64,000 bases of DNA, taken from the NCBI RefSeq assembly GCF_006386545.1, contig NZ_SWAR01000008.1, forward strand, positions 62,001 to 126,000, in the 5' to 3' direction. This document shows, in pieces, positions 1-64,000 of the stretch. Under the pieces are notes generated by a model. That model was not told the DNA's origin. It saw nothing but the letters and a program-made list of their open reading frames with translations, and searched no databases. Each line of letters starts with the position of its first letter. Position 1 is the stretch's first letter. This stretch comes from Methylibium rhizosphaerae. Its GTDB lineage: Bacteria > Pseudomonadota > Gammaproteobacteria > Burkholderiales > Burkholderiaceae_C. The position numbers and the translations under genes were made by a program.

Positions 1-684
1 GCCTGCTCGAACGAGCGTGTCGCGCGCAGCCAACTCGCCGTGCTCGCGAGCGTTGACTTGCCCCCGGAGGCGGTGGTCCGCGATGCCTACTCGCCCGAGG
101 TGCCCAACCTGGGCGACGTGCTGAATCGCAGTCAGCAGCTCAGCCCGGTGCTGCGTCGCATCGCTCAGGACGTGCGGGCTGCGCAAGGCGAAGTGAGCGC
201 AAAGGCCGCGCAGCGGTGGCCGACGGTCGCGCTCGTCGCGCAGCGCCACCTGCAACGCGGAGTCCCCAACACGCAGAGCTCGACCTCGGTGGGTCTGCAA
301 TTGCAGTTCAACCCCGGCGCAGGGTTCTCTTCGCTGGCCTCGGCACGTGCGGCGCATGCCCAGGTTGACGCGCTGCGTGCCAGTCTCGAGGCGGCGCGAG
401 CAGACCTGGAGTCCAGAATTCGTGCCGAATATGAGGAGCTGCGGTCCGCAGTGATGAGGCGAGAAGATGGCCTGCTCCACGTGGCTGCCGCAGGCCGCGT
501 GTTGGCGTCCTACGAACGACTTTTTGCCGTCGGCAAGCGCAGCTGGCTGGACGTCATGAACGCGGCCCGTGAATTGTCTGATGCGGAGCTGGCCGTCGCG
601 GACACCGAAGCGCAGGCGAGCGCCAGCCGCTACCGACTGGCGCTGTACGCTGTCGAGCCCGAATGGATGAAGGCCAGCCCATGA
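1..684 (+). CDS. TolC-family outer membrane efflux protein, C-terminal part (5' end outside window)
   Basis: The frame is open from base 1, so the gene begins to the left of the window. The visible 227 residues are mostly long amphipathic helices with the alternating Ala/Arg/Glu/Leu pattern of the TolC coiled coil, including a segment at about residues 110-150 rich in EARADLESR and RAEYEELRSA. TolC proteins form the outer-membrane channel of type I secretion systems. The next two genes encode the ABC exporter and HlyD-type adaptor of such a system, with one base between this stop and the next start. I see no truncation at the C-terminus. The internal ATG at base 40 is unlikely to be the true start. 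Confidence 0.75.
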   Translation, partial: ACSNERVARSQLAVLASVDLPPEAVVRDAYSPEVPNLGDVLNRSQQLSPVLRRIAQDVRAAQGEVSAKAAQRWPTVALVAQRHLQRGVPNTQSSTSVGLQLQFNPGAGFSSLASARAAHAQVDALRASLEAARADLESRIRAEYEELRSAVMRREDGLLHVAAAGRVLASYERLFAVGKRSWLDVMNAARELSDAELAVADTEAQASASRYRLALYAVEPEWMKASP

Positions 685-685
685 T

Positions 686-2908
686 GTGCATACATCTCAC
701 GGTGAGGTCTTGGGCGTGAAGAACGAACACGATCTGCAGGCCGATCTGCGTTGGATCGCACAACGATGCCGTGCTGTCCATCCATCGTTGGCACGGGTTC
801 CTGAATCCTGGCTTGCCGATCCTGCGCGAGCCGCCGCTGCGCAAGAGGAGGGGGGGCCGATCAAGGCATTGTTCAGTGTGATGGGACTGAGCGAGCCCGC
901 GTGGGTTGCGCAGCCGGCGCAACATCTGCTGCCCATGGTCGGCCATGTGCCCGGCAAAGGCTGGGGCGTGATCCTGGGGCGCAACGCGCGGGGCGAGTGG
1001 CACTTTGAGTCGGCCCGCGGTCGTTTCCGGTTGGGCCCGCAGGCCATGCGGAGTTCCGAGCCGACGGGCAGCCCGCGATTCACGCCCATGCTGCTGCAGT
1101 CTCGCCACGATCGTTCGCGAAGTGACAGCGCCGAGTCGATGTTTCGCGCCGCACTTCTGCAGCGCTGGCCGCTGTTCGTCGTGGCAGCCGGTGCCGCCTT
1201 GTGCGCAAATCTGCTGGCGCTGGCGGGCTCCCTCTACAGCATGCAGGTCTACGACCGCGTGATTCCGAGCCAAGGTCTTTCGACCCTCGCGGTGCTGACC
1301 ATTGGCGCAGGCTTCGCCAGCGTGTTGGAGCTGTTCATCAAGCTGGTGAGATCCCGCCTGCTGGAAGAGGTCGTGAAGCGGATGGACGTCTCGGTGTCGC
1401 AAGACATCTTTGAGCGGGTCACGCGCATCCGGATGGATCAGTTTCCGCGCAGCGTCGGAAATCTCGCAGCGCAGTTGCGAAGCTACGAGTCGATCCGCGG
1501 CTTCCTGGCCTCTGCCACCATGTACCTGGCGGCCGATGCGCCGTTCGCGCTGTTGTTCCTGCTCGTCATTCTTGCCATTGCAGGGCCTGCGCTGGCCGCC
1601 GTTCCGCTGGCGTTCGCTGTGCTCGCTCTGCTGGTGGGGCTGTTTTATCGCCGCCGCATCGCCGCGCATGCCGCCCGCGGTGCCTCGGTGTCCAACCGCA
1701 AGTTCGGCGTGTTGGTCGAGACCGTCGAAAACGCGGAGCTGCTGAAAGCCTACGGCGGTCGCTGGCGGCAATCCACGTTGTGGCGCACGCTCAACAGCAC
1801 CTCGGTGGAAGAGGACGCCCAGCTGCGGCACCACACCGAGCATGCGACCTACGTCGCCGGATTCATTCAGCAAGTCAGCTATATCGCCGTCGTCGGCGTT
1901 GGCGCGTATATCGCAAGCACGTCAGGGCAACTCAGTGTGGGCGCGCTGATTGCAGCTTCCATCCTCGCCGGGCGGGTCTTGGCGCCCGTTGCTGCCTTGC
2001 CAGGCATCGTCGTGCAGTGGGCCCACGCGCGCACCGCGCTCGACAGTCTCGAGAAGGTGTTCCAGCTGGAACAGGACAACCACTCGGTGGAGCAGCCGCT
2101 CGCGCCCGAACGGATCCGGGGAGCCTACGAGCTGACCAATCTGCGCTTCACCTACCCCGGTCGCTCCGAGACGCTGGCGATCCGGCAGCTTTCGATCCGG
2201 CCGGGGGAGAAGGTGGGCATCGTTGGCGCCATTGGTGCCGGCAAGAGCACGCTGCTGAAGGTCCTGGCGGGCCTGTATCGCGCAGAGGCGACCACGGCGA
2301 CCCTGGACGGGCTCGACATCCAGCAGATCGATCGGGACTTGCTCAGCGAGCAAGTCGGGTTCTGTCCGCAGCAGCCCAAGCTTTTCGCGGGCACGCTGCG
2401 AGACAACCTGTTGATGGGGGTGGCTGCCGTGAGCGAGGACCACCTTCTGGAGGTGTGCCGAAGCACTGGTGTTGCCGACGTGATCGCCCGTCATCCCAAG
2501 GGGTTGGACCTTCCCATCGTGGAGGGCGGAGAAGGTCTGTCTGGCGGGCAGAAGCAGTTGGTGGCCCTGACGCGCCTCATCCTCGCCCGACCCAACGTGT
2601 GGCTGCTTGATGAGCCGACCGCCTCGATGGACGAACAGTCGGAGGCGCGATGCCTGGCCGTGCTGCGAAAGAGCATTGGTCAGCACCAGACAGCGGTTCT
2701 GGTCACCCACAAGCCCACGGTCTTGAGCATGGTTGATCGCATCGTCGTCTTGACCGAAAAGGGCATTCTGGTGGACGGGAGCAGGGCCGAGGTGACGCAA
2801 GCATTGCAGCACCTGTTGCGTGCGCAAACTGAGCCCGCGAGCATCGCCGTCGCACCTGCCGCCCACACAGGGACAGCCGTCGTCACACGGTCAGGAGCTG
2901 TGGAGTGA
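686..2908 (+). CDS. Type I secretion ABC transporter (permease/ATPase)
   Basis: This 740-residue half-transporter would energise one-step export across the inner membrane, with HlyD- and TolC-type partners. The first 150 residues resemble the peptidase-C39-like domain of HlyB-type exporters. No clear catalytic Cys is visible, so it probably docks the substrate rather than cutting it. The membrane domain spans about residues 155-440. The ATPase follows, with Walker A IVGAIGAGKSTLL near 512, signature LSGGQKQLV near 618 and Walker B WLLDEPTASMD near 638. The start is GTG one base after the upstream stop; a second GTG at 716 is possible. The secreted substrate is not in the window and is probably encoded to the left. 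Confidence 0.9.
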   Translation: MHTSHGEVLGVKNEHDLQADLRWIAQRCRAVHPSLARVPESWLADPARAAAAQEEGGPIKALFSVMGLSEPAWVAQPAQHLLPMVGHVPGKGWGVILGRNARGEWHFESARGRFRLGPQAMRSSEPTGSPRFTPMLLQSRHDRSRSDSAESMFRAALLQRWPLFVVAAGAALCANLLALAGSLYSMQVYDRVIPSQGLSTLAVLTIGAGFASVLELFIKLVRSRLLEEVVKRMDVSVSQDIFERVTRIRMDQFPRSVGNLAAQLRSYESIRGFLASATMYLAADAPFALLFLLVILAIAGPALAAVPLAFAVLALLVGLFYRRRIAAHAARGASVSNRKFGVLVETVENAELLKAYGGRWRQSTLWRTLNSTSVEEDAQLRHHTEHATYVAGFIQQVSYIAVVGVGAYIASTSGQLSVGALIAASILAGRVLAPVAALPGIVVQWAHARTALDSLEKVFQLEQDNHSVEQPLAPERIRGAYELTNLRFTYPGRSETLAIRQLSIRPGEKVGIVGAIGAGKSTLLKVLAGLYRAEATTATLDGLDIQQIDRDLLSEQVGFCPQQPKLFAGTLRDNLLMGVAAVSEDHLLEVCRSTGVADVIARHPKGLDLPIVEGGEGLSGGQKQLVALTRLILARPNVWLLDEPTASMDEQSEARCLAVLRKSIGQHQTAVLVTHKPTVLSMVDRIVVLTEKGILVDGSRAEVTQALQHLLRAQTEPASIAVAPAAHTGTAVVTRSGAVE

Positions 2909-4074
2909 ATCAAGACTCACGCGCCTTGCGGTCGAGCATTGTTGGCTTCGGCGTGGTGGCTGCCTTGTTGTTGCTGTTCACGTGGTGGGCGACCGCTTCT
3001 GAGATCGTGCAGATCTCGCATGCGCAAGGGCAGGTCATCGCCAGCGCTCGAACGCAATCGGTACAGGCGGCAATGGAAGGTGTCGTTGCCGGTCTTCTGG
3101 TCAAGGAAGGGCAGCAGGTCACTGCGGGGCAGGTTCTCGCACGGCTCGACCGCAGCCAGACCGAAGCGGCGTTTCTCGATACGCAGGGCAAGGTCGCCGC
3201 ACTGAGCGCCGCGCTGGTTCGCCTCAATGCAGAAGTGTTTGGGCGCCCCCTGGTCTTTCCCGAAGAGGTGAAGGCCTACCCCAACTTCATGAGCAATCAG
3301 GCCGAGTTGTTTCGGCGGCGGCAGAGTGCCTTGAACAGCGAGATTGCGGCTTTGCAAGAGAGTTTGTCGCTGGCCGAACAGGAGCTGGCCTTGAACCAGC
3401 CCCTGGTGGCCACAGGCGACATCGGCAAGCTGGAAATCATTCGGCTGAAGCGCGTGGTGGCGGAACTGTCCGGGCAGATCTCGACAAAGCGCAGCAAATA
3501 CCTGCAGGATGCGCAAGCCGAAATGACCAAGGCCGAAGAGGAACTGGCAACACAACGGCAAGTGCTGGCGGAGCGCGCATCGATTCTCGAGCGCACCGAG
3601 ATCGTGGCACCCGCCGACGGCATTGTGAAGAACATTCAAACCACCACGCCGAACGCCAAGGTACGTGCCGGTGATTTGATTCTCGAGCTGGTCCCCACGG
3701 GGGGTGAACTGATCGTCGAGGTCAAACTCAAGCCGGCAGACGTAGCGACCATACGTGTGGGCCTTCCGACTTCCATCAAGCTGGACGCTTATGACTACAC
3801 CATTTACGGGGCGCTTCGCGGCAAGGTGAGGTACGTGAGCCCCGATGCGCTGTCGGAGCGTACGGCGCAGGGTGACCTCACCTACTACAGGGTGCAGATC
3901 GCGATTGACCGGCCGCAGCCCGAAGCGCAGAGCGAGGCTCGCCCTGATCGGCGCATAGAGATTCAGCCTGGCATGACGTGTGTGGTCGATATCGAAACCG
4001 GGCACCACACCGTGCTGTCTTATCTGACCAAACCCATCACAAAGACGCTCTCTGAGTCGATGCGTGAGAGGTGA
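2905..4074 (+). CDS. HlyD-family type I secretion membrane-fusion protein
   Basis: The 389-residue protein has one N-terminal membrane anchor at about residues 11-31, a biotinyl-lipoyl-like half (GVVAGLLVKEGQQVTAGQVL near 62), a long coiled-coil hairpin (about 110-230), the second lipoyl half (IVAPADGIVKNI near 235) and a beta-barrel C-terminal part. It would bridge the ABC exporter in the inner membrane to the TolC-type channel. The GTG start overlaps the exporter stop by 4 nt (GTGA), so the genes are translationally coupled. It is the last gene of the operon and of the presumed element. Confidence 0.9.
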   Translation: MNQDSRALRSSIVGFGVVAALLLLFTWWATASEIVQISHAQGQVIASARTQSVQAAMEGVVAGLLVKEGQQVTAGQVLARLDRSQTEAAFLDTQGKVAALSAALVRLNAEVFGRPLVFPEEVKAYPNFMSNQAELFRRRQSALNSEIAALQESLSLAEQELALNQPLVATGDIGKLEIIRLKRVVAELSGQISTKRSKYLQDAQAEMTKAEEELATQRQVLAERASILERTEIVAPADGIVKNIQTTTPNAKVRAGDLILELVPTGGELIVEVKLKPADVATIRVGLPTSIKLDAYDYTIYGALRGKVRYVSPDALSERTAQGDLTYYRVQIAIDRPQPEAQSEARPDRRIEIQPGMTCVVDIETGHHTVLSYLTKPITKTLSESMRER

Positions 4075-4608
4075 TGACGGTCGTCGATTGGACCACTCCG
4101 GCGCCACTAATCCGACAAATACTGCCAGGTCGCTGTAGTCGGCTTGTGTTGTTGCCCTGCCCGACGACGTATTAACAACGTGCCCCGCCCAATGAGGGCG
4201 TCGGATTGCAAAGCCGATGGGTACGACGACTGGACCGACGTGTACGTCGAATGCGGCTTGGCGCGTGCTGGATACGCTGAAGGAATGCCGGCGGGACTGG
4301 GTTGGAGGACTATGTGGGATTCCGCATCCTTCAACGCGATTGGACTGGGGCGCCTGATCCGGCGCTCCAACGCCTGCACTGCGTCCTCCTGGACTTGCGC
4401 TCGGAGGCCCCCATTCGATGCGAGCGAAGCAAGGGGTTCCGCCGAACACCTTCGGCGCCGTACTTTTTTGCCGGTGTGCGACCAGTCGCCCGGAAACTGT
4501 TCCGCAAACAAGCCGAGCCCCGCGCCGACACTCGTTCTCCGGACTGCCCGTCCGAACCGTTTGCGGAACAGAAATCGGCCAAGGTCATTGATTTCCCTCG
4601 ACTTCTAG
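4075..4608. other. Gene-free stretch at the element end
   Basis: Between the adaptor gene and the tRNA fragment I find no reading frame with a believable start, ribosome site or known motif. Several frames are open for 100-150 codons on both strands, as expected from high GC, and their translations look like noise rich in Arg, Pro and Ser. The only structure I can support is a 13-bp inverted repeat at 4497-4509 and 4559-4571. The region may carry recombinase arm sites or decayed sequence. Confidence 0.5.
4497..4571. repeat. 13-bp perfect inverted repeat beside the tRNA-Lys fragment
   Basis: CTGTTCCGCAAAC at 4497-4509 is the exact reverse complement of GTTTGCGGAACAG at 4559-4571, with a 49-bp spacer. 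The right arm ends about 38 bp before the tRNA fragment. The spacing is too wide for a typical terminator and there is no T-run. The position next to a presumed attachment core suggests binding sites for an integrase or excisionase, which is inference. Confidence 0.6.
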
Positions 4609-4658
4609 GCGGACTCTTAATCCGTAGGTCGAGTGTTCGAGTCACTCAGGGCCCACCA
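4609..4658 (+). other. tRNA-Lys(CTT) 3' fragment, probable attachment site
   Basis: These 50 nt are exactly tRNA positions 27-76. The anticodon stem is GCGGA/TCCGT around loop CTCTTAA with anticodon CTT. The variable loop is AGGTC, the T arm GAGTG-TTCGAGT-CACTC, the acceptor 3' strand AGGGCCC, then A and an encoded CCA. The matching 5' half (acceptor GGGCCCT and D arm) is absent; the preceding bases (CGACTTCTAG) do not fold into it. The fragment cannot make a tRNA alone. It is best explained as the duplicated 3' end left by site-specific integration. Confidence 0.7.
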
Positions 4659-4665
4659 AGAACAC

Positions 4666-4704
4666 AGGCCTGTTGGCGATTGCATCGCCAACAGGCCTTT
4701 TGTT
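4666..4704 (+). terminator. Rho-independent terminator after the tRNA-Lys fragment
   Basis: A perfect 15-bp stem (AGGCCTGTTGGCGAT at 4666-4680 against 4684-4698) with a 3-nt TGC loop is followed by TTTGTTTT. It lies 8 nt after the CCA and so was probably the terminator of the original tRNA-Lys gene. It is also convergent with the minus-strand gene ending at 4721. Confidence 0.85.
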
Positions 4705-4720
4705 TTCTTGCCGCCGGCGG

Positions 4721-5686
4721 CTACTCGGCCTTGGCGCCGCTGGCCTTCACCACCTTTTCATAGCGTGCGAGCTCGCGCTGCATGAGCTGCGAGAACTGCG
4801 CCGGTGTGCTGGGGGCCGGCTCGGCCATCAGGTCCGCGAAGCGGGCCTTGACCTCGGGCGTGTTGAGCGCAGCGACGAAGGCCGCGTTCAGGCGGCTCAC
4901 CACGGCGGGCGGCGTGCCGGCCGGCGCGATGAGGCCCCACCAGGTGTCGATCTCGAAGCCGGGCCAGGTCTCTGCCATGGCAGGCACCTCGGGCAGCAGC
5001 GGGCTGCGGCGTGCCGTGGTCACCGCCAGCGGCAGCAGCTTGCCGCTGCGGATGTTGGGTGCCGCGGTGGCGAGGTTGTCGAGGTTGAAATCCACCTGGC
5101 CGGACAGCAGCGCCAGCTGCGCCGGGCTGCCGCCGCCATAGGGAATGTGCACCGCAAAGATCCCTGCGCGCTGCTTGAAGATCTCGCCGCCCAGGTGGCC
5201 GGCGCTGCCGATGCCGCCGCTGCCGTAGTTCAGCCGCCCGGGGTTCGCGCGGGCGTACGCGACGAGGTCCTGGAGGCTCGCGATCTTCAGTCGCCTGGCC
5301 GTCTCGGCGTTCATCACCAGCACGTTGGGCGTGCGCACCATCTGCGTGACCGCTGCGAAGTCCTTCAGCGGGTCATACGGCAGCTTCGCATACAGCCACG
5401 GGTTGATCGCATGCATGGCCACCGCCGCGATGCCGAGCGTATGGCCGTCGGGCGCGGCCTTTGCGACCGCTGCCACGCCGATGCCCCCGCCTCCGCCCGG
5501 GCGGTTCTCGATCAGCACGGTGCCCAGGGCATCGCGAGCCTTGTCGGCGATGAGGCGGGTGGTGGCGTCGATGGGGCCGCCGGCCGCGAAGGGCACGACG
5601 ATGCGGATCGGGCGCTCCTGCGCGCGCACGCCCGGGGCGGCGATGAAGGCCGCGCTCGCGGCGGCCAGCAGGTGTCTGCGTTGCAT
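4721..5686 (-). CDS. Bug-family tripartite tricarboxylate transporter substrate-binding protein
   Basis: The 321-residue protein begins MQRRHLLAAASAAFIAAPG, a signal with a twin-arginine-like RR pair cut near VRA-QE. It continues with PIRIVVPFAAGGPIDATTRL, the standard opening of the Bug (TctC-like) family. These periplasmic proteins bind carboxylates or other small organic molecules and are greatly expanded in Burkholderiales, usually without transporter genes beside them, as here. The frame is open 32 codons upstream, but the ATG at 5686 gives the signal peptide. The ligand cannot be told from sequence. Confidence 0.85.
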   Translation of the reverse strand: MQRRHLLAAASAAFIAAPGVRAQERPIRIVVPFAAGGPIDATTRLIADKARDALGTVLIENRPGGGGGIGVAAVAKAAPDGHTLGIAAVAMHAINPWLYAKLPYDPLKDFAAVTQMVRTPNVLVMNAETARRLKIASLQDLVAYARANPGRLNYGSGGIGSAGHLGGEIFKQRAGIFAVHIPYGGGSPAQLALLSGQVDFNLDNLATAAPNIRSGKLLPLAVTTARRSPLLPEVPAMAETWPGFEIDTWWGLIAPAGTPPAVVSRLNAAFVAALNTPEVKARFADLMAEPAPSTPAQFSQLMQRELARYEKVVKASGAKAE

Positions 5687-5805
5687 GGGCGAAGGGTCCT
5701 TCCTGTCGAAAGACCTGCATGCTATCGGTGCACCGGCCACTGGATGAACGCGGGCTCTCCAGGCGATGACAGACTCACGCATCGTCCTTGACGACGGAGA
5801 CCATC

Positions 5806-6315
5806 ATGAACGCCATGACGTCAATCGTGCGGCTGCTTGCAGCAGCGTCCGCCGCGCTGCTGATGAGTTGCGCCGGCTACTCCCCCGGGTCGCTGCAGCA
5901 GGGCGCGTCGCGCGACGAGGCAGTCCGGCTGATGGGGGCCCCCACCGGGCAGTACGCGTTGCCGAGTGGCGGCACGCGACTCGAGTTCGCGCGCGGGCCC
6001 TTCGGCAAGCACACCTACATGCTCGACTTCGATGCAAACGGCCGCCTGCAGCGCTGGCAGCAGGTGCTGACCGAGGCGAACTTCAATGCATTGCAGATGG
6101 GGATGAGCCGCGACGAGGTGCTGATGAAGCTGGGCCGCCCGTCGCACACCAGCTACATCCAGTGGCAGAAGCTCGATCTCTGGTCGTACCGCTACGACGC
6201 GGTGTTCTGCCAGTGGTTCAATGTCGGCTTCAGTGCACAGGGCAAGGTCGCCGATCTCGGCTACACCCCCGACCCGATGTGCGACATCAACGACAAGGAC
6301 AACCGGCCCTCATGA
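5806..6315 (+). CDS. Small outer-membrane-assembly-like lipoprotein (SmpA/OmlA-like fold suspected)
   Basis: The 169-residue protein has a lipoprotein signal ending in LLMSC, with the Cys near residue 22. It then has two similar segments of the form GASRDEAVRLMGAPTG and GMSRDEVLMKLGRPS. Such xGMSxxEVxxxLGxP repeats occur in SmpA/OmlA/BamE-type and related envelope lipoproteins, so a periplasmic-side outer membrane location is likely. The start at 5806 is preceded by GGAGA; an in-frame ATG at 5788 is less likely because it puts extra residues before the signal. The stop overlaps the next start by 4 nt (ATGA), so the two genes form an operon. Confidence 0.75.
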   Translation: MNAMTSIVRLLAAASAALLMSCAGYSPGSLQQGASRDEAVRLMGAPTGQYALPSGGTRLEFARGPFGKHTYMLDFDANGRLQRWQQVLTEANFNALQMGMSRDEVLMKLGRPSHTSYIQWQKLDLWSYRYDAVFCQWFNVGFSAQGKVADLGYTPDPMCDINDKDNRPS

Positions 6316-6662
6316 CCATCCGGCTCTACGGCATCACGAATTGCGACACGGTGAAGAAGGCGCGCGCCTTCCTCGGCGAAGCGGGCATCGCACACGATTT
6401 TCACGACTTCAAGAAGCTGGGCGTTCCGCAAGAGCGCCTGCAGCGCTGGATCGAGCAGGTGGGCTGGGAGCGCCTGCTCAACCGGCAGGGCACGACCTGG
6501 CGCAAGCTCGATGCCGCCGTGCAGGCCGCGGTGGTCGATGCCGGCTCAGCCCGGGCGCTGATGCTGTCGCAGCCCAGCGTGATCAAGCGGCCGGTCGTCG
6601 AAACGCCGTCGGGCGAGGTGCTGGTCGGCTTCGACGCCGCGCGCTACGCCCAGCTGCGCTGA
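6312..6662 (+). CDS. YffB/ArsC-like thioredoxin-fold protein
   Basis: At 116 residues this matches the ArsC/Spx family length. It opens RLYGITNCDTVKKARAFL, the signature of the YffB subgroup, with one N-terminal Cys (Cys9) and the family Arg in IKRPVVE near residue 95. True arsenate reductases act on arsenate with glutathione or glutaredoxin; YffB-type proteins are thought to be glutathione-dependent reductases of uncertain substrate. There is no arsenic resistance gene nearby, so I do not call it ArsC. Its ATG overlaps the upstream lipoprotein stop. Confidence 0.8.
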   Translation: MTIRLYGITNCDTVKKARAFLGEAGIAHDFHDFKKLGVPQERLQRWIEQVGWERLLNRQGTTWRKLDAAVQAAVVDAGSARALMLSQPSVIKRPVVETPSGEVLVGFDAARYAQLR

Positions 6663-6679
6663 GCGGCCGCCCACGAAAG

Positions 6680-6712
6680 AGCCGCGGCATGCCGCGGCTT
6701 CTTGTGCTTTCG
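6680..6712. terminator. Bidirectional terminator-like hairpin between the yffB-like gene and acnA
   Basis: The stem AGCCGCGG/CCGCGGCT (6680-6687 with 6692-6699) has a CATG loop. It is followed on the plus strand by TCTTGTGCTTT and on the minus strand by CTCTTTCG. It sits between two convergent genes and could end both transcripts. Confidence 0.6.
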
Positions 6713-6724
6713 ATCGTGCCGTCG

Positions 6725-9442
<2,718 letters not shown>

Positions 9443-9601
9443 GACGATTCCTCCGGGTGGGGTGGGGATGACTGTGGGGGATTGTGGGCAAGCCACCGTG
9501 ACAATAGCCACGGACTCTGCCTGCAGCGCCGTTTTGCTGCAAGCCGCCGGCAACAAGTCGGAGGAAATCAGGGGGAAGGCGCAGTGAGGCTGCGCTTGGG
9601 A

Positions 9602-9624
9602 CGGGGCCGCTCGGTGCGGCCCCG
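9602..9624 (-). terminator. GC hairpin after the DsbA/DsbG-like gene
   Basis: CGGGGCCGC (9602-9610) pairs with GCGGCCCCG (9616-9624) around TCGGT. It lies just beyond the stop of the minus-strand thiol protein gene. There is no T-run on either side, so intrinsic termination is uncertain. Confidence 0.35.
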
Positions 9625-9630
9625 GGGCGC

Positions 9631-10215
9631 TCAGAGGCCCACCATCTCCGACAGCCGCGCTGCGTCGACCGCGCCGGCGTGCGTGCCTTGCTGGCCGCTC
9701 CTGGCGTTCTTGAAGACGATGTAGGGCACGCTGTCGGCGCCCAGGCTCGCCCAGAGCTCGGTGTTGGCCTTGACCTTGGCCTTGACCTCGTCGGAAAGCG
9801 ACTGGCTGGCGGTGATGCCGCCCTTGTTCTGCAGCACCGAGGCTTCGTTCTCTTCCATGGCGGCCATCGGGTCGCTGGCGGAGAGGATGGTGGCGCCCTG
9901 CGCCGCGGTGGACGGGCGCAGCGAGATGGGGATCCACACCATGCGCAGCTTCCCGAGCAGGGGTTTGGAGTTCATCCACAGCTGGGCGCAGTGCGGGCAG
10001 GTCGGATCGAAGAACACATAGACCGCGTTCGCCGCCATCATCTGGCCGATGGTGAAGCCGTGACCCTTGGCGGCCGCCTCATAGGGAGGCTGCGGGGCGG
10101 CGGCAGGTTGTGCGGTCGCTGCCGCGGGGGATTCGGCGGGCTTGTCCTTGCAGGCGGAGAGCGCCAGCAGGGCGACGGAAGCGGAGGTGGCCAGGGTGAA
10201 AAGGCGACGGTTCAC
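9631..10215 (-). CDS. Thioredoxin-fold (DsbA/DsbG-like) periplasmic lipoprotein
   Basis: The 194-residue product starts with a lipoprotein signal ending LLALSAC, then an Ala/Pro-rich linker of about 25 residues. The thioredoxin-like domain contains [15 protein letters not shown], whose CPHC pair is the DsbA-type redox centre, and ends with the cis-Pro loop DSVPYIVF near residue 160. It probably acts in periplasmic disulfide exchange; the linker architecture is more like DsbG/DsbC than DsbA, but the dimerisation domain is absent. The start is GTG at 10215 with AAGGA upstream; longer in-frame starts would precede the signal peptide. Confidence 0.8.
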
Positions 10216-10354
10216 GTTGGGTCCTTGTCGGTGAGGTAGCCGTTGGGCTTGTTGTTGCAGCCTCTTTGAGCGCCGATGGGTCGGCAGGTTCGCAAGTCGC
10301 GGATTGTCCACGGGCGCGGGCCCAAACAAAACGGTCGCCCCTGCACCGCCGGCT

Positions 10355-12874
10355 TCATCTCGGCGGCTGCCGCGCCAGCAGCCACTGCTCGGCCTGTGCC
10401 TGGCCGCCGAAGCGCGCCCAGCCAAGGGCATCCTGCCCATGCGGATCCCGTGCCCAGAGGTCCTGCCCGCGGGCCTCGAACCAGGCGAGGGCTTCGACCC
10501 TGCCCTTGGCGGCGGCCAGCATCAGCGGCGTTTCTCCTCGGCTGGCGGCGGCCGGCTCGTCCAGCGGCAGGCCCTGGTCGGCCAGCCACTGCAGGCAGGG
10601 CACGCAGCCGCTTTGCGCCGCCATGTGGACAGGGCCCCAGTCCCAGCGATTGCGCACCTGCAGGCTGGCGCCGGCTTGCACCAGCCGCTGTGCCGCCGCG
10701 AGGTGGCCGCCATAGAAGGCTCGCAACAGCGCGGTGTCGCCGCGCTCGTTGTCGCTGCGGGTCTGCCGCAGGTCGGGAGCCGCGCCGTAGCGCAGGAGCA
10801 GGTCGACGTGCGCGAGCTGGCCGCGATGCGCCGCCAGCATCAGCATCGACGATCCCCTGGCATTGAGCAGGTTGGCATCGGCGCCTTCCCGCAGGGCGCG
10901 CTCGAGCCCGGCGGCATCGCCTGCGTCCTGCGCCGTGACGAGCCTCGAGTCCGCCGGGCGCAGGCTGTCTTCCCACGCGCCGCTGCCGTCGGCCAGCGAG
11001 CCCGGCATCAGGCCCGCCGCGGCCCAAAGCCCGGCCAGCAACACTACGCAAGCCAGCCAACCTGCCTGCGGCCCGCTCGCGGATGCGCCGGTCGGCCGGG
11101 CAGCGCCTGCGCTGAACCTTCCACGGCGATGCGCCCAGGCGTCGCCGATCGCACGGGCCACCGCCACCGCGCCGTCGGCACCGGCCACCGCCGGGGTCAA
11201 TTGAACGGCCTGCGGCTCACCCGGCACCCGTGCGTACACCGCGTGGAAGGTCTGCCGTGCCTGCACTTTCGAGCCGGAGGCGTACAGCACCTTGTGGAAC
11301 AGCGATGTCGTTGCCTCGCCTGGCACGAGACGCACCCGCCGCCACATCCACGATGACTGCCGCACGGCAAGCCCGGCATCCCGGACCATGAGCGTCCACC
11401 GGCGGGTGGCCGCATGGACGGCGAATGCCAGCAAGAAGCCAAGCGGCAGGAGCCGCCATCCACCGGCCCGCAGGTCGGGCCACCACGCCTGCACGAAGAA
11501 GCCCAGGGCGATCAGCGCCGCGAACGCCGCCCATCGCCAGCCGCGCTGCGCAAAGGACAAGGTCCAGTGGTCCGCCGTCTCGATGACGCGTACGTCCGGG
11601 GGCCATGCCGGTGCAGCGCCGGTTTGCGGCGCGGTGCTGATCGGGACTTCCCTTCCCCAGTCGGGCGGGTCGGCAAAACGATCCGGTGCGCTGGCGGCCT
11701 GCGCTGTCGCCTGCACCGGCACGTCGTACGACACCTCCACGGTGCCATCGTCGCGCAGCACTTCCAGGCGCCAGTCGACACGTTCACGTGACCGCCGCGC
11801 ACCGTGGGTGGGTGCGTCCTCGGGCAGCTCGAACTGCGCAGCCAGTCGAACGCCGCCGTCAGGCTCCGGCACGAGGGCGGCCGTGCGGTCGAAGGACTCG
11901 ACCAGGCGCTCGGGACTGCCGGATCCGGCATCGTCCACCCGGTACTGGGCCAGGCGCAGCGTCGCCGTACCGTGCCTGCGGGCCGCCGCCGCGCGCGGCT
12001 TCATCCACAGCACCACCTCGCATCGCTGCCCCGCGCGCGGCTGCGCCGGGTGCCACTGGCACCGGGCGCCGGCGAATCGCCATGCCGTGACCGACTGGCG
12101 CAGGGCGAGGTACACCAGGGCCAGGCCGATCACCACGAACAGCGAGGTGAAGGCATGCACCCACCAGGGCGACCCGCTCATCCAGAACACGGCGGCCAGC
12201 GGGAAGGCGATGCCGCACCAGAAGAACGCGAAGAACCAGAGGCTGGCCTGCGACCTGCTCGCCGAACTGCGAGGCGCCGCACTCTGCAGCGGCTGCTGCG
12301 GACTGGCCTCGCTGCCAGGGGCGGAGCCCGGCGGCACGAGCGTGCGCCAGAAGATCCGTGCGGCGCCCAGGCCCACGGCGGTGAACACCAGCGCAAACGG
12401 AAGGTGGAACACCAGCATGACCCACCGGATCGAGCGGTCGAGCAATGCACTCGAAGGCTGCTGCGGGTTGACCCAGGCGGTGATCGGCCGCCCTTGCGAG
12501 CCGGCCGCCTGAAGCCGCGCCTGCCACTGGTGGTGCCAGTCGCCCACGTTGTCGGAGCCGCCGGAATCGTCGAGCCCGACACGGGTACCTTCGTACGTCG
12601 TGTCCGCGAAGGTGTAGCGGTAGCGCGCGCTGACCCGGTAGGTGATGCTCTTGCTGCCGCGGCTCTTCTGCAGTTCGCTGGCCAGCACCTCGGCCGGCAC
12701 GGGCTGCCAGCCTTGCACCTCCCATGCGGCCCTCAGCGTGCGGTAGAGCGGCTGCAGCCCGCCGATGAATCCTCCCAGGCTGAACACCAGCGCGAACAAG
12801 CCGCTGAACGCCAGTACGGCCAGCCGAGCCCCGGCTCCGCTTGCCCTGCGGTTGTGATTCATGCGGGTCATCAT
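10355..12874 (-). CDS. DUF3592-like membrane protein with C-terminal ankyrin repeats
   Basis: This 839-residue protein is not assigned a function. The N-terminal half has hydrophobic segments near residues 17-37, 150-170 and 225-265. A DUF3592-like extracytoplasmic module (RYRYTFADTTYEGTRV, near 78-95) lies between the first two. A second set of membrane segments lies near 440-490 and about 620-640. The last 200 residues are ankyrin-type repeats (GDAAGLERALREGADANLLN, GSSMLMLAAHRGQLAHVDLL, GETPLMLAAAKGRVEALAWF). The architecture suggests a membrane-anchored scaffold or sensor whose ankyrin face binds another protein. It seems to stand alone. Confidence 0.6.
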   Translation of the reverse strand: MMTRMNHNRRASGAGARLAVLAFSGLFALVFSLGGFIGGLQPLYRTLRAAWEVQGWQPVPAEVLASELQKSRGSKSITYRVSARYRYTFADTTYEGTRVGLDDSGGSDNVGDWHHQWQARLQAAGSQGRPITAWVNPQQPSSALLDRSIRWVMLVFHLPFALVFTAVGLGAARIFWRTLVPPGSAPGSEASPQQPLQSAAPRSSASRSQASLWFFAFFWCGIAFPLAAVFWMSGSPWWVHAFTSLFVVIGLALVYLALRQSVTAWRFAGARCQWHPAQPRAGQRCEVVLWMKPRAAAARRHGTATLRLAQYRVDDAGSGSPERLVESFDRTAALVPEPDGGVRLAAQFELPEDAPTHGARRSRERVDWRLEVLRDDGTVEVSYDVPVQATAQAASAPDRFADPPDWGREVPISTAPQTGAAPAWPPDVRVIETADHWTLSFAQRGWRWAAFAALIALGFFVQAWWPDLRAGGWRLLPLGFLLAFAVHAATRRWTLMVRDAGLAVRQSSWMWRRVRLVPGEATTSLFHKVLYASGSKVQARQTFHAVYARVPGEPQAVQLTPAVAGADGAVAVARAIGDAWAHRRGRFSAGAARPTGASASGPQAGWLACVVLLAGLWAAAGLMPGSLADGSGAWEDSLRPADSRLVTAQDAGDAAGLERALREGADANLLNARGSSMLMLAAHRGQLAHVDLLLRYGAAPDLRQTRSDNERGDTALLRAFYGGHLAAAQRLVQAGASLQVRNRWDWGPVHMAAQSGCVPCLQWLADQGLPLDEPAAASRGETPLMLAAAKGRVEALAWFEARGQDLWARDPHGQDALGWARFGGQAQAEQWLLARQPPR

Positions 12875-12903
12875 AGTTTTCAGGCCGCGGCACCCAGCAT
12901 GAG

Positions 12904-12928
12904 AAAGCGGCCCCGCAGGGCCGCTTTT
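12904..12928 (-). terminator. Hairpin terminator after acnB
   Basis: AAAGCGGCCC (12904-12913) pairs with GGGCCGCTTT (12918-12927), leaving a 4-nt loop. On the minus strand it follows acnB by about 40 nt and ends in CTTTCTC. It also separates acnB from the ankyrin gene. Confidence 0.6.
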
Positions 12929-12965
12929 GCTTGTGAACGCAAGTGACCGTTGACCGGTCCGGCCG

Positions 12966-15557
12966 TCAGACGGCCACGTCCTTCGCGACGTCGGCGTATT
13001 CCTCGATCTGGTCGAAGTTCATGTAGCGGTACACCGAGGCGGCGTCCTTGTTGATGATGCCCATCGCCTCGTGGTACTCGGCCAGGCTCGGGATGCGGCC
13101 CAGCTTCGAGCACACCGCGGCCAGCTCCGCGGAGCCCAGGAACACGTTGGTGTTCTTGCCCAGGCGGTTCGGGAAGTTGCGTGTCGAGGTGGACATCACC
13201 GTCGCGCCTTCCCTCACCTGCGCCTGGTTGCCCATGCACAGCGAGCAGCCGGGCATTTCGGTGCGGGCGCCGGCCGTGCCGAAGGTGGCGTAGTGGCCTT
13301 CCTTGACGAGCTCGTTCTGGTCCATCTTGGTCGGCGGAGCGACCCACAGCTTGACCGGGATGTCGCGCGCGCCGCCCAGCAGCTTGGCTGCCGCGCGGAA
13401 GTGCCCGATGTTGGTCATGCACGAACCGATGAAGGCCTCGTCGATCTTGGTGCCGGCGACCTCGGACATGAACTTGGCATCGTCCGGATCGTTCGGGCAG
13501 CAGACGATGGGCTCCTTGATGTCGGCCAGGTCGATCTCGATCACGGCGGCGTACTCGGCGTCCTTGTCGGCCTCGAGCAGCTGCGGCTTGGCCAGCCAGG
13601 CTTCCACGTTCTTTATGCGGCGCTCCAGCGTGCGCTTGTCCTGGTAGCCGTCGGCGATCATGTTCTTCATCAGCACGATGTTGCTGGTGAGGTATTCCTT
13701 GATCGGCTCCGGGTTCAGCTTGATCGTGCAGCCGGCGGCCGAGCGCTCGGCCGACGCGTCGGACAGCTCGAAGGCCTGTTCCACCTTGAGGTCGGGCAGC
13801 CCTTCGATCTCGAGGATGCGGCCCGAGAAGATGTTCTTCTTGCCCTTCTTCTCCACCGTCAGCAGGCCGGCCTTGATGGCGTAGAGCGGGATCGCATGCA
13901 CCAGGTCACGCAGCGTGACGCCGGGCTGCATCTGGCCCTTGAAGCGCACCAGCACCGACTCGGGCATGTCCAGCGGCATCACGCCGGTGGCCGCGCCGAA
14001 GGCCACCAGGCCGGAGCCGGCGGGGAAGGAGATGCCGATCGGGAAACGGGTGTGGGAGTCGCCGCCGGTGCCCACGGTGTCGGGCAGCAGCAGGCGGTTG
14101 AGCCAGCTGTGGATCACGCCGTCGCCCGGGCGCAGGGCCACGCCGCCGCGGTTGCTGATGAAGGCGGGCAGCTCGCGGTGCGTCTTCACGTCCACCGCCT
14201 TCGGGTACGCGGCGGTGTGGCAGAAAGACTGCATCACGAGGTCGGCCGAGAAGCCCAGGCAGGCCAGGTCCTTCAGCTCGTCGCGGGTCATCGGGCCGGT
14301 CGTGTCCTGCGAACCGACGGTGGTCATCTTGGGCTCGCAGTAGGTGCCCGGGCGGATGCCCTGGCCTTCGGGCAGTCCGCAGGCGCGGCCGACCATCTTC
14401 TGGGCCAGCGTGAATCCCTTGCCGCTGTCCTCGGGGGCCACCGGCAGGCGGAACACGGTGGAAGAGGGCAGGCCGAGGAACTCGCGGGCCTTGCCTGTGA
14501 GCGAGCGGCCGATGATGAGGTTGATGCGACCGCCGGCGCGCACCTCGTCGAGCAGCACGTCGCTCTTGAGGGCGAATTCGGCGACGGTTTCGCCGTTCTT
14601 CAGGATCTTGCCGTCGTAGGGCAGCACGTCGATCACGTCGCCCATCTCGAGCGTAGACACGTCGACTTCGATCGGCAGGGAGCCGGAGTCTTCCTGGGTG
14701 TTGAAGAAGATCGGAGCGATCTTGCCGCCCAGGGTGACGCCGCCGAAGCGCTTGTTCGGCACGAAGGGGATGTCCTGGCCGGTGGCCCAGATCACGCTGT
14801 TGGTGGCCGACTTGCGGGAGGAGCCGGTGCCCACCACGTCGCCCACATAGGCCACCAGGTGGCCCTTCTTCTTGAGGTCTTCGATGAACTGGATCGGGCC
14901 GCGCTTGCCGTCTTCCTCGGGCTTGAAGGCCGCGTCGGGGCGGGTGTTCTTCAGCATCGCGAGGTAGTGCAGCGGGATGTCCGGGCGGCTCCAAGCGTCC
15001 GGGGCGGGCGAGAGGTCGTCGGTGTTGGTTTCGCCGGGCACCTTGAAGACGGTGACGGTGATCTTCTTCTCGACCTCGGGGCGCGAGGTGAACCACTCGG
15101 CGTCGGCCCAGCTCTGGATCACCGCCTTGGCGTGCGCATTGCCGGCCTTGGCCTTCTCGGCCACGTCGTGGAAGAAGTCGAACATCAGCAGCGTCTTCTT
15201 CAGGCCTTCGGCGGCGACCGCGGCGACTTCAGCGTCGTCCAGCAGGTCGATCAGCGGTTTCACGTTGTAGCCGCCCACCATGGTGCCCAGCAGCTGCGTG
15301 GCCTTGGCGCGCGGGATCTGCGCGACCTTCACGTCGCCATGCGCCACCGCGGCCAGGAACGAGGCCTTCACCTTGGCGGCATCGTCCACGCCCGGCGGCA
15401 CGCGGTGCGTCAGCAGATCCAGCAGGAAGTTCTCTTCGCCGGCAGGCGGGTTCTTCAGCAGCTCGATCAGTTCGGCGGTCTGCTTGGCATCCAGGGGCAG
15501 GGGAGGGATGCCGATGGCAGCGCGTTCGGCGGCGTGTTGGCGATAGGTTTGCAGCAT
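12966..15557 (-). CDS. acnB: Aconitate hydratase B
   Basis: At 863 residues it has the AcnB order: an N-terminal HEAT-like domain (from [20 protein letters not shown]), then the swivel domain, then the Fe-S domains. Cluster-binding segments are seen near the C-terminus as [12 protein letters not shown] and [12 protein letters not shown]. AcnB is usually the main TCA-cycle aconitase during growth. The ATG at 15557 has GGAG about 8 nt upstream. Its promoter contains a palindrome identical in its 14-bp core to one in the mdh-gntR gap, so the GntR regulator probably controls it. Confidence 0.95.
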
Positions 15558-15608
15558 GGGGGTTGGCTCCAGAAGACGGTGCTTGAGTGGCTGTTGGCCT
15601 GCTCTGAT

Positions 15609-15636
15609 ATTTTATGTCTTATATAAGACTTGGCAA
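15609..15636 (-). promoter_or_regulatory. acnB promoter with GntR-type operator in the spacer
   Basis: On the minus strand TTGCCA (15636-15631) and TAAAAT (15614-15609) are separated by 16 bp. The perfect palindrome GTCTTATATAAGAC (15616-15629) fills almost the whole spacer. A protein bound there would block RNA polymerase, so repression is the natural reading. The same core occurs at 18759-18772. Promoter and operator are inferred from sequence only. Confidence 0.7.
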
Positions 15637-15656
15637 ACCCAAACTGGGCCCGGGCA

Positions 15657-15681
15657 GCAAAAAGCCGCCCGGAGGCGGCTT
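15657..15681 (-). terminator. Terminator after the minus-strand gene ending at 15713
   Basis: AAGCCGCC (15662-15669) pairs with GGCGGCTT (15674-15681) around a CGGA loop. On the minus strand the stem runs into TTTTTGC. It ends the secreted-protein transcript just before the acnB promoter. Confidence 0.75.
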
Positions 15682-15712
15682 GCTGCGGGGCGCCGGGGCG
15701 CTCAGGGGCTGG

Positions 15713-16207
15713 TCAGACGCGCTGCTCGGCGTGCTTGCAGCTGTCGACCATGCGCTGGCCGATCTTCGAGTTCATCATCATCGACTTGCTCGGGATCTGG
15801 ATCCAGACGATCCCGTTCTTCTTGTCTTCCAGGCGCACGGCACCGGTGGTGGTCTCCTCGGGGACCATCAGGTACGAAGCGTTCTTGAACGACACGCGGA
15901 AGACGCCCGGCTTGCTATCGTGCGCGACCACATTCACGGCCTGGTTGAACTCGCACTCTGCCTTGCCAACGTACACGCGCTTGGCGATCTCGAGCTGGCT
16001 GGCGCTGATGTTTTCGGTCACTTCGGTGGCCAGGGCCAGGCCCTTCGCCTCGGACTTGAGTTCCTTGCGCGACTGGCTCACCGGCTTCTTGGCGGCAGGT
16101 TTCGCTTCGGCCGACTTGGCGGCGGGTTGTGCGGTGGTCTGCGCGGTGGCCACGCCACCAAGCACCAGGGCACACACGGCGGCCGAAATCGAAAGCATGC
16201 GATTCAT
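15713..16207 (-). CDS. Secreted protein of unknown function
   Basis: The 164-residue product has a clear signal peptide (MNRMLSISAAVCALVLGGVA-TAQ), then a Lys/Ala/Pro-rich linker (about 25-50). A compact domain follows, with YVGKAECEFNQAVNVV and GVFRVSFKNASYLMVPEETT. Two Cys in the mature part (in AECEF and VDSCKHAE) could form a disulfide. I do not recognise the family. The start at 16207 has AGGAG 9 nt upstream. It stands between acnB and the HpcH/HpaI gene on the same strand but has its own terminator. Confidence 0.65.
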   Translation of the reverse strand: MNRMLSISAAVCALVLGGVATAQTTAQPAAKSAEAKPAAKKPVSQSRKELKSEAKGLALATEVTENISASQLEIAKRVYVGKAECEFNQAVNVVAHDSKPGVFRVSFKNASYLMVPEETTTGAVRLEDKKNGIVWIQIPSKSMMMNSKIGQRMVDSCKHAEQRV

Positions 16208-16554
16208 GAAACTAACTCCTGTCAGGTTGAGTGCTGGCATTCTGGTGGGGCTGTTACATGCCAACCGTTGCAATTTGCATCTTCAGCTGGCACTTCACAG
16301 GACGCATTTCACGTTTCCCTCACTCCTTTGAAGAACGGAGGGAACCGTCCGCGCCACTGATGCAAGTCACGCACCACGAGTGCCGTCATGAATTCGTGTG
16401 CCGGAATTCACGGATGCTCCACGGCTGGTTCGGTCTGCCTCACGAATGCGACGGGGGCGGTCGCCGGTTGCCGAAATCCGTCACATCAGGTGCGCCTGCG
16501 AAGTGGTGTTACCAACATCGCGCAAGCTGTTGGACCTGCGCGACAGCCAGCGCC
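16208..16554. other. Intergenic stretch between a secreted-protein gene and the HpcH/HpaI gene
   Basis: No gene is supported here. It contains an inverted repeat TGAATTC-N8-GAATTCA at 16389-16410 and a weaker TTCCCTC/GAGGGAA pair at 16315-16344. Open frames on both strands lack ribosome sites and recognisable motifs. The promoter of the minus-strand gene at 16207 should be in the right-hand part of this gap. Confidence 0.45.
16389..16410. promoter_or_regulatory. Perfect 7-bp inverted repeat, possible operator
   Basis: TGAATTC at 16389-16395 and GAATTCA at 16404-16410 are exact reverse complements separated by 8 bp. The dimension fits a dimeric regulator. It lies 182 bp upstream of the secreted-protein start, so it may be part of that gene's control region, but chance is not excluded. 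Confidence 0.3.
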
Positions 16555-17547
16555 TCAGGCAGAGGGCTCCTGGAAAAAAGCTTCCTGCACCTGAGAGGCC
16601 AGTGGCTGGCCAGTGCGGTGTGCGCGTTCGAGCACGTGCCAGAAGTAGCGATAGCTCGCCCGGTCGTGCAGGGTGCCCCGATGGGCCGTCGGTGCCCATG
16701 ACGCGGCCTGTGCAGCCAGCAGGATCTCCGCGGCGGTGTCCACCTCGGCAGCCGACGGCGCGAATGCCTCGACGATCGGCTGGATCTGGCTCGGATGGAT
16801 GCTCCACATGCGGGTGTAGCCGAGCTCGCGGGCGGCGCGGCCGGCAGCGCGCTCGAGGGCTCGCAGGTCCTTGAACTCGGTGACGACGCAATGCGAGGGC
16901 GTCTTGCCGTGGCTGTGGCAGGCCGCGGCGATCTCGAGCTTGGCGCGCAGCACCAGCGGGTGGCTGAACTGCCCCTCGACACTCATGCCGGAGGCCGGGA
17001 TGGCGCCGCGGTGCGCGCTCACGAAGTCCATCAGTCCGAACGACAGTGACTCGATGCGTGGCAGGGCGGCGATGTGCGTTACGTCGCGCAGCCCGCCGAA
17101 GGTCTCGATCAGCCCATGGATCGGGATCTTGCGCAGCAGGCCGTGTTCGGTGCTCACGCGGTCGATCCAGTCGCAGGCCGCCTGCGCTTCCTTCAGCGAC
17201 TGCAGCTTGGGCACCATGATGTACGCGAGCCGCCCGCCGGCCTGGCCGATGAGTGTTTGCAGGTCGCGCTCGAAGCAGGGGTGGCTCACCGGATGCACAC
17301 GCACGCCGATGCGGTCGAAGCGGTTGTCGGCACTGTTGACGAACGACGCGATCATCTCCGCGTGTTCGGCCTCGCCGCCGACCGGCGCGCCGTCCTCGCA
17401 GTCGAGCGTCAGGTCGAACACTGGTCCGAGTTCGGCCTGCAGCGCCATGCTCTTGCGCATGCGCGCTTCGACGCCGGCGTAGTGATCGCACACCGGCAGG
17501 CTTGTCGGGCGTTCGCTGCTTTCGAAGAGGGCAAGGCGTGGATGCAT
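16555..17547 (-). CDS. HpcH/HpaI aldolase/citrate lyase family protein (CitE-like)
   Basis: The 330-residue protein belongs to the HpcH/HpaI TIM-barrel family, which includes citrate lyase beta, malyl-CoA lyase and related acyl-CoA lyases. Visible family features are FDLTLDCEDGAPVGGEAEHA near residue 45, VRVHPVSHPC near 85, LIETFGGLRDV near 145 and LSFGLMDFVSAHRGA near 170. The partner citrate lyase alpha and gamma genes are absent, so it is not a classical citrate lyase. A CoA-ester lyase acting on malyl-, citramalyl- or citryl-type substrates is more likely. It lies downstream of mdh on the same strand, though a terminator separates them. Confidence 0.8.
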   Translation of the reverse strand: MHPRLALFESSERPTSLPVCDHYAGVEARMRKSMALQAELGPVFDLTLDCEDGAPVGGEAEHAEMIASFVNSADNRFDRIGVRVHPVSHPCFERDLQTLIGQAGGRLAYIMVPKLQSLKEAQAACDWIDRVSTEHGLLRKIPIHGLIETFGGLRDVTHIAALPRIESLSFGLMDFVSAHRGAIPASGMSVEGQFSHPLVLRAKLEIAAACHSHGKTPSHCVVTEFKDLRALERAAGRAARELGYTRMWSIHPSQIQPIVEAFAPSAAEVDTAAEILLAAQAASWAPTAHRGTLHDRASYRYFWHVLERAHRTGQPLASQVQEAFFQEPSA

Positions 17548-17593
17548 CGCGGTGTCTGCTGCTCGGGTCGTCGACGACAGCGATTCTCGGGCG

Positions 17594-17620
17594 AAAAAAA
17601 GGCCGGTGGGGACCGGCCTT
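17594..17620 (-). terminator. Terminator after mdh
   Basis: AAGGCCGG (17599-17606) pairs with CCGGCCTT (17613-17620) around TGGGGA. On the minus strand the stem is followed by a long T-run, from AAAAAAA at 17594-17600. It lies 23 nt after the mdh stop and should stop most read-through into the lyase gene. Confidence 0.85.
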
Positions 17621-17642
17621 CATTCGCGCCCTGCTGAAGGGA

Positions 17643-18629
17643 TCAGAGCAGGTGCTTCACGCCGTCCTGCTCTTCCTGCAGTTCCTTCAGCGTGATGTTG
17701 ATGCGTTCCTGCGAGAAGGCGTCGATGGGCAGGCCTTCCACGACCTTGTATTCGCCACCTTCGGTGGTGACCGGGAAGCCGAACATCACATCCTTCGGGA
17801 TGCCGTACTGGCCGTCGGACGGGATGCCCATCGTGACCCACTTGCCGTTGGTGCCCAGGGCCCAGTCGCGCATGTGGTCGATGGCGGCGTTGGCAGCCGA
17901 AGCGGCGGATGACAGGCCGCGCGCCTCGATGATTGCGGCGCCGCGCTTGCCGACGGTGGGCAGGAACACGTTGGCGTTCCACTCCTGGTCGTTGATCATG
18001 TCCTTGACCGAGGCGCCGCCGATGGTGGCGAAGCGATAGTCGGCATACATGGTGGGCGAATGGTTGCCCCACACGGTGAGCTTCTCGATGTCGGCCACGG
18101 CCTTGCCCGTCTTGGCCGCCACTTGCGACAGCGCACGGTTGTGGTCCAGGCGCAGCATGGCGGTGAAGTTCTTGCGCGGCAGGTCGGGGGCCGACTTCAT
18201 TGCGATGTAGGCGTTGGTGTTGGCCGGGTTGCCGACCACCAGCACCTTCACGTTGCGCGACGCCACGGCGTTGAGCGCCTTGCCCTGGGCGGTGAAGATC
18301 TGCGCGTTGGCCGACAGCAGGTCCTTGCGCTCCATGCCGGGGCCGCGGGGGCGGGCGCCCACGAGCAGCGCATAGTCGGTGTCCTTGAAGGCGGTCATCG
18401 GATCGCTGTGGGCTTCCATGCCGGCCAGCAGCGGGAAGGCGCAGTCTTCCAGTTCCATCATCACGCCCTTGAGCGCCTTCTGGGCCTTCTCGTCCGGGAT
18501 CTCCAGCAACTGCAGGATGACGGGCTGGTCCTTGCCCAGCATTTCGCCGGAAGCGATGCGGAACAGCAGGGCATAACCGATCTGGCCGGCGGCGCCGGTG
18601 ACGGCCACGCGTACGGGTTTCTTGCTCAT
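17643..18629 (-). CDS. mdh: Malate dehydrogenase
   Basis: The 328-residue NAD-dependent enzyme interconverts malate and oxaloacetate. It shows the N-terminal Rossmann loop [17 protein letters not shown], the substrate-binding [16 protein letters not shown] near residue 92, the NAD-site [10 protein letters not shown] near 128 and the catalytic [10 protein letters not shown] near 185. This form, ending in a KHLL tail, is typical of betaproteobacteria. The start at 18629 has GGAG 8 nt upstream. It is transcribed away from gntR, and a palindrome shared with the acnB promoter sits between them. Confidence 0.96.
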
Positions 18630-18720
18630 GGTGAGGCTCCGAAGGAGAGAAGGGGAATTCGGTGTGTCGATCGGAGAGCCCGGCAGGGGAGGGGCTTCCG
18701 CGGCGCAGCAAGTTTAGGCC

Positions 18721-18749
18721 AGTCTAGGTAACCATCTCGGAAGTGTCAA
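18721..18749 (-). promoter_or_regulatory. Predicted mdh promoter
   Basis: On the minus strand TTGACA (18749-18744) and TAGACT (18726-18721) are separated by 17 bp, placing a start near 18714, about 85 nt before the mdh ATG. The GntR-type palindrome begins 8 bp upstream of the -35 box. This differs from its position inside the acnB promoter. Confidence 0.6.
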
Positions 18750-18751
18750 CG

Positions 18752-18774
18752 GTCTTATGTCTTATATAAGACAT
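18752..18774. promoter_or_regulatory. GntR-type operator between mdh and gntR, with an extra half-site
   Basis: ATGTCTTATATAAGACAT (18757-18774) is a perfect 18-bp palindrome containing the 14-bp core found at the acnB promoter. A further GTCTTAT at 18752-18758 repeats the left half in tandem with the half-site at 18759-18765. The site is 50 bp before the GntR start and is the obvious candidate for autoregulation and control of mdh. Confidence 0.75.
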
Positions 18775-18824
18775 TTATCATGAGTGTCTGGACGTTGCCC
18801 CAGCCGTTGTGATGCAATCCGCCG

Positions 18825-19613
18825 ATGGCCACCTCATCCCTTCCCATTGGTGCCGCTCCAGGCGCCGATCCCGCGCTGCGCGAGGGTGATGCGGGGCCTG
18901 CCTTCAGCCCGCTCTACCAGCAGATCAAGGCGCTCTTGATGCGCAGCCTGCAGGCGGGCGAGTGGCGCCCCGGCGAGGCCATTCCCAGCGAGGTCGAGCT
19001 GGCGGTTCGCTTCAAGGTCAGCCAGGGCACCGTGCGCAAGGCCATCGACGAGCTGGCCACCGAAAACCTGCTGGTGCGCCGCCAGGGCAAGGGCACCTTT
19101 GTGTCCACCCATGCCGAACAACAGACCCAGTACCGTTTCCTGCGGCTGATGCCTGACGAGGAAGGCGCGGTCGGCCCGGTCGAGCGCAAGCTCCTCGATT
19201 GCCGCCGCCTGCGAGCGCCGGCCGACGTGTCCCGTGCGCTCGAACTCAAGTCGGGTGACACGGTCGTGTCGGTGCGCCGCATGCTGGTGTTTCGCGGCAA
19301 GCCGGTCGTGCTCGACGAGATCTGGCTGCCCGGTGCCCAGTTCAAGGGGCTCACCGCAGAGCGCCTGAGCGACTACCGCGGGCCGATGTATGCGCTGTTC
19401 GAGACCGAGTTCGGGGTGCGCATGATCCGCGCCGAAGAAAAGCTCAGGGCTGTGGCGGCCGATGCCGCGGCGGCCGAACTGCTGCAGGTGTCGCCGGGTT
19501 TCCCGTTGCTGAGCGTGGAGCGCCTGTCCCTCACCTATGGCGACAAGCCCGTGGAGTTGCGGCGCGGCTTGTACAACACGAGTGGCCACTTCTATCGCAA
19601 TGAACTGAGCTGA
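18825..19613 (+). CDS. GntR-family (HutC subfamily) transcriptional regulator of the TCA block
   Basis: This 262-residue protein has a GntR winged helix at about residues 28-92 (PLYQQIKALLMRSLQAG, then GEAIPSEVELAVRFKVSQGT and VRKAIDELATENLLVRRQGK). A UTRA effector-binding domain follows (about 110-255), ending in PVELRRGLYNTSGHFYRNEL. HutC-type regulators bind palindromic operators as dimers and release on ligand binding. Divergent mdh, downstream sdh genes and the shared palindrome suggest it senses a TCA-related metabolite and controls acnB, mdh and itself. The ligand is unknown. The start was set by the ATG nearest the domain. Confidence 0.85.
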   Translation: MATSSLPIGAAPGADPALREGDAGPAFSPLYQQIKALLMRSLQAGEWRPGEAIPSEVELAVRFKVSQGTVRKAIDELATENLLVRRQGKGTFVSTHAEQQTQYRFLRLMPDEEGAVGPVERKLLDCRRLRAPADVSRALELKSGDTVVSVRRMLVFRGKPVVLDEIWLPGAQFKGLTAERLSDYRGPMYALFETEFGVRMIRAEEKLRAVAADAAAAELLQVSPGFPLLSVERLSLTYGDKPVELRRGLYNTSGHFYRNELS

Positions 19614-19736
19614 CCACCCCTGCGCCTCGCTGCGTGAAAAGTGCGTGCGCTACGCGCTCACCACATGCAAGAGGCTTGCTGCATTGCAATACACTCGACG
19701 AGTTTCACTTTCGTTACGCAGGTCCGGAGAGATCGA

Positions 19737-20177
19737 ATGGCCGAAGCCCTCACCAAAGCTGCGAAGGATCGCCCCGTCTTTCGCAACATCCACATCACGC
19801 AGATCCTCTCGTATCGCCTGCCGCCCGCAGGCATCGTGTCGATCCTGCATCGCGTCAGCGGCGGGGTGCTGTTCCTGCTGATGCCATTCATCATCTGGAT
19901 GTTCGACACGAGCGTCTCCGATGAAATCTCGTTCGACCGCTTCACCAGCGTGTTCTCGGCTGGCGCCGGCTTCCTGCCGGGCTGGTTCATCAAGCTGGTC
20001 GCGCTGGCCATCATCTGGGCCTACCTGCAGCACTTCATCGCCGGCGTGCGCCACATCTGGATGGACATCACCCACAGCGTGAGCAAGAAGCAGGGCGAGA
20101 CGTCCGCGATCTTCACGATCGCCGCCAGCCTGCTGCTCACCGTGGTGCTGGGCGCCAAGCTGTTCGGCCTGTACTGA
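19737..20177 (+). CDS. sdhC: Succinate dehydrogenase cytochrome b556 subunit
   Basis: SdhC is one of two membrane anchors of complex II and helps bind haem b and ubiquinone. The 146-residue protein has the family signature RPVFRNIHITQILSYRLPPA near the N-terminus, SILHRVSGG with the quinone-site Ser/Arg region, three membrane helices, and HFIAGVRHIWMD with the haem-ligand His near residue 100. GGAGA precedes the ATG at 19737. It is the first gene of sdhCDAB; the longer in-frame start at 19641 lacks a ribosome site. Confidence 0.93.
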   Translation: MAEALTKAAKDRPVFRNIHITQILSYRLPPAGIVSILHRVSGGVLFLLMPFIIWMFDTSVSDEISFDRFTSVFSAGAGFLPGWFIKLVALAIIWAYLQHFIAGVRHIWMDITHSVSKKQGETSAIFTIAASLLLTVVLGAKLFGLY

Positions 20178-20203
20178 ACGCATCCAAAAAAAGAGAACCC
20201 GCG

Positions 20204-20569
20204 ATGGCACAACAAAACTTCGGTTCCAAGCGCCTGGTCGTCGGCGCGCATTACGGCTTCAAGGACTGGCTCTCGCAGCGAGTCACCGGCGTGCTGATGG
20301 CACTGTTCACCCTCGTCGTCCTGGTGCAGGTGCTGCTGCCCGGGCCGCTGGACTACTACAAGTGGGCCGGCATCTTCTCCAGCCAATGGATGAAGGTGCT
20401 GACCTTCGTGGTCATCGTCTCGCTGCTCTACCACGCGTGGGTGGGCATGCGCGACATCTGGATGGATTACATCAATCCCGTGGGCGTGCGCCTGGTACTT
20501 CAGGTGTTCACGATCGTCTGGTTGGTGGGTTGTGCCGGCTGGGCCGTGCAGGTGCTGTGGAGACTGTGA
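20204..20569 (+). CDS. sdhD: Succinate dehydrogenase membrane anchor subunit
   Basis: SdhD is the second membrane anchor of complex II. Its 121 residues form three helices, with QRVTGVLMALFTLVVLVQVL as the first and YHAWVGMRDIWMDYI carrying the haem-ligand His and the quinone-site Asp-Tyr. The stop overlaps the sdhA ATG by one base (TGATG), so the two are coupled. Confidence 0.92.
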   Translation: MAQQNFGSKRLVVGAHYGFKDWLSQRVTGVLMALFTLVVLVQVLLPGPLDYYKWAGIFSSQWMKVLTFVVIVSLLYHAWVGMRDIWMDYINPVGVRLVLQVFTIVWLVGCAGWAVQVLWRL

Positions 20570-22344
20570 TGCTGGTTGGAACGACTCTTCCTCAACGCAA
20601 GTTCGACGTCGTGATCGTCGGGGCCGGCGGCTCCGGCATGCGCGCCTCGCTGCAGCTTTCGCTCGCAGGCCTGAACGTCGCGGTGCTGTCCAAGGTGTTC
20701 CCCACCCGCTCGCATACCGTGGCGGCGCAAGGCGGCATCGGTGCGTCGCTGGGCAACATGTCCGAAGACAACTGGCACTACCACTTCTTCGACACCGTGA
20801 AGGGTTCTGACTGGCTGGGCGACCAGGACGCGATCGAATTCATGTGCCGCGAAGCGCCCAAGGTCGTCTACGAGCTCGAGCACTTCGGCATGCCGTTCGA
20901 CCGCAACCCCGACGGCACCATCTACCAGCGCCCGTTCGGCGGCCACACTGCCAACTACGGCGAGAAGCCGGTGCAGCGCGCCTGCGCGGCGGCCGACCGT
21001 ACCGGCCACGCGCTGCTGCACACGCTGTACCAGCAGAACGTCAAGGCGCGCACCCAGTTCTTCGTCGAGTGGATGGCGCTCGACCTGATCCGCGACGCCG
21101 ACGGCGACGTGGTCGGCGTGACTGCCCTCGAAATGGAAACCGGCGAGGTGCACATCCTGCACGCCAAGACCGTGCTGCTGGCCACCGGCGGTGCCGGCCG
21201 CATCTTCGCGGCCTCCACCAACGCCTTCATCAACACCGGCGACGGCCTGGGCATGGCTGCGCGTGCCGGCCTGCCGCTGGAAGACATGGAGTTCTGGCAG
21301 TTCCACCCCACGGGCGTGGCCGGCGCGGGTGTGCTGTTGACCGAGGGCTGTCGCGGCGAGGGCGCCATTCTGCGCAACGCCAATGGCGAGCGCTTCATGG
21401 AGCGTTACGCGCCCACGCTGAAGGACCTGGCGCCGCGCGACTTCGTGTCGCGCTCGATGGACCAGGAGATCAAGGAAGGTCGCGGCTGCGGTCCCAACAA
21501 GGACTACGTGCTGCTTGACATGACCCACCTGGGCGCCGAGACCATCCACAAGCGCCTGCCTTCGGTGTTCGAGATCGGCCACAACTTCGCCAACGTCGAC
21601 ATCACGAAGGAGCCGATCCCGGTGGTGCCCACCATCCATTACCAGATGGGTGGCGTGCCGACCAACGTGCACGGCCAGGTCGTGGCGCCGAAGAACGGCG
21701 TGCCCAACGACATCGTCAACGGCCTCTACGCGGTGGGCGAATGCTCCTGCGTGAGCGTGCACGGCGCCAACCGCCTGGGCACGAACTCGCTGCTCGACCT
21801 GGTGGTGTTCGGCCGCGCGGCCGGCAACCACATCGTCGACTTCAACCTCAAGAACAAGGCGCACAAGCCGCTGCCCAAGGACGCCGCCGACAAGACGCTG
21901 GCGCGCCTGGCCCGCCTCGACAGCGCCAAGGATGGCGAGTACGCGCAGAACGTCGCCAATGACATCCGTGCGTCGATGCAGGCGCATGCCGGCGTGTTCC
22001 GCACCCAGGCCAGCATGGACGAAGGCGTCAGGAAGATCCTCGAGATCGACAAGCGGGTGGGCGCCATCGGCCTGGCCGACAACTCCAAGGTGTTCAACAC
22101 CGCGCGTGTCGAGGCCCTGGAGGTCGAGAACCTCATCGAATGCGCCAAGGCCACGATGATCTCCGCCGCCGCCCGCAAGGAAAGCCGCGGCGCCCATGCG
22201 CACAACGACTTCCCGAACCGCGACGACGCCAACTGGATCAAGCACTCGCTGTGGTACAGCGAAGGCAACCGCCTCGACTACAAGCCGGTGAACATGAAGC
22301 CGCTGACCGTCGAGTCGATCCCGCCCAAGGTCCGCACGTTCTGA
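20569..22344 (+). CDS. sdhA: Succinate dehydrogenase flavoprotein subunit
   Basis: SdhA oxidises succinate to fumarate on covalently bound FAD. The 591 residues show the dinucleotide fold [19 protein letters not shown], the FAD-linking His in [16 protein letters not shown], the catalytic segment [20 protein letters not shown], and [13 protein letters not shown] near residue 355 with a substrate-binding His. The ATG at 20569 overlaps the sdhD stop. The assembly factor SdhE, which helps attach FAD, is encoded two genes downstream. Confidence 0.96.
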
Positions 22345-22393
22345 CCCCGCGCCGCCCACAAAGCAAAGCATTCGGAAGTATTCGGAGCCCACG

Positions 22394-23101
22394 ATGACGC
22401 AAAAGCGCACCTTCCAGATCTACCGCTACGACCCCGACAAGGACGCCAAGCCGTACATGCAGACGATCGAGATCGAGCTCGATGGTCATGAGCGCATGCT
22501 GCTCGACGCGCTGGTCAAGCTGAAGGCGGTCGACCCGACCCTGTCGTTCCGCCGTTCGTGCCGCGAAGGCGTGTGCGGTTCGGACGCGATGAACATCAAC
22601 GGCAAGAACGGGCTCGCGTGCCTCACGAACATGCGCACGCTCAAGGACCCGATCGTGCTGAAGCCGCTGCCCGGCCTGCCGGTGATCCGCGACCTGATCG
22701 TGGACATGACGCAGTTCTTCACGCAGTACCACTCCATCACGCCCTACCTCGTGAACGACACGCCGCCGCCCGAGAAGGAGCGCCTGCAGTCGCCCGAGGA
22801 GCGCGAGGAGCTCGATGGCCTGTACGAGTGCATCCTGTGCGCGAGCTGCTCGACGAGCTGCCCGAGCTTCTGGTGGAACCCCGACAAGTTCGTCGGCCCG
22901 GCCGGTCTCCTGCAGGCGTACCGGTTCATTGCCGACAGCCGTGACCAGGCGACCTCGCAGCGCCTGGACAACCTTGAAGACCCGTACCGCCTGTTCCGCT
23001 GCCACACCATCATGAACTGCGTGGACGTCTGCCCCAAGGGTTTGAACCCCACCAAGGCGATCGGCAAGATCAAGGAACTGATGGTGCGGCGCGCCGTCTA
23101 G
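22394..23101 (+). CDS. sdhB: Succinate dehydrogenase iron-sulfur subunit
   Basis: SdhB passes electrons from FAD to quinone through three clusters. The 235-residue protein has the [2Fe-2S] ligands in [14 protein letters not shown] and GKNGLAC, the [4Fe-4S] motif [16 protein letters not shown], and the third set in [17 protein letters not shown]. All Cys positions expected for the family are present. It follows sdhA by 49 nt. Confidence 0.96.
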
Positions 23102-23136
23102 GCGCGTTCATCCTTCAGCCACATGCAAGGCCGGTG

Positions 23137-23403
23137 ATGGACACTGCACTCGATTCAGCAGCACTCAGCAAGCTCAGGTGGCGCTGCCGCCGGGGCCTGC
23201 TGGAGAACGACCTGTTCATCGAGCGCTTCTTCTCGAGTCACGAAGCCACGCTCACGCGCCGGCAGGCTGCCGGCCTCGAGGCCCTGATGGAACTCGCCGA
23301 CAACGATCTGCTCGACCTGTTGCTGGCCCGCAAGGAGCCCTCGGGTGACCTCGACCGCGACGAAGTGCACGCCGTGCTGGCCCTGATGCGAACGCCTGCC
23401 TGA
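23137..23403 (+). CDS. sdhE: FAD assembly factor SdhE
   Basis: The 88-residue protein is a short five-helix SdhE/YgfY-type factor. The diagnostic RRGLLENDLFIERFF (about residues 17-31) contains the RGxxE motif that promotes flavinylation of SdhA. Its position between sdhB and gltA is common in betaproteobacteria. A GTG one codon upstream (23134) could also serve; I chose the ATG because it is better spaced from AAGG. Confidence 0.9.
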   Translation: MDTALDSAALSKLRWRCRRGLLENDLFIERFFSSHEATLTRRQAAGLEALMELADNDLLDLLLARKEPSGDLDRDEVHAVLALMRTPA

Positions 23404-23439
23404 AAGAAACTCTCTCCTTTAGCCAACCGAGGAATGCCC

Positions 23440-24750
23440 ATGACTCCGTCCGACGTCAAAGCCACCCTGTCGTTTTCCGATGGCAGCCCCGCCATGGAGC
23501 TGCCGATCTACAAGGGCACCGTCGGTCCGGACGTGATCGACATTCGCAAGCTGTACGCGCAGACCGGCAAGTTCACCTACGACCCCGGCTTCCTGTCGAC
23601 CGCGTCGTGCAACTCGTCGATCACCTACATCGACGGCGACAAGGGTGAGCTGCTGTACCGCGGCTACCCCATCGAGCAGCTGGCCGAGAACTGCGACTTC
23701 CTGGAAACCTGCCACCTGCTGCTGTACGGAGACCTGCCGAACGCCCAGCAGAAGGCCGGCTTCGTGAAGCTCGTGACCAACCACACCATGGTCAACGAGC
23801 AGATGCAGTTCTTCCTGCGCGGCTTCCGCCGTGATGCGCACCCGATGGCCGTGCTGACCGGCCTGGTGGGCGGCCTGTCGGCCTTCTATCACGACAGCAC
23901 CGACATCAACAACCCGCAGCACCGCGAGATCGCCGCGATCCGCCTGATCGCCAAGATGCCCACGCTGGTGGCCATGGCGTACAAGTATTCGATCGGCCAG
24001 CCGTACATCTATCCGAAGAACTCGCTGAGCTACACCGCGAACTTCACCCGCATGATGTTCGCCACGCCGTGCGAGGAATACGAGCCCAACGACGTGGTGG
24101 TGCGTGCGCTGGACCGCATCTTCATCCTGCACGCCGATCACGAGCAGAACGCCTCCACCTCGACCGTGCGCCTGTGCGGCTCGTCGGGCACCAACCCGTT
24201 CGCCGCCGTCGCGGCGGGCGTGGCCTGCCTGTGGGGCCCCGCCCACGGCGGCGCCAACGAGGCGGCGCTCAACATGCTGGAAGACATCCAGAAGGCCGGC
24301 GGTGTCGAGCGCATCGGCGAGTTCATCAAGCAGGTGAAGGACAAGACCAGCGGCATCAAGCTGATGGGCTTCGGCCACCGCGTCTACAAGAACTACGACC
24401 CGCGCGCCAAGCTGATGCGCGAAACCTGCCACGAGGTGCTGACCGCACTGGGTCTGGAGAACGACCCGCTGTTCAAGCTGGCCATGGAACTCGAGAAGAT
24501 CGCGCTGGAAGACGAATACTTCGTCGCCCGCAAGCTCTACCCGAACGTCGACTTCTATTCGGGCATCGTGCAGCGCGCCATCGGCATCCCGGTGTCGCTG
24601 TTCACCGCCATCTTCGCGCTCGCGCGCACGGTGGGCTGGATCGCCCAGCTCAACGAGATGATCGGCGACCCCGAGTACAAGATCGGCCGTCCCCGCCAGC
24701 TCTACGTGGGCTCCGGCAAGCGCGACGTCAAGCCGCTGGCCCAGCGCTGA
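23440..24750 (+). CDS. gltA: Citrate synthase (type II, hexameric)
   Basis: The 436-residue enzyme condenses oxaloacetate with acetyl-CoA. It has the large N-terminal domain of Gram-negative citrate synthases. Active-site segments include [15 protein letters not shown] near residue 230, [12 protein letters not shown] near 267, [15 protein letters not shown] near 308 (catalytic His) and [15 protein letters not shown] near 368 (catalytic Asp). An ATG 6 nt upstream (23434) abuts the GAGGA directly, so 23440 is better placed. A strong terminator follows. Confidence 0.95.
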
Positions 24751-24770
24751 GCGGTCGCCTGGCGCCACGA

Positions 24771-24799
24771 AACCCCGGCCACCGCGCCGGGGTTTTTGT
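24771..24799 (+). terminator. Terminator after gltA
   Basis: AACCCCGGC (24771-24779) pairs with GCCGGGGTT (24786-24794), followed by TTTGTTTT. It ends the sdhCDAB-sdhE-gltA transcript. Confidence 0.9.
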
Positions 24800-25021
24800 T
24801 TTGGCGCGTGGCATGACTTATCCTTCGTGTCTTGCGAAGGCTGGCTTCAAAACTCTCTAAGAGACGCGACTGAGCCTTCGCATATCGTGCGGGTACGGGG
24901 CATCGGCGGGCGCCGGCTTACCGGCCGGCATCAACGCTACTGCGGCCTGGCTTACCGGTCAGAGCACGTGGTTCGCGAAGCCGGGTCCCGCCTTCGCTCC
25001 TTCCCGCGGTTCCCGCTCGCC

Positions 25022-25981
25022 ATGCGCTTCGATCTGGTCACGCTCAATCTCGTGCTCGCAATCGCCGAGTCGCGCAGCATCACGCAAGGTGCGAAGCGTG
25101 AGCATCTGGCACTGGCTGCGGCCAGCAAGCGCGTGTCCGATCTCGAGGCGCGCCTGGGTGTCACCGTGTTCGAGCGCCGGGCACGAGGCGTCGAACTCAC
25201 CGCCGCCGGGCGGGCCCTGGTGCGCCACATCCATTCGCTGCATGCGTCGCTCAATGCGCTGGAAAGCGAAGTGAGCGAGTTCGCCAGGGGCATACGCGGG
25301 CACCTGCGCATCGCCGCCAACGCCTCGTCCATCTCGGAGTGCCTGCCACCGGATCTCGCCGCCTTCTCGCGGGCCCATCCCACCGTGCGCATCAGCCTCG
25401 AAGACCAGACCAGCGCCGAGGTGCAGCGCAGTGTGGCCGAAGGCCGTGCCGACGTTGGCATCTTTGCGCCGCCGCAGCACGAGCCGCGGCTTTCGACCCG
25501 TCCTTATCGCCGCGGGCGGCTCGCGGCCATCGTGCCGTCCAGGCATGCGCTGGCAGGGCAGGCCGCAGTGCGTTTCGAAGCCTTGCTCGACTTCGACATC
25601 GTGGGCCTGCACACCGGTGCGATCGTCCAGGAGCAGATGCTCGCCCAGGCGGCTGCCGTCGGCAAACCGCTGCGTGCACGGCTCCAGGTCCGCGGCTTCG
25701 ACGCCATCGCCCAGCTGGTCGAGGCAGGCCTCGGCGTGGCGGTGATGCCGGCCGCGGTGGCCCAGCGCCTGGCGCGCCTGTTCTCGCTGCAGGTGCTCCA
25801 GCTCGACGAGCCCTGGGCCGAACGCGAATACCTGATCGCCGTGCGCGAGCAGGAAGTGCTGCCGGCGGTGGTCGGCCGCTTCGTTGAATTTCTGTCGCGC
25901 CAGGCCAGCCCGAGCGACGATCCCCCCGCCACCCCACGCCGCGCGGCTGTGAAACGCGCGAAAATTCCTGCTTCTGTTTGA
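25022..25981 (+). CDS. LysR-family transcriptional regulator
   Basis: The 319-residue protein has a LysR helix-turn-helix at about residues 4-62 ([20 protein letters not shown], then [20 protein letters not shown]) and a periplasmic-binding-like effector domain (about 90-300). LysR proteins usually sense a small molecule. It is 11 nt from leuC on the same strand, which could mean co-transcription. Leucine control is possible but the N-terminal sequence does not mark it as LeuO or another named type. The ATG at 25022 fits the domain; the frame is open 65 codons upstream without a good start. Confidence 0.85.
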
Positions 25982-25992
25982 GGTCCCCCACC

Positions 25993-27405
25993 ATGACCGC
26001 CCGCACCCTGTACGACAAGATCTGGGACGAGCACGTCGTCCACACCGAAGAGGATGGCACCGCCGTGCTCTACATCGACCGCCATCTGGTGCATGAAGTG
26101 ACCAGCCCGCAGGCGTTCGAGGGTCTGGACCTCGCGCATCGCAAGGTGTGGCGCCTGTCGGCCAACCTGGCCGTGAGCGACCACAACGTGCCCACCACCG
26201 ACCGCTCGCACGGCATCGCCGACCCGGTGTCCCGGCTGCAGGTCGAGACGCTCGACAAGAACTGCGACCGCTACGGCATCACGCAGTTCAAGATGGCCGA
26301 CAAGCGCCAGGGCATCGTGCACGTCATCGGCCCGGAGCAGGGCGCCACGCTGCCCGGCATGACGGTGGTGTGCGGGGACTCGCACACCTCCACGCACGGT
26401 GCCTTCGGCGCGCTGGCGCACGGCATCGGCACCAGCGAGGTCGAGCATGTGCTGGCCACGCAGACGCTGCTGGCCAAGAAGGCGAAGAACATGCTGGTGA
26501 AGGTGGAGGGCACGCTGGCCAAGGGCTGCGGCGCCAAGGACATCGTGCTCGCCATCATCGGCCGCATCGGCACTGCCGGCGGCACCGGCTACACCATCGA
26601 GTTCGGCGGCAGCGCGATCCGTGCGCTCAGCATGGAAGGCCGCATGACGGTCTGCAACATGGCCATCGAAGCCGGTGCCCGCGCCGGCCTCATCGGCGTG
26701 GACGACACCACCATCCAGTACGTCAAGGGCCGGCCGTATTCGCCCAGCGGCGTCGAATGGGAGCAGGCGGTGGCCTGCTGGCGCACGCTGCACTCCGACC
26801 CGGGGGCGAAGTTCGACCTCGTGGTCGAGCTCGATGCATCGCAGATCCGGCCGCAAGTGACCTGGGGCACGTCGCCCGAGATGGTGCTGTCCATCGAGGA
26901 CCGCGTGCCCGACCCCGAGCGCGAGAAGGACGCGGTGAAGCGCAACGCCATGGAGCGGGCGCTGCAGTACATGGCGCTGGAGCCCAACAAGCCGATCGCC
27001 GACATCCGCATCGACAAGGTGTTCATCGGCTCGTGCACCAACTCGCGCATCGAGGACATGCGCGAGGCGGCTGCAGTCGTGCGGCGCCTGGGCGGCAAGG
27101 TGGCCTCGAACGTGAAGCTCGCGATGGTGGTGCCCGGGTCCGGCCTGGTCAAGGAACAGGCCGAGCGTGAAGGGCTGGACCAGGTGTTCAAGGCCGCCGG
27201 CTTCGAATGGCGCGAGCCCGGCTGCTCGATGTGCCTTGCGATGAACGCCGACCGGCTCGAGCCCGGCGAGCGCTGTGCGTCCACCAGCAACCGTAATTTC
27301 GAGGGCCGGCAGGGCGCGGGCGGCCGCACCCACCTCGTCAGCCCGGCGATGGCGGCGGCCGCCGCCATCGAAGGTCATTTCGTCGACGTCCGTCGCATTG
27401 CCTGA
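25993..27405 (+). CDS. leuC: 3-isopropylmalate dehydratase large subunit
   Basis: With LeuD this aconitase-family enzyme isomerises 2- to 3-isopropylmalate in leucine synthesis. The 470 residues show [20 protein letters not shown] near 130, the cluster ligand in [13 protein letters not shown] near 345 and the last two ligands in [14 protein letters not shown] near 408. GAGG precedes the ATG at 25993 by 9 nt. A 43-codon lipoprotein gene sits between leuC and leuD. Confidence 0.95.
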
Positions 27406-27429
27406 AGACCCACTCCACGAGGAACACTC

Positions 27430-27561
27430 ATGACCCGTGCACTGCTGACCCTTATCGCTTCGCTGTTCGTGCTGGCCGGCTGCAACACCATGGAAGGTTT
27501 AGGCAAGGACGTGCAGAAAGTCGGCGACAAGATCGAAGACGCGGCTTCGCGCAAGAAGTAA
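27430..27561 (+). CDS. Entericidin-like small lipoprotein
   Basis: This 43-residue product has a lipoprotein signal with lipobox LAGCNT (Cys18). Its mature part, [20 protein letters not shown], is the hallmark of the entericidin A/B family. Those are tiny outer-membrane lipoproteins linked in E. coli to a stress-responsive antidote/toxin-like pair. GAGGA lies 9 nt before the ATG. It lies 24 nt after leuC and 14 nt before leuD, so it is part of the leu transcript. Only one entericidin is present, so a two-component toxin-antidote arrangement is not supported. Confidence 0.8.
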
Positions 27562-27575
27562 CCAAGGCCCACGAC

Positions 27576-28223
27576 ATGCAAGCATTCCGTATCCACAAGG
27601 GCTTGGTCGCGCCGATTGACCGTGAGAACGTCGACACCGACGCGATCATCCCCAAGCAGTTCCTGAAGTCGATCAAGCGCAGCGGCTTCGGTCCCAACCT
27701 GTTCGACGAATGGCGCTATCTCGACCCAGGCGAGCCCGGCCAGGATCCGGCTTCGCGCAAGCCGAACCCCGACTTCGTGCTGAACCAGCCGCGCTACAAG
27801 GGCGCTTCGGTGCTGCTCGCCCGGCGCAATTTCGGCTGCGGATCGAGCCGCGAGCACGCCCCATGGGCGATCGAGCAGTACGGCTTCCGCGCGCTCATCG
27901 CGCCGAGCTTTGCCGACATCTTCTTCAACAACTGCTTCAAGAACGGCCTGCTGCCCATCACGCTGCCCGAGCACGAAGTGGCCAGGCTGTTCGACGAAGT
28001 GGCGGCCTTCGTCGGCTACGAGCTCGCGGTCGACCTGGAGCGCCAGGTGGTCGTCAAGCCGGACGGCACCGAGCTGCCGTTCGACGTGCAACCGTTCCGC
28101 AAGTACTGCCTGCTCAACGGCTTCGACGACATCGGCCTGACCTTGCGTCATGCCGACAAGATCAAGGCCTTCGAGGCGCAGCGGCTGGCGAAACAGCCGT
28201 GGCTGAACCAGCGCATCGTGTAG
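27576..28223 (+). CDS. leuD: 3-isopropylmalate dehydratase small subunit
   Basis: The 215-residue swivel-domain subunit partners LeuC. It begins [20 protein letters not shown] and contains [19 protein letters not shown] near residue 77, the substrate-binding loop of the family. It lies in the leuC-entericidin-leuD-leuB order. Confidence 0.95.
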
Positions 28224-28305
28224 GCGTCGCGGGGCGGCTCCTGAAGAACTGAGACAATGGCGCCTCGCCCGCCGGCGAGGCCGGGCGTGTTCGAGAGAAA
28301 GACTC

Positions 28306-29385
28306 ATGAAGATCGCAGTGTTGCCGGGTGACGGCATCGGTACCGAAATCGTTGCGGAAGCCGTCAAGGTGCTGAAGGCGCTCGACCTCTCGTTCGAGAT
28401 GGAAAGCGCCCCGGTGGGTGGTGCCGCCTATGAGGCCGCCGGCCACCCGCTGCCCGAGTCCACCCTGAAGCTCGCCCAATCGGCCGACGCAGTGCTGTTC
28501 GGCGCCGTGGGCGACTGGAAGTACGACAAGCTCGAGCGTGCGCTGCGTCCCGAGCAGGCGATCCTCGGCCTGCGCAAGAGCCTGGGCCTGTTCGCGAACT
28601 TTCGCCCCGCCATCTGCTACCCGCAGCTCACGCATGCCTCGAGCCTCAAGCCCGAGCTGGTGGCAGGGCTCGACATCCTCATCATTCGCGAACTCACCGG
28701 CGACATCTACTTCGGCCAGCCGCGCGGCCGCCGCGAGTCGCCGGACGGCGCCTTTGCCGGCGCCCCCGAGGCCTTCGACACCATGCGCTACAGCCGCCCG
28801 GAGATCGAGCGCATCGCGCATGTGGCGTTCCAGGCGGCGCGCAAGCGTGGCAAGCGCGTCACCAGCGTCGACAAGGCCAACGTGCTGGAGACCTTCCAGT
28901 TCTGGAAGGACGTGGTGACCGAGGTGCACGCGCAGTACCCCGACGTCGAGCTCGACCACATGTATGTCGACAACGCCGCGATGCAGCTCGTCAAGGCGCC
29001 GAAGAAGTTCGACGTCATCGTCACCGGCAACATGTTCGGCGACATCCTGTCCGATGAAGCCGCCATGCTGACCGGCTCCATCGGCATGCTGCCCAGCGCC
29101 TCGCTAAACGCCCAGAACAAGGGCCTGTACGAGCCGAGCCACGGCAGCGCCCCCGACATCGCCGGCAAGGGCATCGCAAACCCGCTGGCCACCGTCCTGA
29201 GCGCCGCGATGATGCTGCGCTTCAGCCTCAACCAGCCCGAAGCCGCTGCACGTATCGAGGCCGCGGTGCAGGCGGTGCTGGAGGCGGGCTACCGCACCGC
29301 CGACATTCACAGCGACGGCACGACGAAGGTCGGAACGAAGGAGATGGGCGACGCCGTGGTCGCCCATCTGAAAACCCAAGGCTGA
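28306..29385 (+). CDS. leuB: 3-isopropylmalate dehydrogenase
   Basis: The 359-residue NAD-dependent enzyme oxidises and decarboxylates 3-isopropylmalate. Visible are [18 protein letters not shown] at the N-terminus, the substrate loop [16 protein letters not shown] near 87, [16 protein letters not shown] near 130 and the metal-binding [17 protein letters not shown] near 244. AGAGAAAG lies upstream of the ATG at 28306. Confidence 0.96.
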
Positions 29386-29560
29386 GAAGGCCTCCCGCCG
29401 CGAGCCCGCGATCCATGGGTCTCGCGGGTCGGGCAGGCCGCTCGGGCACATCACGCCCTTGTGCGGGCCGGCAGGCCTGCGCGCCGCATGGATCGATCGC
29501 CAGCCGGGCATCCCGGTTGTGTCACCATTTCATCTGTTTTTGCTAGCGAGCGAGTTTCCT

Positions 29561-30694
29561 ATGTCTACACCTCTGGTCGGCCTGGTTGGCTGGCGCGGCA
29601 TGGTCGGTTCCGTCCTGATGGACCGCATGAGCCAGGAGGGCGATTTCGCCCACATCGAGCCCCTGTTCTTCAGCACTTCCAATGCGGGCGGCAAGGCGCC
29701 GGCCTTCGCGAAGAACGAAACCACGCTGAAGGACGCCCACGACATCGAGGCGCTCAAGCGCTGCGAGATCATCATCACGGCGCAAGGCGGCGACTACACC
29801 AACGAGGTGTTCCCGAAGCTGCGGGCGGCGGGCTGGACCGGTCACTGGATCGATGCGGCCTCGTCGCTGCGCATGAAGGACGACGCGGTCATCATCCTCG
29901 ACCCGGTCAACCTCCCGGTGATCAAGAACGCCCTGGCCAAGGGCGGACGCAACTGGATCGGCGGCAACTGCACGGTGAGCTGCATGCTCATGGGCGTGGG
30001 TGCGCTCTACAAGGCCGGCCTGGTCGAGTGGATGAGCACGCAGACGTACCAGGCCGCCTCCGGCGGCGGCGCCCAGCACATGCGTGAGCTGCTCACCCAG
30101 TTCGGCGCGCTCAACGCCGAGGTGAAGGCCCTGCTCGACGACCCGAAGAGCGCCATCCTCGAGATCGACCGCAAGATCGTCGAGAAGCAGCGCGCCCTGG
30201 GTGCGGAAGAGACCGCCAACTTCGGCGTGCCGCTGGGCGGCTCGCTCATCCCCTGGATCGACAAGGACCTGGGCAACGGCGTGAGCCGCGAGGAATGGAA
30301 GGGCATGGCCGAGACGAACAAGATCCTCGGCCAGGGCGAGGGCTTCGGGACTGCGCCGGTGCCGGTCGACGGTTTCTGCGTGCGCGTCGGCGCGATGCGC
30401 TGCCACAGCCAGGCACTGACCATCAAGCTCAGGAAGGACGTGCCGCTGGCGGACGTCGAGCAACTGATTGCGCACGACAACGCGTGGGTGAAGGTGGTGC
30501 CCAACACCCGTGAAGCGACGATCCACGAGCTCACTCCGGTGGCGGTGACCGGCACGCTGACCATCCCGGTGGGGCGCCTGCGCAAGCTGGCGATGGGCCC
30601 GGAGTACCTCGGCGCCTTCACGATCGGCGACCAGTTGCTGTGGGGCGCTGCCGAACCGCTGCGTCGGATGCTGCGCATCCTGCTCGATGCGTAA
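29561..30694 (+). CDS. asd: Aspartate-semialdehyde dehydrogenase
   Basis: Asd makes aspartate semialdehyde for lysine, threonine, methionine and cell-wall diaminopimelate. The 377-residue protein is of the Gram-negative type: [18 protein letters not shown] at the start, the catalytic Cys in [10 protein letters not shown] near residue 136, and [14 protein letters not shown] near 166. The ATG at 29561 begins the family N-terminus. An upstream in-frame start at 29459 would add an unrelated leader. Confidence 0.95.
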
Positions 30695-30942
30695 CAAGAT
30701 GCGTAACAAATTGCACGCGGGTTGAGAAGAGGGGGCGCGTTGCCCGGTTGCGACAAAGTACCGGATAACCGCTTCCTTCGCGCCCGAAACGAACGTCAGC
30801 AATTGGATTAGCTTGTCAGCGTATCTGCTTGATGTTATTGTGTTTTCATCTGTTTTCTACATCTGCGCACTGGCGCAGCGATAACTGACGGGCCGGGCGC
30901 CTCTCTCGCCTCCCTGTGCCCGCTGATGTTTTGGGAGACGCC
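30695..30942. other. AT-richer leader region before fimV
   Basis: The 248 bases between asd and fimV are less G/C-rich than their surroundings, notably around 30780-30870. TTGATG followed at promoter-like spacing by TTCTACAT (about 30829-30865) could be the fimV promoter, but the match is loose. No hairpin terminator with a T-run was seen after asd. Confidence 0.4.
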
Positions 30943-33636
30943 TTGAAACGAAACTCGATGTCTGCAGGGCGGTCGCCTGCGAAGTGGGCTGTAAAAAGCG
31001 TGGCAATTGCCGCGCTTTCTGCATTGTTGGCTGCCGCGCCTGAGGCCTGGGCCCTCGGCCTGGGCCGGCTCAACGTGCAGTCCGCGCTGGGCGAAACGCT
31101 CAAGGCGGAAATCGACATCACCAGCATGACTCCCGATGAGGAGTCCAACCTGCGGGTCCGCGTCGCGCCGCCCGAGTCGTATCGCGCCGCGGGTGTCGAC
31201 TACAACGCCGTCCTCCCCAACACCACCGTCACGCTGCTGCGCCGCGCCGACGGCCGGCCGTACCTTCGCCTGAGCAGCGATCGCGCGGTCCAGGAGCCGT
31301 TCGTCGACGTGATCCTCGACATCTCCTGGAACACGGGCCGGCTGGTGCGCGAGTACACGCTGCTGTTCGACCCGCCCACGCTGCGCGCGCCGACTCAAGT
31401 GGCAGGCACTTCGCCCGGCGTCGCTCCGGCGCCGCAGGCCTCCGCGCCTGCGGCTGCGGCGCGACCGGCCCCGCGTACCACGGAGCCTGCTCCGGCTGCC
31501 CGTGCCCCGGCCGCTCCCCGCGCGCCAGCTGCACCTGCCGAGCCGAAGGCGGCTGCCGCCTCGCCTGCCGCCGCCGGCGAGGGCTCCGATGAGTACCGCG
31601 TGCGCGGCGGCGACACGCTGTCTCGCATCGCGTCGAAGACTCAGCGCCCCGGCGTTTCGCTCGACCAGATGCTGGTCGGCCTGTACATGTCCAATCCGCA
31701 GGCCTTCCTCGACAACAACATGAACCGGCTCAAGTCCGGTGTCGTGCTGTCCGTGCCGAGCGCCGAGAAGGCGCAGGAACTGTCTCCCGCCGAGGCGCGC
31801 AAGCTCATCCAGGCGCAAAGCGCCGACTTCGGTGCCTACCGGCAGCGCCTCGCCGGCAAGGTGCCGGCCGCAACCGGCGAAAGCCCCGCGCAGAAGGCCG
31901 GCGGCCAGGTTCAGGCTGAGGTGCAGGACCGCAAGCAGGGTGCTGCGACCACCCCCGACAAGCTGACCCTGAGCAAGGGCGGCGCCGCCCCGGCCAAGGG
32001 CGCCGCGCCCGAGCAGAAGCTGGCCGAGGAGCGTGCCAAGAAGGACGCCGCGACCCGCGTGGCCGAGCTGTCGAAGAACGTCGAAGACCTGAAGAAACTG
32101 CAGGGCGCAAGCGCCGTGGCCGGTGGCACCGGCGCAGCGCCGGCAACGAAGCCTGGCATCAGCGTCCCGGCCGCGGCGCCGACGCCGGCCGTCAAGCCGC
32201 CCGTCGCTACTCCCACGCCCGCTCCGGTCGTTGCTGCCGCGCCGACCCCGGCGCCCACGCCGGTCGCAACGCCCACGCCTGCCCCGACGCCTGCCCCGAC
32301 GCCTGCCCCGACGCCTGCCGCTGTGTCCCTGCCGGCTGCGTCCGCCGCATTGCCGGCTGACCCGGTCGCTTCGGTGCCTGACGCTGCGTCTGCCGCTGCC
32401 GCTGCCGCTGCCGCCTCAGCGCCCGAGGTTGCCGCGCGACCGCCCGTGCGGCCGCCGCGTCCAGCTCCGCCGCCCGTCGAAGAACCTGGCTTCCTCGCCA
32501 ACCTGCTGGAGCACCCGTTGGTGCTGCCGGGAGCCGGCGCGCTCGTGCTGCTGCTGGCCGCCTTCGGCCTGTATCGCATGCGCGCCCAGAAGAAGGCCGA
32601 CAGCGGCGAGACCTCCTTCCTCGAGAGCCGCCTCCAGCCGGACTCCTTCTTCGGCGCCAGCGGCGGCCAGCGCATCGACACGCGTGACGCGACCGGCGTG
32701 CCGTCTTCGATGAGCTATTCGCTCAGTCAGCTCGACGCCATCGGCGACGTGGACCCGGTGGCGGAAGCCGACGTGTACCTGGCCTATGGCCGTGACCTGC
32801 AGGCCGAGGAAATCCTCAAGGAGGCCATGCGCAGCAGCCCTGACCGCCTGGCCATTCGTACCAAGCTGCTCGAGGTGTATGCGAAGCGTCGTGACACGAA
32901 GGGCTTCGAACTGCTTGCGACGCAGCTGTTCGCGCTGACCGGCGGGCAAGGCGAAGACTGGGCAAAGGCGCAGGAGCTCGGTGTTTCGATCGACGCGGAC
33001 AACCCGATGTACCAGCCGGGCGGTCAGCCCGAGGCGGTGCAGGCCGGCGGCAAGCCGGTGGCCGAACCGCTCGGCGCCAGCACGATGCCGCAGTCGGTGC
33101 TCCCGTCGCCCTCGCGCTTCGAAGCGGGGAATTCCGGCATCGACTCCGCTTCGGGCGTGGACCTCGACCTCGACATCGCCGGCGACCACCTTGGCTCGGC
33201 TCCGGCCGCGAAGCTCGATGTCACGCAGCCCTTCACGGCTCCGCCGAGCTTCGATGCACCCGCCACGGCCGACGTGCGCGACAACGACCTGAACTTCGAG
33301 TTGCCCACGCTGGCGCCGACCGTGCCCGCCACGGCAGGTGCGAAGGATTCGTCGCTGGAGTTCGATCTCGCAGGCATCTCGCTCGACCTCAACGCACCGG
33401 CCAATGGCGGCGGGGCGCCGGTTGACGCAGACCTGCCTGATCTCGGCGGCCTCGACATGACCGAAGGCCTCGGTGGCGGCGACGGCGATCCGTTGGCGCG
33501 CAAGCTCGAGCTGGCCGAGGAATTCCGCCAGATCGGCGACTTGGAAGGCGCGCGCGACCTGCTGCAGGAAGTGGTGGCCAAGGCCAGCGGCTCGCTCAAG
33601 ACGAAGGCGCAGGGCATGCTCGACAGCCTAGCCTGA
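30943..33636 (+). CDS. fimV: FimV-like pilus assembly / cell-pole hub protein
   Basis: FimV anchors polar complexes, supports type IV pilus assembly and is needed for twitching in Pseudomonas. The 897-residue protein has a signal segment to about residue 38. The FimV N-terminal domain starts LGLGRLNVQSALGETLKAEI. A LysM peptidoglycan-binding module (EYRVRGGDTLSRIASKTQ) is near 217, a Pro/Ala-rich spacer near 400-520, one membrane helix (LVLPGAGALVLLLAAFGLY) near 526, and an acidic cytoplasmic part ends with the FimV C-terminal motif near 850-895. The start is TTG at 30943, with GGAGA 5 nt upstream; the ATG at 30958 is an alternative. Confidence 0.85.
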   Translation: MKRNSMSAGRSPAKWAVKSVAIAALSALLAAAPEAWALGLGRLNVQSALGETLKAEIDITSMTPDEESNLRVRVAPPESYRAAGVDYNAVLPNTTVTLLRRADGRPYLRLSSDRAVQEPFVDVILDISWNTGRLVREYTLLFDPPTLRAPTQVAGTSPGVAPAPQASAPAAAARPAPRTTEPAPAARAPAAPRAPAAPAEPKAAAASPAAAGEGSDEYRVRGGDTLSRIASKTQRPGVSLDQMLVGLYMSNPQAFLDNNMNRLKSGVVLSVPSAEKAQELSPAEARKLIQAQSADFGAYRQRLAGKVPAATGESPAQKAGGQVQAEVQDRKQGAATTPDKLTLSKGGAAPAKGAAPEQKLAEERAKKDAATRVAELSKNVEDLKKLQGASAVAGGTGAAPATKPGISVPAAAPTPAVKPPVATPTPAPVVAAAPTPAPTPVATPTPAPTPAPTPAPTPAAVSLPAASAALPADPVASVPDAASAAAAAAAASAPEVAARPPVRPPRPAPPPVEEPGFLANLLEHPLVLPGAGALVLLLAAFGLYRMRAQKKADSGETSFLESRLQPDSFFGASGGQRIDTRDATGVPSSMSYSLSQLDAIGDVDPVAEADVYLAYGRDLQAEEILKEAMRSSPDRLAIRTKLLEVYAKRRDTKGFELLATQLFALTGGQGEDWAKAQELGVSIDADNPMYQPGGQPEAVQAGGKPVAEPLGASTMPQSVLPSPSRFEAGNSGIDSASGVDLDLDIAGDHLGSAPAAKLDVTQPFTAPPSFDAPATADVRDNDLNFELPTLAPTVPATAGAKDSSLEFDLAGISLDLNAPANGGGAPVDADLPDLGGLDMTEGLGGGDGDPLARKLELAEEFRQIGDLEGARDLLQEVVAKASGSLKTKAQGMLDSLA
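32279..32314 (+). repeat. Three 12-bp tandem repeats inside fimV
   Basis: The unit CTGCCCCGACGC occurs three times without change (starts 32279, 32291, 32303), followed by a partial unit. It encodes a (PAPT)n stretch in the spacer before the membrane helix. Because 12 bp is four codons, gain or loss of units would lengthen or shorten the linker in frame. Confidence 0.8.
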
Positions 33637-33685
33637 TGCCGCTGTCGCGGAGATCCTGGTCTCCGCAGGCGGCAGGTTCATCAAC

Positions 33686-33717
33686 ACGGGGCCGACCCTT
33701 CGGGGCGGCCCCGTTTG
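33686..33717 (+). terminator. Terminator after fimV
   Basis: ACGGGGCC (33686-33693) pairs with GGCCCCGT (33707-33714), followed by TTTG. It lies 50 nt after the fimV stop and just ahead of truA. The T-run is short. Confidence 0.65.
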
Positions 33718-33729
33718 CATCAAGGGTCC

Positions 33730-34512
33730 ATGCGAATCGCTCTGGGCATCAGCTACCGCGGCCAGCACTATCTCGGCTGGCAAAGCCAGCCGGGCGGGCG
33801 CACGGTGCAGGACCATCTGGAGGCGGCGCTGGCGCGCTTCGCGGCTCAGCCGGTGCGCACCGTCTGCGCCGGCCGCACCGACACGGGCGTGCATGCGCTC
33901 AACCAGGTGGTCCATTTCGACACCGAGCTCGATCGCGAGGTGTTCTCATGGGTGCGCGGGACCAACACCTACCTGCCGGCCGACATCGCGGTGCAGTGGT
34001 GCCTCGAGGTGAACGATCAGTTCCATGCACGCAACAGCGCGCGCGGCAGGCGCTACGCCTACGTCGTGCTCGAGTCGCCGGTGCGTCCGGCGCTCGAGTC
34101 GGGTTCCGTCGGCTGGGTGTTCCGGCCGCTGGACGGCGACGCCATGCGCGCTGCCGCCGCCCACCTCCTGGGCGAGCAGGACTTCAGCGCCTTCCGTTCG
34201 GCCGAATGCCAGGCGGCGTCGCCGGTCAAGACGCTGCGGCGCATCGAGATCAGCCGTCATGGCGCCTATTGGCGCTTCGACTTCGACGCCAGCGCCTTCC
34301 TGCATCACATGGTGCGCAACATCATGGGCTGCCTCATTGCCGTAGGCTCCGGCGTCAGGCCCGCAGCCTGGCTGAAGGACGTGCTCGACGGCCGCAGCCG
34401 GCAGCTGGCGGCGCCCACCTTCTCGCCGGATGGCCTGTACTTTCTCGGTCCATACTACGAAGCCTCGCTGGCCATCCCGGAACGCACGCCGGCGATGGAC
34501 TGGCTGCCCTGA
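33730..34512 (+). CDS. truA: tRNA pseudouridine synthase A
   Basis: TruA makes pseudouridine at positions 38-40 of tRNA. The 260-residue enzyme opens [20 protein letters not shown] and has the catalytic Asp in [20 protein letters not shown] near residue 54, plus [16 protein letters not shown] near 98 and [14 protein letters not shown] near 191. AAGGG stands 5 nt before the ATG at 33730. Confidence 0.95.
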
Positions 34513-34535
34513 GCGAGCGACAAAGGTCCACCACC

Positions 34536-35183
34536 ATGCCCCAGCGTACGCGCATCAAGATCTGCGGCCTGACGCGTGAACAGGACGTCGACGTGGCGGT
34601 CGACTGCGGGGCCGATGCCATCGGCTTCGTGTTCTATGCCAGGAGCCCCCGCGCCGTCGGCTTCGAGCGCGCGGCTGCGTTGGCGAGGCGGCTGCCGCCC
34701 TTCGTCACGCCGGTCGGCCTTTTCGTGAATGCAGAGCTGTTCGAGGTGGAAGCGGCCTGCCGGGCCGTGCCGAACCTCGTGCTGCAATTCCACGGCGACG
34801 AAACGCCCGAAGCCTGCGAAGCCGCGGGCCGGCCGTACCTGCGGGCCGCCCGCATGGGGCCGGGGCTCGATTTGCTAGACTTCGCAGCTCGGTTTTCTGG
34901 CGCCCGCGCCGTGTTGCTCGATGCTCTCGTCGAGGGCTACGGCGGTGGCGGAAAGGTGTTCGATTGGTCGCTCATTCCACCAAACGTTCCCGCTCCGGTC
35001 GTTTTGTCTGGTGGGTTGAATCCTGCAAACGTGACCGATGGGGTTCTTCAGGTCAGGCCCTGGGCCGTTGACGTGAGTTCCGGCGTCGAAAGCGCCAAAG
35101 GCATCAAGGATGCCGACGCGATACGCCGGTTCTGCGAAGCAGTGCGCGAGGCTGACGCCCGCATCGCTTCGAGCATCGCCTGA
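34536..35183 (+). CDS. trpF: Phosphoribosylanthranilate isomerase
   Basis: TrpF carries out the third step of tryptophan synthesis. The 215-residue barrel has [20 protein letters not shown] at the N-terminus with the catalytic Cys, [15 protein letters not shown] near 62, [11 protein letters not shown] near 85 and the C-terminal phosphate site [14 protein letters not shown] near 163. AAAGG precedes the ATG at 34536. It is followed 16 nt later by trpB. Confidence 0.95.
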
Positions 35184-35199
35184 AGAAGACACCCTCACC

Positions 35200-36417
35200 A
35201 TGCTGAACTATCACCAGCCCGACGCGCGCGGGCATTTCGGACCCTATGGCGGCACCTTCGTGGCCGAGACGCTCGTCCATGCGCTCGACGAACTGAAGGC
35301 CGCCTACGAAAAATACAGCGCCGACCCGGCGTTCCAGGCTGAATTCCGGAAGGAACTCGCCCACTTCGTGGGCCGGCCGAGCCCCATCTACCACGCCGAG
35401 CGCATGAGCCGCGAACTGGGCGGCGCGCAGATCTACCTGAAGCGCGAGGACCTGAACCACACCGGCGCGCACAAGGTCAACAACACCATCGGCCAGGCCC
35501 TGCTGGCGCGCCGCATGGGCAAGCCGCGCATCATTGCCGAGACCGGGGCAGGGCAGCATGGAGTGGCGACCGCCACCATCTGCGCCCGATACGGCCTCGA
35601 ATGCGTGGTCTACATGGGCAGCGAAGACGTGAAGCGCCAGTCGCCCAACGTCTACCGCATGCACCTGCTGGGCGCGAAGGTGGTGCCGGTCGAAAGCGGC
35701 TCCAAGACCCTGAAGGACGCCCTCAACGAAGCGCTGCGCGACTGGGTCACCAACGTCGAGAACACCTTCTACATCATCGGCACGGTGGCGGGCCCGCACC
35801 CCTACCCGATGATGGTGCGCGACTTCCAGCGCGTGATCGGTGACGAATGCCTGGTGCAGATGCCGCAGATCGCCGGCCGCCAGCCCGATGCGGTGATCGC
35901 CTGCGTGGGCGGCGGCAGCAATGCGATGGGCATCTTCTATCCCTACATCGAGCATGAGGGCACGCGGCTCATCGGTGTGGAGGCCGCGGGCGAAGGGCTC
36001 GATTCCGGCCGCCATGCGGCTTCGCTGTCGGCCGGCTCGCCCGGGGTGCTGCACGGCAACCGAACCTACCTGCTGCAGAACGAAGACGGCCAGATCATCG
36101 AGACCCACTCGGTGTCTGCCGGGCTCGACTACCCCGGCGTCGGGCCCGAGCATGCCTATCTGAAGGACATCGGCCGGGCCGAATACGTCGGCATCACCGA
36201 CGACGAGGCGCTCAAGGCCTTCCATCACCTGTGCCGCACCGAAGGCATCATCCCGGCTCTCGAGTCGAGCCATGCGGTGGCCTATGCGATGAAACTCGCA
36301 CCCACCCTGCGGCCCGACCAGCACATCCTCGTCAACCTCTCCGGGCGCGGAGACAAGGACATCAACACGGTGGCCGACCTGGCCGGCGTGAGCCTCATGA
36401 AAGGCGGTGCCCGATGA
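35200..36417 (+). CDS. trpB: Tryptophan synthase beta chain
   Basis: TrpB joins indole to serine using pyridoxal phosphate. The 405 residues include the PLP-lysine loop [20 protein letters not shown] near 87, [14 protein letters not shown] near 110 and the phosphate loop [11 protein letters not shown] near 236. The stop overlaps the trpA start by 4 nt (ATGA), matching the alpha2beta2 complex. Confidence 0.97.
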
Positions 36418-37229
36418 GCCGCATCGCTGCCACCTTCAAACGTCTGCAGGCCGAGGGCCGCAAGGCGCTGATCCCCTACGTGACCGCAGGCGATCCGTTT
36501 GCCGACGCGACCACCGAACTGATGCTGGCGATGGCCGAGGCCGGCGCCGATGTCATCGAGCTCGGTGTGCCGTTCTCGGACCCGATGGCCGACGGCCCGG
36601 TGATCCAGCGTGCCTCGGAGCGGGCGCTGGCCAAGGGCATCGGCCTCAAGCACGTGCTGGCCATGACCCGGGCCTTCCGCGAAAGGAACGACACCACGCC
36701 GGTCGTCCTGATGGGCTATGCCAACCCGGTGGAGCGCTATGGCATAGAGGCGTTCGTGGCCGATGCCAGGGCGGCCGGCGTGGACGGCGTGCTGATCGTG
36801 GACTACCCGCCCGAAGAGTGCGAGGCCTTCGCCTCGACGCTGAAGGCCGCGGGCCTCGACCCCATCTTCCTGCTCGCACCCACCTCCACCGAGCAGCGCA
36901 TGCAGGACGTGGGCCGTGTGGCCACCGGCTACGTGTACTACGTCTCGCTCAAGGGCGTCACGGGAGCGGGTCACCTCGACACCTCCGCCGTGGCGCAGGC
37001 CGTACCACGCATTCGCAACCATGTCCAGGTGCCGGTGGGTGTAGGCTTCGGGATTCGCGACGCCGCCACAGCCCAGGCGGTGGCCCAGGTTGCCGACGCC
37101 GTGGTGATCGGCTCTCGCATCGTGCAACTGCTCGAAGAGCAGACGCGTGACACCGTGGTTGCAGCGGGCCGGCAGTTCATTGCCGAGATCCGCAGCGCCC
37201 TTGACAACATGAAAGGAGCGACTAGATGA
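36414..37229 (+). CDS. trpA: Tryptophan synthase alpha chain
   Basis: TrpA cleaves indole-glycerol phosphate and channels indole to TrpB. The 271-residue barrel shows [20 protein letters not shown] near 22, the catalytic Glu in [20 protein letters not shown] near 47, the catalytic Asp in [16 protein letters not shown] near 123, and the phosphate loop VGFGIRD near 209. The stop overlaps accD by 4 nt. Confidence 0.96.
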
Positions 37230-38098
37230 GTTGGCTCGAAAAACTCCTGCCGCCCAAGATCCAGCCTACCGACCCCAACGAGCGCCGGCAGGTGCCCGAA
37301 GGCCTGTGGATCAAGTGCCCGGCCTGCGAGACGGTGCTCTACAAGACCGACCTCGAACAGAACCTCAACGTCTGCCCGAAGTGCTCGCACCATCACCGCA
37401 TCGGTGCCCGTGCGCGGCTCAACGGCTTCCTCGACCCCGAAGGCCGCTACGAGATCGGCCAGGAAGTGGTGCCGGTCGACGCCCTCAAGTTCAAGGACAG
37501 CAAGAAGTACCCCGATCGCCTCAAGGAGGCGATGGAGTCCACCGGCGAAACCGATGCGCTCATCGTGATGGGCGGCGCCGTGCACACCGTGCCGGTGGTG
37601 GCCGCTGGTTTCGAGTTCGACTTCATGGGCGGCTCGATGGGCTCCGTGGTCGGCGAGCGCTTCGTGCGCGGGGTCGAAGCCGCCTGCGACCAGAAGACGC
37701 CGTTCATCTGCTTCACCGCCACCGGCGGCGCGCGCATGCAGGAAGGCCTGCTGAGCCTCATGCAGATGGCCAAGACCAATGCATCGCTCACCCGCCTGGC
37801 CAAGGCCAAGCTGCCCTACATCAGCGTGCTGACCGACCCCACCATGGGCGGCGTTTCGGCCGGCTTCGCCTTCATGGGCGACGTGGTGATCGCCGAGCCC
37901 AAGGCGCTGATCGGCTTTGCCGGCCCGCGCGTGATCGAGAACACCGTGCGCGAGAAGCTGCCTGAAGGTTTCCAGCGCAGCGAGTTCCTGCTCAGCAAGG
38001 GAGCGCTCGACATGATCGTCGACCGTCGCGAGCTGCGCATGACGGTGGCACGCATCGTCGCGATGCTGCAGCGCCAGCCCGCCGACGCGGTGGCCTGA
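37226..38098 (+). CDS. accD: Acetyl-CoA carboxylase carboxyltransferase beta subunit
   Basis: AccD transfers CO2 from biotin to acetyl-CoA in the first step of fatty acid synthesis, together with AccA. The 290-residue protein has the N-terminal zinc finger [12 protein letters not shown]...[10 protein letters not shown] (C-X2-C-X15-C-X2-C) near 32-54 and the crotonase fold with [19 protein letters not shown] near 163. AAAGGAG lies 8 nt before the ATG, which overlaps the trpA stop. Confidence 0.96.
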
Positions 38099-38125
38099 CG
38101 CCACCGTAGGTTCCACTGCGCAAGC

Positions 38126-38152
38126 AAAGCCGGCCTGGGCGCCGGCTTTTTC
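38126..38152 (+). terminator. Terminator after accD
   Basis: AAAGCCGGC (38126-38134) pairs with GCCGGCTTT (38141-38149), followed by TTC. It lies about 30 nt after the accD stop and 22 nt before folC. Confidence 0.75.
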
Positions 38153-38173
38153 GTTCCCGGCACACATGCTTCC

Positions 38174-39484
38174 ATGACCCTCGACGACTGGCTCGCCTAC
38201 TGCGAGCGCATCCATCCCAGGACCATCGACATGGGCCTCGACCGCGTGCAGACGGTGCTGCAGCGTCTCGGCCTGAAGTTCGACGTGCCGGTGTTCACCG
38301 TGGCGGGCACCAACGGCAAGGGCTCCACTTGCGCAATGCTCGAGAGCATCCTGCTGCAGGCCGGCTACCGGGTAGGCCTGTATGCCAAGCCCCACCTCGT
38401 GCACTTCGAGGAGCGCTGCCGCGTCAACGGCAGGATGGTCGAGGCTGATGTGCTGGTGCCGCACTTCGAGGCGGTGGAGGCCGCGCGAGGCGAGGTGTCG
38501 CTGACCTACTTCGAGTTCACCACGCTCGTCATCGCACGTGCGCTGTCGATGGCCGAGGTGGACGTGGTGATCCTCGAGGTGGGGCTGGGCGGCCGGCTCG
38601 ATGCGGTGAATGCGATAGACACCGACTGCGCCATCATCACGAGCATCGACCTCGATCACACCGACTACCTGGGGCCCGACCGCGAGTCGATCGGCCGCGA
38701 AAAGGCCGGCATCATGCGCACCGGCCGGCCGGTCATCGTGTCGGACCCGGTGCCGCCGCAGAGCGTGAAGGATCACGCACAAGCCATCGATGCCGACCTG
38801 TGGCTGTTCGGTCGCGACTTCAACTACAGCGGCGACAAGCAGCAGTGGTCCTGGGCCGGGCGCAACAAGCGCTACAACAGCATGGCCTACCCGGCGCTGC
38901 GAGGCGCCAACCAGCTGCTCAATGCCTCGGGCGTGCTGGCGGCACTGTCCGCCATGCACCACCGGCTGCCGATCTCCGCGCAGGCGGTGCGCACCGGGCT
39001 GGCGCTGGTCGAGCTGCCGGCACGGTTCCAGATCGTGCCGGGCCAGCCGACGCTGGTGCTTGACGTGGCGCACAACCCGCACGCAGTGGCGGCGCTGGCC
39101 AACAACCTCGACCAGATGGCGTTCTATCCGCGCACCTTTGCCGTGTTCGGCGCGATGGCGGACAAGGACATCTCCACGCTGCTGACGCGCATGCTGCCGG
39201 TAGTGGACGGCTGGTACTGCACCAACCTGCCCACGCCGCGCGCCGCCACGGCAGAAGCGCTCGTCGAACTCGTGCGCTCCGCGGAAGGGGAGGCCCGTGC
39301 CCGAGGCGCGGTCCTGCCGGCTCGCATCGATGCGAGCGCGCACGGCGACCCGCGCTCGGCCCTCCTGGCGGCACTCGAGGCTGCAGACCCCGCTGATAGA
39401 ATCGTCGTCTTCGGATCGTTCTACACAGTGGGCGGCGTGATGAAGGACGGTCTGCCCCGCATGGCGGCCAAACATCTGGGCTGA
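38174..39484 (+). CDS. folC: Bifunctional dihydrofolate synthase / folylpolyglutamate synthase
   Basis: FolC adds glutamate to dihydropteroate and then to folates. The 436-residue Mur-ligase-family enzyme has the ATP loop FTVAGTNGKGSTCAMLESIL near 41, SITSIDLDH-type segment IITSIDLDHTDYLGPDRESI near 157, and LVLDVAHNPHAVAALANNL near 297. No ribosome site is obvious before the ATG at 38174. The gene sits in the usual accD-folC-SPOR-cvpA-purF order of the group. Confidence 0.95.
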   Translation: MTLDDWLAYCERIHPRTIDMGLDRVQTVLQRLGLKFDVPVFTVAGTNGKGSTCAMLESILLQAGYRVGLYAKPHLVHFEERCRVNGRMVEADVLVPHFEAVEAARGEVSLTYFEFTTLVIARALSMAEVDVVILEVGLGGRLDAVNAIDTDCAIITSIDLDHTDYLGPDRESIGREKAGIMRTGRPVIVSDPVPPQSVKDHAQAIDADLWLFGRDFNYSGDKQQWSWAGRNKRYNSMAYPALRGANQLLNASGVLAALSAMHHRLPISAQAVRTGLALVELPARFQIVPGQPTLVLDVAHNPHAVAALANNLDQMAFYPRTFAVFGAMADKDISTLLTRMLPVVDGWYCTNLPTPRAATAEALVELVRSAEGEARARGAVLPARIDASAHGDPRSALLAALEAADPADRIVVFGSFYTVGGVMKDGLPRMAAKHLG

Positions 39485-39577
39485 GCGCGCGCGCCGGCCC
39501 TGTTCCGGGTTTCAACGCAGCAGTGGGTGGCGCCCCACGCCACGTTCGGCACCTTCCTACTGCCTACGCAACCGCAC

Positions 39578-40333
39578 ATGGGTCTGCTGTCATTCCTGAA
39601 ACGAAGCCCCGACGAATCTTCCTCAGGCCGCAAGACAGCGCGAACCGCTGAGCCGGGCGAGGCCGATCGTGCACGCACGAGGGCGCGTCAGCGCCTCATC
39701 GGCGCTGCGGTCCTGGTCGGCCTGGGCGTGGTGGGCTTCCCCATCCTCTTCGATACCCAGCCCAGGCCGCTGCCGGTCGACATCCCGATCGAGATCCCGG
39801 CCAAGGACGGCGTCGCGGCGCTGCCGCAACCCAAGCCCCGGCCGACGGCGGCTCCCGCTGCGACTTCCTCGTCGCGGCCGGCCCCCTCGAGTACGCCGGT
39901 GCCTGCGGCCGAAGCGCCGCGCGAAGTGGCGGCTGCGCCCACGCCCGCTGCAACGCCCACGCCCAGCCCGACGCCGTCACCGCGGCCCACGGCCACCCCT
40001 GCGCCGACCAAGGCCCCCGAAAAGCCCGCCGAAGCCAAGCCCGCCAAGGAGGGTGCGCGCGCCCAGGCGCTGCTCGAGGGTCGCGAAGCGGCCGCAGAAG
40101 GTGCGGGCCGCTTCGTCGTGCAGGTGGGTGCCTTCGGCGATGCGAACGCCGCGCGCGAGGTGCGCCAGCGGGTCGAGAAGCTGGGGCTGAAGACCTATAC
40201 CCAGGTGGTCGAGACGGGGGGCGGCAAGCGCATCCGCGTGCGCGTTGGCCCCTACGGCGATCGCGCTGAGGCCGAAAGAGCCGTGGCCAAGCTCAAGCAG
40301 GCCGGGCTGTCGCCTGCGTTGCTCACGCTCTGA
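39578..40333 (+). CDS. SPOR-domain membrane protein (DedD-like)
   Basis: The 251-residue protein has a short cytoplasmic start, one membrane helix (LIGAAVLVGLGVVGFPILF, about residues 44-62), a long Pro/Thr/Ala linker, and a C-terminal SPOR domain (about 175-250: RFVVQVGAFGDANAAREVRQ). SPOR domains bind septal peptidoglycan, so it should locate to the division site. DedD is the usual name at this place, before cvpA. The start at 39578 follows from the short, Lys-containing N-terminus. Confidence 0.85.
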   Translation: MGLLSFLKRSPDESSSGRKTARTAEPGEADRARTRARQRLIGAAVLVGLGVVGFPILFDTQPRPLPVDIPIEIPAKDGVAALPQPKPRPTAAPAATSSSRPAPSSTPVPAAEAPREVAAAPTPAATPTPSPTPSPRPTATPAPTKAPEKPAEAKPAKEGARAQALLEGREAAAEGAGRFVVQVGAFGDANAAREVRQRVEKLGLKTYTQVVETGGGKRIRVRVGPYGDRAEAERAVAKLKQAGLSPALLTL

Positions 40334-40337
40334 CCGG

Positions 40338-40835
40338 ATGGCGCCGGTGGGTTGGATCGACATCGCGCTGATCTCGGTGCTGGGCCTTTCGGTGCTGGTC
40401 GGCCTGTTGCGGGGCTTCCTGTACGAGGTGCTGTCGCTGCTCGGCTGGGTGATCGCCTATTTCGCGGCCCAGTGGCTGACCCCGGTGGTGGCGCCGTCGC
40501 TGCCGGTCGGCGCACCGGGCTCGGCCTTGAATGCTGGCGCCGCGTTCGCATGTAGCTTCGTCGTGGTGCTGCTGGGCTGGGGCTTTTTGACGTGGCTGAT
40601 CCAGAAGCTGGTGCAGGCGTCGCCGCTGAGCGTCGCCGACCGCCTGCTGGGTGCGGTCTTCGGGCTGGCGCGTGGTGTATTGATCGGGCTCGTGGCCGTG
40701 ACGCTTGCAGGGATGACGCCGCTGGCCAAAACTGATGCGTGGCACGACTCGTTCGGGGTGGCGCTGCTGCAGGCAGGGCTCAAGGCACTCAAGCCGATGC
40801 TGCCCGACGAGGTGGTGCGTCACTTGCCGGCCTGA
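40338..40835 (+). CDS. cvpA: CvpA-family membrane protein
   Basis: The 165-residue protein has four predicted membrane helices, beginning with WIDIALISVLGLSVLVGLLR and including GFLYEVLSLLGWVIAYF. In E. coli cvpA precedes purF and affects colicin V production and envelope stress resistance; the mechanism is unclear. Here too it is next to purF. It starts 4 nt after the SPOR gene stop. Confidence 0.9.
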   Translation: MAPVGWIDIALISVLGLSVLVGLLRGFLYEVLSLLGWVIAYFAAQWLTPVVAPSLPVGAPGSALNAGAAFACSFVVVLLGWGFLTWLIQKLVQASPLSVADRLLGAVFGLARGVLIGLVAVTLAGMTPLAKTDAWHDSFGVALLQAGLKALKPMLPDEVVRHLPA

Positions 40836-40888
40836 TCGGCCAGCGCTCGTCTCTGTCTCTGGATCTGATCGTTGTTGTGGGGTGAAGT

Positions 40889-42406
40889 ATGTGTGGCATC
40901 GTCGGTGTGATCTCGAAGGCGCCGGTCAACCAGCTGATCTATGACGCGCTGCTGCTGCTGCAGCACCGCGGCCAGGACGCAGCCGGCATCGTGACCGCCG
41001 TTGGAACCAAGTTCTTCATGCACAAGGCGCGCGGCATGGTGCGCGACGTGTTCCGTACCCGCAACATGCGGGCGCTGCCGGGCACGGTGGGCCTGGGCCA
41101 GGTCCGCTATCCCACGGCGGGCAACGCCTACAACGAGGAAGAGGCCCAGCCCTTCTACGTGAACGCGCCGTTCGGCCTGGTGCTGGTGCACAACGGCAAC
41201 CTCACCAACGCACACCTGCTGAAGCAGGAGCTGTTCGCGATCGACCGGCGGCACATCAACACCGAAAGCGATTCCGAGGTGCTGCTCAACGTGCTGGCGC
41301 ACGAGCTCGAACTTGCGGCGCGCGACCTGCCCAAGCTCACGCCGGCCGAGATCTTCAAGGCGGTGCGTGTGGTGCATCGCAGGCTGAAGGGTTCGTATGC
41401 GGTGGTGTGCCTGATCGCCGGCTACGGCCTGCTGGCCTTCCGCGACCCGCATGGCATTCGCCCGCTGTGCATCGGCGAGGCCGATCTGCCCGACGGCAAG
41501 GAAGTCATGGTGGCCAGCGAGTCGGTCACGCTCGAAGGCACGGGCCACAAGCTGCTGCGGGACGTCGCGCCCGGTGAAGCGGTGTTCGTCGACCTCGACG
41601 GCCGCATCCACACCCAGCAGTGTTCCGACCATGCAAGCCTCAGCCCCTGCATGTTCGAGTTCGTGTACCTCGCCCGGCCCGACTCGGTGATGGACGGCAT
41701 CTCGGTGTACCAGGCACGCCTCAACCTCGGCGAGACGCTGGCACAGCGGCTCATCTCCACCATGCCGCCGAACGAGATCGACGTGGTGATCCCGATCCCG
41801 GAGTCGAGCCGGCCGTCGGCCATGCAGCTCGCGCAGAAGATCGGCAAGCCGTATCGCGAAGGCTTCGTGAAGAACCGCTACGTCGGCCGCACCTTCATCA
41901 TGCCGGGGCAGGGCATGCGCAAGAAGTCGGTGCGCCAGAAGCTCAATGCCATCGGCTCGGAGTTCAAGGGCCGCAACGTGCTGCTGGTCGATGACTCCAT
42001 CGTGCGCGGCACGACCTCGAAGGAGATCGTGCAGATGGCCCGCGAAGCCGGTGCCCGAAAGGTCTACCTCGCGTCCGCGGCGCCGCCGGTGCGCTTCCCG
42101 AACGTGTACGGCATCGACATGCCGACCAAGAGCGAACTCATCGCGCATGACCGCACCATCGAGGAAATCCGCGAGTACATCGGTGCCGACGCGCTGATCT
42201 ACCAGGACGTTGCCGCCATGAAGCGAGCGGTCGGCTCGCTCAACACGGGGCTGGCGGGCTTCGAGGCGTCGTGCTTCGACGGCGTCTACATCACCGGCGA
42301 CGTGAGCCCGGACGACTTCGCGGCCATGGAAGCACAGCGCCGCAGCCAGTCCGAAGACGAAGAAGACTCCCGCTCGCGCCTGGCGCTGCAGAACGCGAAC
42401 GAATAG
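40889..42406 (+). CDS. purF: Amidophosphoribosyltransferase
   Basis: PurF makes phosphoribosylamine, the first committed purine intermediate. The 505 residues begin MCGIVGVIS; Cys2 becomes the N-terminal nucleophile of the glutaminase domain after loss of Met. The phosphoribosyltransferase half has RNVLLVDDSIVRGTTSKEIV near 365 and FIMPGQGMRKKSVRQKLN near 336. GGTGAAG precedes the start. Confidence 0.96.
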   Translation: MCGIVGVISKAPVNQLIYDALLLLQHRGQDAAGIVTAVGTKFFMHKARGMVRDVFRTRNMRALPGTVGLGQVRYPTAGNAYNEEEAQPFYVNAPFGLVLVHNGNLTNAHLLKQELFAIDRRHINTESDSEVLLNVLAHELELAARDLPKLTPAEIFKAVRVVHRRLKGSYAVVCLIAGYGLLAFRDPHGIRPLCIGEADLPDGKEVMVASESVTLEGTGHKLLRDVAPGEAVFVDLDGRIHTQQCSDHASLSPCMFEFVYLARPDSVMDGISVYQARLNLGETLAQRLISTMPPNEIDVVIPIPESSRPSAMQLAQKIGKPYREGFVKNRYVGRTFIMPGQGMRKKSVRQKLNAIGSEFKGRNVLLVDDSIVRGTTSKEIVQMAREAGARKVYLASAAPPVRFPNVYGIDMPTKSELIAHDRTIEEIREYIGADALIYQDVAAMKRAVGSLNTGLAGFEASCFDGVYITGDVSPDDFAAMEAQRRSQSEDEEDSRSRLALQNANE

Positions 42407-42439
42407 CCGAGCCGGCCGGTCGAAGGCCCCGCAACCAGC

Positions 42440-43840
42440 ATGAGCAACAACCAACACATCCGCACTCGCTTCGCGCCGTCGCCCACGGGCTTCATCCACC
42501 TGGGCAACATCCGCTCGGCGCTGTACCCCTGGGCCTTCGCGCGCGCCAAGCAGGGCACGTTCATCCTGCGCATCGAAGACACCGACCTCGAGCGTTCGTC
42601 GCAGGCGGCGGTGGACGTGATCGTCGAAGGCATGAAGTGGCTGGGCCTCGATCACGACGAAGGCCCGTTCTTCCAGATGCAGCGCATGGAGCGCTACAAG
42701 GAAGTGCTCAGGCAGATGCTCGAAGCGGGGCTCGCCTACCACTGCTACATGTCCACCACCGAGCTCGACGCACTGCGCGAGCGCCAGATGGCGGCCAAGC
42801 AGAAGCCCCGCTACGACGGCACCTGGCGACCCGAGCCCGGCAAGACCCTGCCGCCGGTCCCGGCCGGGGTGCAGCCGGTCGTCCGCTTCCGCAACCCCAT
42901 CGGCGGTTCGGTCGTGTGGGAGGACAAGGTCAAGGGCCGCATCGAGTTCAGCAACGACGAACTCGACGACCTCGTGATCGCCCGGCCCGACGGCACCCCC
43001 ACCTACAACTTCTGCGTGGTCGTCGACGACATCGACATGCGGATCACCCACGTGATCCGCGGCGATGACCACGTGAACAACACGCCGCGCCAGATCAACA
43101 TCTTCCGTGCGCTCGGCCAGGAGCCGCCGGTGTATGCGCACCTGCCCACCGTGCTCAACGAGCAGGGCGAGAAGATGAGCAAGCGCAACGGCGCCAAGCC
43201 CGTCACCCAGTACCGCGACGAAGGCTTCCTCGCCGACGCAGTGGTGAACTATCTCGCGCGGCTCGGCTGGAGCCATGGCGACGACGAGATCTTCTCGCGC
43301 GAGCAGTTCCTGCAATGGTTCGACCTCGACCATCTGGGCAAGAGCGCAGGGCAGTACGACGAGGCCAAGCTGCGCTGGGTGAATGCCCAGCACATGAAGA
43401 TGACCAGCGACACGGTGCTCGCATCGCTGGTGCAGGTGCAGCTCGACAAGCGCGGCATCACCGCGCCTGTGGACCAACGCCTGGCCGGCATGTGCGGTCT
43501 CTTCAAGGACCGCTGCTCCACCACGGTGGAACTCGCGGACTGGCTGGCGATGTATTTCGTCGCGACCTCGCCATCGGACGAAGACCGTGCCGCGCACGTG
43601 ACCGACGCGGTGAAGCCTGCGATCGCTGCACTGGCCGACCGGCTCGCGCATGCCGACTGGAACAAGGCGGCGATCAGCCAGGCCATCAAGGACACCATCG
43701 CCGAGCACAAGCTCAAGATGCCGCAGCTGGCGGTGCCGGTGCGCGTGCTGGTGTGCGGTCGTGCGCAGACGCCCTCGATCGACGCGGTGCTCGAACTCTT
43801 CTCACGCGATGAAGTCGTGACCCGCTTGCGCTCCGCGTAA
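42440..43840 (+). CDS. gltX: Glutamate-tRNA ligase
   Basis: GltX charges tRNA-Glu. The 466-residue class I synthetase has the HIGH-type loop [20 protein letters not shown] near 9, [10 protein letters not shown] near 43 and the KMSKR loop in [13 protein letters not shown] near 249. The tRNA-Glu gene it serves lies 180 bp downstream. The last codons contain the -35 box of the tRNA promoter. Confidence 0.95.
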
Positions 43841-43855
43841 AAAGCGGTATATACT
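43826..43855 (+). promoter_or_regulatory. Promoter of the tRNA-Ala/Glu/Asp cluster
   Basis: TTGCGC (43826-43831) and TATACT (43850-43855) are separated by 18 bp. The -35 box lies inside the end of gltX and the -10 box just after its stop. The AT-rich -10 stands out in this GC-rich DNA and lies 59 bp before tRNA-Ala. No terminator precedes it, so read-through from gltX is also possible. Confidence 0.65.
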
Positions 43856-43913
43856 CTCCGTCTCGCTTGAACAGCGCGCTTCACGGAGTAAAAACCATGA
43901 AGCAAACCCATAA

Positions 43914-43989
<76 letters not shown>

Positions 43990-44022
43990 AATGGAAGCGC
44001 AGTTCAAGTCGACGAAGAACAT

Positions 44023-44098
44023 GACCCCTTCGTCTAGAGGCCTAGGACACGACCCTTTCACGGTTGTAACAGGGGTTCGAATCCCCTAGGGGTCGCCA
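44023..44098 (+). tRNA. tRNA-Glu(TTC)
   Basis: Acceptor GACCCCT pairs with AGGGGTC. The anticodon stem CGACC/GGTTG holds loop CTTTCAC with anticodon TTC. The T arm is AGGGG-TTCGAAT-CCCCT, and CCA is encoded. It lies 33 nt after tRNA-Ala. Confidence 0.97.
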
Positions 44099-44147
44099 AG
44101 TTCGACGGTACTTGCCGCACTCAGTGCGCGAACACCGTCACCGACGC

Positions 44148-44224
44148 GGAGTGGTAGTTCAGTCGGTTAGAATACCGGCCTGTCACGCCGGGGGTCGCGG
44201 GTTCGAGTCCCGTCCACTCCGCCA
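44148..44224 (+). tRNA. tRNA-Asp(GTC)
   Basis: Acceptor GGAGTGG pairs with CCACTCC. The anticodon is GTC within CTGTCAC, the T loop is TTCGAGT and CCA is encoded. It lies 49 nt after tRNA-Glu and is followed by a terminator, closing the tRNA transcript. Confidence 0.97.
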
Positions 44225-44233
44225 CAAATCCAG

Positions 44234-44274
44234 ACGGGGCAATCACTTTACGGTGGTTGCCCCGTTTGCCTTTT
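44234..44274 (+). terminator. Terminator after the tRNA cluster
   Basis: ACGGGGCAATCAC (44234-44246) pairs with GTGGTTGCCCCGT (44253-44265) with one G-T pair, followed by TTGCCTTTT. It lies 9 nt after tRNA-Asp. Confidence 0.85.
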
Positions 44275-44291
44275 GGACTTTGGAGTCGGTC

Positions 44292-44882
44292 TTGGAATAC
44301 GGATCCATCCGGGCGGAGGTCGAGGGCCTTCTCGCGAAGTACCTGCGTCACTTCGTTGGTGAGCACCACCGCTTCGGTTTGCTCCAGCGCCAGCTCGCCA
44401 GCGGTGAGAACCTCTTCATCCGGTCAAACATGACGGGCCACCTCACCAGCAGCGTGGCAGTGCTCAATCCGGGCGGCACGAAGATCCTGCTCATCGAGCA
44501 CGCGTTCCTCCGCAAGTGGCTGACGCCCGGCGGTCACTACGAGGGCGGAACGGTCTGGGAGTCAGCGCTGCGCGAAGTCCGCGAGGAGACCGGCGTCGCC
44601 GATGCGCAGGCGCATCCCTGGTCGCTGGCCCACGGCATCCCGCTCGACATCGACAGCCACGACATCCCTGCGAACCCGGCCAAGGGGGAAGGTCCGCACG
44701 TCCATCACGACTTCCAGTTCCTGGCCGTGGCGCCCGAGCATCTTGAACTGCAAGCGCAGCTCGAGGAGGTTCACGCCGCGAAGTGGGCGCCGGTGGAGCA
44801 ACTGGCGAGCTCGACAGATTCGCGGGTGCGCCGCGTCCTTGAAAAGCTGCATGGCGTCGGGGCCATTCCTCGGTGGCCATGA
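44292..44882 (+). CDS. NUDIX hydrolase
   Basis: NUDIX enzymes cleave nucleoside diphosphates linked to another group. The 196-residue protein has the box GGHYEGGTVWESALREVREETG near 82; the REVREETGV metal-binding half is intact, but the Glu expected seven residues before it is Gly. HHDFQFLAV near 142 and EVHAAKWAP near 161 also fit the fold. I chose TTG at 44292 because GGAG lies 6 nt upstream; open frame to the left runs back through the tRNA-Asp gene and cannot be coding there. By eye it is less GC-rich than its neighbours, which may mean transfer. The substrate is unknown. Confidence 0.75.
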   Translation: MEYGSIRAEVEGLLAKYLRHFVGEHHRFGLLQRQLASGENLFIRSNMTGHLTSSVAVLNPGGTKILLIEHAFLRKWLTPGGHYEGGTVWESALREVREETGVADAQAHPWSLAHGIPLDIDSHDIPANPAKGEGPHVHHDFQFLAVAPEHLELQAQLEEVHAAKWAPVEQLASSTDSRVRRVLEKLHGVGAIPRWP

Positions 44883-45010
44883 GCTTCGGACCATGAGCGA
44901 GGGCGCCGCCAGGCATACCCTGGCCTGAGGTATCGACGGCTCAGCCCGAACGAACGGAGAGAGTGGCCGCTCCTCGCGAGCAAGGCGCCAGGCCCACAGG
45001 CGAGGCGCCC

Positions 45011-45024
45011 TTGACGCGCGTCAA
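45011..45024 (+). promoter_or_regulatory. CRP/FNR-type box before the universal stress protein gene
   Basis: TTGACGCGCGTCAA is a perfect palindrome of TTGAC-N4-GTCAA form. It lies 47 bp before the ATG at 45071. CAAGAT at 45047-45052 is at the distance expected for the -10 of a promoter activated from -41.5. It is the first of five such boxes between here and 62032. Confidence 0.7.
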
Positions 45025-45070
45025 ACGTGCCGGGGCGGTGCGCACGCAAGATGCCTCCCATCCCCGACGA

Positions 45071-45520
45071 ATGACGACCATGTATCGCCATCTGCTCGTG
45101 CCGGTGGACGGCACGTTGTTCTCAGAGACCGCCATGCGCAGCGGCGTGCAGCTGGCCCATGCCATGGCGGCCCGCGTCACCGGCCTCATCGTCGAGCCCG
45201 AGGCATCGCTGGGCTCGGGCCATTCGGCTTCGCACTACCTCGAAACGCTGCACGAACACGCCGGCCAGCAGCTGCGGCATGCCAGCCAGGTCATGTCGCG
45301 CTTCGCGGCCATGGCGCAGGCGCAGGGCGTGCCATTCAGCGGCCACTACGTGTGCACCGGTCACATCGAAGACGCCATTGCCCAGATCGCGCGCCGCGAA
45401 GGCTGTGACCTGGTGGTGATGAGCACGCACGCACGCACCGGCCTGGACGGCGTGCTCAAGGGCTCGCGGACCAAGGGCGTGCTCGCCCGCACGCAGCTGC
45501 CGGTGCTGGTGCTGCGCTGA
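45071..45520 (+). CDS. Universal stress protein (UspA family)
   Basis: The 149-residue protein starts MTTMYRHLLVPVDGTLFSET, the normal UspA opening with the Asp of the nucleotide site. It ends with CDLVVMSTHARTGLDGVLKG and LPVLVLR, the family C-terminus. Usp genes are frequent members of anaerobic (FNR/ANR-type) regulons, and an FNR-type box lies upstream. The ATG at 45080 is an alternative start. The protease, MBL and PatZ-like genes follow closely, so one transcript is likely. Confidence 0.85.
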   Translation: MTTMYRHLLVPVDGTLFSETAMRSGVQLAHAMAARVTGLIVEPEASLGSGHSASHYLETLHEHAGQQLRHASQVMSRFAAMAQAQGVPFSGHYVCTGHIEDAIAQIARREGCDLVVMSTHARTGLDGVLKGSRTKGVLARTQLPVLVLR

Positions 45521-45544
45521 AGAGACCCCACACAAGGACCTCGC

Positions 45545-46942
45545 ATGAACACCCCACCTGACACTTCGGCGCAGCTCACCTTCCTCGGCGCCGCCGGCAC
45601 CGTGACCGGTTCGCGCTACCTGCTCGAGGCGGCGGGCCACCGGGTGCTGGTGGACTGCGGCCTGTTCCAGGGCTACAAGACGCTGCGCATGCGCAACTGG
45701 GAACCGCTGCCCGTGGGCGCGCGCCACATCGACGCGGTGGTCCTCACCCATGCGCACCTCGACCACAGCGGCTACCTGCCGCGGCTGGTGCGCGACGGCT
45801 TCAAGGGCCGGGTGTGGTGCACGCCGGCCACGCGCGCGCTGTGCGAGGTGCTGCTGCCCGATTCCGGCCACCTGCAGGAAGAAGATGCGGCCTTCGCCAA
45901 CCGGCATGGCTTCTCCAAGCACAAGCCTGCCGAGCCGCTCTATACCCGGGCGGACGCCCTCGCCAGTCTGGAGCGTTTCGAGACGGTGCCGTTCGGCCAG
46001 GGCTTCGAGCCGGCCCCCGGCATGCAGGTGCGGCTCGCTCCTCAGGGGCACATCCTGGGCGCCGCCAGCGCGCGCTTCGAGCTGGCAGGCACCAGCATCA
46101 CCTTCAGCGGCGACATCGGCCGGCCGCACGACCCCATCATGCGGCCGCCGCAGCCTCTGCAGGCCTGCGACTGGCTCGTCACCGAATCCACCTACGGCGA
46201 CCGCGAACACCTGGCCGAAAACCTGGAGGACGCACTCGGCGCGGTGATCCGCCGCGTGGCCGCACATGGGGGCGTGGTGGTGATCCCGGCCTTCGCCGTG
46301 GCGCGCGCGCAGGCGCTGCTGCACCACATCGCGAGGCTGCGCCAGCGCGAGGCGATCCCGCACCTGCCGGTGTATCTGGACAGCCCGATGGCCATCGACG
46401 TGACCGGGCTCTACAAGCACTTCCGGCGCGAACACCGGCTCAGTGACGAGGAATGCCATGCCATGTGCGGCGGCGCGACCTTCGTGCGCACGGTCGAAGA
46501 CTCGAAGCGGCTGAGCGCGCGGCGCGGGCCGATGGTCATCGTCTCGGCCAGCGGCATGGCCACCGGCGGGCGGGTGCTGCACCACCTCAAGGCCTTCGCG
46601 TCCGACCACCGCAATGCCATCGTGCTGGCCGGCTACCAGGTGCCCGGCACACGAGGGGCCACGCTGGCCGCCGGCGCGCCCAGCGTACGCATCCACGGCA
46701 TCGACGTGCCGGTGCGGGCCGAGGTGGTGCAGCTCGAAGGCGCCTCTGCACATGCCGATGCGAGCGAGATCATGGACTGGCTGCGCACCGCGCCGCAGGC
46801 GCCGCGCGGCGTGTTCGTCACGCATGGCGAGGCGGGCGCCGCCGACGCGCTGCGCCAGCGCATCGAGCGCGAGCTCGGCTGGTCGGCGCGGGTGCCGATG
46901 TTCCGCGACCGCATCGACCTGGGCAGCGGGGCGTGGTCGTGA
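45545..46942 (+). CDS. Metallo-beta-lactamase/beta-CASP RNase-like hydrolase
   Basis: The 465-residue protein has the di-zinc motif LTHAHLDHSGYLPRL near residue 64. The beta-CASP insert follows, with GHILGAASARFEL near 163, SGDIGRPHDP near 183, VIPAFAVARAQALLHH near 244 and VSASGMATGGRVLHHL near 333. The layout matches prokaryotic RNA exonuclease/mRNA 3'-processing homologues (YsH1/CPSF73-like). It lies 24 nt after the usp gene, and its stop overlaps the next GTG start by 4 nt. A role in RNA turnover during anaerobiosis is plausible but inferred. Confidence 0.85.
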   Translation: MNTPPDTSAQLTFLGAAGTVTGSRYLLEAAGHRVLVDCGLFQGYKTLRMRNWEPLPVGARHIDAVVLTHAHLDHSGYLPRLVRDGFKGRVWCTPATRALCEVLLPDSGHLQEEDAAFANRHGFSKHKPAEPLYTRADALASLERFETVPFGQGFEPAPGMQVRLAPQGHILGAASARFELAGTSITFSGDIGRPHDPIMRPPQPLQACDWLVTESTYGDREHLAENLEDALGAVIRRVAAHGGVVVIPAFAVARAQALLHHIARLRQREAIPHLPVYLDSPMAIDVTGLYKHFRREHRLSDEECHAMCGGATFVRTVEDSKRLSARRGPMVIVSASGMATGGRVLHHLKAFASDHRNAIVLAGYQVPGTRGATLAAGAPSVRIHGIDVPVRAEVVQLEGASAHADASEIMDWLRTAPQAPRGVFVTHGEAGAADALRQRIERELGWSARVPMFRDRIDLGSGAWS

Positions 46943-48039
46943 GCCTGTGGCCGCTCGCCTCGCGGGCGTGGCTGGCAGCAGCCTTCGCCAGCATGCCGGC
47001 CGCCTGCGCCACGTGGCAGCCGGCCCCGCAGCCATCGGCTGTCGTCTCGTTGGCAGCGCCCGGTCCGGCCGACTTCGCCGAGGCGGTCAACCGCGGCGTT
47101 CATGCCGCGGTGGGCGTCTACGGCGTCGGCAAGAAGCTCAACCTGGCCGATGCCGACCCGGTGTCGCGGCCGGCCATCGGCATGGCGCCCGAACAGCTCC
47201 AACCCGACCCCGGAACAGGCGACCCGGCGTCCATCGGCTCGGGATTCTTCGTCGACGCGCAGGGCTACCTGGTCACCGCGGCGCACGTGGTCACCAGCGT
47301 GCAGTCCATCGTGGTCAAGCTGGCCGACCAGCGCGTGCTGGCCGCGCAGCTGGTGGGGGTGGATGAAGACGCCGACATCGCGCTGCTGAAGGTGCCGCTG
47401 GCCGAGCCCATCGTGCCGCGCTTCGGCAGCTCGCTGTCGCTGAGCCCGGGCGACTGGGTGCTGGCGCTGGGGGAGCCCTACGGGCTGGAGCGCACCGTGG
47501 TCGCCGGCATCGTGGGCGGTGCGCGCCGACATTTCATCGAAGACAGCGATGTGCTGTTCATCCAGGCCGACCTGGCGCTCAACCCGGGCAACTCCGGCGG
47601 GCCGCTGCTCGACACCTCCGGCGCCATCGTCGGCATGAATTCGCGCATCGTGGTGGGCGGCATCGGCGCACCGGGCGTGGCGCTTGCCATCCCCATCGAG
47701 ATCGTCCTGCAGCTGGCCGCCGAGCTGCGCAGCGGCGGCGGCCGCCAGCGGCCACGGCTGGGCGCGGCGTTCGAAGATGTGCCGCCGCAGCTGGCGCTGG
47801 CCGCCGGCCGGCACTACAGCAGCGGCGCGCTCGTGAAGGCGGTGTCGCCTGGCAGCCTGGCCGAACGCCTGGGCCTGAAGGCGGGCGACATCGTGGTCGG
47901 CATGAACCGCCTGCCGGTGGGCGACAGCGCCGAGCTGGTGCGGCTGCTGCTTGCGTGGCGCAGCGTGCCCGGCACGGTGATGACCGTGTACCGCGAAGGC
48001 GGCTATCGACAACTCGCATGGCCAGGGAGCCCGCATTGA
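46939..48039 (+). CDS. Trypsin-like serine protease with PDZ domain (HtrA/DegP-like lipoprotein)
   Basis: The 366-residue protein has a lipoprotein-like leader (AAAFASMPAAC), then a protease domain with His in LVTAAHVVTS near 114, Asp in DEDADIALLKV near 144 and Ser in NPGNSGGPLLD near 219, so the triad is complete. A PDZ domain covers about 280-360 (ALVKAVSPGSLAERLGLKAG). HtrA proteases degrade misfolded envelope proteins. The GTG start overlaps the MBL stop (GTGA), and its own stop overlaps the PatZ-like TTG, so it is tightly coupled on both sides. Confidence 0.85.
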   Translation: MSLWPLASRAWLAAAFASMPAACATWQPAPQPSAVVSLAAPGPADFAEAVNRGVHAAVGVYGVGKKLNLADADPVSRPAIGMAPEQLQPDPGTGDPASIGSGFFVDAQGYLVTAAHVVTSVQSIVVKLADQRVLAAQLVGVDEDADIALLKVPLAEPIVPRFGSSLSLSPGDWVLALGEPYGLERTVVAGIVGGARRHFIEDSDVLFIQADLALNPGNSGGPLLDTSGAIVGMNSRIVVGGIGAPGVALAIPIEIVLQLAAELRSGGGRQRPRLGAAFEDVPPQLALAAGRHYSSGALVKAVSPGSLAERLGLKAGDIVVGMNRLPVGDSAELVRLLLAWRSVPGTVMTVYREGGYRQLAWPGSPH

Positions 48040-50705
48040 GTGTCCGCAACCTCGAAGCCTTGTTCCGGCCCGCCTCGGTGGCGGTGATCGGTGCTTCCGA
48101 CCGGGCCGGCAGCATCGGCGCGCTGGTCATGCGCAACCTGCTGCAAGGCGGCTTCGCCGGCCCTGTCTGGCCGGTGAACCCGAAGCGCGACACCGTGGCC
48201 CGCCTGCGGGCCTGGGCCGGCGTCGGCCAGCTACCGCAGGCGCCCGACCTCGCGATCATCTGCACGCCGGCGCCCACGGTGCCTGGCCTGGTCGCCGAGC
48301 TGGGGCGCAAGGGCACGCGTGCCGCGGTGGTGCTGACCGCCGGCCTCAAGGCCGCGCAACGACCCGGCGGGCCGACACTCGAGCAGGCCATGCTCGATGC
48401 GGCACGGCCCCACCTGCTGCGCATCCTCGGCCCCAATTGCGTGGGGCTGCTGGTGCCCGGCGTGGGGCTCAATGCCAGCTTCGCGCACCTGGCAGCGCGG
48501 CCCGGGCGGCTGGCCTTCGTGTCGCAATCAGGCGCGCTGGCCACCGCCATGCTCGACTGGAGCGACGCGCGCGGCATCGGCTTCTCGCACTTCATCTCGC
48601 TGGGCGACAGCGCCGACGTCGACTTCGGCGACGTGCTCGACTACCTGGGCAGCGACGCGGGCACGCGCGCCATCCTCATGTACGTCGAGTCGGTGAAACA
48701 CGCGCGCAAGTTCATGTCGGCCGCGCGGGCCGCCGCCCGCAACAAGCCGGTGCTGGTGGTGAAGGCCGGCCGCGCGCCCGAGGGCGCGCGTGCGGCGGCC
48801 TCGCACACCGGCGCGCTGGCCGGCTCCGATGCGGTGTTCGATGCGGCGGTGCGCCGCGCCGGCATGCTGCGCGTGCTCACCCTGGAAGACCTGTTCGATG
48901 CGGCCGAGACGCTGGCACACGCACAGCCGCTGCACGGCGAGCGGCTGGCCATCGTCACCAACGGCGGCGGGGCCGGCGTGCTGGCCGCCGACGCGCTGTC
49001 GGTGGCCGGGGGCGCGCTCGCGCCGCTGGCGGCCGCCACGCTGCAGCGGCTCGACGCTGCGCTGCCGGCCACCTGGTCGCATGCGAACCCGGTGGACATC
49101 ATTGGCGATGCCCCCGTGGAGCGCTACACCGCGGCACTGCAGGCGTTGCTCGAAGCGCCGGAGGCCGATGCGGTGCTCTTCATGCACGCGCCCACTGCTG
49201 TAGTGCCCAGCCCCGAGATCGCAGACGCCTGCCTGCCCCTCATGCGCGCGGCCGCCAAGCCGGTGCTGACCTGCTGGCTCGGCGGCACGGCGGTGGCGCC
49301 GGCCCGCGCCGCCTGCGCCGAAGCCGGCGTGCCCACCTACGAAACCCCGGAGCGGGCCGCGCAGGCCTTCCTGCATCTGGTGCAGTACCGGCGCAACCAG
49401 GAAGCCCTGCTGCAGGCGCCCACCGCGGGCGGCGATGGCGCCGCCCCCGACGTGGCAGCAGCCCGCGCGTTGCTGGAGGCCGCCCTGGCCGACGGCCGCG
49501 ACGAGCTGAACGAAACCGAGGCGAAGGCCTTGCTGGCCGCCTATGGCGTGCCGGTGGTCGCCACCCGCAGCGTGCCCGGCACCGAAGCCGCACTGGCCGC
49601 GGCGGCGGAGATCGGCTACCCGGTGGTGCTCAAGATCCTGTCGCCGCAGATCTCGCACAAGTCCGACGTGGGCGGCGTGGCGCTCGACCTGGGCTCCGCC
49701 GCCGAGCTGCAACAGGCAGCCGACGCCATGCTGGCCCGCGTGGCCAGGCTGAGGCCCGACGCCCACGTCGCCGGCTTCACCGTCCAGGCCATGGTGCGCC
49801 GCCCGCGTGCGCACGAGCTGATCGTGGGCCTGGCCAGCGATGCGGTGTTCGGCCCGGTGGTGCTGTTCGGGCAGGGCGGCACGGCGGTCGAAGTGGTGGC
49901 CGACCGCGCGATCGCCTTGCCGCCGCTGAACACGAACCTTGCAGCCGACCTGGTGGGCCGCACCCGCGTGGCCCGGTTGCTGGCGGGCTACCGTGACCGC
50001 AGCCCGGCCGACCTGCGAGCCGTGCACGAGGCCATGGTCAAGGTGTCGCAGATGGCCTGCGACCTGCCGCAGCTCGCCGAGCTCGACATCAATCCGCTGC
50101 TGGCCGACGAACACGGCGTGCTCGCGCTCGATGCCCGGGTGAAGCTGCAGCCTGCGCAGGGTGCGGTGCCGCTGGCGATCCGTCCGTACCCGGCGCAGCT
50201 CGAGGAGCCGGTGCAGCTCGGCGGCGAGGCGGTGCTGCTGCGCCCCATCCGCCCGGAAGACGAGCCGCTGCTGCGCTCGCTGTATGCGAGCGCCACGCCC
50301 GAGGAGATGCGGCTGCGGTTCTTCCTGGCCCGCCGGGAGGTGCCGCGTTCGGAGCTGGCCCGCTACAGCCAGATCGACTACGACCGCGACATGACCTTCG
50401 TCGCGGTGGCCCCGGCGCACGGCGAGGCCGGGCTGCTGGGCGAGGTGCGCTCGGTGTGCGACCCCGACGGCGAGCAGGCCGAGTTCTCGATCCAGGTGCG
50501 CCATGGCTGGCAGGGGCAGGGCATCGGCCGCCTGCTGCTGTCCAAGCTGCTGCGCTACCTGCGCGAGCGCGGCGTGCGGCGGCTGGTGGGCCAGTGCCTG
50601 CCGGCCAACGATGCGATGGTGGCGCTGGCCCGCGGCCTCGGCTTCGAGTCGCGGCGGCACCCGGTCGAGGATGTGGTGCTGCTGCAGCTCGAACTGCGGC
50701 ATTGA
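48036..50705 (+). CDS. PatZ-like acyl-CoA synthetase (NDP-forming)/GNAT acetyltransferase fusion
   Basis: The 889-residue protein has the order of E. coli PatZ (protein lysine acetyltransferase): CoA-binding domain (SVRNLEALFRPASVAVIGAS), ligase domains, ATP-grasp (about 490-700, starting ETEAKALLAAYGVPV) and C-terminal GNAT domain (about 725-885, with HGWQGQGIGRLLLSKLLRYL). Unlike PatZ as I remember it, where Asn takes the place, residue 257 is His in AAASHTGALAGSDAVFDAA, the phospho-histidine position of ADP-forming acetyl-CoA synthetases. The TTG at 48036 has GGGAG upstream, overlaps the protease stop, and aligns with the PatZ N-terminus; an ATG at 48018 is an alternative. Confidence 0.85.
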   Translation: MSVRNLEALFRPASVAVIGASDRAGSIGALVMRNLLQGGFAGPVWPVNPKRDTVARLRAWAGVGQLPQAPDLAIICTPAPTVPGLVAELGRKGTRAAVVLTAGLKAAQRPGGPTLEQAMLDAARPHLLRILGPNCVGLLVPGVGLNASFAHLAARPGRLAFVSQSGALATAMLDWSDARGIGFSHFISLGDSADVDFGDVLDYLGSDAGTRAILMYVESVKHARKFMSAARAAARNKPVLVVKAGRAPEGARAAASHTGALAGSDAVFDAAVRRAGMLRVLTLEDLFDAAETLAHAQPLHGERLAIVTNGGGAGVLAADALSVAGGALAPLAAATLQRLDAALPATWSHANPVDIIGDAPVERYTAALQALLEAPEADAVLFMHAPTAVVPSPEIADACLPLMRAAAKPVLTCWLGGTAVAPARAACAEAGVPTYETPERAAQAFLHLVQYRRNQEALLQAPTAGGDGAAPDVAAARALLEAALADGRDELNETEAKALLAAYGVPVVATRSVPGTEAALAAAAEIGYPVVLKILSPQISHKSDVGGVALDLGSAAELQQAADAMLARVARLRPDAHVAGFTVQAMVRRPRAHELIVGLASDAVFGPVVLFGQGGTAVEVVADRAIALPPLNTNLAADLVGRTRVARLLAGYRDRSPADLRAVHEAMVKVSQMACDLPQLAELDINPLLADEHGVLALDARVKLQPAQGAVPLAIRPYPAQLEEPVQLGGEAVLLRPIRPEDEPLLRSLYASATPEEMRLRFFLARREVPRSELARYSQIDYDRDMTFVAVAPAHGEAGLLGEVRSVCDPDGEQAEFSIQVRHGWQGQGIGRLLLSKLLRYLRERGVRRLVGQCLPANDAMVALARGLGFESRRHPVEDVVLLQLELRH

Positions 50706-50715
50706 GGCGCGTCAA
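50702..50715 (+). promoter_or_regulatory. CRP/FNR-type box before the Met-rich lipoprotein gene
   Basis: TTGAGGCGCGTCAA matches TTGA-N6-TCAA and overlaps the stop codon of the PatZ-like gene. CAGAGT at 50738-50743 lies at exactly the same distance from the box centre (29.5 bp) as TAGAGT does from the NarX-like box. It would start a new transcript for the lipoprotein, ATPase and MgtE genes. Confidence 0.6.
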
Positions 50716-50778
50716 GGTCGCGCGTCGTGCTTCGGCGCAGAGTGCGTGCACCACCCGAATCACTCGCTAGGAGCTGCC

Positions 50779-51057
50779 ATGAAGACCCTCGTCTGCTGCA
50801 TCGTGTTCGCCTCTGCACTGGCCGGCTGCGCGCAGCCGGGGCCGCCCCGCCACTCGGGCATGCAGGCGGCGAAGGACGGCGCCGCGGGCAGCGAGTGCGC
50901 CAGCCACATGAAGGACATGAAGGCCGGTCACGAGCGCATGCCGATGCATGCCGCGGCAGGCGCCAGTGCGCCGCAAGATCATGGGCAGGCCCCGGCGCAA
51001 GGCGCCGGCGGCATGATGGCCATGCAAGGCGAATGCAAGATGATGCCCAAGCCTTGA
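50779..51057 (+). CDS. Met/His-rich small lipoprotein, possible metal binder
   Basis: The 92-residue product has a lipoprotein signal with SALAGCAQP and a mature part with many Met, His and some Cys (SHMKDMKAGHERMPMHAAAG, GGMMAMQGECKMMPKP). Such composition suggests soft-metal binding (copper or similar) in the periplasm. No family is recognised. AGGAGC lies before the ATG at 50779. The stop overlaps the ATPase TTG by 4 nt. Confidence 0.7.
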   Translation: MKTLVCCIVFASALAGCAQPGPPRHSGMQAAKDGAAGSECASHMKDMKAGHERMPMHAAAGASAPQDHGQAPAQGAGGMMAMQGECKMMPKP

Positions 51058-53717
51058 GGCAGCCACATGCCGAGGCGCCGCCTGCCGGCGGCGCCGGCCA
51101 CCGGCAGGTCGACGGTGCGCACCTGCACAGCGCCGACCTCGTGGCCGAAAGACTCGAGGTCGACCCGCGCAACGGCCTGGCGCCGCCCGAAGCAGCGCAG
51201 CGGCGTGCCGTGCACGGCGAGAACCGGTTGCCCGAGCCGCCGCCGCGCGGCCTGCTGCGCCGCGTCCTCGACCAGTTCCGCGACTTCATGGTGCTGGTGC
51301 TGCTGGCGGCGGCCGTGCTGTCCGGATTCGTGGGCGATGCGGCCGACACCGCGGCCATCGTCGTGATCGTGCTGCTCAATGCCGCCATCGGACTCACCCA
51401 GGAATGGCGGGCCGAGCGCGCCCTCGAAGCCCTGCAGCGGTTGGCCACGCCGCAGGCCACCGTGCGCCGCGGCGGCCTGTCGCAATGCATCGAGACCGCC
51501 CAGCTGGTGCCCGGTGACGTGGTGCTGCTGGAGGCCGGCAACCTGGTGCCGGCGGACCTGCGGCTGCACGAGGTGGCGCAACTGCGTGTCGACGAATCGG
51601 CGCTCACCGGTGAATCGGCCACCGTCGAAAAACACAGCGAAGCGCTGCCGCACGGCGAACACGCATTGGGCGACCGCCTCAACATGGCCTTCAAGGGCAC
51701 GCTGGTCACCCATGGGCGGGCCGAAGGCCTGGTGGTGGCCACCGGCGTGCACACCGAGCTGGGCCGCGTGGCCGGGCTGCTGCGCGACACCGAGGAGCGC
51801 AGCACGCCGCTGCAGCGCCGGCTCGCCGACTTCGGCAAGCGGCTGTCGCTGGTCGTGCTGGCGATCTGCGCGGTGATGTTCGGCGTGGGCGTGCTGCTGC
51901 GGGGCGAGCCGCTGTTGCTGATGGCACTCACCGCCATCAGCCTGGCGGTGGCGGCCATCCCCGAGGCGCTGCCGGCGGTGGTGACGGTGCTGCTGGCGCT
52001 CGGGGCCCGCCGCATGGTCCAGGTCAACGCGCTGGTGCGCCGGTTGCCCTCGGTCGAGACGCTGGGCTCGGTGAGCGTGATCTGCTCCGACAAGACCGGC
52101 ACGCTCACCTGCAACCGCATGCGCGTGCAGGCGCTGGAACGCTGGGGCCGCCTTGAGCCGTCCGCCGTGTGGCAGGCCGCGCTGCTGTGCAACGACGCCA
52201 GCCTGAATGCCGAAGGCTGCTGGAGCGGCGACCCGACGGAAACCGCGCTGGCCGAGGCTGCGCAGGCAGCCGGCGTCGATGCCGCGGCGCTGCGGCGGGA
52301 CCTGCAGCGCCGGCATGAATGGCCCTTCGACTCGCAGCGCAAGCGCATGAGCACGCTGCATGGGCAGCCGGGCGACTGGCTGGTCGTCACCAAGGGGGCG
52401 CCCGAAAGCGTGCTGCCGCTGTGCACCGCGGTGGCCACCGCACAAGGCGAACAGCCGCTCGACGTGGCGGCTGCGCTGGACACCGCGGCCGACCTCGCGG
52501 CCCGCGGCATGCGGGTGCTGGCCATCGCCCGGCGCCGCTGGCTGCACGACCCGGCGGCACTGCAGGCGCCTGCGCTGGAGCAGGGCCTCGTGCTGCTCGG
52601 GCTGGTGAGCCTGGCCGACCCGCCGCGCCCTGAAGCACTGGAGGCGGTGACGGCCTGCCGCAGCGCCGGCATCGTGCCGGTCATGATCACCGGCGACCAC
52701 CCGGCCACCGCGCTCGCCATTGCCCGGCAGCTCGGCATCGCACCGGCCGAAGGCGAGGGTGGCGCCGGGGAACACGCGGTCCTCACCGGCGCCCAGCTCG
52801 CCCGGCTCGACGACGCGAGCCTCGCGCGAGCGGTGCGCGACGTGCGGGTGTATGCGCGGGTGGACCCCGCGCAGAAGATCCGCATCGTGCAGGCGCTGCA
52901 GTCGCACGGCCAGTTCGTGGCGATGACCGGCGACGGCGTGAACGACGCGCCGGCCTTGAAGGCGGCCGACATCGGCGTGGCCATGGGCCGCGGCGGCACC
53001 GACGTGGCGCGGCAGGCGGCCAGCCTGGTGCTGCTGGACGACAACTTCGCGAGCATCGTGGCGGCGGTGCGCGAAGGCCGGCGCATCTTCGACAACATCC
53101 GCAAGTTCGTGCGCTATGCGATGACCGGCAACTCCGGCGAGATCTGGACGCTGTTCCTCGCGCCGCTGCTGGGGCTGCCCATCCCATTGCTGCCGCTGCA
53201 CATCCTGTGGGTCAACCTGGTGACCGACGGTTTGCCCGGCCTCGCGCTGGCCGCCGAGCCGGCCGAGCGGGGCGTGATGCAGCGCCCGCCGCGCGCCCCC
53301 GGAGAGAGCGTGCTGGGCGGCGGTCTGTGGCAGCACACGCTGTGGGTCGGGCTGCTCATCGCGGCGCTGTGCCTGGGCGTGCAGGCCTGGGCGCTGCAGG
53401 CCGGCATGCCGTGGCAGACCATGGTGTTCTCGGTGCTCACGCTGGCGCAGATGGCGCACGTGCTGGCCATCCGCTCCGAGACCGACTCGCTGTTCTCGCT
53501 CGGGCTGCGCAGCAACCGGCCGCTCGCCGCGGCGGTGCTGCTCACGCTCGGGTTGCAGCTGGCGGTCGTCTACCTGCCCGCGCTGCAGGCGGTGTTTCGC
53601 ACCGAGGCGCTGTCGGCGCCGGAACTGGCGATCTGCGCGGCGGCGGCCTCGGTGGTCTTCGTGGCGGTCGAGGCCGAGAAGGCCCTGCGCCGGCGCCGCG
53701 CAGGGCGTGCTGCATGA
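51054..53717 (+). CDS. P2A-type (Ca2+/cation) P-type ATPase
   Basis: The 887-residue pump has the P-ATPase core: LTGESATVEKH near 184, the phosphorylated Asp in CSDKTGTLTCN (Asp346), KGAPES near 447 and TGDGVNDAPALKAADIG near 625. The transport-site residues of SERCA-type Ca2+ pumps are kept: Glu in AIPEALPAV (M4), Asn and Glu in GNSGEIWTLF (M5), Asn and Asp in NLVTDGLPGLAL (M6). So Ca2+ or a similar ion is more likely than copper. The TTG start overlaps the lipoprotein stop (TTGA). The stop overlaps the MgtE-like ATG. Confidence 0.88.
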   Translation: MRQPHAEAPPAGGAGHRQVDGAHLHSADLVAERLEVDPRNGLAPPEAAQRRAVHGENRLPEPPPRGLLRRVLDQFRDFMVLVLLAAAVLSGFVGDAADTAAIVVIVLLNAAIGLTQEWRAERALEALQRLATPQATVRRGGLSQCIETAQLVPGDVVLLEAGNLVPADLRLHEVAQLRVDESALTGESATVEKHSEALPHGEHALGDRLNMAFKGTLVTHGRAEGLVVATGVHTELGRVAGLLRDTEERSTPLQRRLADFGKRLSLVVLAICAVMFGVGVLLRGEPLLLMALTAISLAVAAIPEALPAVVTVLLALGARRMVQVNALVRRLPSVETLGSVSVICSDKTGTLTCNRMRVQALERWGRLEPSAVWQAALLCNDASLNAEGCWSGDPTETALAEAAQAAGVDAAALRRDLQRRHEWPFDSQRKRMSTLHGQPGDWLVVTKGAPESVLPLCTAVATAQGEQPLDVAAALDTAADLAARGMRVLAIARRRWLHDPAALQAPALEQGLVLLGLVSLADPPRPEALEAVTACRSAGIVPVMITGDHPATALAIARQLGIAPAEGEGGAGEHAVLTGAQLARLDDASLARAVRDVRVYARVDPAQKIRIVQALQSHGQFVAMTGDGVNDAPALKAADIGVAMGRGGTDVARQAASLVLLDDNFASIVAAVREGRRIFDNIRKFVRYAMTGNSGEIWTLFLAPLLGLPIPLLPLHILWVNLVTDGLPGLALAAEPAERGVMQRPPRAPGESVLGGGLWQHTLWVGLLIAALCLGVQAWALQAGMPWQTMVFSVLTLAQMAHVLAIRSETDSLFSLGLRSNRPLAAAVLLTLGLQLAVVYLPALQAVFRTEALSAPELAICAAAASVVFVAVEAEKALRRRRAGRAA

Positions 53718-54715
53718 AGCGCCCTGCGGATCCTCGGCGTGATCACGAGGCACCCGGCCGCGAGACCTGCGCCGAACACCTGAGCCCGCGGGCCCTGCTG
53801 GCGCATGAGGACGACACCGTCGAGACCGTGCGCCACTCGGTGCGGCGGCTCGGCCGCAACGGGGTGTGGGAGCTGGTGTGCGTGGTCGACCAGGACCGGC
53901 ACCTGCTCGGCACGCTGTCGGCTCGAGACCTGCTGGTGCTGCCCGATGCGGCCCGGGCGGGCGCCTGCATGGACAGGCAGCCGCCCTCGGTGCGCGCTTC
54001 GGCCGAGCCGGAGCAGATGGCCTCGATGGCGCTGCACCACGGCGTGGCCGCGATGCCGGTGCTCGACGAACAAGGGCGCCTGCTCGGCGTGGCCGGCCCG
54101 GCTGCGCTGATGGACATCCTGCGCCGCGAGCATGTGTCCGACCTGCACCGGCTGGCGGGCATCACCCGCGAAACGCGCAAGGCGCGGCAGGCGATCGAGG
54201 AGCCGCCGCTGCGGCGGGTGCGCCACCGCCTGCCCTGGCTGCTGGTGGGGCTGGCAGGCAGCATGCTGGCCACGCTGGTGGTGTCGCGGTTCGAGGCGTC
54301 CATTGCCGAACGCACCGCGCTGGCCTTTTTCGTGCCGGGCCTCGTGTACCTGGCCGATGCGATCGGCACCCAGACGGAGGCGGTGGCGGTGCGCGGCCTG
54401 TCCATCAGCCGCATGGGCCTGGCCCGGCTGGCGAGCGGCGAGCTTCGCAGCGGGCTGCTGATCGGCCTGCTGCTCGCGCTGCTGGTGTTTCCGATGGTGT
54501 GGTGGGTGTTCGGTGATGCACGCCTGGCCGCCACGGTGGGCGCGGCGCTGGCGGCTGCCAGCACGGTCGCCTCGCTGCTGGGCCTGCTGCTGCCATGGGC
54601 GCTGCAGCGGCGCGGCCTGGACCCGGCCTATGGCAGCGGCCCCCTGGCCACCATCATCCAGGACGTGCTGAGCCTGCTGATCTACTTCCTCTGCGCCGCG
54701 GCCATCCTGGGCTGA
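53714..54715 (+). CDS. CBS-domain MgtE-like divalent cation transporter
   Basis: The 333-residue protein has two CBS motifs (about residues 15-135, e.g. [39 protein letters not shown]). Five membrane helices (about 175-333) follow, with [20 protein letters not shown] near 200, the pore signature of MgtE magnesium channels. The usual MgtE N domain is missing. Magnesium transport gated by CBS ligand binding is likely. Together with the P2A ATPase it would form a divalent-cation module. Confidence 0.82.
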
Positions 54716-54733
54716 GCGCGTTCGGTGGCGGTC

Positions 54734-54747
54734 TTGACCACCGTCAA
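54734..54747 (+). promoter_or_regulatory. CRP/FNR-type box before moaA
   Basis: TTGACCACCGTCAA lies 40 bp before the ATG at 54775. A promoter activated from -41.5 would start near 54782, between two in-frame ATGs (54775 and 54787). Either the true moaA start is 54787 or later, or the start site lies further upstream. Confidence 0.65.
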
Positions 54748-54774
54748 GGACTTCGAGGGCCGGTTCACGACACG

Positions 54775-55905
54775 ATGCCACCCGAGATGAAAGCCCGCGT
54801 CATTCCCCTGGTCGACGAGCGCATGCGCCGCATGGCTGCGCATGCGCTCCTGCATGACGAACCGGCCGGCAGCGTGCCGGTGCACGACACCCTCGGCCGC
54901 CCGCTGCACGACCTGCGCATCTCGGTGACCGACCGCTGCAACTTCCGCTGCGGCTACTGCATGCCGCGCGAGCTGTTCGCCGGGCAGGGCCTGTTCATGC
55001 CGCGTTCCGAACTGCTCGACTTCGACGAGATCACGCGGCTCGCGTCGGTGTTCGTGAGCCAGGGCGTGCGCAAGATCCGCCTCACCGGCGGAGAGCCCCT
55101 GCTGCGGCGCGACGTCGAACGGCTGGTCGGCATGCTGGCCATGCTGCGCACACCCGCCGGCGAGCCGGTGGAGCTGACGCTCACCACCAACGGTTCGCTG
55201 CTGGCGCGCAAGGCGGCCGCGCTGAAGGCCGCGGGACTCCACCGGGTGACAGTCAGCCTCGATGCACTGGACGACGCCGTGTTCCGCCGCATGAACGACG
55301 CCGACTTCCCGGTGGCCGAGGTGCTGCGCGGCATCGACGCCGCACTGGCCGCGGGCCTTTCGCCGCTGAAGGTCAACACCGTGGTGCAGCGCGGCGTGAA
55401 CGACCATGAGGTCGAGGCCATCGTGCGGCACTTCCGCCACACGCCGGTGGTGCCGCGCTTCATCGAGTACATGGATGTGGGCGGCAGCCATGGCTGGCGC
55501 ATGGACCAGGTGGTGCCGTCGGCCGAACTGCTGCAGCGGCTCGCCCGCCGCCATGCGCTGCTGCCGATGGAGCCGGCCCGCAAGGGAGAAACCGCCAGCC
55601 GCTGGCGCCATGCCGACGGCGCAGGCGAGATCGGCTTCATCAGCAGCGTGACGCAGGCCTTCTGCGGCGACTGCAACCGTGCGCGGCTGTCGGCAGACGG
55701 CCGCCTCGTCACCTGCCTGTTCGGCCGGCACGGGCTGGACCTGCGTGCGCTGCTGCGCGAGGCGGGTGCCGGCGACGCGCAGCTGGGCGCGGCGATCCGC
55801 GGCACCTGGCGCGCACGCAGCGACCGCTACTCGGAACAGCGCGGCAGCCAGCCGCCGGGCGATGCCGGCGACGGCCGCGTCGCGATGCACTACATCGGCG
55901 GCTGA
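54775..55905 (+). CDS. moaA: GTP 3',8-cyclase (molybdenum cofactor synthesis)
   Basis: MoaA is a radical-SAM enzyme that starts molybdopterin synthesis. The 376-residue form has the SAM cluster ligands in [11 protein letters not shown] near 62, [10 protein letters not shown] near 105, and the C-terminal cluster in [19 protein letters not shown] near 300. The extra N-terminal 35 residues are unlike standard MoaA; ATG 54787 or one of the Met codons at 54823 and 54832 are alternative starts. Nitrate reductase needs this cofactor, which fits the NarXL-like and NarK genes nearby. Confidence 0.9.
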
Positions 55906-55926
55906 GCCGCCGGCTCGAATCCGGGC

Positions 55927-55940
55927 TTGACGAGTGTCAA
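55927..55940 (+). promoter_or_regulatory. CRP/FNR-type box before the NarX-like kinase gene
   Basis: TTGACGAGTGTCAA is followed by TAGAGT at 55963-55968. The box centre would be at -41.5 if transcription begins at 55975, which is the A of the ATG. This predicts a leaderless or nearly leaderless mRNA. The spacing matches class II FNR activation. Confidence 0.7.
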
Positions 55941-55974
55941 GCCGCCCGCGGGGGGCGGCCCGTAGAGTGGTTTC

Positions 55975-57858
55975 ATGAACACGCACCGCCGCACCGTGGC
56001 ATCGAAGCTGTTTGCCATCGGACTCTGCCTGCTCGCGCTGGCGCTGGTGTCCATCGCGCTGACGCTGTGGGTGTCGTGGCAGCTCGAAGGGGGGGCCGCG
56101 GCGGTCAACGAGGCGGGGCGCATGCGCATGCTGAGCTACCGCATGGCCCTGCAGCAGGAGGGCAGCGAGGCCGCGCAGGTGCGTGCCACCTTCGAGGTGC
56201 TCGACGCGAGCCTGCAGCGCCTTGCCGCAGGCGAGCCGTCGCGGCCGCTGTTCGTGCCCTGGAACGACCGTACCCGCGAGACGTTCTCGGCGGTGCAGTC
56301 GCGCTGGCAGGCGCTGCGCCCGCTGTGGCTCGGTGGCCACCCGCCGACGGTGGCCGAGCTCGATGGCTTCGTGCTGATGATCGACGGTTTCGTCGGGGCC
56401 ATCGAGCACAACCTGTCGCGCTGGACCGACGTGCTGCGCGCCTTCCAGCTCACCATGGTGGCGCTGGCCATCGGCAGCGCAGTGGCGCTGCTCTACACCG
56501 CGCACCTGGTGGTCTTCGAGCCGCTGCAGCGGCTGCAGCAGGGCCTGCAGCGGGTGAGCGACAAGGATTTCTCGGCCCGCATCGAGCTCGACTCGGGCGA
56601 CGAATTCAGCCAGCTGGCCGATGGCTTCAATCGCATGGCAGGGCACCTGCAGGCGCTGTATGGCGAGCTCGAAGCCAAGGTCGCCGAGAAGACCGAACGC
56701 CTGGAAGTGAAGCGGCAGCGTCTGGCTGCCTTGTACGAGGTGAGTGCCTTCATCGCGGGCGCCGAGACGCTGCCGGCGCTGGCCCAGGGCGTGGCGGGGC
56801 TGGTGCGCCGCATCGCCCGGGCCGACGCGGTGGCGGTGCGCTGGTCCGACGAGGCCAACGAGCGCTACCTCATGCTGGCGGCAGACGGCCTGCCCGAGGT
56901 GCTGGCGCAGGACGAGCAATGCCTGCCCTCGGGCCACTGCCACTGCGGGCAGCCGGCAGACGGCGCGAAGCTGCGCGTCATCCCGCTGCACGTCGAAGGA
57001 GCGGCGGCCGAAGGGCAATGCGGGCGGCTGGGGTTTCGCACGCTGCTGTCGGTGCCGGTGGGCACGCACCACCGCATGCTCGGCGAGATGGACCTGTTCT
57101 TCCGCCGGCCGGTGACGCTGGCCGACGAGGAGAGGTCTCTCTATGAGACGCTCGCCAGCCACCTGGCCAGCGGCATCGAGAGCCTGCGCGCGGCGGCGCT
57201 CGAGAAGGAGGGCGCGGTGGCGCAGGAGCGCACCCTGCTGGCGCAGGAGCTGCACGACTCCATCGCGCAGTCGCTGGCCTTCCTGAAGATGCAGGTGGCA
57301 CTGCTGCGCGAATCCATGAGGCGCCATGACGCGGCCGCCATGGAAAGAACGGTGCAGGAGCTCGACGCCGGTGTGCGGGAAAGCTATGCCGACGTGCGGG
57401 AGCTGCTGCTGCACTTCCGCACCCGCGCCAGCGAGGAAGACATCACCGCGGCGCTGCGCACCACCTTGTCGAAGTTCGAGCACCAGTCGGGCGTGCTCAC
57501 GCAGCTCACCAGCGAAGGCCACGGCATCGCGCTGCCGGCCGACCTGCAGATCCAGGTGCTGCACATCGTGCAGGAGGCGCTGTCCAACGTGCGCAAGCAT
57601 GCCGGGGCCAGCCGCGTGCAGCTGCATGTGAGGCAGTCGCCGCACTGGAGCTTCGAGATCGCCGACGACGGCTGCGGCTTCGATCCCGGCGAGGACCGCA
57701 GCGAGATGCATGTGGGGCTCAGCATCATGCGCGAGCGTGCGCAGCGCATCGGCGCGCAGGTGGCGGTGCAGTCCCGCCCCGGCGCCGGCACGACGGTGGT
57801 GCTGAGCCTGGCGCCGGCCGCTGTCGTGAACTCCGAGGAAAGGTCCGAGGCCCTATGA
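55975..57858 (+). CDS. NarX-like sensor histidine kinase
   Basis: The 627-residue kinase has a first membrane helix (about 12-33). The P-box-like segment NEAGRMRMLSYRMALQQEGS near 43-62 is the nitrate-binding signature of NarX/NarQ sensors. A second helix (about 160-182), a HAMP domain, a GAF domain (about 250-400), a HisKA_3 domain with His427 in LAQELHDSIAQSLAFLK and a HATPase domain (about 525-615, ADDGCGFDPG) follow. It should phosphorylate the response regulator whose start overlaps its stop by 4 nt. An FNR-type box and -10 lie immediately upstream. Confidence 0.88.
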   Translation: MNTHRRTVASKLFAIGLCLLALALVSIALTLWVSWQLEGGAAAVNEAGRMRMLSYRMALQQEGSEAAQVRATFEVLDASLQRLAAGEPSRPLFVPWNDRTRETFSAVQSRWQALRPLWLGGHPPTVAELDGFVLMIDGFVGAIEHNLSRWTDVLRAFQLTMVALAIGSAVALLYTAHLVVFEPLQRLQQGLQRVSDKDFSARIELDSGDEFSQLADGFNRMAGHLQALYGELEAKVAEKTERLEVKRQRLAALYEVSAFIAGAETLPALAQGVAGLVRRIARADAVAVRWSDEANERYLMLAADGLPEVLAQDEQCLPSGHCHCGQPADGAKLRVIPLHVEGAAAEGQCGRLGFRTLLSVPVGTHHRMLGEMDLFFRRPVTLADEERSLYETLASHLASGIESLRAAALEKEGAVAQERTLLAQELHDSIAQSLAFLKMQVALLRESMRRHDAAAMERTVQELDAGVRESYADVRELLLHFRTRASEEDITAALRTTLSKFEHQSGVLTQLTSEGHGIALPADLQIQVLHIVQEALSNVRKHAGASRVQLHVRQSPHWSFEIADDGCGFDPGEDRSEMHVGLSIMRERAQRIGAQVAVQSRPGAGTTVVLSLAPAAVVNSEERSEAL

Positions 57859-58541
57859 ACGCTCCAGCCCCGATCCGCCTGCTGGTGGTGGACGACCACA
57901 CGCTGTTCCGCCGCGGCCTCATCGCGCTGCTGGCCCAGTACGCCGACCTGCAGGTGGTGGGCGAAGCGGCCGACGCCGGCGAAGCGCTGCGGCGCGCGCA
58001 GGCGCTGCAGCCCGACCTGGTGCTGCTGGACAACCACCTGCCCGGTGCGCGCGGCGTCGATGCACTGCCGGACCTTCGGCAGGCGGCCCCCGCAACCCGC
58101 GTGCTGATGCTCACCGTCAGCGAAGACGAACAGGACCTCGCCGACGCGCTGCGCAACGGCGCGCAGGGCTATGTGCTCAAGACGGTGGACGGCGAGGTGC
58201 TGGCCCAGGCCATACGCCGCACCGTGCGCGGAGAGTCGGTGGTGAGCCCCGAGCTGACCGGCAAGCTGGTGACGGCGTTCCGCGCAATGAGCGGCAGCCC
58301 GTCGCCTGCCGCTGCCGAGCCGGCGGCCGCCGCCGATCCGCTGGCAGTCCTTTCACCGCGCGAGCAGGAGATCCTGCGCTGCATCGCCCGAGGTGCCAGC
58401 AACAAGGAGATCGCGCGCGGGCTGGACATCGCCGAGACCACGGTGAAGATCCATGTGCAGCACATCCTGCGCAAGCTCAACCTGAACTCCAGGGTCCAGG
58501 CCGCAGTGTTTGCGACGCAGCGCCGCGAGCAGGCAGCCTAG
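57855..58541 (+). CDS. NarL-like LuxR-type response regulator
   Basis: The 228-residue regulator has a receiver domain with acidic pocket VVDDHTLFRRGL and the phospho-acceptor Asp59 in LVLLDNHLPG. It ends with a LuxR-type helix-turn-helix (about 165-225: LSPREQEILRCIARGASNKE, IARGLDIAETTVKIHVQHIL). NarL/NarP proteins activate nitrate reductase and NarK genes. Its last bases overlap the stop of the convergent GGDEF-EAL gene (58538-58541). Confidence 0.9.
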   Translation: MNAPAPIRLLVVDDHTLFRRGLIALLAQYADLQVVGEAADAGEALRRAQALQPDLVLLDNHLPGARGVDALPDLRQAAPATRVLMLTVSEDEQDLADALRNGAQGYVLKTVDGEVLAQAIRRTVRGESVVSPELTGKLVTAFRAMSGSPSPAAAEPAAAADPLAVLSPREQEILRCIARGASNKEIARGLDIAETTVKIHVQHILRKLNLNSRVQAAVFATQRREQAA

Positions 58542-61500
58542 ACCTCGGCCGGCGCCTGCAGCGCCAGCAACGCCTGCAGGGCGGCGGCGTCTTCAGGCCG
58601 GCCGAACCGATAACCCTGCAGCTCGTCGCAGCCGCGGCGCACCAGGTAGTCGTGCTGGGCCGCCGTTTCCACGCCCTCGGCCACCACCCGCAGGTGCAGC
58701 CGGTGCGCCAGTGCGATCACGGCGTCGACGATGGCCGAGCCGTCCGGGACGTCGTCGATCGTGCGCACGAACGACCGGTCGATCTTCAGCACGTCGATCG
58801 GGAAGCGCCGCAGGTAGCCCAGGCTGGAGTAGCCGGTGCCGAAGTCGTCGAGCGACAGCACCAGGCCCAATGTCTTGAGGCGATGCAGCATGGCCGCGGT
58901 GGCTTCGGGCCGCTCCATCAGCATGCCCTCGGTGAGTTCGACCTCCAGGCAGTGTCCCGGCACGCCATGGCGCCGCAGGGCGTCTGCGATCACCTGGTCC
59001 AGGTTGCCGGCGGCGAACTGCCGGGCGGCCACGTTGACGGCCACGCGCAGCACCGGCAGACCCTGGTCGAGCCACTGCCGCAGTTGCCGGCACGCCTGGT
59101 CGATCACCCAGTCGCCGATCGACAGAATGAGGCTGCTGCGCTCGGCCAGCGGAATGAACTGGCCGGGCGGCACCAGCCCCGCGCTGTTGCGGTTCCAGCG
59201 CAGCAGCGCCTCGGCACCGCAGATGGCGCCGCTGGAGGCGTCCACCTTGGGCTGGTAGTGCAGCAGCAGTTCGTCTCGCTCGATGGCACGGCTCAGGGCC
59301 GCCTCGAGCTCGAGCTTGGCCACGGCGTCGCTGTTGAGGTCGCCGGTATAGAAGCAGAAGCGGTTGCGGCCTTCATCCTTGGCCCGGTACATGGCCGCGT
59401 CGGCATCGCGCAGCATCTCCACGGCGGTGGTGCTGCCGTCCTCTGGATGCACGCTGATGCCGATGCTCGCGGTCACGTAGGCGTCGCGGCCGCAGGACAG
59501 CGACACCGGCTCGGCCACGGCTGCCAGCAGGTCGCGCGCCAGCGCGGCGGCGGCCGGCGCGTCGTGCAGCGACTCGATCACCACGAGGAACTCGTCTCCG
59601 CCCAGGCGGCCCAGCGTGTCTTCGGTGCGCAGGCGGGCCTTGAGCCGCTGTGCCACGCACACCAGCAGCTCGTCTCCGGAAGGGTGGCCCAGGCTGTCGT
59701 TGACCGTCTTGAACCCGTCCAGGTCGATGTACAGCACTGCCGAGCGCGTGCCGTGCCGCTGCGCACGCGCCAGCGCATGCTCCAGGCTCTGCTGCAGCAG
59801 GCGGCGGTTGGGCAGGTTGGTCAGCGGGTCGTAGTGGGCCATGCGTTCGAGCTCGGCCTCGCCGCGCTTGAGCTGAGAGATGTCGGTGAACACCGCCACG
59901 TAGTGCGTCGCCTGGCCCTGCGGGTCCTTCACCTGGTTGACGGTGAGCCACTGCGGGTAGGTCTCGCCGTTCTTGCGGCGGTTCCAGATCTCGCCCTGCC
60001 AGTGGCCCTGCCGGGCGATCGACGCCCACATGGCCCGGTAGAAGCCCGCATCGTGCTGGTCCGACCGCAGCAGCGTTGGCGTGCGGCCAAGAACCTCTTC
60101 CTGGGTATAGCCGGTGATGTCGACGAATGCGCGGTTGACGCTGCGGATGCGCTTGCGAGCGTCGGTGATCAGCATGCCGTCGCGCGTGTGCTCGAAGGCC
60201 ATCGACCACTGCCGGTGCAGCTCCTCCGAACGTTTGCGCTCGGTGATGTCGCGGCTGATGCCGAACACGCCGATGACGCGGCCGTCGGCCTCGCGCAGCG
60301 GACCCTTGGTGTCCAGCAGCACCCGTTCGCCGGCGGTGGTCTGCAGCAGGGTCTCATGGGTGATGGGGCGCCCGGCCTGTGCGGCAGCGCGGTCGTGCTG
60401 CTTCACGACGGCCGCCTGCGCGGGCGGGAACAGCAGGAAGTCGTCGTGCCCGAGGATCTCTTCGGCCGATCGGCCGGTGAGCCGGCAGGCTTCCCGGTTG
60501 ATGAAGAGGTAGCGGCCTTGCAGGTCCTTCGCGAAGATCGCGTCGCTCGAGCCGTTGGCGATCGCGTCGAGCAGGTTGAGGGCGCGCAGGCGCTCGTCCT
60601 GCTGGGCCTGCTGCAGCCGTGCGCTGCGCAGCTCGCGGCGCTGCAGCACGCTGTGGACGACGATGCCTGCGGCCAGCAGCGCCAGCCCGTTCACCAGGGC
60701 GATCCAGACGGCGTCCTGCCAGATCTGCGCGTCGATCGGTTTCGCGGGCACGTGGGTGGCCACGAACCAGTCGCTGCCGGGCACCTGCACCGGCACCGCC
60801 AGCGACTCGACGCCCTCACCGCTGTCGCCCAGCCCCCGCAGCGCCACGCCGGGCGCGGCGGCGCCCTGGCGGAACACCTGGGCCACCGCCAGGGCAGCGT
60901 CGTCCGCCGGCACGCGGGTCGGCTGGGCGGCGTCGCCGAACAGCACGAGGTCGCTGCCGTCTCGGCGCAGCAGCAGCACGCCGGCGCCCGCTTCGGCGCC
61001 TGACCAGGTGTGCACGCGCGGCTGCAGCTCGCGCTGCGGATCGGCCCGCAGCACAAGCACCAGGGGCGGCTGGCCCCGGCCGGCAGCCACGGGGACGGCC
61101 ATCTCGAAGCTCAGGGTGGAATCCGCGCTCGACAGGAAGAGTCCGGTGTCCCGGACTTCACCGCTCGCCAGGGCCTGCTGCGCGCTCCGCTGGGCGGCGG
61201 GTTCCAGGGCGGCGGCTGCCTCGCCTTCGACCAGCAGCGTGTCGCCGTTGGCGTCGAGCAGCCGCACGCTCGTGTACTGGGCCGCGAAGAGGATGGCTCG
61301 CAGGTGGCCGGCAAGGCGCTCGCGGCTTGCCTCGTCGGCCTGGGTCCGCCATTGCTCCAGGTAGCGCTGCAGGTCCCGGTCGCGATGCAGCAGCTGCATG
61401 TCGTCGCGCCGAGCCTCGATCCACTGCGACACGACCCGGGCCTTCAGGTCGGCCACCGTGTGCAGCCTGGCCGCGGCCTGGGCGTGCACTTCGCGGGCGG

Positions 61501-61849
61501 AGCGGGTCACCCCCACCATGCCGGCCAGCAGCACGACGGCCGCCACCGAGGCCAGCACCCAGGCCAGCATGTGCGGATGCGGGGCCCCGGCATCGTCAAC
61601 GGCCGGCAGTGGCGCCGGCAACTGGCGGCTGGCGGCGCGCCTGACCACCAGGTACAGCAGTGCGCTGGTGGCCAGCACGAAGGCGAAACCCTTGTAGACG
61701 CCCGCGGCGGAGAGCACGGCGACGTCACGGGTGAGGCTGAGCAGGAGGCGGTCGGAGAACAGGATCCACAGCAGCCCGAACACGGCATAGCCTGCAGCGG
61801 TACGCAGCGCCGAGCCGTGCACGCTGGAGGGCGACAGGAGATTGCGCAT
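58538..61849 (-). CDS. Membrane GGDEF-EAL protein with PAS domains
   Basis: The 1103-residue protein has N-terminal membrane helices, an extracytoplasmic sensor region (about 120-360), another helix near 385, two PAS domains (about 425-670), a GGDEF domain near 680-840 and an EAL domain near 855-1095. GRLGGDEFLVV is intact and has the inhibitory RxxD (RTED) five residues upstream. EALLRWN, DDFGTGYSSLGYL and AEGVETAAQ are intact, so both cyclic-di-GMP synthesis and breakdown are possible. GAGGA precedes the ATG at 61849; the frame is open 28 codons further. It is convergent with the NarL-like gene. Confidence 0.88.
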   Translation of the reverse strand: MRNLLSPSSVHGSALRTAAGYAVFGLLWILFSDRLLLSLTRDVAVLSAAGVYKGFAFVLATSALLYLVVRRAASRQLPAPLPAVDDAGAPHPHMLAWVLASVAAVVLLAGMVGVTRSAREVHAQAAARLHTVADLKARVVSQWIEARRDDMQLLHRDRDLQRYLEQWRTQADEASRERLAGHLRAILFAAQYTSVRLLDANGDTLLVEGEAAAALEPAAQRSAQQALASGEVRDTGLFLSSADSTLSFEMAVPVAAGRGQPPLVLVLRADPQRELQPRVHTWSGAEAGAGVLLLRRDGSDLVLFGDAAQPTRVPADDAALAVAQVFRQGAAAPGVALRGLGDSGEGVESLAVPVQVPGSDWFVATHVPAKPIDAQIWQDAVWIALVNGLALLAAGIVVHSVLQRRELRSARLQQAQQDERLRALNLLDAIANGSSDAIFAKDLQGRYLFINREACRLTGRSAEEILGHDDFLLFPPAQAAVVKQHDRAAAQAGRPITHETLLQTTAGERVLLDTKGPLREADGRVIGVFGISRDITERKRSEELHRQWSMAFEHTRDGMLITDARKRIRSVNRAFVDITGYTQEEVLGRTPTLLRSDQHDAGFYRAMWASIARQGHWQGEIWNRRKNGETYPQWLTVNQVKDPQGQATHYVAVFTDISQLKRGEAELERMAHYDPLTNLPNRRLLQQSLEHALARAQRHGTRSAVLYIDLDGFKTVNDSLGHPSGDELLVCVAQRLKARLRTEDTLGRLGGDEFLVVIESLHDAPAAAALARDLLAAVAEPVSLSCGRDAYVTASIGISVHPEDGSTTAVEMLRDADAAMYRAKDEGRNRFCFYTGDLNSDAVAKLELEAALSRAIERDELLLHYQPKVDASSGAICGAEALLRWNRNSAGLVPPGQFIPLAERSSLILSIGDWVIDQACRQLRQWLDQGLPVLRVAVNVAARQFAAGNLDQVIADALRRHGVPGHCLEVELTEGMLMERPEATAAMLHRLKTLGLVLSLDDFGTGYSSLGYLRRFPIDVLKIDRSFVRTIDDVPDGSAIVDAVIALAHRLHLRVVAEGVETAAQHDYLVRRGCDELQGYRFGRPEDAAALQALLALQAPAEV

Positions 61850-62174
61850 GCGGTCCTCGCGAAAGCTCAGTGGCGGTGCACACCGCGGCCGGTGAAGCTG
61901 CAGCGTGGCAGGGCGTCTGGCGCAGATGGGCATGGGCGTTTGCTCCCCGCAGACGCAAGCCGCTGGTGGCGCCCGCGGTTCACGTGCGGTATGTCATCAC
62001 GCAGCAAGGCGGGGCCGTTTGACGGCCGTCAAGGCAATCGACGAAACAGGGGTGGCGCCTCTTGCTCTTTCGGGCAGTCGCGCGCTATTGCGCCGTGCGA
62101 AGGCGGCAGCGTTTGCCCTGGCTCAAGACGCGCGCCATGCCGGCCGGGCGACACTGCCTGGCCTTGCATGCGCC
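61850..62174. other. Divergent intergenic region between the GGDEF-EAL and YitT genes
   Basis: These 325 bases hold one perfect CRP/FNR-type box at 62019-62032 and no supported gene. On the minus strand TGACAT (61996-61991) sits at the class II -10 distance from the box; on the plus strand the equivalent position is GC-only. The box may therefore mainly serve the GGDEF-EAL gene. Confidence 0.5.
62019..62032. promoter_or_regulatory. CRP/FNR-type box between GGDEF-EAL and YitT genes
   Basis: TTGACGGCCGTCAA is a perfect palindrome including the central GGCC, so it reads the same on both strands. It lies 170 bp from the minus-strand start and 143 bp from the YitT start. It is the fifth box of the set. 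Confidence 0.65.
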
Positions 62175-62789
62175 ATGGACGAACGAACCCGCACCCCGCC
62201 GCACACCCTGCTCGACGACGCCCAGGCCTTCGCCACCGCCATCGTGCTCATCGCGCTCGGCCTGTCCCTGCTGGGCTCGGCCCACCTGCTCACCGGCGGC
62301 GTGCCCGGGCTCGCCTTCCTGCTGCGCTATGCCACCGGCATGCCGCTCGGCTGGGCGCTGTTGCTGGTGAACCTGCCGTTCTGCCTGCTCGCCTGGCGGA
62401 CGATGGGGCCGCGCTTCACGCTCCGGACGCTGCTGGCCATGGTCTGCCTGTCAGCGGGCGTCGAGGTGGTCAATGCGGCCCTGCAGCTGCAGTCGGTGCA
62501 TCCGCTGTTCGCTGCCGTGGCGGGCGGCATGCTCATCGGCGTGGGGTTGCTCGTGCTGTTTCGCCATCGCGCGAGCCTGGGCGGCATCGGCGTGCTGGCG
62601 CTGCTGCTGCAGCAGCGCCGCGGCTGGCGTGCGGGCGCGGTGCAGCTCGCCGCCGACCTCGCGATCGTCGCGGCCGCATTCGCCGTGGCCGATCCGCTGC
62701 AGGTGGCCTACTCGGTGGCAGGCTCCGCGCTGGTGAACCTGGTGCTGCTCTGGAACCACCGGCCCGGGCGCTACGCCAGCGTCGGCTGA
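62175..62789 (+). CDS. YitT-family membrane protein
   Basis: The 204-residue protein has five to six hydrophobic segments (e.g. AFATAIVLIALGLSLLGSAH, GWALLLVNLPFCLLAWRTMG) and the LTGGVPGLAFLL segment typical of the YitT/DUF161 family. The family is of unknown function, possibly a transporter. The ATG at 62175 fits the cytoplasmic N-terminus; no strong ribosome site is visible. It lies between the FNR box and narK on the same strand. Confidence 0.75.
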   Translation: MDERTRTPPHTLLDDAQAFATAIVLIALGLSLLGSAHLLTGGVPGLAFLLRYATGMPLGWALLLVNLPFCLLAWRTMGPRFTLRTLLAMVCLSAGVEVVNAALQLQSVHPLFAAVAGGMLIGVGLLVLFRHRASLGGIGVLALLLQQRRGWRAGAVQLAADLAIVAAAFAVADPLQVAYSVAGSALVNLVLLWNHRPGRYASVG

Positions 62790-62795
62790 GGCCGG

Positions 62796-62809
62796 TTGAC
62801 GCAGCGCAA
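62796..62809 (+). promoter_or_regulatory. Degenerate FNR-like half-site upstream of the NarK gene
   Basis: TTGACGCAGCGCAA keeps the left half TTGAC but has CGCAA in place of GTCAA. It lies 156 bp before the NarK ATG, close to the YitT stop. It could be a weak site for the same regulator, or chance. Confidence 0.3.
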
Positions 62810-62964
62810 GCGCGGCCCGTGATGCCCGCGCCGTAGTTCTTCAGGACGATGCCGCTCGGCGGCGCATCGTTCTTCTGCCGCGGCCCCACGGCCCTTCCGG
62901 AGGATGCCGCCGCGAGCCGCCCGATTCGATAGTGCATGCCATGGAGAAACCAAGGAGAGCTTCC

Positions 62965-64000
62965 ATGGCAGCCGCCCCCGCACAAGCCGGCTCACCGCAG
63001 CGCCGCAGGCAGGCGGTTTCAATTCTCGTGGTCAGCACGCTGGCCTTCACCGTGTGCTTCATGGTGTGGATGATGTTCGGCGTCATCGGCATCCCGATCA
63101 AGAAGGCGCTCAACCTCAACGCCACCGAATTCGGCCTGCTCACCGCCACGCCGGTGCTCACCGGCTCGCTGGTGCGTGTGCCGCTGGGCATCTGGACCGA
63201 CCGCTTCGGCGGACGCATCGTGATGGCGCTGCTCATGGCCGCCACCGTGCCGGCCATCTGGCTCATGAGCCATGCCACGCAGTACTGGCATTTCCTGGTC
63301 ATCGGCCTGTTCGTCGGCCTGGCCGGCGGCTCGTTCTCGGTGGGCACGCCCTATGTGGCGCGCTGGTTCCCGAAGCACAAGCAGGGCTTCGCGATGGGCG
63401 TGTACGGCGCCGGCAACTCGGGCGCCGCGGTCAACAAGTTCGTGGCTCCCGCGCTGGTGGTGGCCTTCGGCTGGGCCATGGTGCCGCAGGTGTATGCGGC
63501 CGTCATGCTCGGCACCGTGGTGCTGTTCTGGTTCTTCAGTGCGCACGACCCGGCGCACCTGGTGCCCGGCAATGTCAGCTTCACCGACCAGCTCAAGGCG
63601 CTGAAGGACCCGAGGGTGCTGAAGTACTGCCAGTACTACAGCATCGTGTTCGGCGGCTACGTGGCGCTGTCGCTGTGGATGGTGCAGTACTACGTGGGCG
63701 AGTACGGGCTCGACATCCGCGTGGCGGCGCTGCTGGCCGCCTGCTTCTCGCTGCCCGGCGGCGTGCTGCGCGCCATCGGCGGCTGGCTGTCCGACAGGCA
63801 CGGGGCCCACAGCGTGACCTGGTGGGTCATGTGGGTGAGCTGGATCTGCCTGTTCCTGCTGAGCTACCCGCAGACCGAGTTCACCGTCGCCACCGTCAAC
63901 GGACCGCGCAGCTTCAGCTTCGGCTTGAACGTCTATGCCTTCACCGCGGTGATGGCAGTGCTGGGCGTGGCCTGGGCCTTCGGCAAGGCCAGCGTCTTCA
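62965..64000 (+). CDS. narK: NarK-type nitrate/nitrite transporter (3' end outside window)
   Basis: The visible 345 residues are a 12-helix-type major facilitator of the nitrate/nitrite porter family. Typical segments are VWMMFGVIGIPIKKALNLNA near 29, TGSLVRVPLGIWTDRFGGRI near 64 and VGTPYVARWFPKHKQGFAMG near 119, followed by YGAGNSGAAVNKF, a nitrate-porter signature. The ATG at 62965 has AAGGAGA 6-7 nt upstream. The gene is cut by the window end; nitrate reductase genes may follow. It imports nitrate or exchanges it for nitrite during nitrate respiration. Confidence 0.88.
   Translation, partial: MAAAPAQAGSPQRRRQAVSILVVSTLAFTVCFMVWMMFGVIGIPIKKALNLNATEFGLLTATPVLTGSLVRVPLGIWTDRFGGRIVMALLMAATVPAIWLMSHATQYWHFLVIGLFVGLAGGSFSVGTPYVARWFPKHKQGFAMGVYGAGNSGAAVNKFVAPALVVAFGWAMVPQVYAAVMLGTVVLFWFFSAHDPAHLVPGNVSFTDQLKALKDPRVLKYCQYYSIVFGGYVALSLWMVQYYVGEYGLDIRVAALLAACFSLPGGVLRAIGGWLSDRHGAHSVTWWVMWVSWICLFLLSYPQTEFTVATVNGPRSFSFGLNVYAFTAVMAVLGVAWAFGKASVF

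Follow-up and report, generated by a model that had tools for sequence, protein, structure and literature searches.

FNR-type boxes around a nitrate-respiration locus of Methylibium rhizosphaerae and a predicted leaderless, FNR-driven narX

The window, the whole 64-kb stretch of Methylibium rhizosphaerae DNA analysed here, carries from position 45011 onward a series of stress, transport and nitrate-respiration genes with FNR-type palindromes between them. Genes for tRNA-Ala, tRNA-Glu and tRNA-Asp lie just ahead of this region (43914-44224), and most 2-kb steps beyond 46 kb have a G+C content raised to 0.70-0.74. The first box, TTGACGCGCGTCAA (45011..45024; like the boxes below, a motif match with no strand assigned unless one is given), stands upstream of a gene for a universal stress protein (USP; 45071..45520, plus strand, start at 45071 or 45080; Pfam Usp 4.2e-24, tested from 45080). 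Between them is a -10-like CAAGAT (45047-45052), with a predicted +1 at 45059, computed as the box centre plus 41.5. Three further plus-strand genes follow, encoding a metallo-beta-lactamase/beta-CASP/RMMBL RNase-like protein (45545..46942; Pfam Beta-Casp 9.7e-36, RMMBL 2.4e-19), an HtrA/Deg-like protease with trypsin and PDZ domains (46939..48039; Pfam, and NCBIfam Do family at 3.6e-72, below its cut-off) and an NDP-forming acyl-CoA ligase fused to a GNAT acetyltransferase (48036..50705; Pfam, with NCBIfam matches below cut-offs). The second box, TTGAGGCGCGTCAA (50702..50715), overlaps the stop codon of the ligase gene and is followed by CAGAGT (50738-50743, predicted +1 at 50750). Beyond it, again on the plus strand, lie genes for a Met/His-rich, lipoprotein-like protein of 92 aa with an AGGAG site in front (50779..51057), a P-type cation-transporting ATPase whose start is not settled (51054..53717; Pfam, best NCBIfam match the IIA/PMR1 type at 714 bits, under the cut-off of 798) and a CBS plus MgtE-type transporter (53714..54715; Pfam).

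The nitrate-related part begins with the third box, TTGACCACCGTCAA (54734..54747), upstream of moaA, which encodes GTP 3',8-cyclase (54787..55905, plus strand, start at 54787 preferred and 54775 possible; NCBIfam TIGR02666 at 371 bits, above its cut-off of 284, tested from 54775). The fourth box, TTGACGAGTGTCAA (55927..55940, plus strand), identified by motif match and orthologue comparison, precedes a gene for a NarX/NarQ-like nitrate sensor kinase, narX (55975..57858, plus strand; Pfam PilJ, HAMP, GAF and HisKA_3; NCBIfam NarQ 288 and NarX 222 bits, both below cut-off), which is followed by a narL-like response regulator gene (57855..58541, plus strand; Pfam, and NCBIfam NarL at 214 bits against a cut-off of 250). 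A dCache-PAS-GGDEF-EAL protein is encoded on the minus strand (58538..61852; Pfam), and the fifth box, TTGACGGCCGTCAA (62019..62032), lies between this gene and the divergent gene of a YitT-family membrane protein (62175..62789, plus strand; Pfam). A one-mismatch box, TTGACGCAGCGCAA (62796..62809, plus strand), which has no significance test of its own, stands upstream of a narK1-like MFS transporter gene that continues beyond the window end (62965..64000, plus strand). The next 20 kb hold a narK2-like gene, narGHJI, genes for a PpiC-type isomerase and carbonic anhydrase, a nitronate-monooxygenase-like gene, ubiU, ubiV (both products exceed their NCBIfam cut-offs) and a ribonucleotide reductase gene; a further box in this stretch (L016:10266), with a -10 and a normal leader, lies upstream of the nitronate-monooxygenase-like gene. 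NarG, H, J and I are thus found together with NarX/L-type regulators in one nitrate-respiration locus. The names NarK1 and NarK2 are our assumption from position and recall, as Pfam gives MFS for both. Pfam bore out the gene functions named in the sequence-only reading; it gave no match for the 92-aa protein encoded at 50779.

Exact matches to TTGA-N6-TCAA occur in the whole window only at 45011, 50702, 54734, 55927 and 62019, in agreement with the five positions first proposed and with the claim that the first 45 kb holds no similar box (zero matches). Shuffled versions of the window contained a mean of 0.21 matches and at most 2, and none of 100 shuffles reached five. Because the motif is rare genome-wide (62 in 6.17 Mb on 208 contigs, against 22 for the reversed control), five boxes in 17 kb form a cluster: at the genome rate 0.17 would be expected per 17,022 bases (Poisson P ~1e-6), and when 62 sites were placed randomly, some span of that length held at least five in 25 of 20,000 trials. 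A chance origin of the cluster is rejected by all three approaches. Each box had been said to stand in a gap, which holds for the four that are entirely non-coding, in a region (44883-64000) with a non-coding fraction of 4.8% by a hand-made gene list, whereas the box at 50702 shares 4 of its 14 bases with the preceding gene's stop codon. The stricter form TTGAC-N4-GTCAA occurs 19 times in the genome (reversed control, 2), four of them in the window. The sequence-only reading would have been undermined by a motif equally frequent inside genes; we found 15 of the 19 strict copies in gaps, three reaching 4 bases into the 3' end of a called gene and one intragenic. This sorting relied on a home-made gene caller trained on 15 genes of the locus and covers the 19 strict copies of the 62 looser motifs.

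The spacing between box and promoter had also been described accurately. The class II arrangement, with 29.5 bp from box centre to -10 and the centre at -41.5, is exact on the plus strand for the boxes at 45011, 50702 and 55927, with the -10-like hexamers CAAGAT, CAGAGT and TAGAGT matching TATAAT at 3, 3 and 4 of six positions, respectively. For the box at 54734 the best candidate is CACGAT (3 of 6) at 54771, 30.5 bp from the centre. The box at 62019 has a -10-like TGACAT (3 of 6) at 29.5 bp on the minus strand only, pointing to the GGDEF/EAL gene; its use as a YitT promoter was rejected, as that strand has no -10.

Seventeen proteins of the genome match HTH_Crp_2. An FNR is recognised by an N-terminal cysteine cluster and a central cysteine, and the CRP/FNR-family regulator presupposed by the sequence-only reading was identified on this basis as a four-cysteine Fnr (L020; C155:285-1094, minus strand), which has a CSSCNLRELC cluster and a further central Cys. 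It is the sole candidate with the cysteine cluster that also passes the NCBIfam Fnr cut-off (246 bits against 228). Its gene adjoins hemN, and an exact box lies between the two (L079, 1145-1158), a candidate site of autoregulation. Two other proteins, L021 (C145) and L024 (C155), lack the cysteine cluster and have HTH_Crp_2 domains with an E-x-x-S-R recognition helix that we take to be FNR-like. Four strict boxes also lie on C155 (L079 8162, 13192 and 13656; L080 17181). Those at 8162, 13192 and 17181 are each followed by GATTCG, two cNMP-domain proteins are encoded near, and the boxes are possibly sites of another regulator.

At narX, the ATG (55975) coincides exactly with the +1 predicted from the class II FNR promoter geometry and has no Shine-Dalgarno (SD) sequence before it. 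The box is centred at 55933.5 and the -10 hexamer TAGAGT (55963..55968, plus strand) begins 29.5 bp from that centre and stands 6 nt before the ATG; the predicted transcript start is therefore the A of the start codon. This arrangement was followed across 49 neighbourhoods (each from a different genus in the family sample), 80 named loci and the window, 130 in all, from which 105 narX orthologues were kept after 8 were dropped as duplicates and 17 failed a motif filter. The filter did not favour the leaderless reading, because the 17 include loci with an exact box (L120, L121, L125-L130). A TANNNT starting 10-14 nt before the start codon was present in 57 of the 105, and 28 had a box of no more than one mismatch with its centre 39-43 nt ahead of that codon; both features were found in 26, TANNNT only in 31, the box only in two and neither in 46. 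An SD-like 4-mer preceded the start in nine. Among 599 other ATG starts from the same loci, cleaned of possible duplicate-dropped narX genes, 30 had the TANNNT, three the box and 240 an SD-like 4-mer. Counted over offsets from -45 to -6, 53 of 69 TANNNT matches in the orthologues fell at -12 or -13. The result is not carried by a few close relatives, since at 80% identity over 90 bases the 105 orthologues form 98 clusters (24 both, 28 TANNNT only, two box only, 44 neither); the closest named relative among those seen is that of Aquabacterium sp. A7-Y, at 65%. In the 350 nt upstream, 19 of 49 narX orthologues and 6 of 31 narK1 orthologues have an exact box, and none of either has the reversed motif. 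Some narX orthologues (e.g. L095, L100, L106, L247) have TTAACCT or TAACCT right before the ATG and no FNR box near; they look leaderless without FNR and may be under other control. Comparison and promoter geometry together make an FNR-driven, leaderless narX a well-supported prediction.

We then searched 299 family genomes for the whole unit, defined as a box, 21-22 nt, TANNNT, x nt and ATG. It was present in 173 genomes for x of 5-7, 57 for 14-16 and 117 for 29-31, with reversed controls in 3, 3 and 4 genomes, so that the leaderless spacing (173) is commoner than the spacing of a normal leader (117). From the first pattern search 30 loci were kept, and their 29 rows comprise six narX genes, seven copper-type P-ATPases of CcoI/FixI-like kind, four open frames under 30 codons that represent chance or non-genes, and 12 others, among them a potassium-channel-like protein, a USP and a succinate CoA-transferase. 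Three of the seven ATPases were scanned, and all matched copper/heavy-metal ATPase models, as fragments below the cut-offs. The genome studied here has three leaderless-spaced FNR units, that of narX and two on C127 (L194, L195). One of the latter precedes a gene for a signal-peptide protein, the other a gene for an ABC-transporter ATPase, where an internal ATG 39 nt further along is another possible start. We tentatively propose, at slightly less than even confidence, that Burkholderiaceae (in the GTDB sense) have an FNR-activated gene set, with narX and a CcoI/FixI-like copper P-type ATPase as its core, locked into a rigid unit of FNR site, -10 and start codon, which would turn oxygen loss into the production of leaderless mRNAs.

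Comparative evidence for the other boxes and genes is thinner. In the 49 narX neighbourhoods, a usp, an acs and a P-type ATPase gene were each seen once and the metallo-beta-lactamase gene never, and YitT was nearly absent. No box was found within 350 nt upstream of the narX-adjacent homologues of moaA (0 of 3), GGDEF/EAL (0 of 8), usp, acs or ATPase (0 of 1 each). The beta-CASP protein has a homologue at E <= 1e-60 in 29 of 60 genomes, and of the 30 loci, our own included, five show an exact box in the 700 nt upstream and 25 show none. Three ATPase homologues were found in 20 genomes, two with an exact box upstream, and the Aquabacterium homologue is accompanied by USPs and an acyl-CoA ligase gene. 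Overall, three of the five window boxes have weak or no comparative support. A second cluster with a likeness to the lxa (low-oxygen-activated) locus of Burkholderia cenocepacia (C156; L084, 2161-7434) encodes a USP, a PHB-synthase-like protein, another USP and a BON-like protein, and then has an exact box at 6121; an MgtC/DUF4010 protein gene follows, with its ATG 41.5 bp from the box centre and no TANNNT before it.

Taken together, the window boxes are in our judgement quite probably targets of the genome's [4Fe-4S]-type FNR, which would drive a leaderless narX and probably the adjoining stress genes. From the motif, its clustering and spacing, the fnr gene and the comparative signature we infer a route in which FNR binding, oxygen response, transcript start and mode of translation are all predictions. 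When oxygen is absent, FNR would form a dimer that binds TTGAC-N4-GTCAA at -41.5, the class II position, and activates sigma-70 promoters from there. Transcription of narX would begin at the A of its start codon, since the -10 hexamer stands 6 nt ahead of the ATG, and the message would be translated without a leader. NarX-NarL would then contribute the nitrate signal for narK and narGHJI. FNR probably also turns on the neighbouring genes for the USP, beta-CASP RNase, protease, acyl-CoA ligase and ATPase, which would make up a micro-oxic stress module similar to the lxa locus. The sequence-only reading is thus upheld in part. Its anaerobic regulon around nitrate respiration is supported: an Fnr is encoded, the nar genes lie in one stretch, and boxes recur upstream of a share of the narX and narK1 orthologues. 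The accessory genes are mostly missing from the other nar neighbourhoods sampled, and the dormancy programme that it suggested is speculative.

Several other explanations have to be weighed against FNR control. The boxes might be used by another CRP/FNR-family protein, for instance an NO-responsive Dnr-like regulator or an FNR paralogue that lacks N-terminal cysteines, and the signal would then be NO or something other than oxygen. The domains and helices of L021 and L024 would fit this, and two Fnr paralogues of Herbaspirillum seropedicae share or divide such sites, according to the accessible part of PMC5934665; nevertheless, only L020 combines the cysteine cluster with an NCBIfam Fnr match, and it has its own box and hemN as neighbour, so that we consider another regulator unlikely. 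Very improbable, and already disfavoured, is a palindrome excess produced by mutation bias or repeats rather than by binding sites. The four C155 boxes do have additional flanking sequence in common and lie close to other cNMP-domain regulators, because of which not every copy of the box is to be counted as an FNR site, and the view that all genomic TTGAC-N4-GTCAA copies are FNR sites is rejected since this group looks different. Yet both forms of the motif far outnumber their reversed controls, most strict copies (15 of 19) are intergenic, and the narX site keeps its distance to the start codon across genera.

The remaining two alternatives concern how much of FNR control applies. Possibly only the narX and narK sites work, those at 45011, 50702, 54734 and 62019 being partly chance or serving other regulators; the box-free homologues beside narX and the ambiguous direction of box 62019 speak for this. 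However, clustering and gap placement are far above chance, USP genes are Fnr targets in Herbaspirillum (available part of PMC5934665), and an exact box precedes two of the three ATPase homologues, once with USP and acyl-CoA ligase genes, which leaves so narrow a regulon an improbable outcome. It is also rather unlikely that narX is not leaderless, its real start codon lying elsewhere or a different promoter being used. Although another in-frame ATG, GTG or TTG occurs within the next 25 codons in 93 of the 105 orthologues, and 46 of the 105 lack the signature, an SD-like 5-mer stands before any such downstream start in only two (before the chosen start in six), sequence conservation sets in about 8 residues past the chosen Met, and the TANNNT offsets peak sharply.

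That FNR governs nitrate respiration is textbook knowledge. Leaderless mRNAs have been described as well, but little is understood of how they are controlled. If true, a conserved, single-purpose geometry that joins an oxygen-controlled promoter to the start codon would provide a naturally inducible system in which to study why some genes retain leaderless messages and whether anoxia favours leaderless translation. If the wider gene set is real, the anaerobic switch would at the same time bring leaderless translation to the nitrate sensor and to the supply of copper for the high-affinity oxidase. The reading would, in addition, correct the annotation of narX start sites in the family.

The regulon itself is largely known already and not specially new, because ChIP-seq and RNA-seq data for Herbaspirillum seropedicae place narXL and two uspA genes under Fnr. 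In the accessible part of that report (PMC5934665), narXL is a direct Fnr3 target, uspA_1 and uspA_2 require both Fnr1 and Fnr3, hemN2...fixIS is a direct Fnr1 target, and the fnr1 promoter is class II with its site centred at -42. This regulon resembles our locus in its betaproteobacterial FNR sites and in its narXL and usp genes; the strict TTGAC-N4-GTCAA form and the nar/usp neighbourhood are what was read here. The available text of PMC5934665 contains no statement on leaderless transcripts in Herbaspirillum. The lxa locus likewise combines USPs with a metallo-beta-lactamase-superfamily protein, and its BON-domain protein has a counterpart in the second cluster on C156. It comprises about 50 genes (BCAM0275-0323), compared with one USP, one beta-CASP protein, a protease, an acyl-CoA ligase and an ATPase beside nar here (as far as the available parts of PMC6127331 and PMC9104464 go). 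Of its hallmark, a large co-induced cluster for USPs, RNA and energy metabolism and transport, only a few matching families are present at our locus. Because of the ATPase genes with boxes, the Herbaspirillum uspA genes and the USP and metallo-beta-lactamase proteins of lxa, a micro-oxic stress module appears the likeliest reading of the accessory genes.

The new element is the leaderless narX under FNR, which the sequence-only reading had missed. Leaderless transcripts described in Burkholderiales begin on the start codon or only a few nt away from it, with an AT-rich promoter directly before it, as predicted for narX, and regulators are over-represented among them (available parts of PMC4603805 and PMC7563307). 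The portions of these two papers at hand name no oxygen-regulated leaderless class; the word 'fnr' occurs in neither paper, and 'narX' not in PMC7563307. Among the matches listed for leaderless and narX in open-licence PMC papers, none was by title on Burkholderiales promoters, and leaderless with FNR, nitrate and Burkholderia returned only a Shigella review; subscription papers lie mostly outside both searches. A gonococcal anaerobically induced transcript that begins with AUG is a small RNA and not a leaderless message (accessible part of PMC3032703), which serves as a warning for our reading of narX. The closest promoter parallel is cld of Ideonella dechloratans, a class II promoter with FNR dependence established by reporter, which like narX has its box near -41.5 and a TTGACTTAAATCAA-type site. 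In cld, however, the FNR site lies 105.5 bp before the start codon and the transcript hence has a leader, whereas narX is predicted to have none (cld as given in the available part of PMC7349173).
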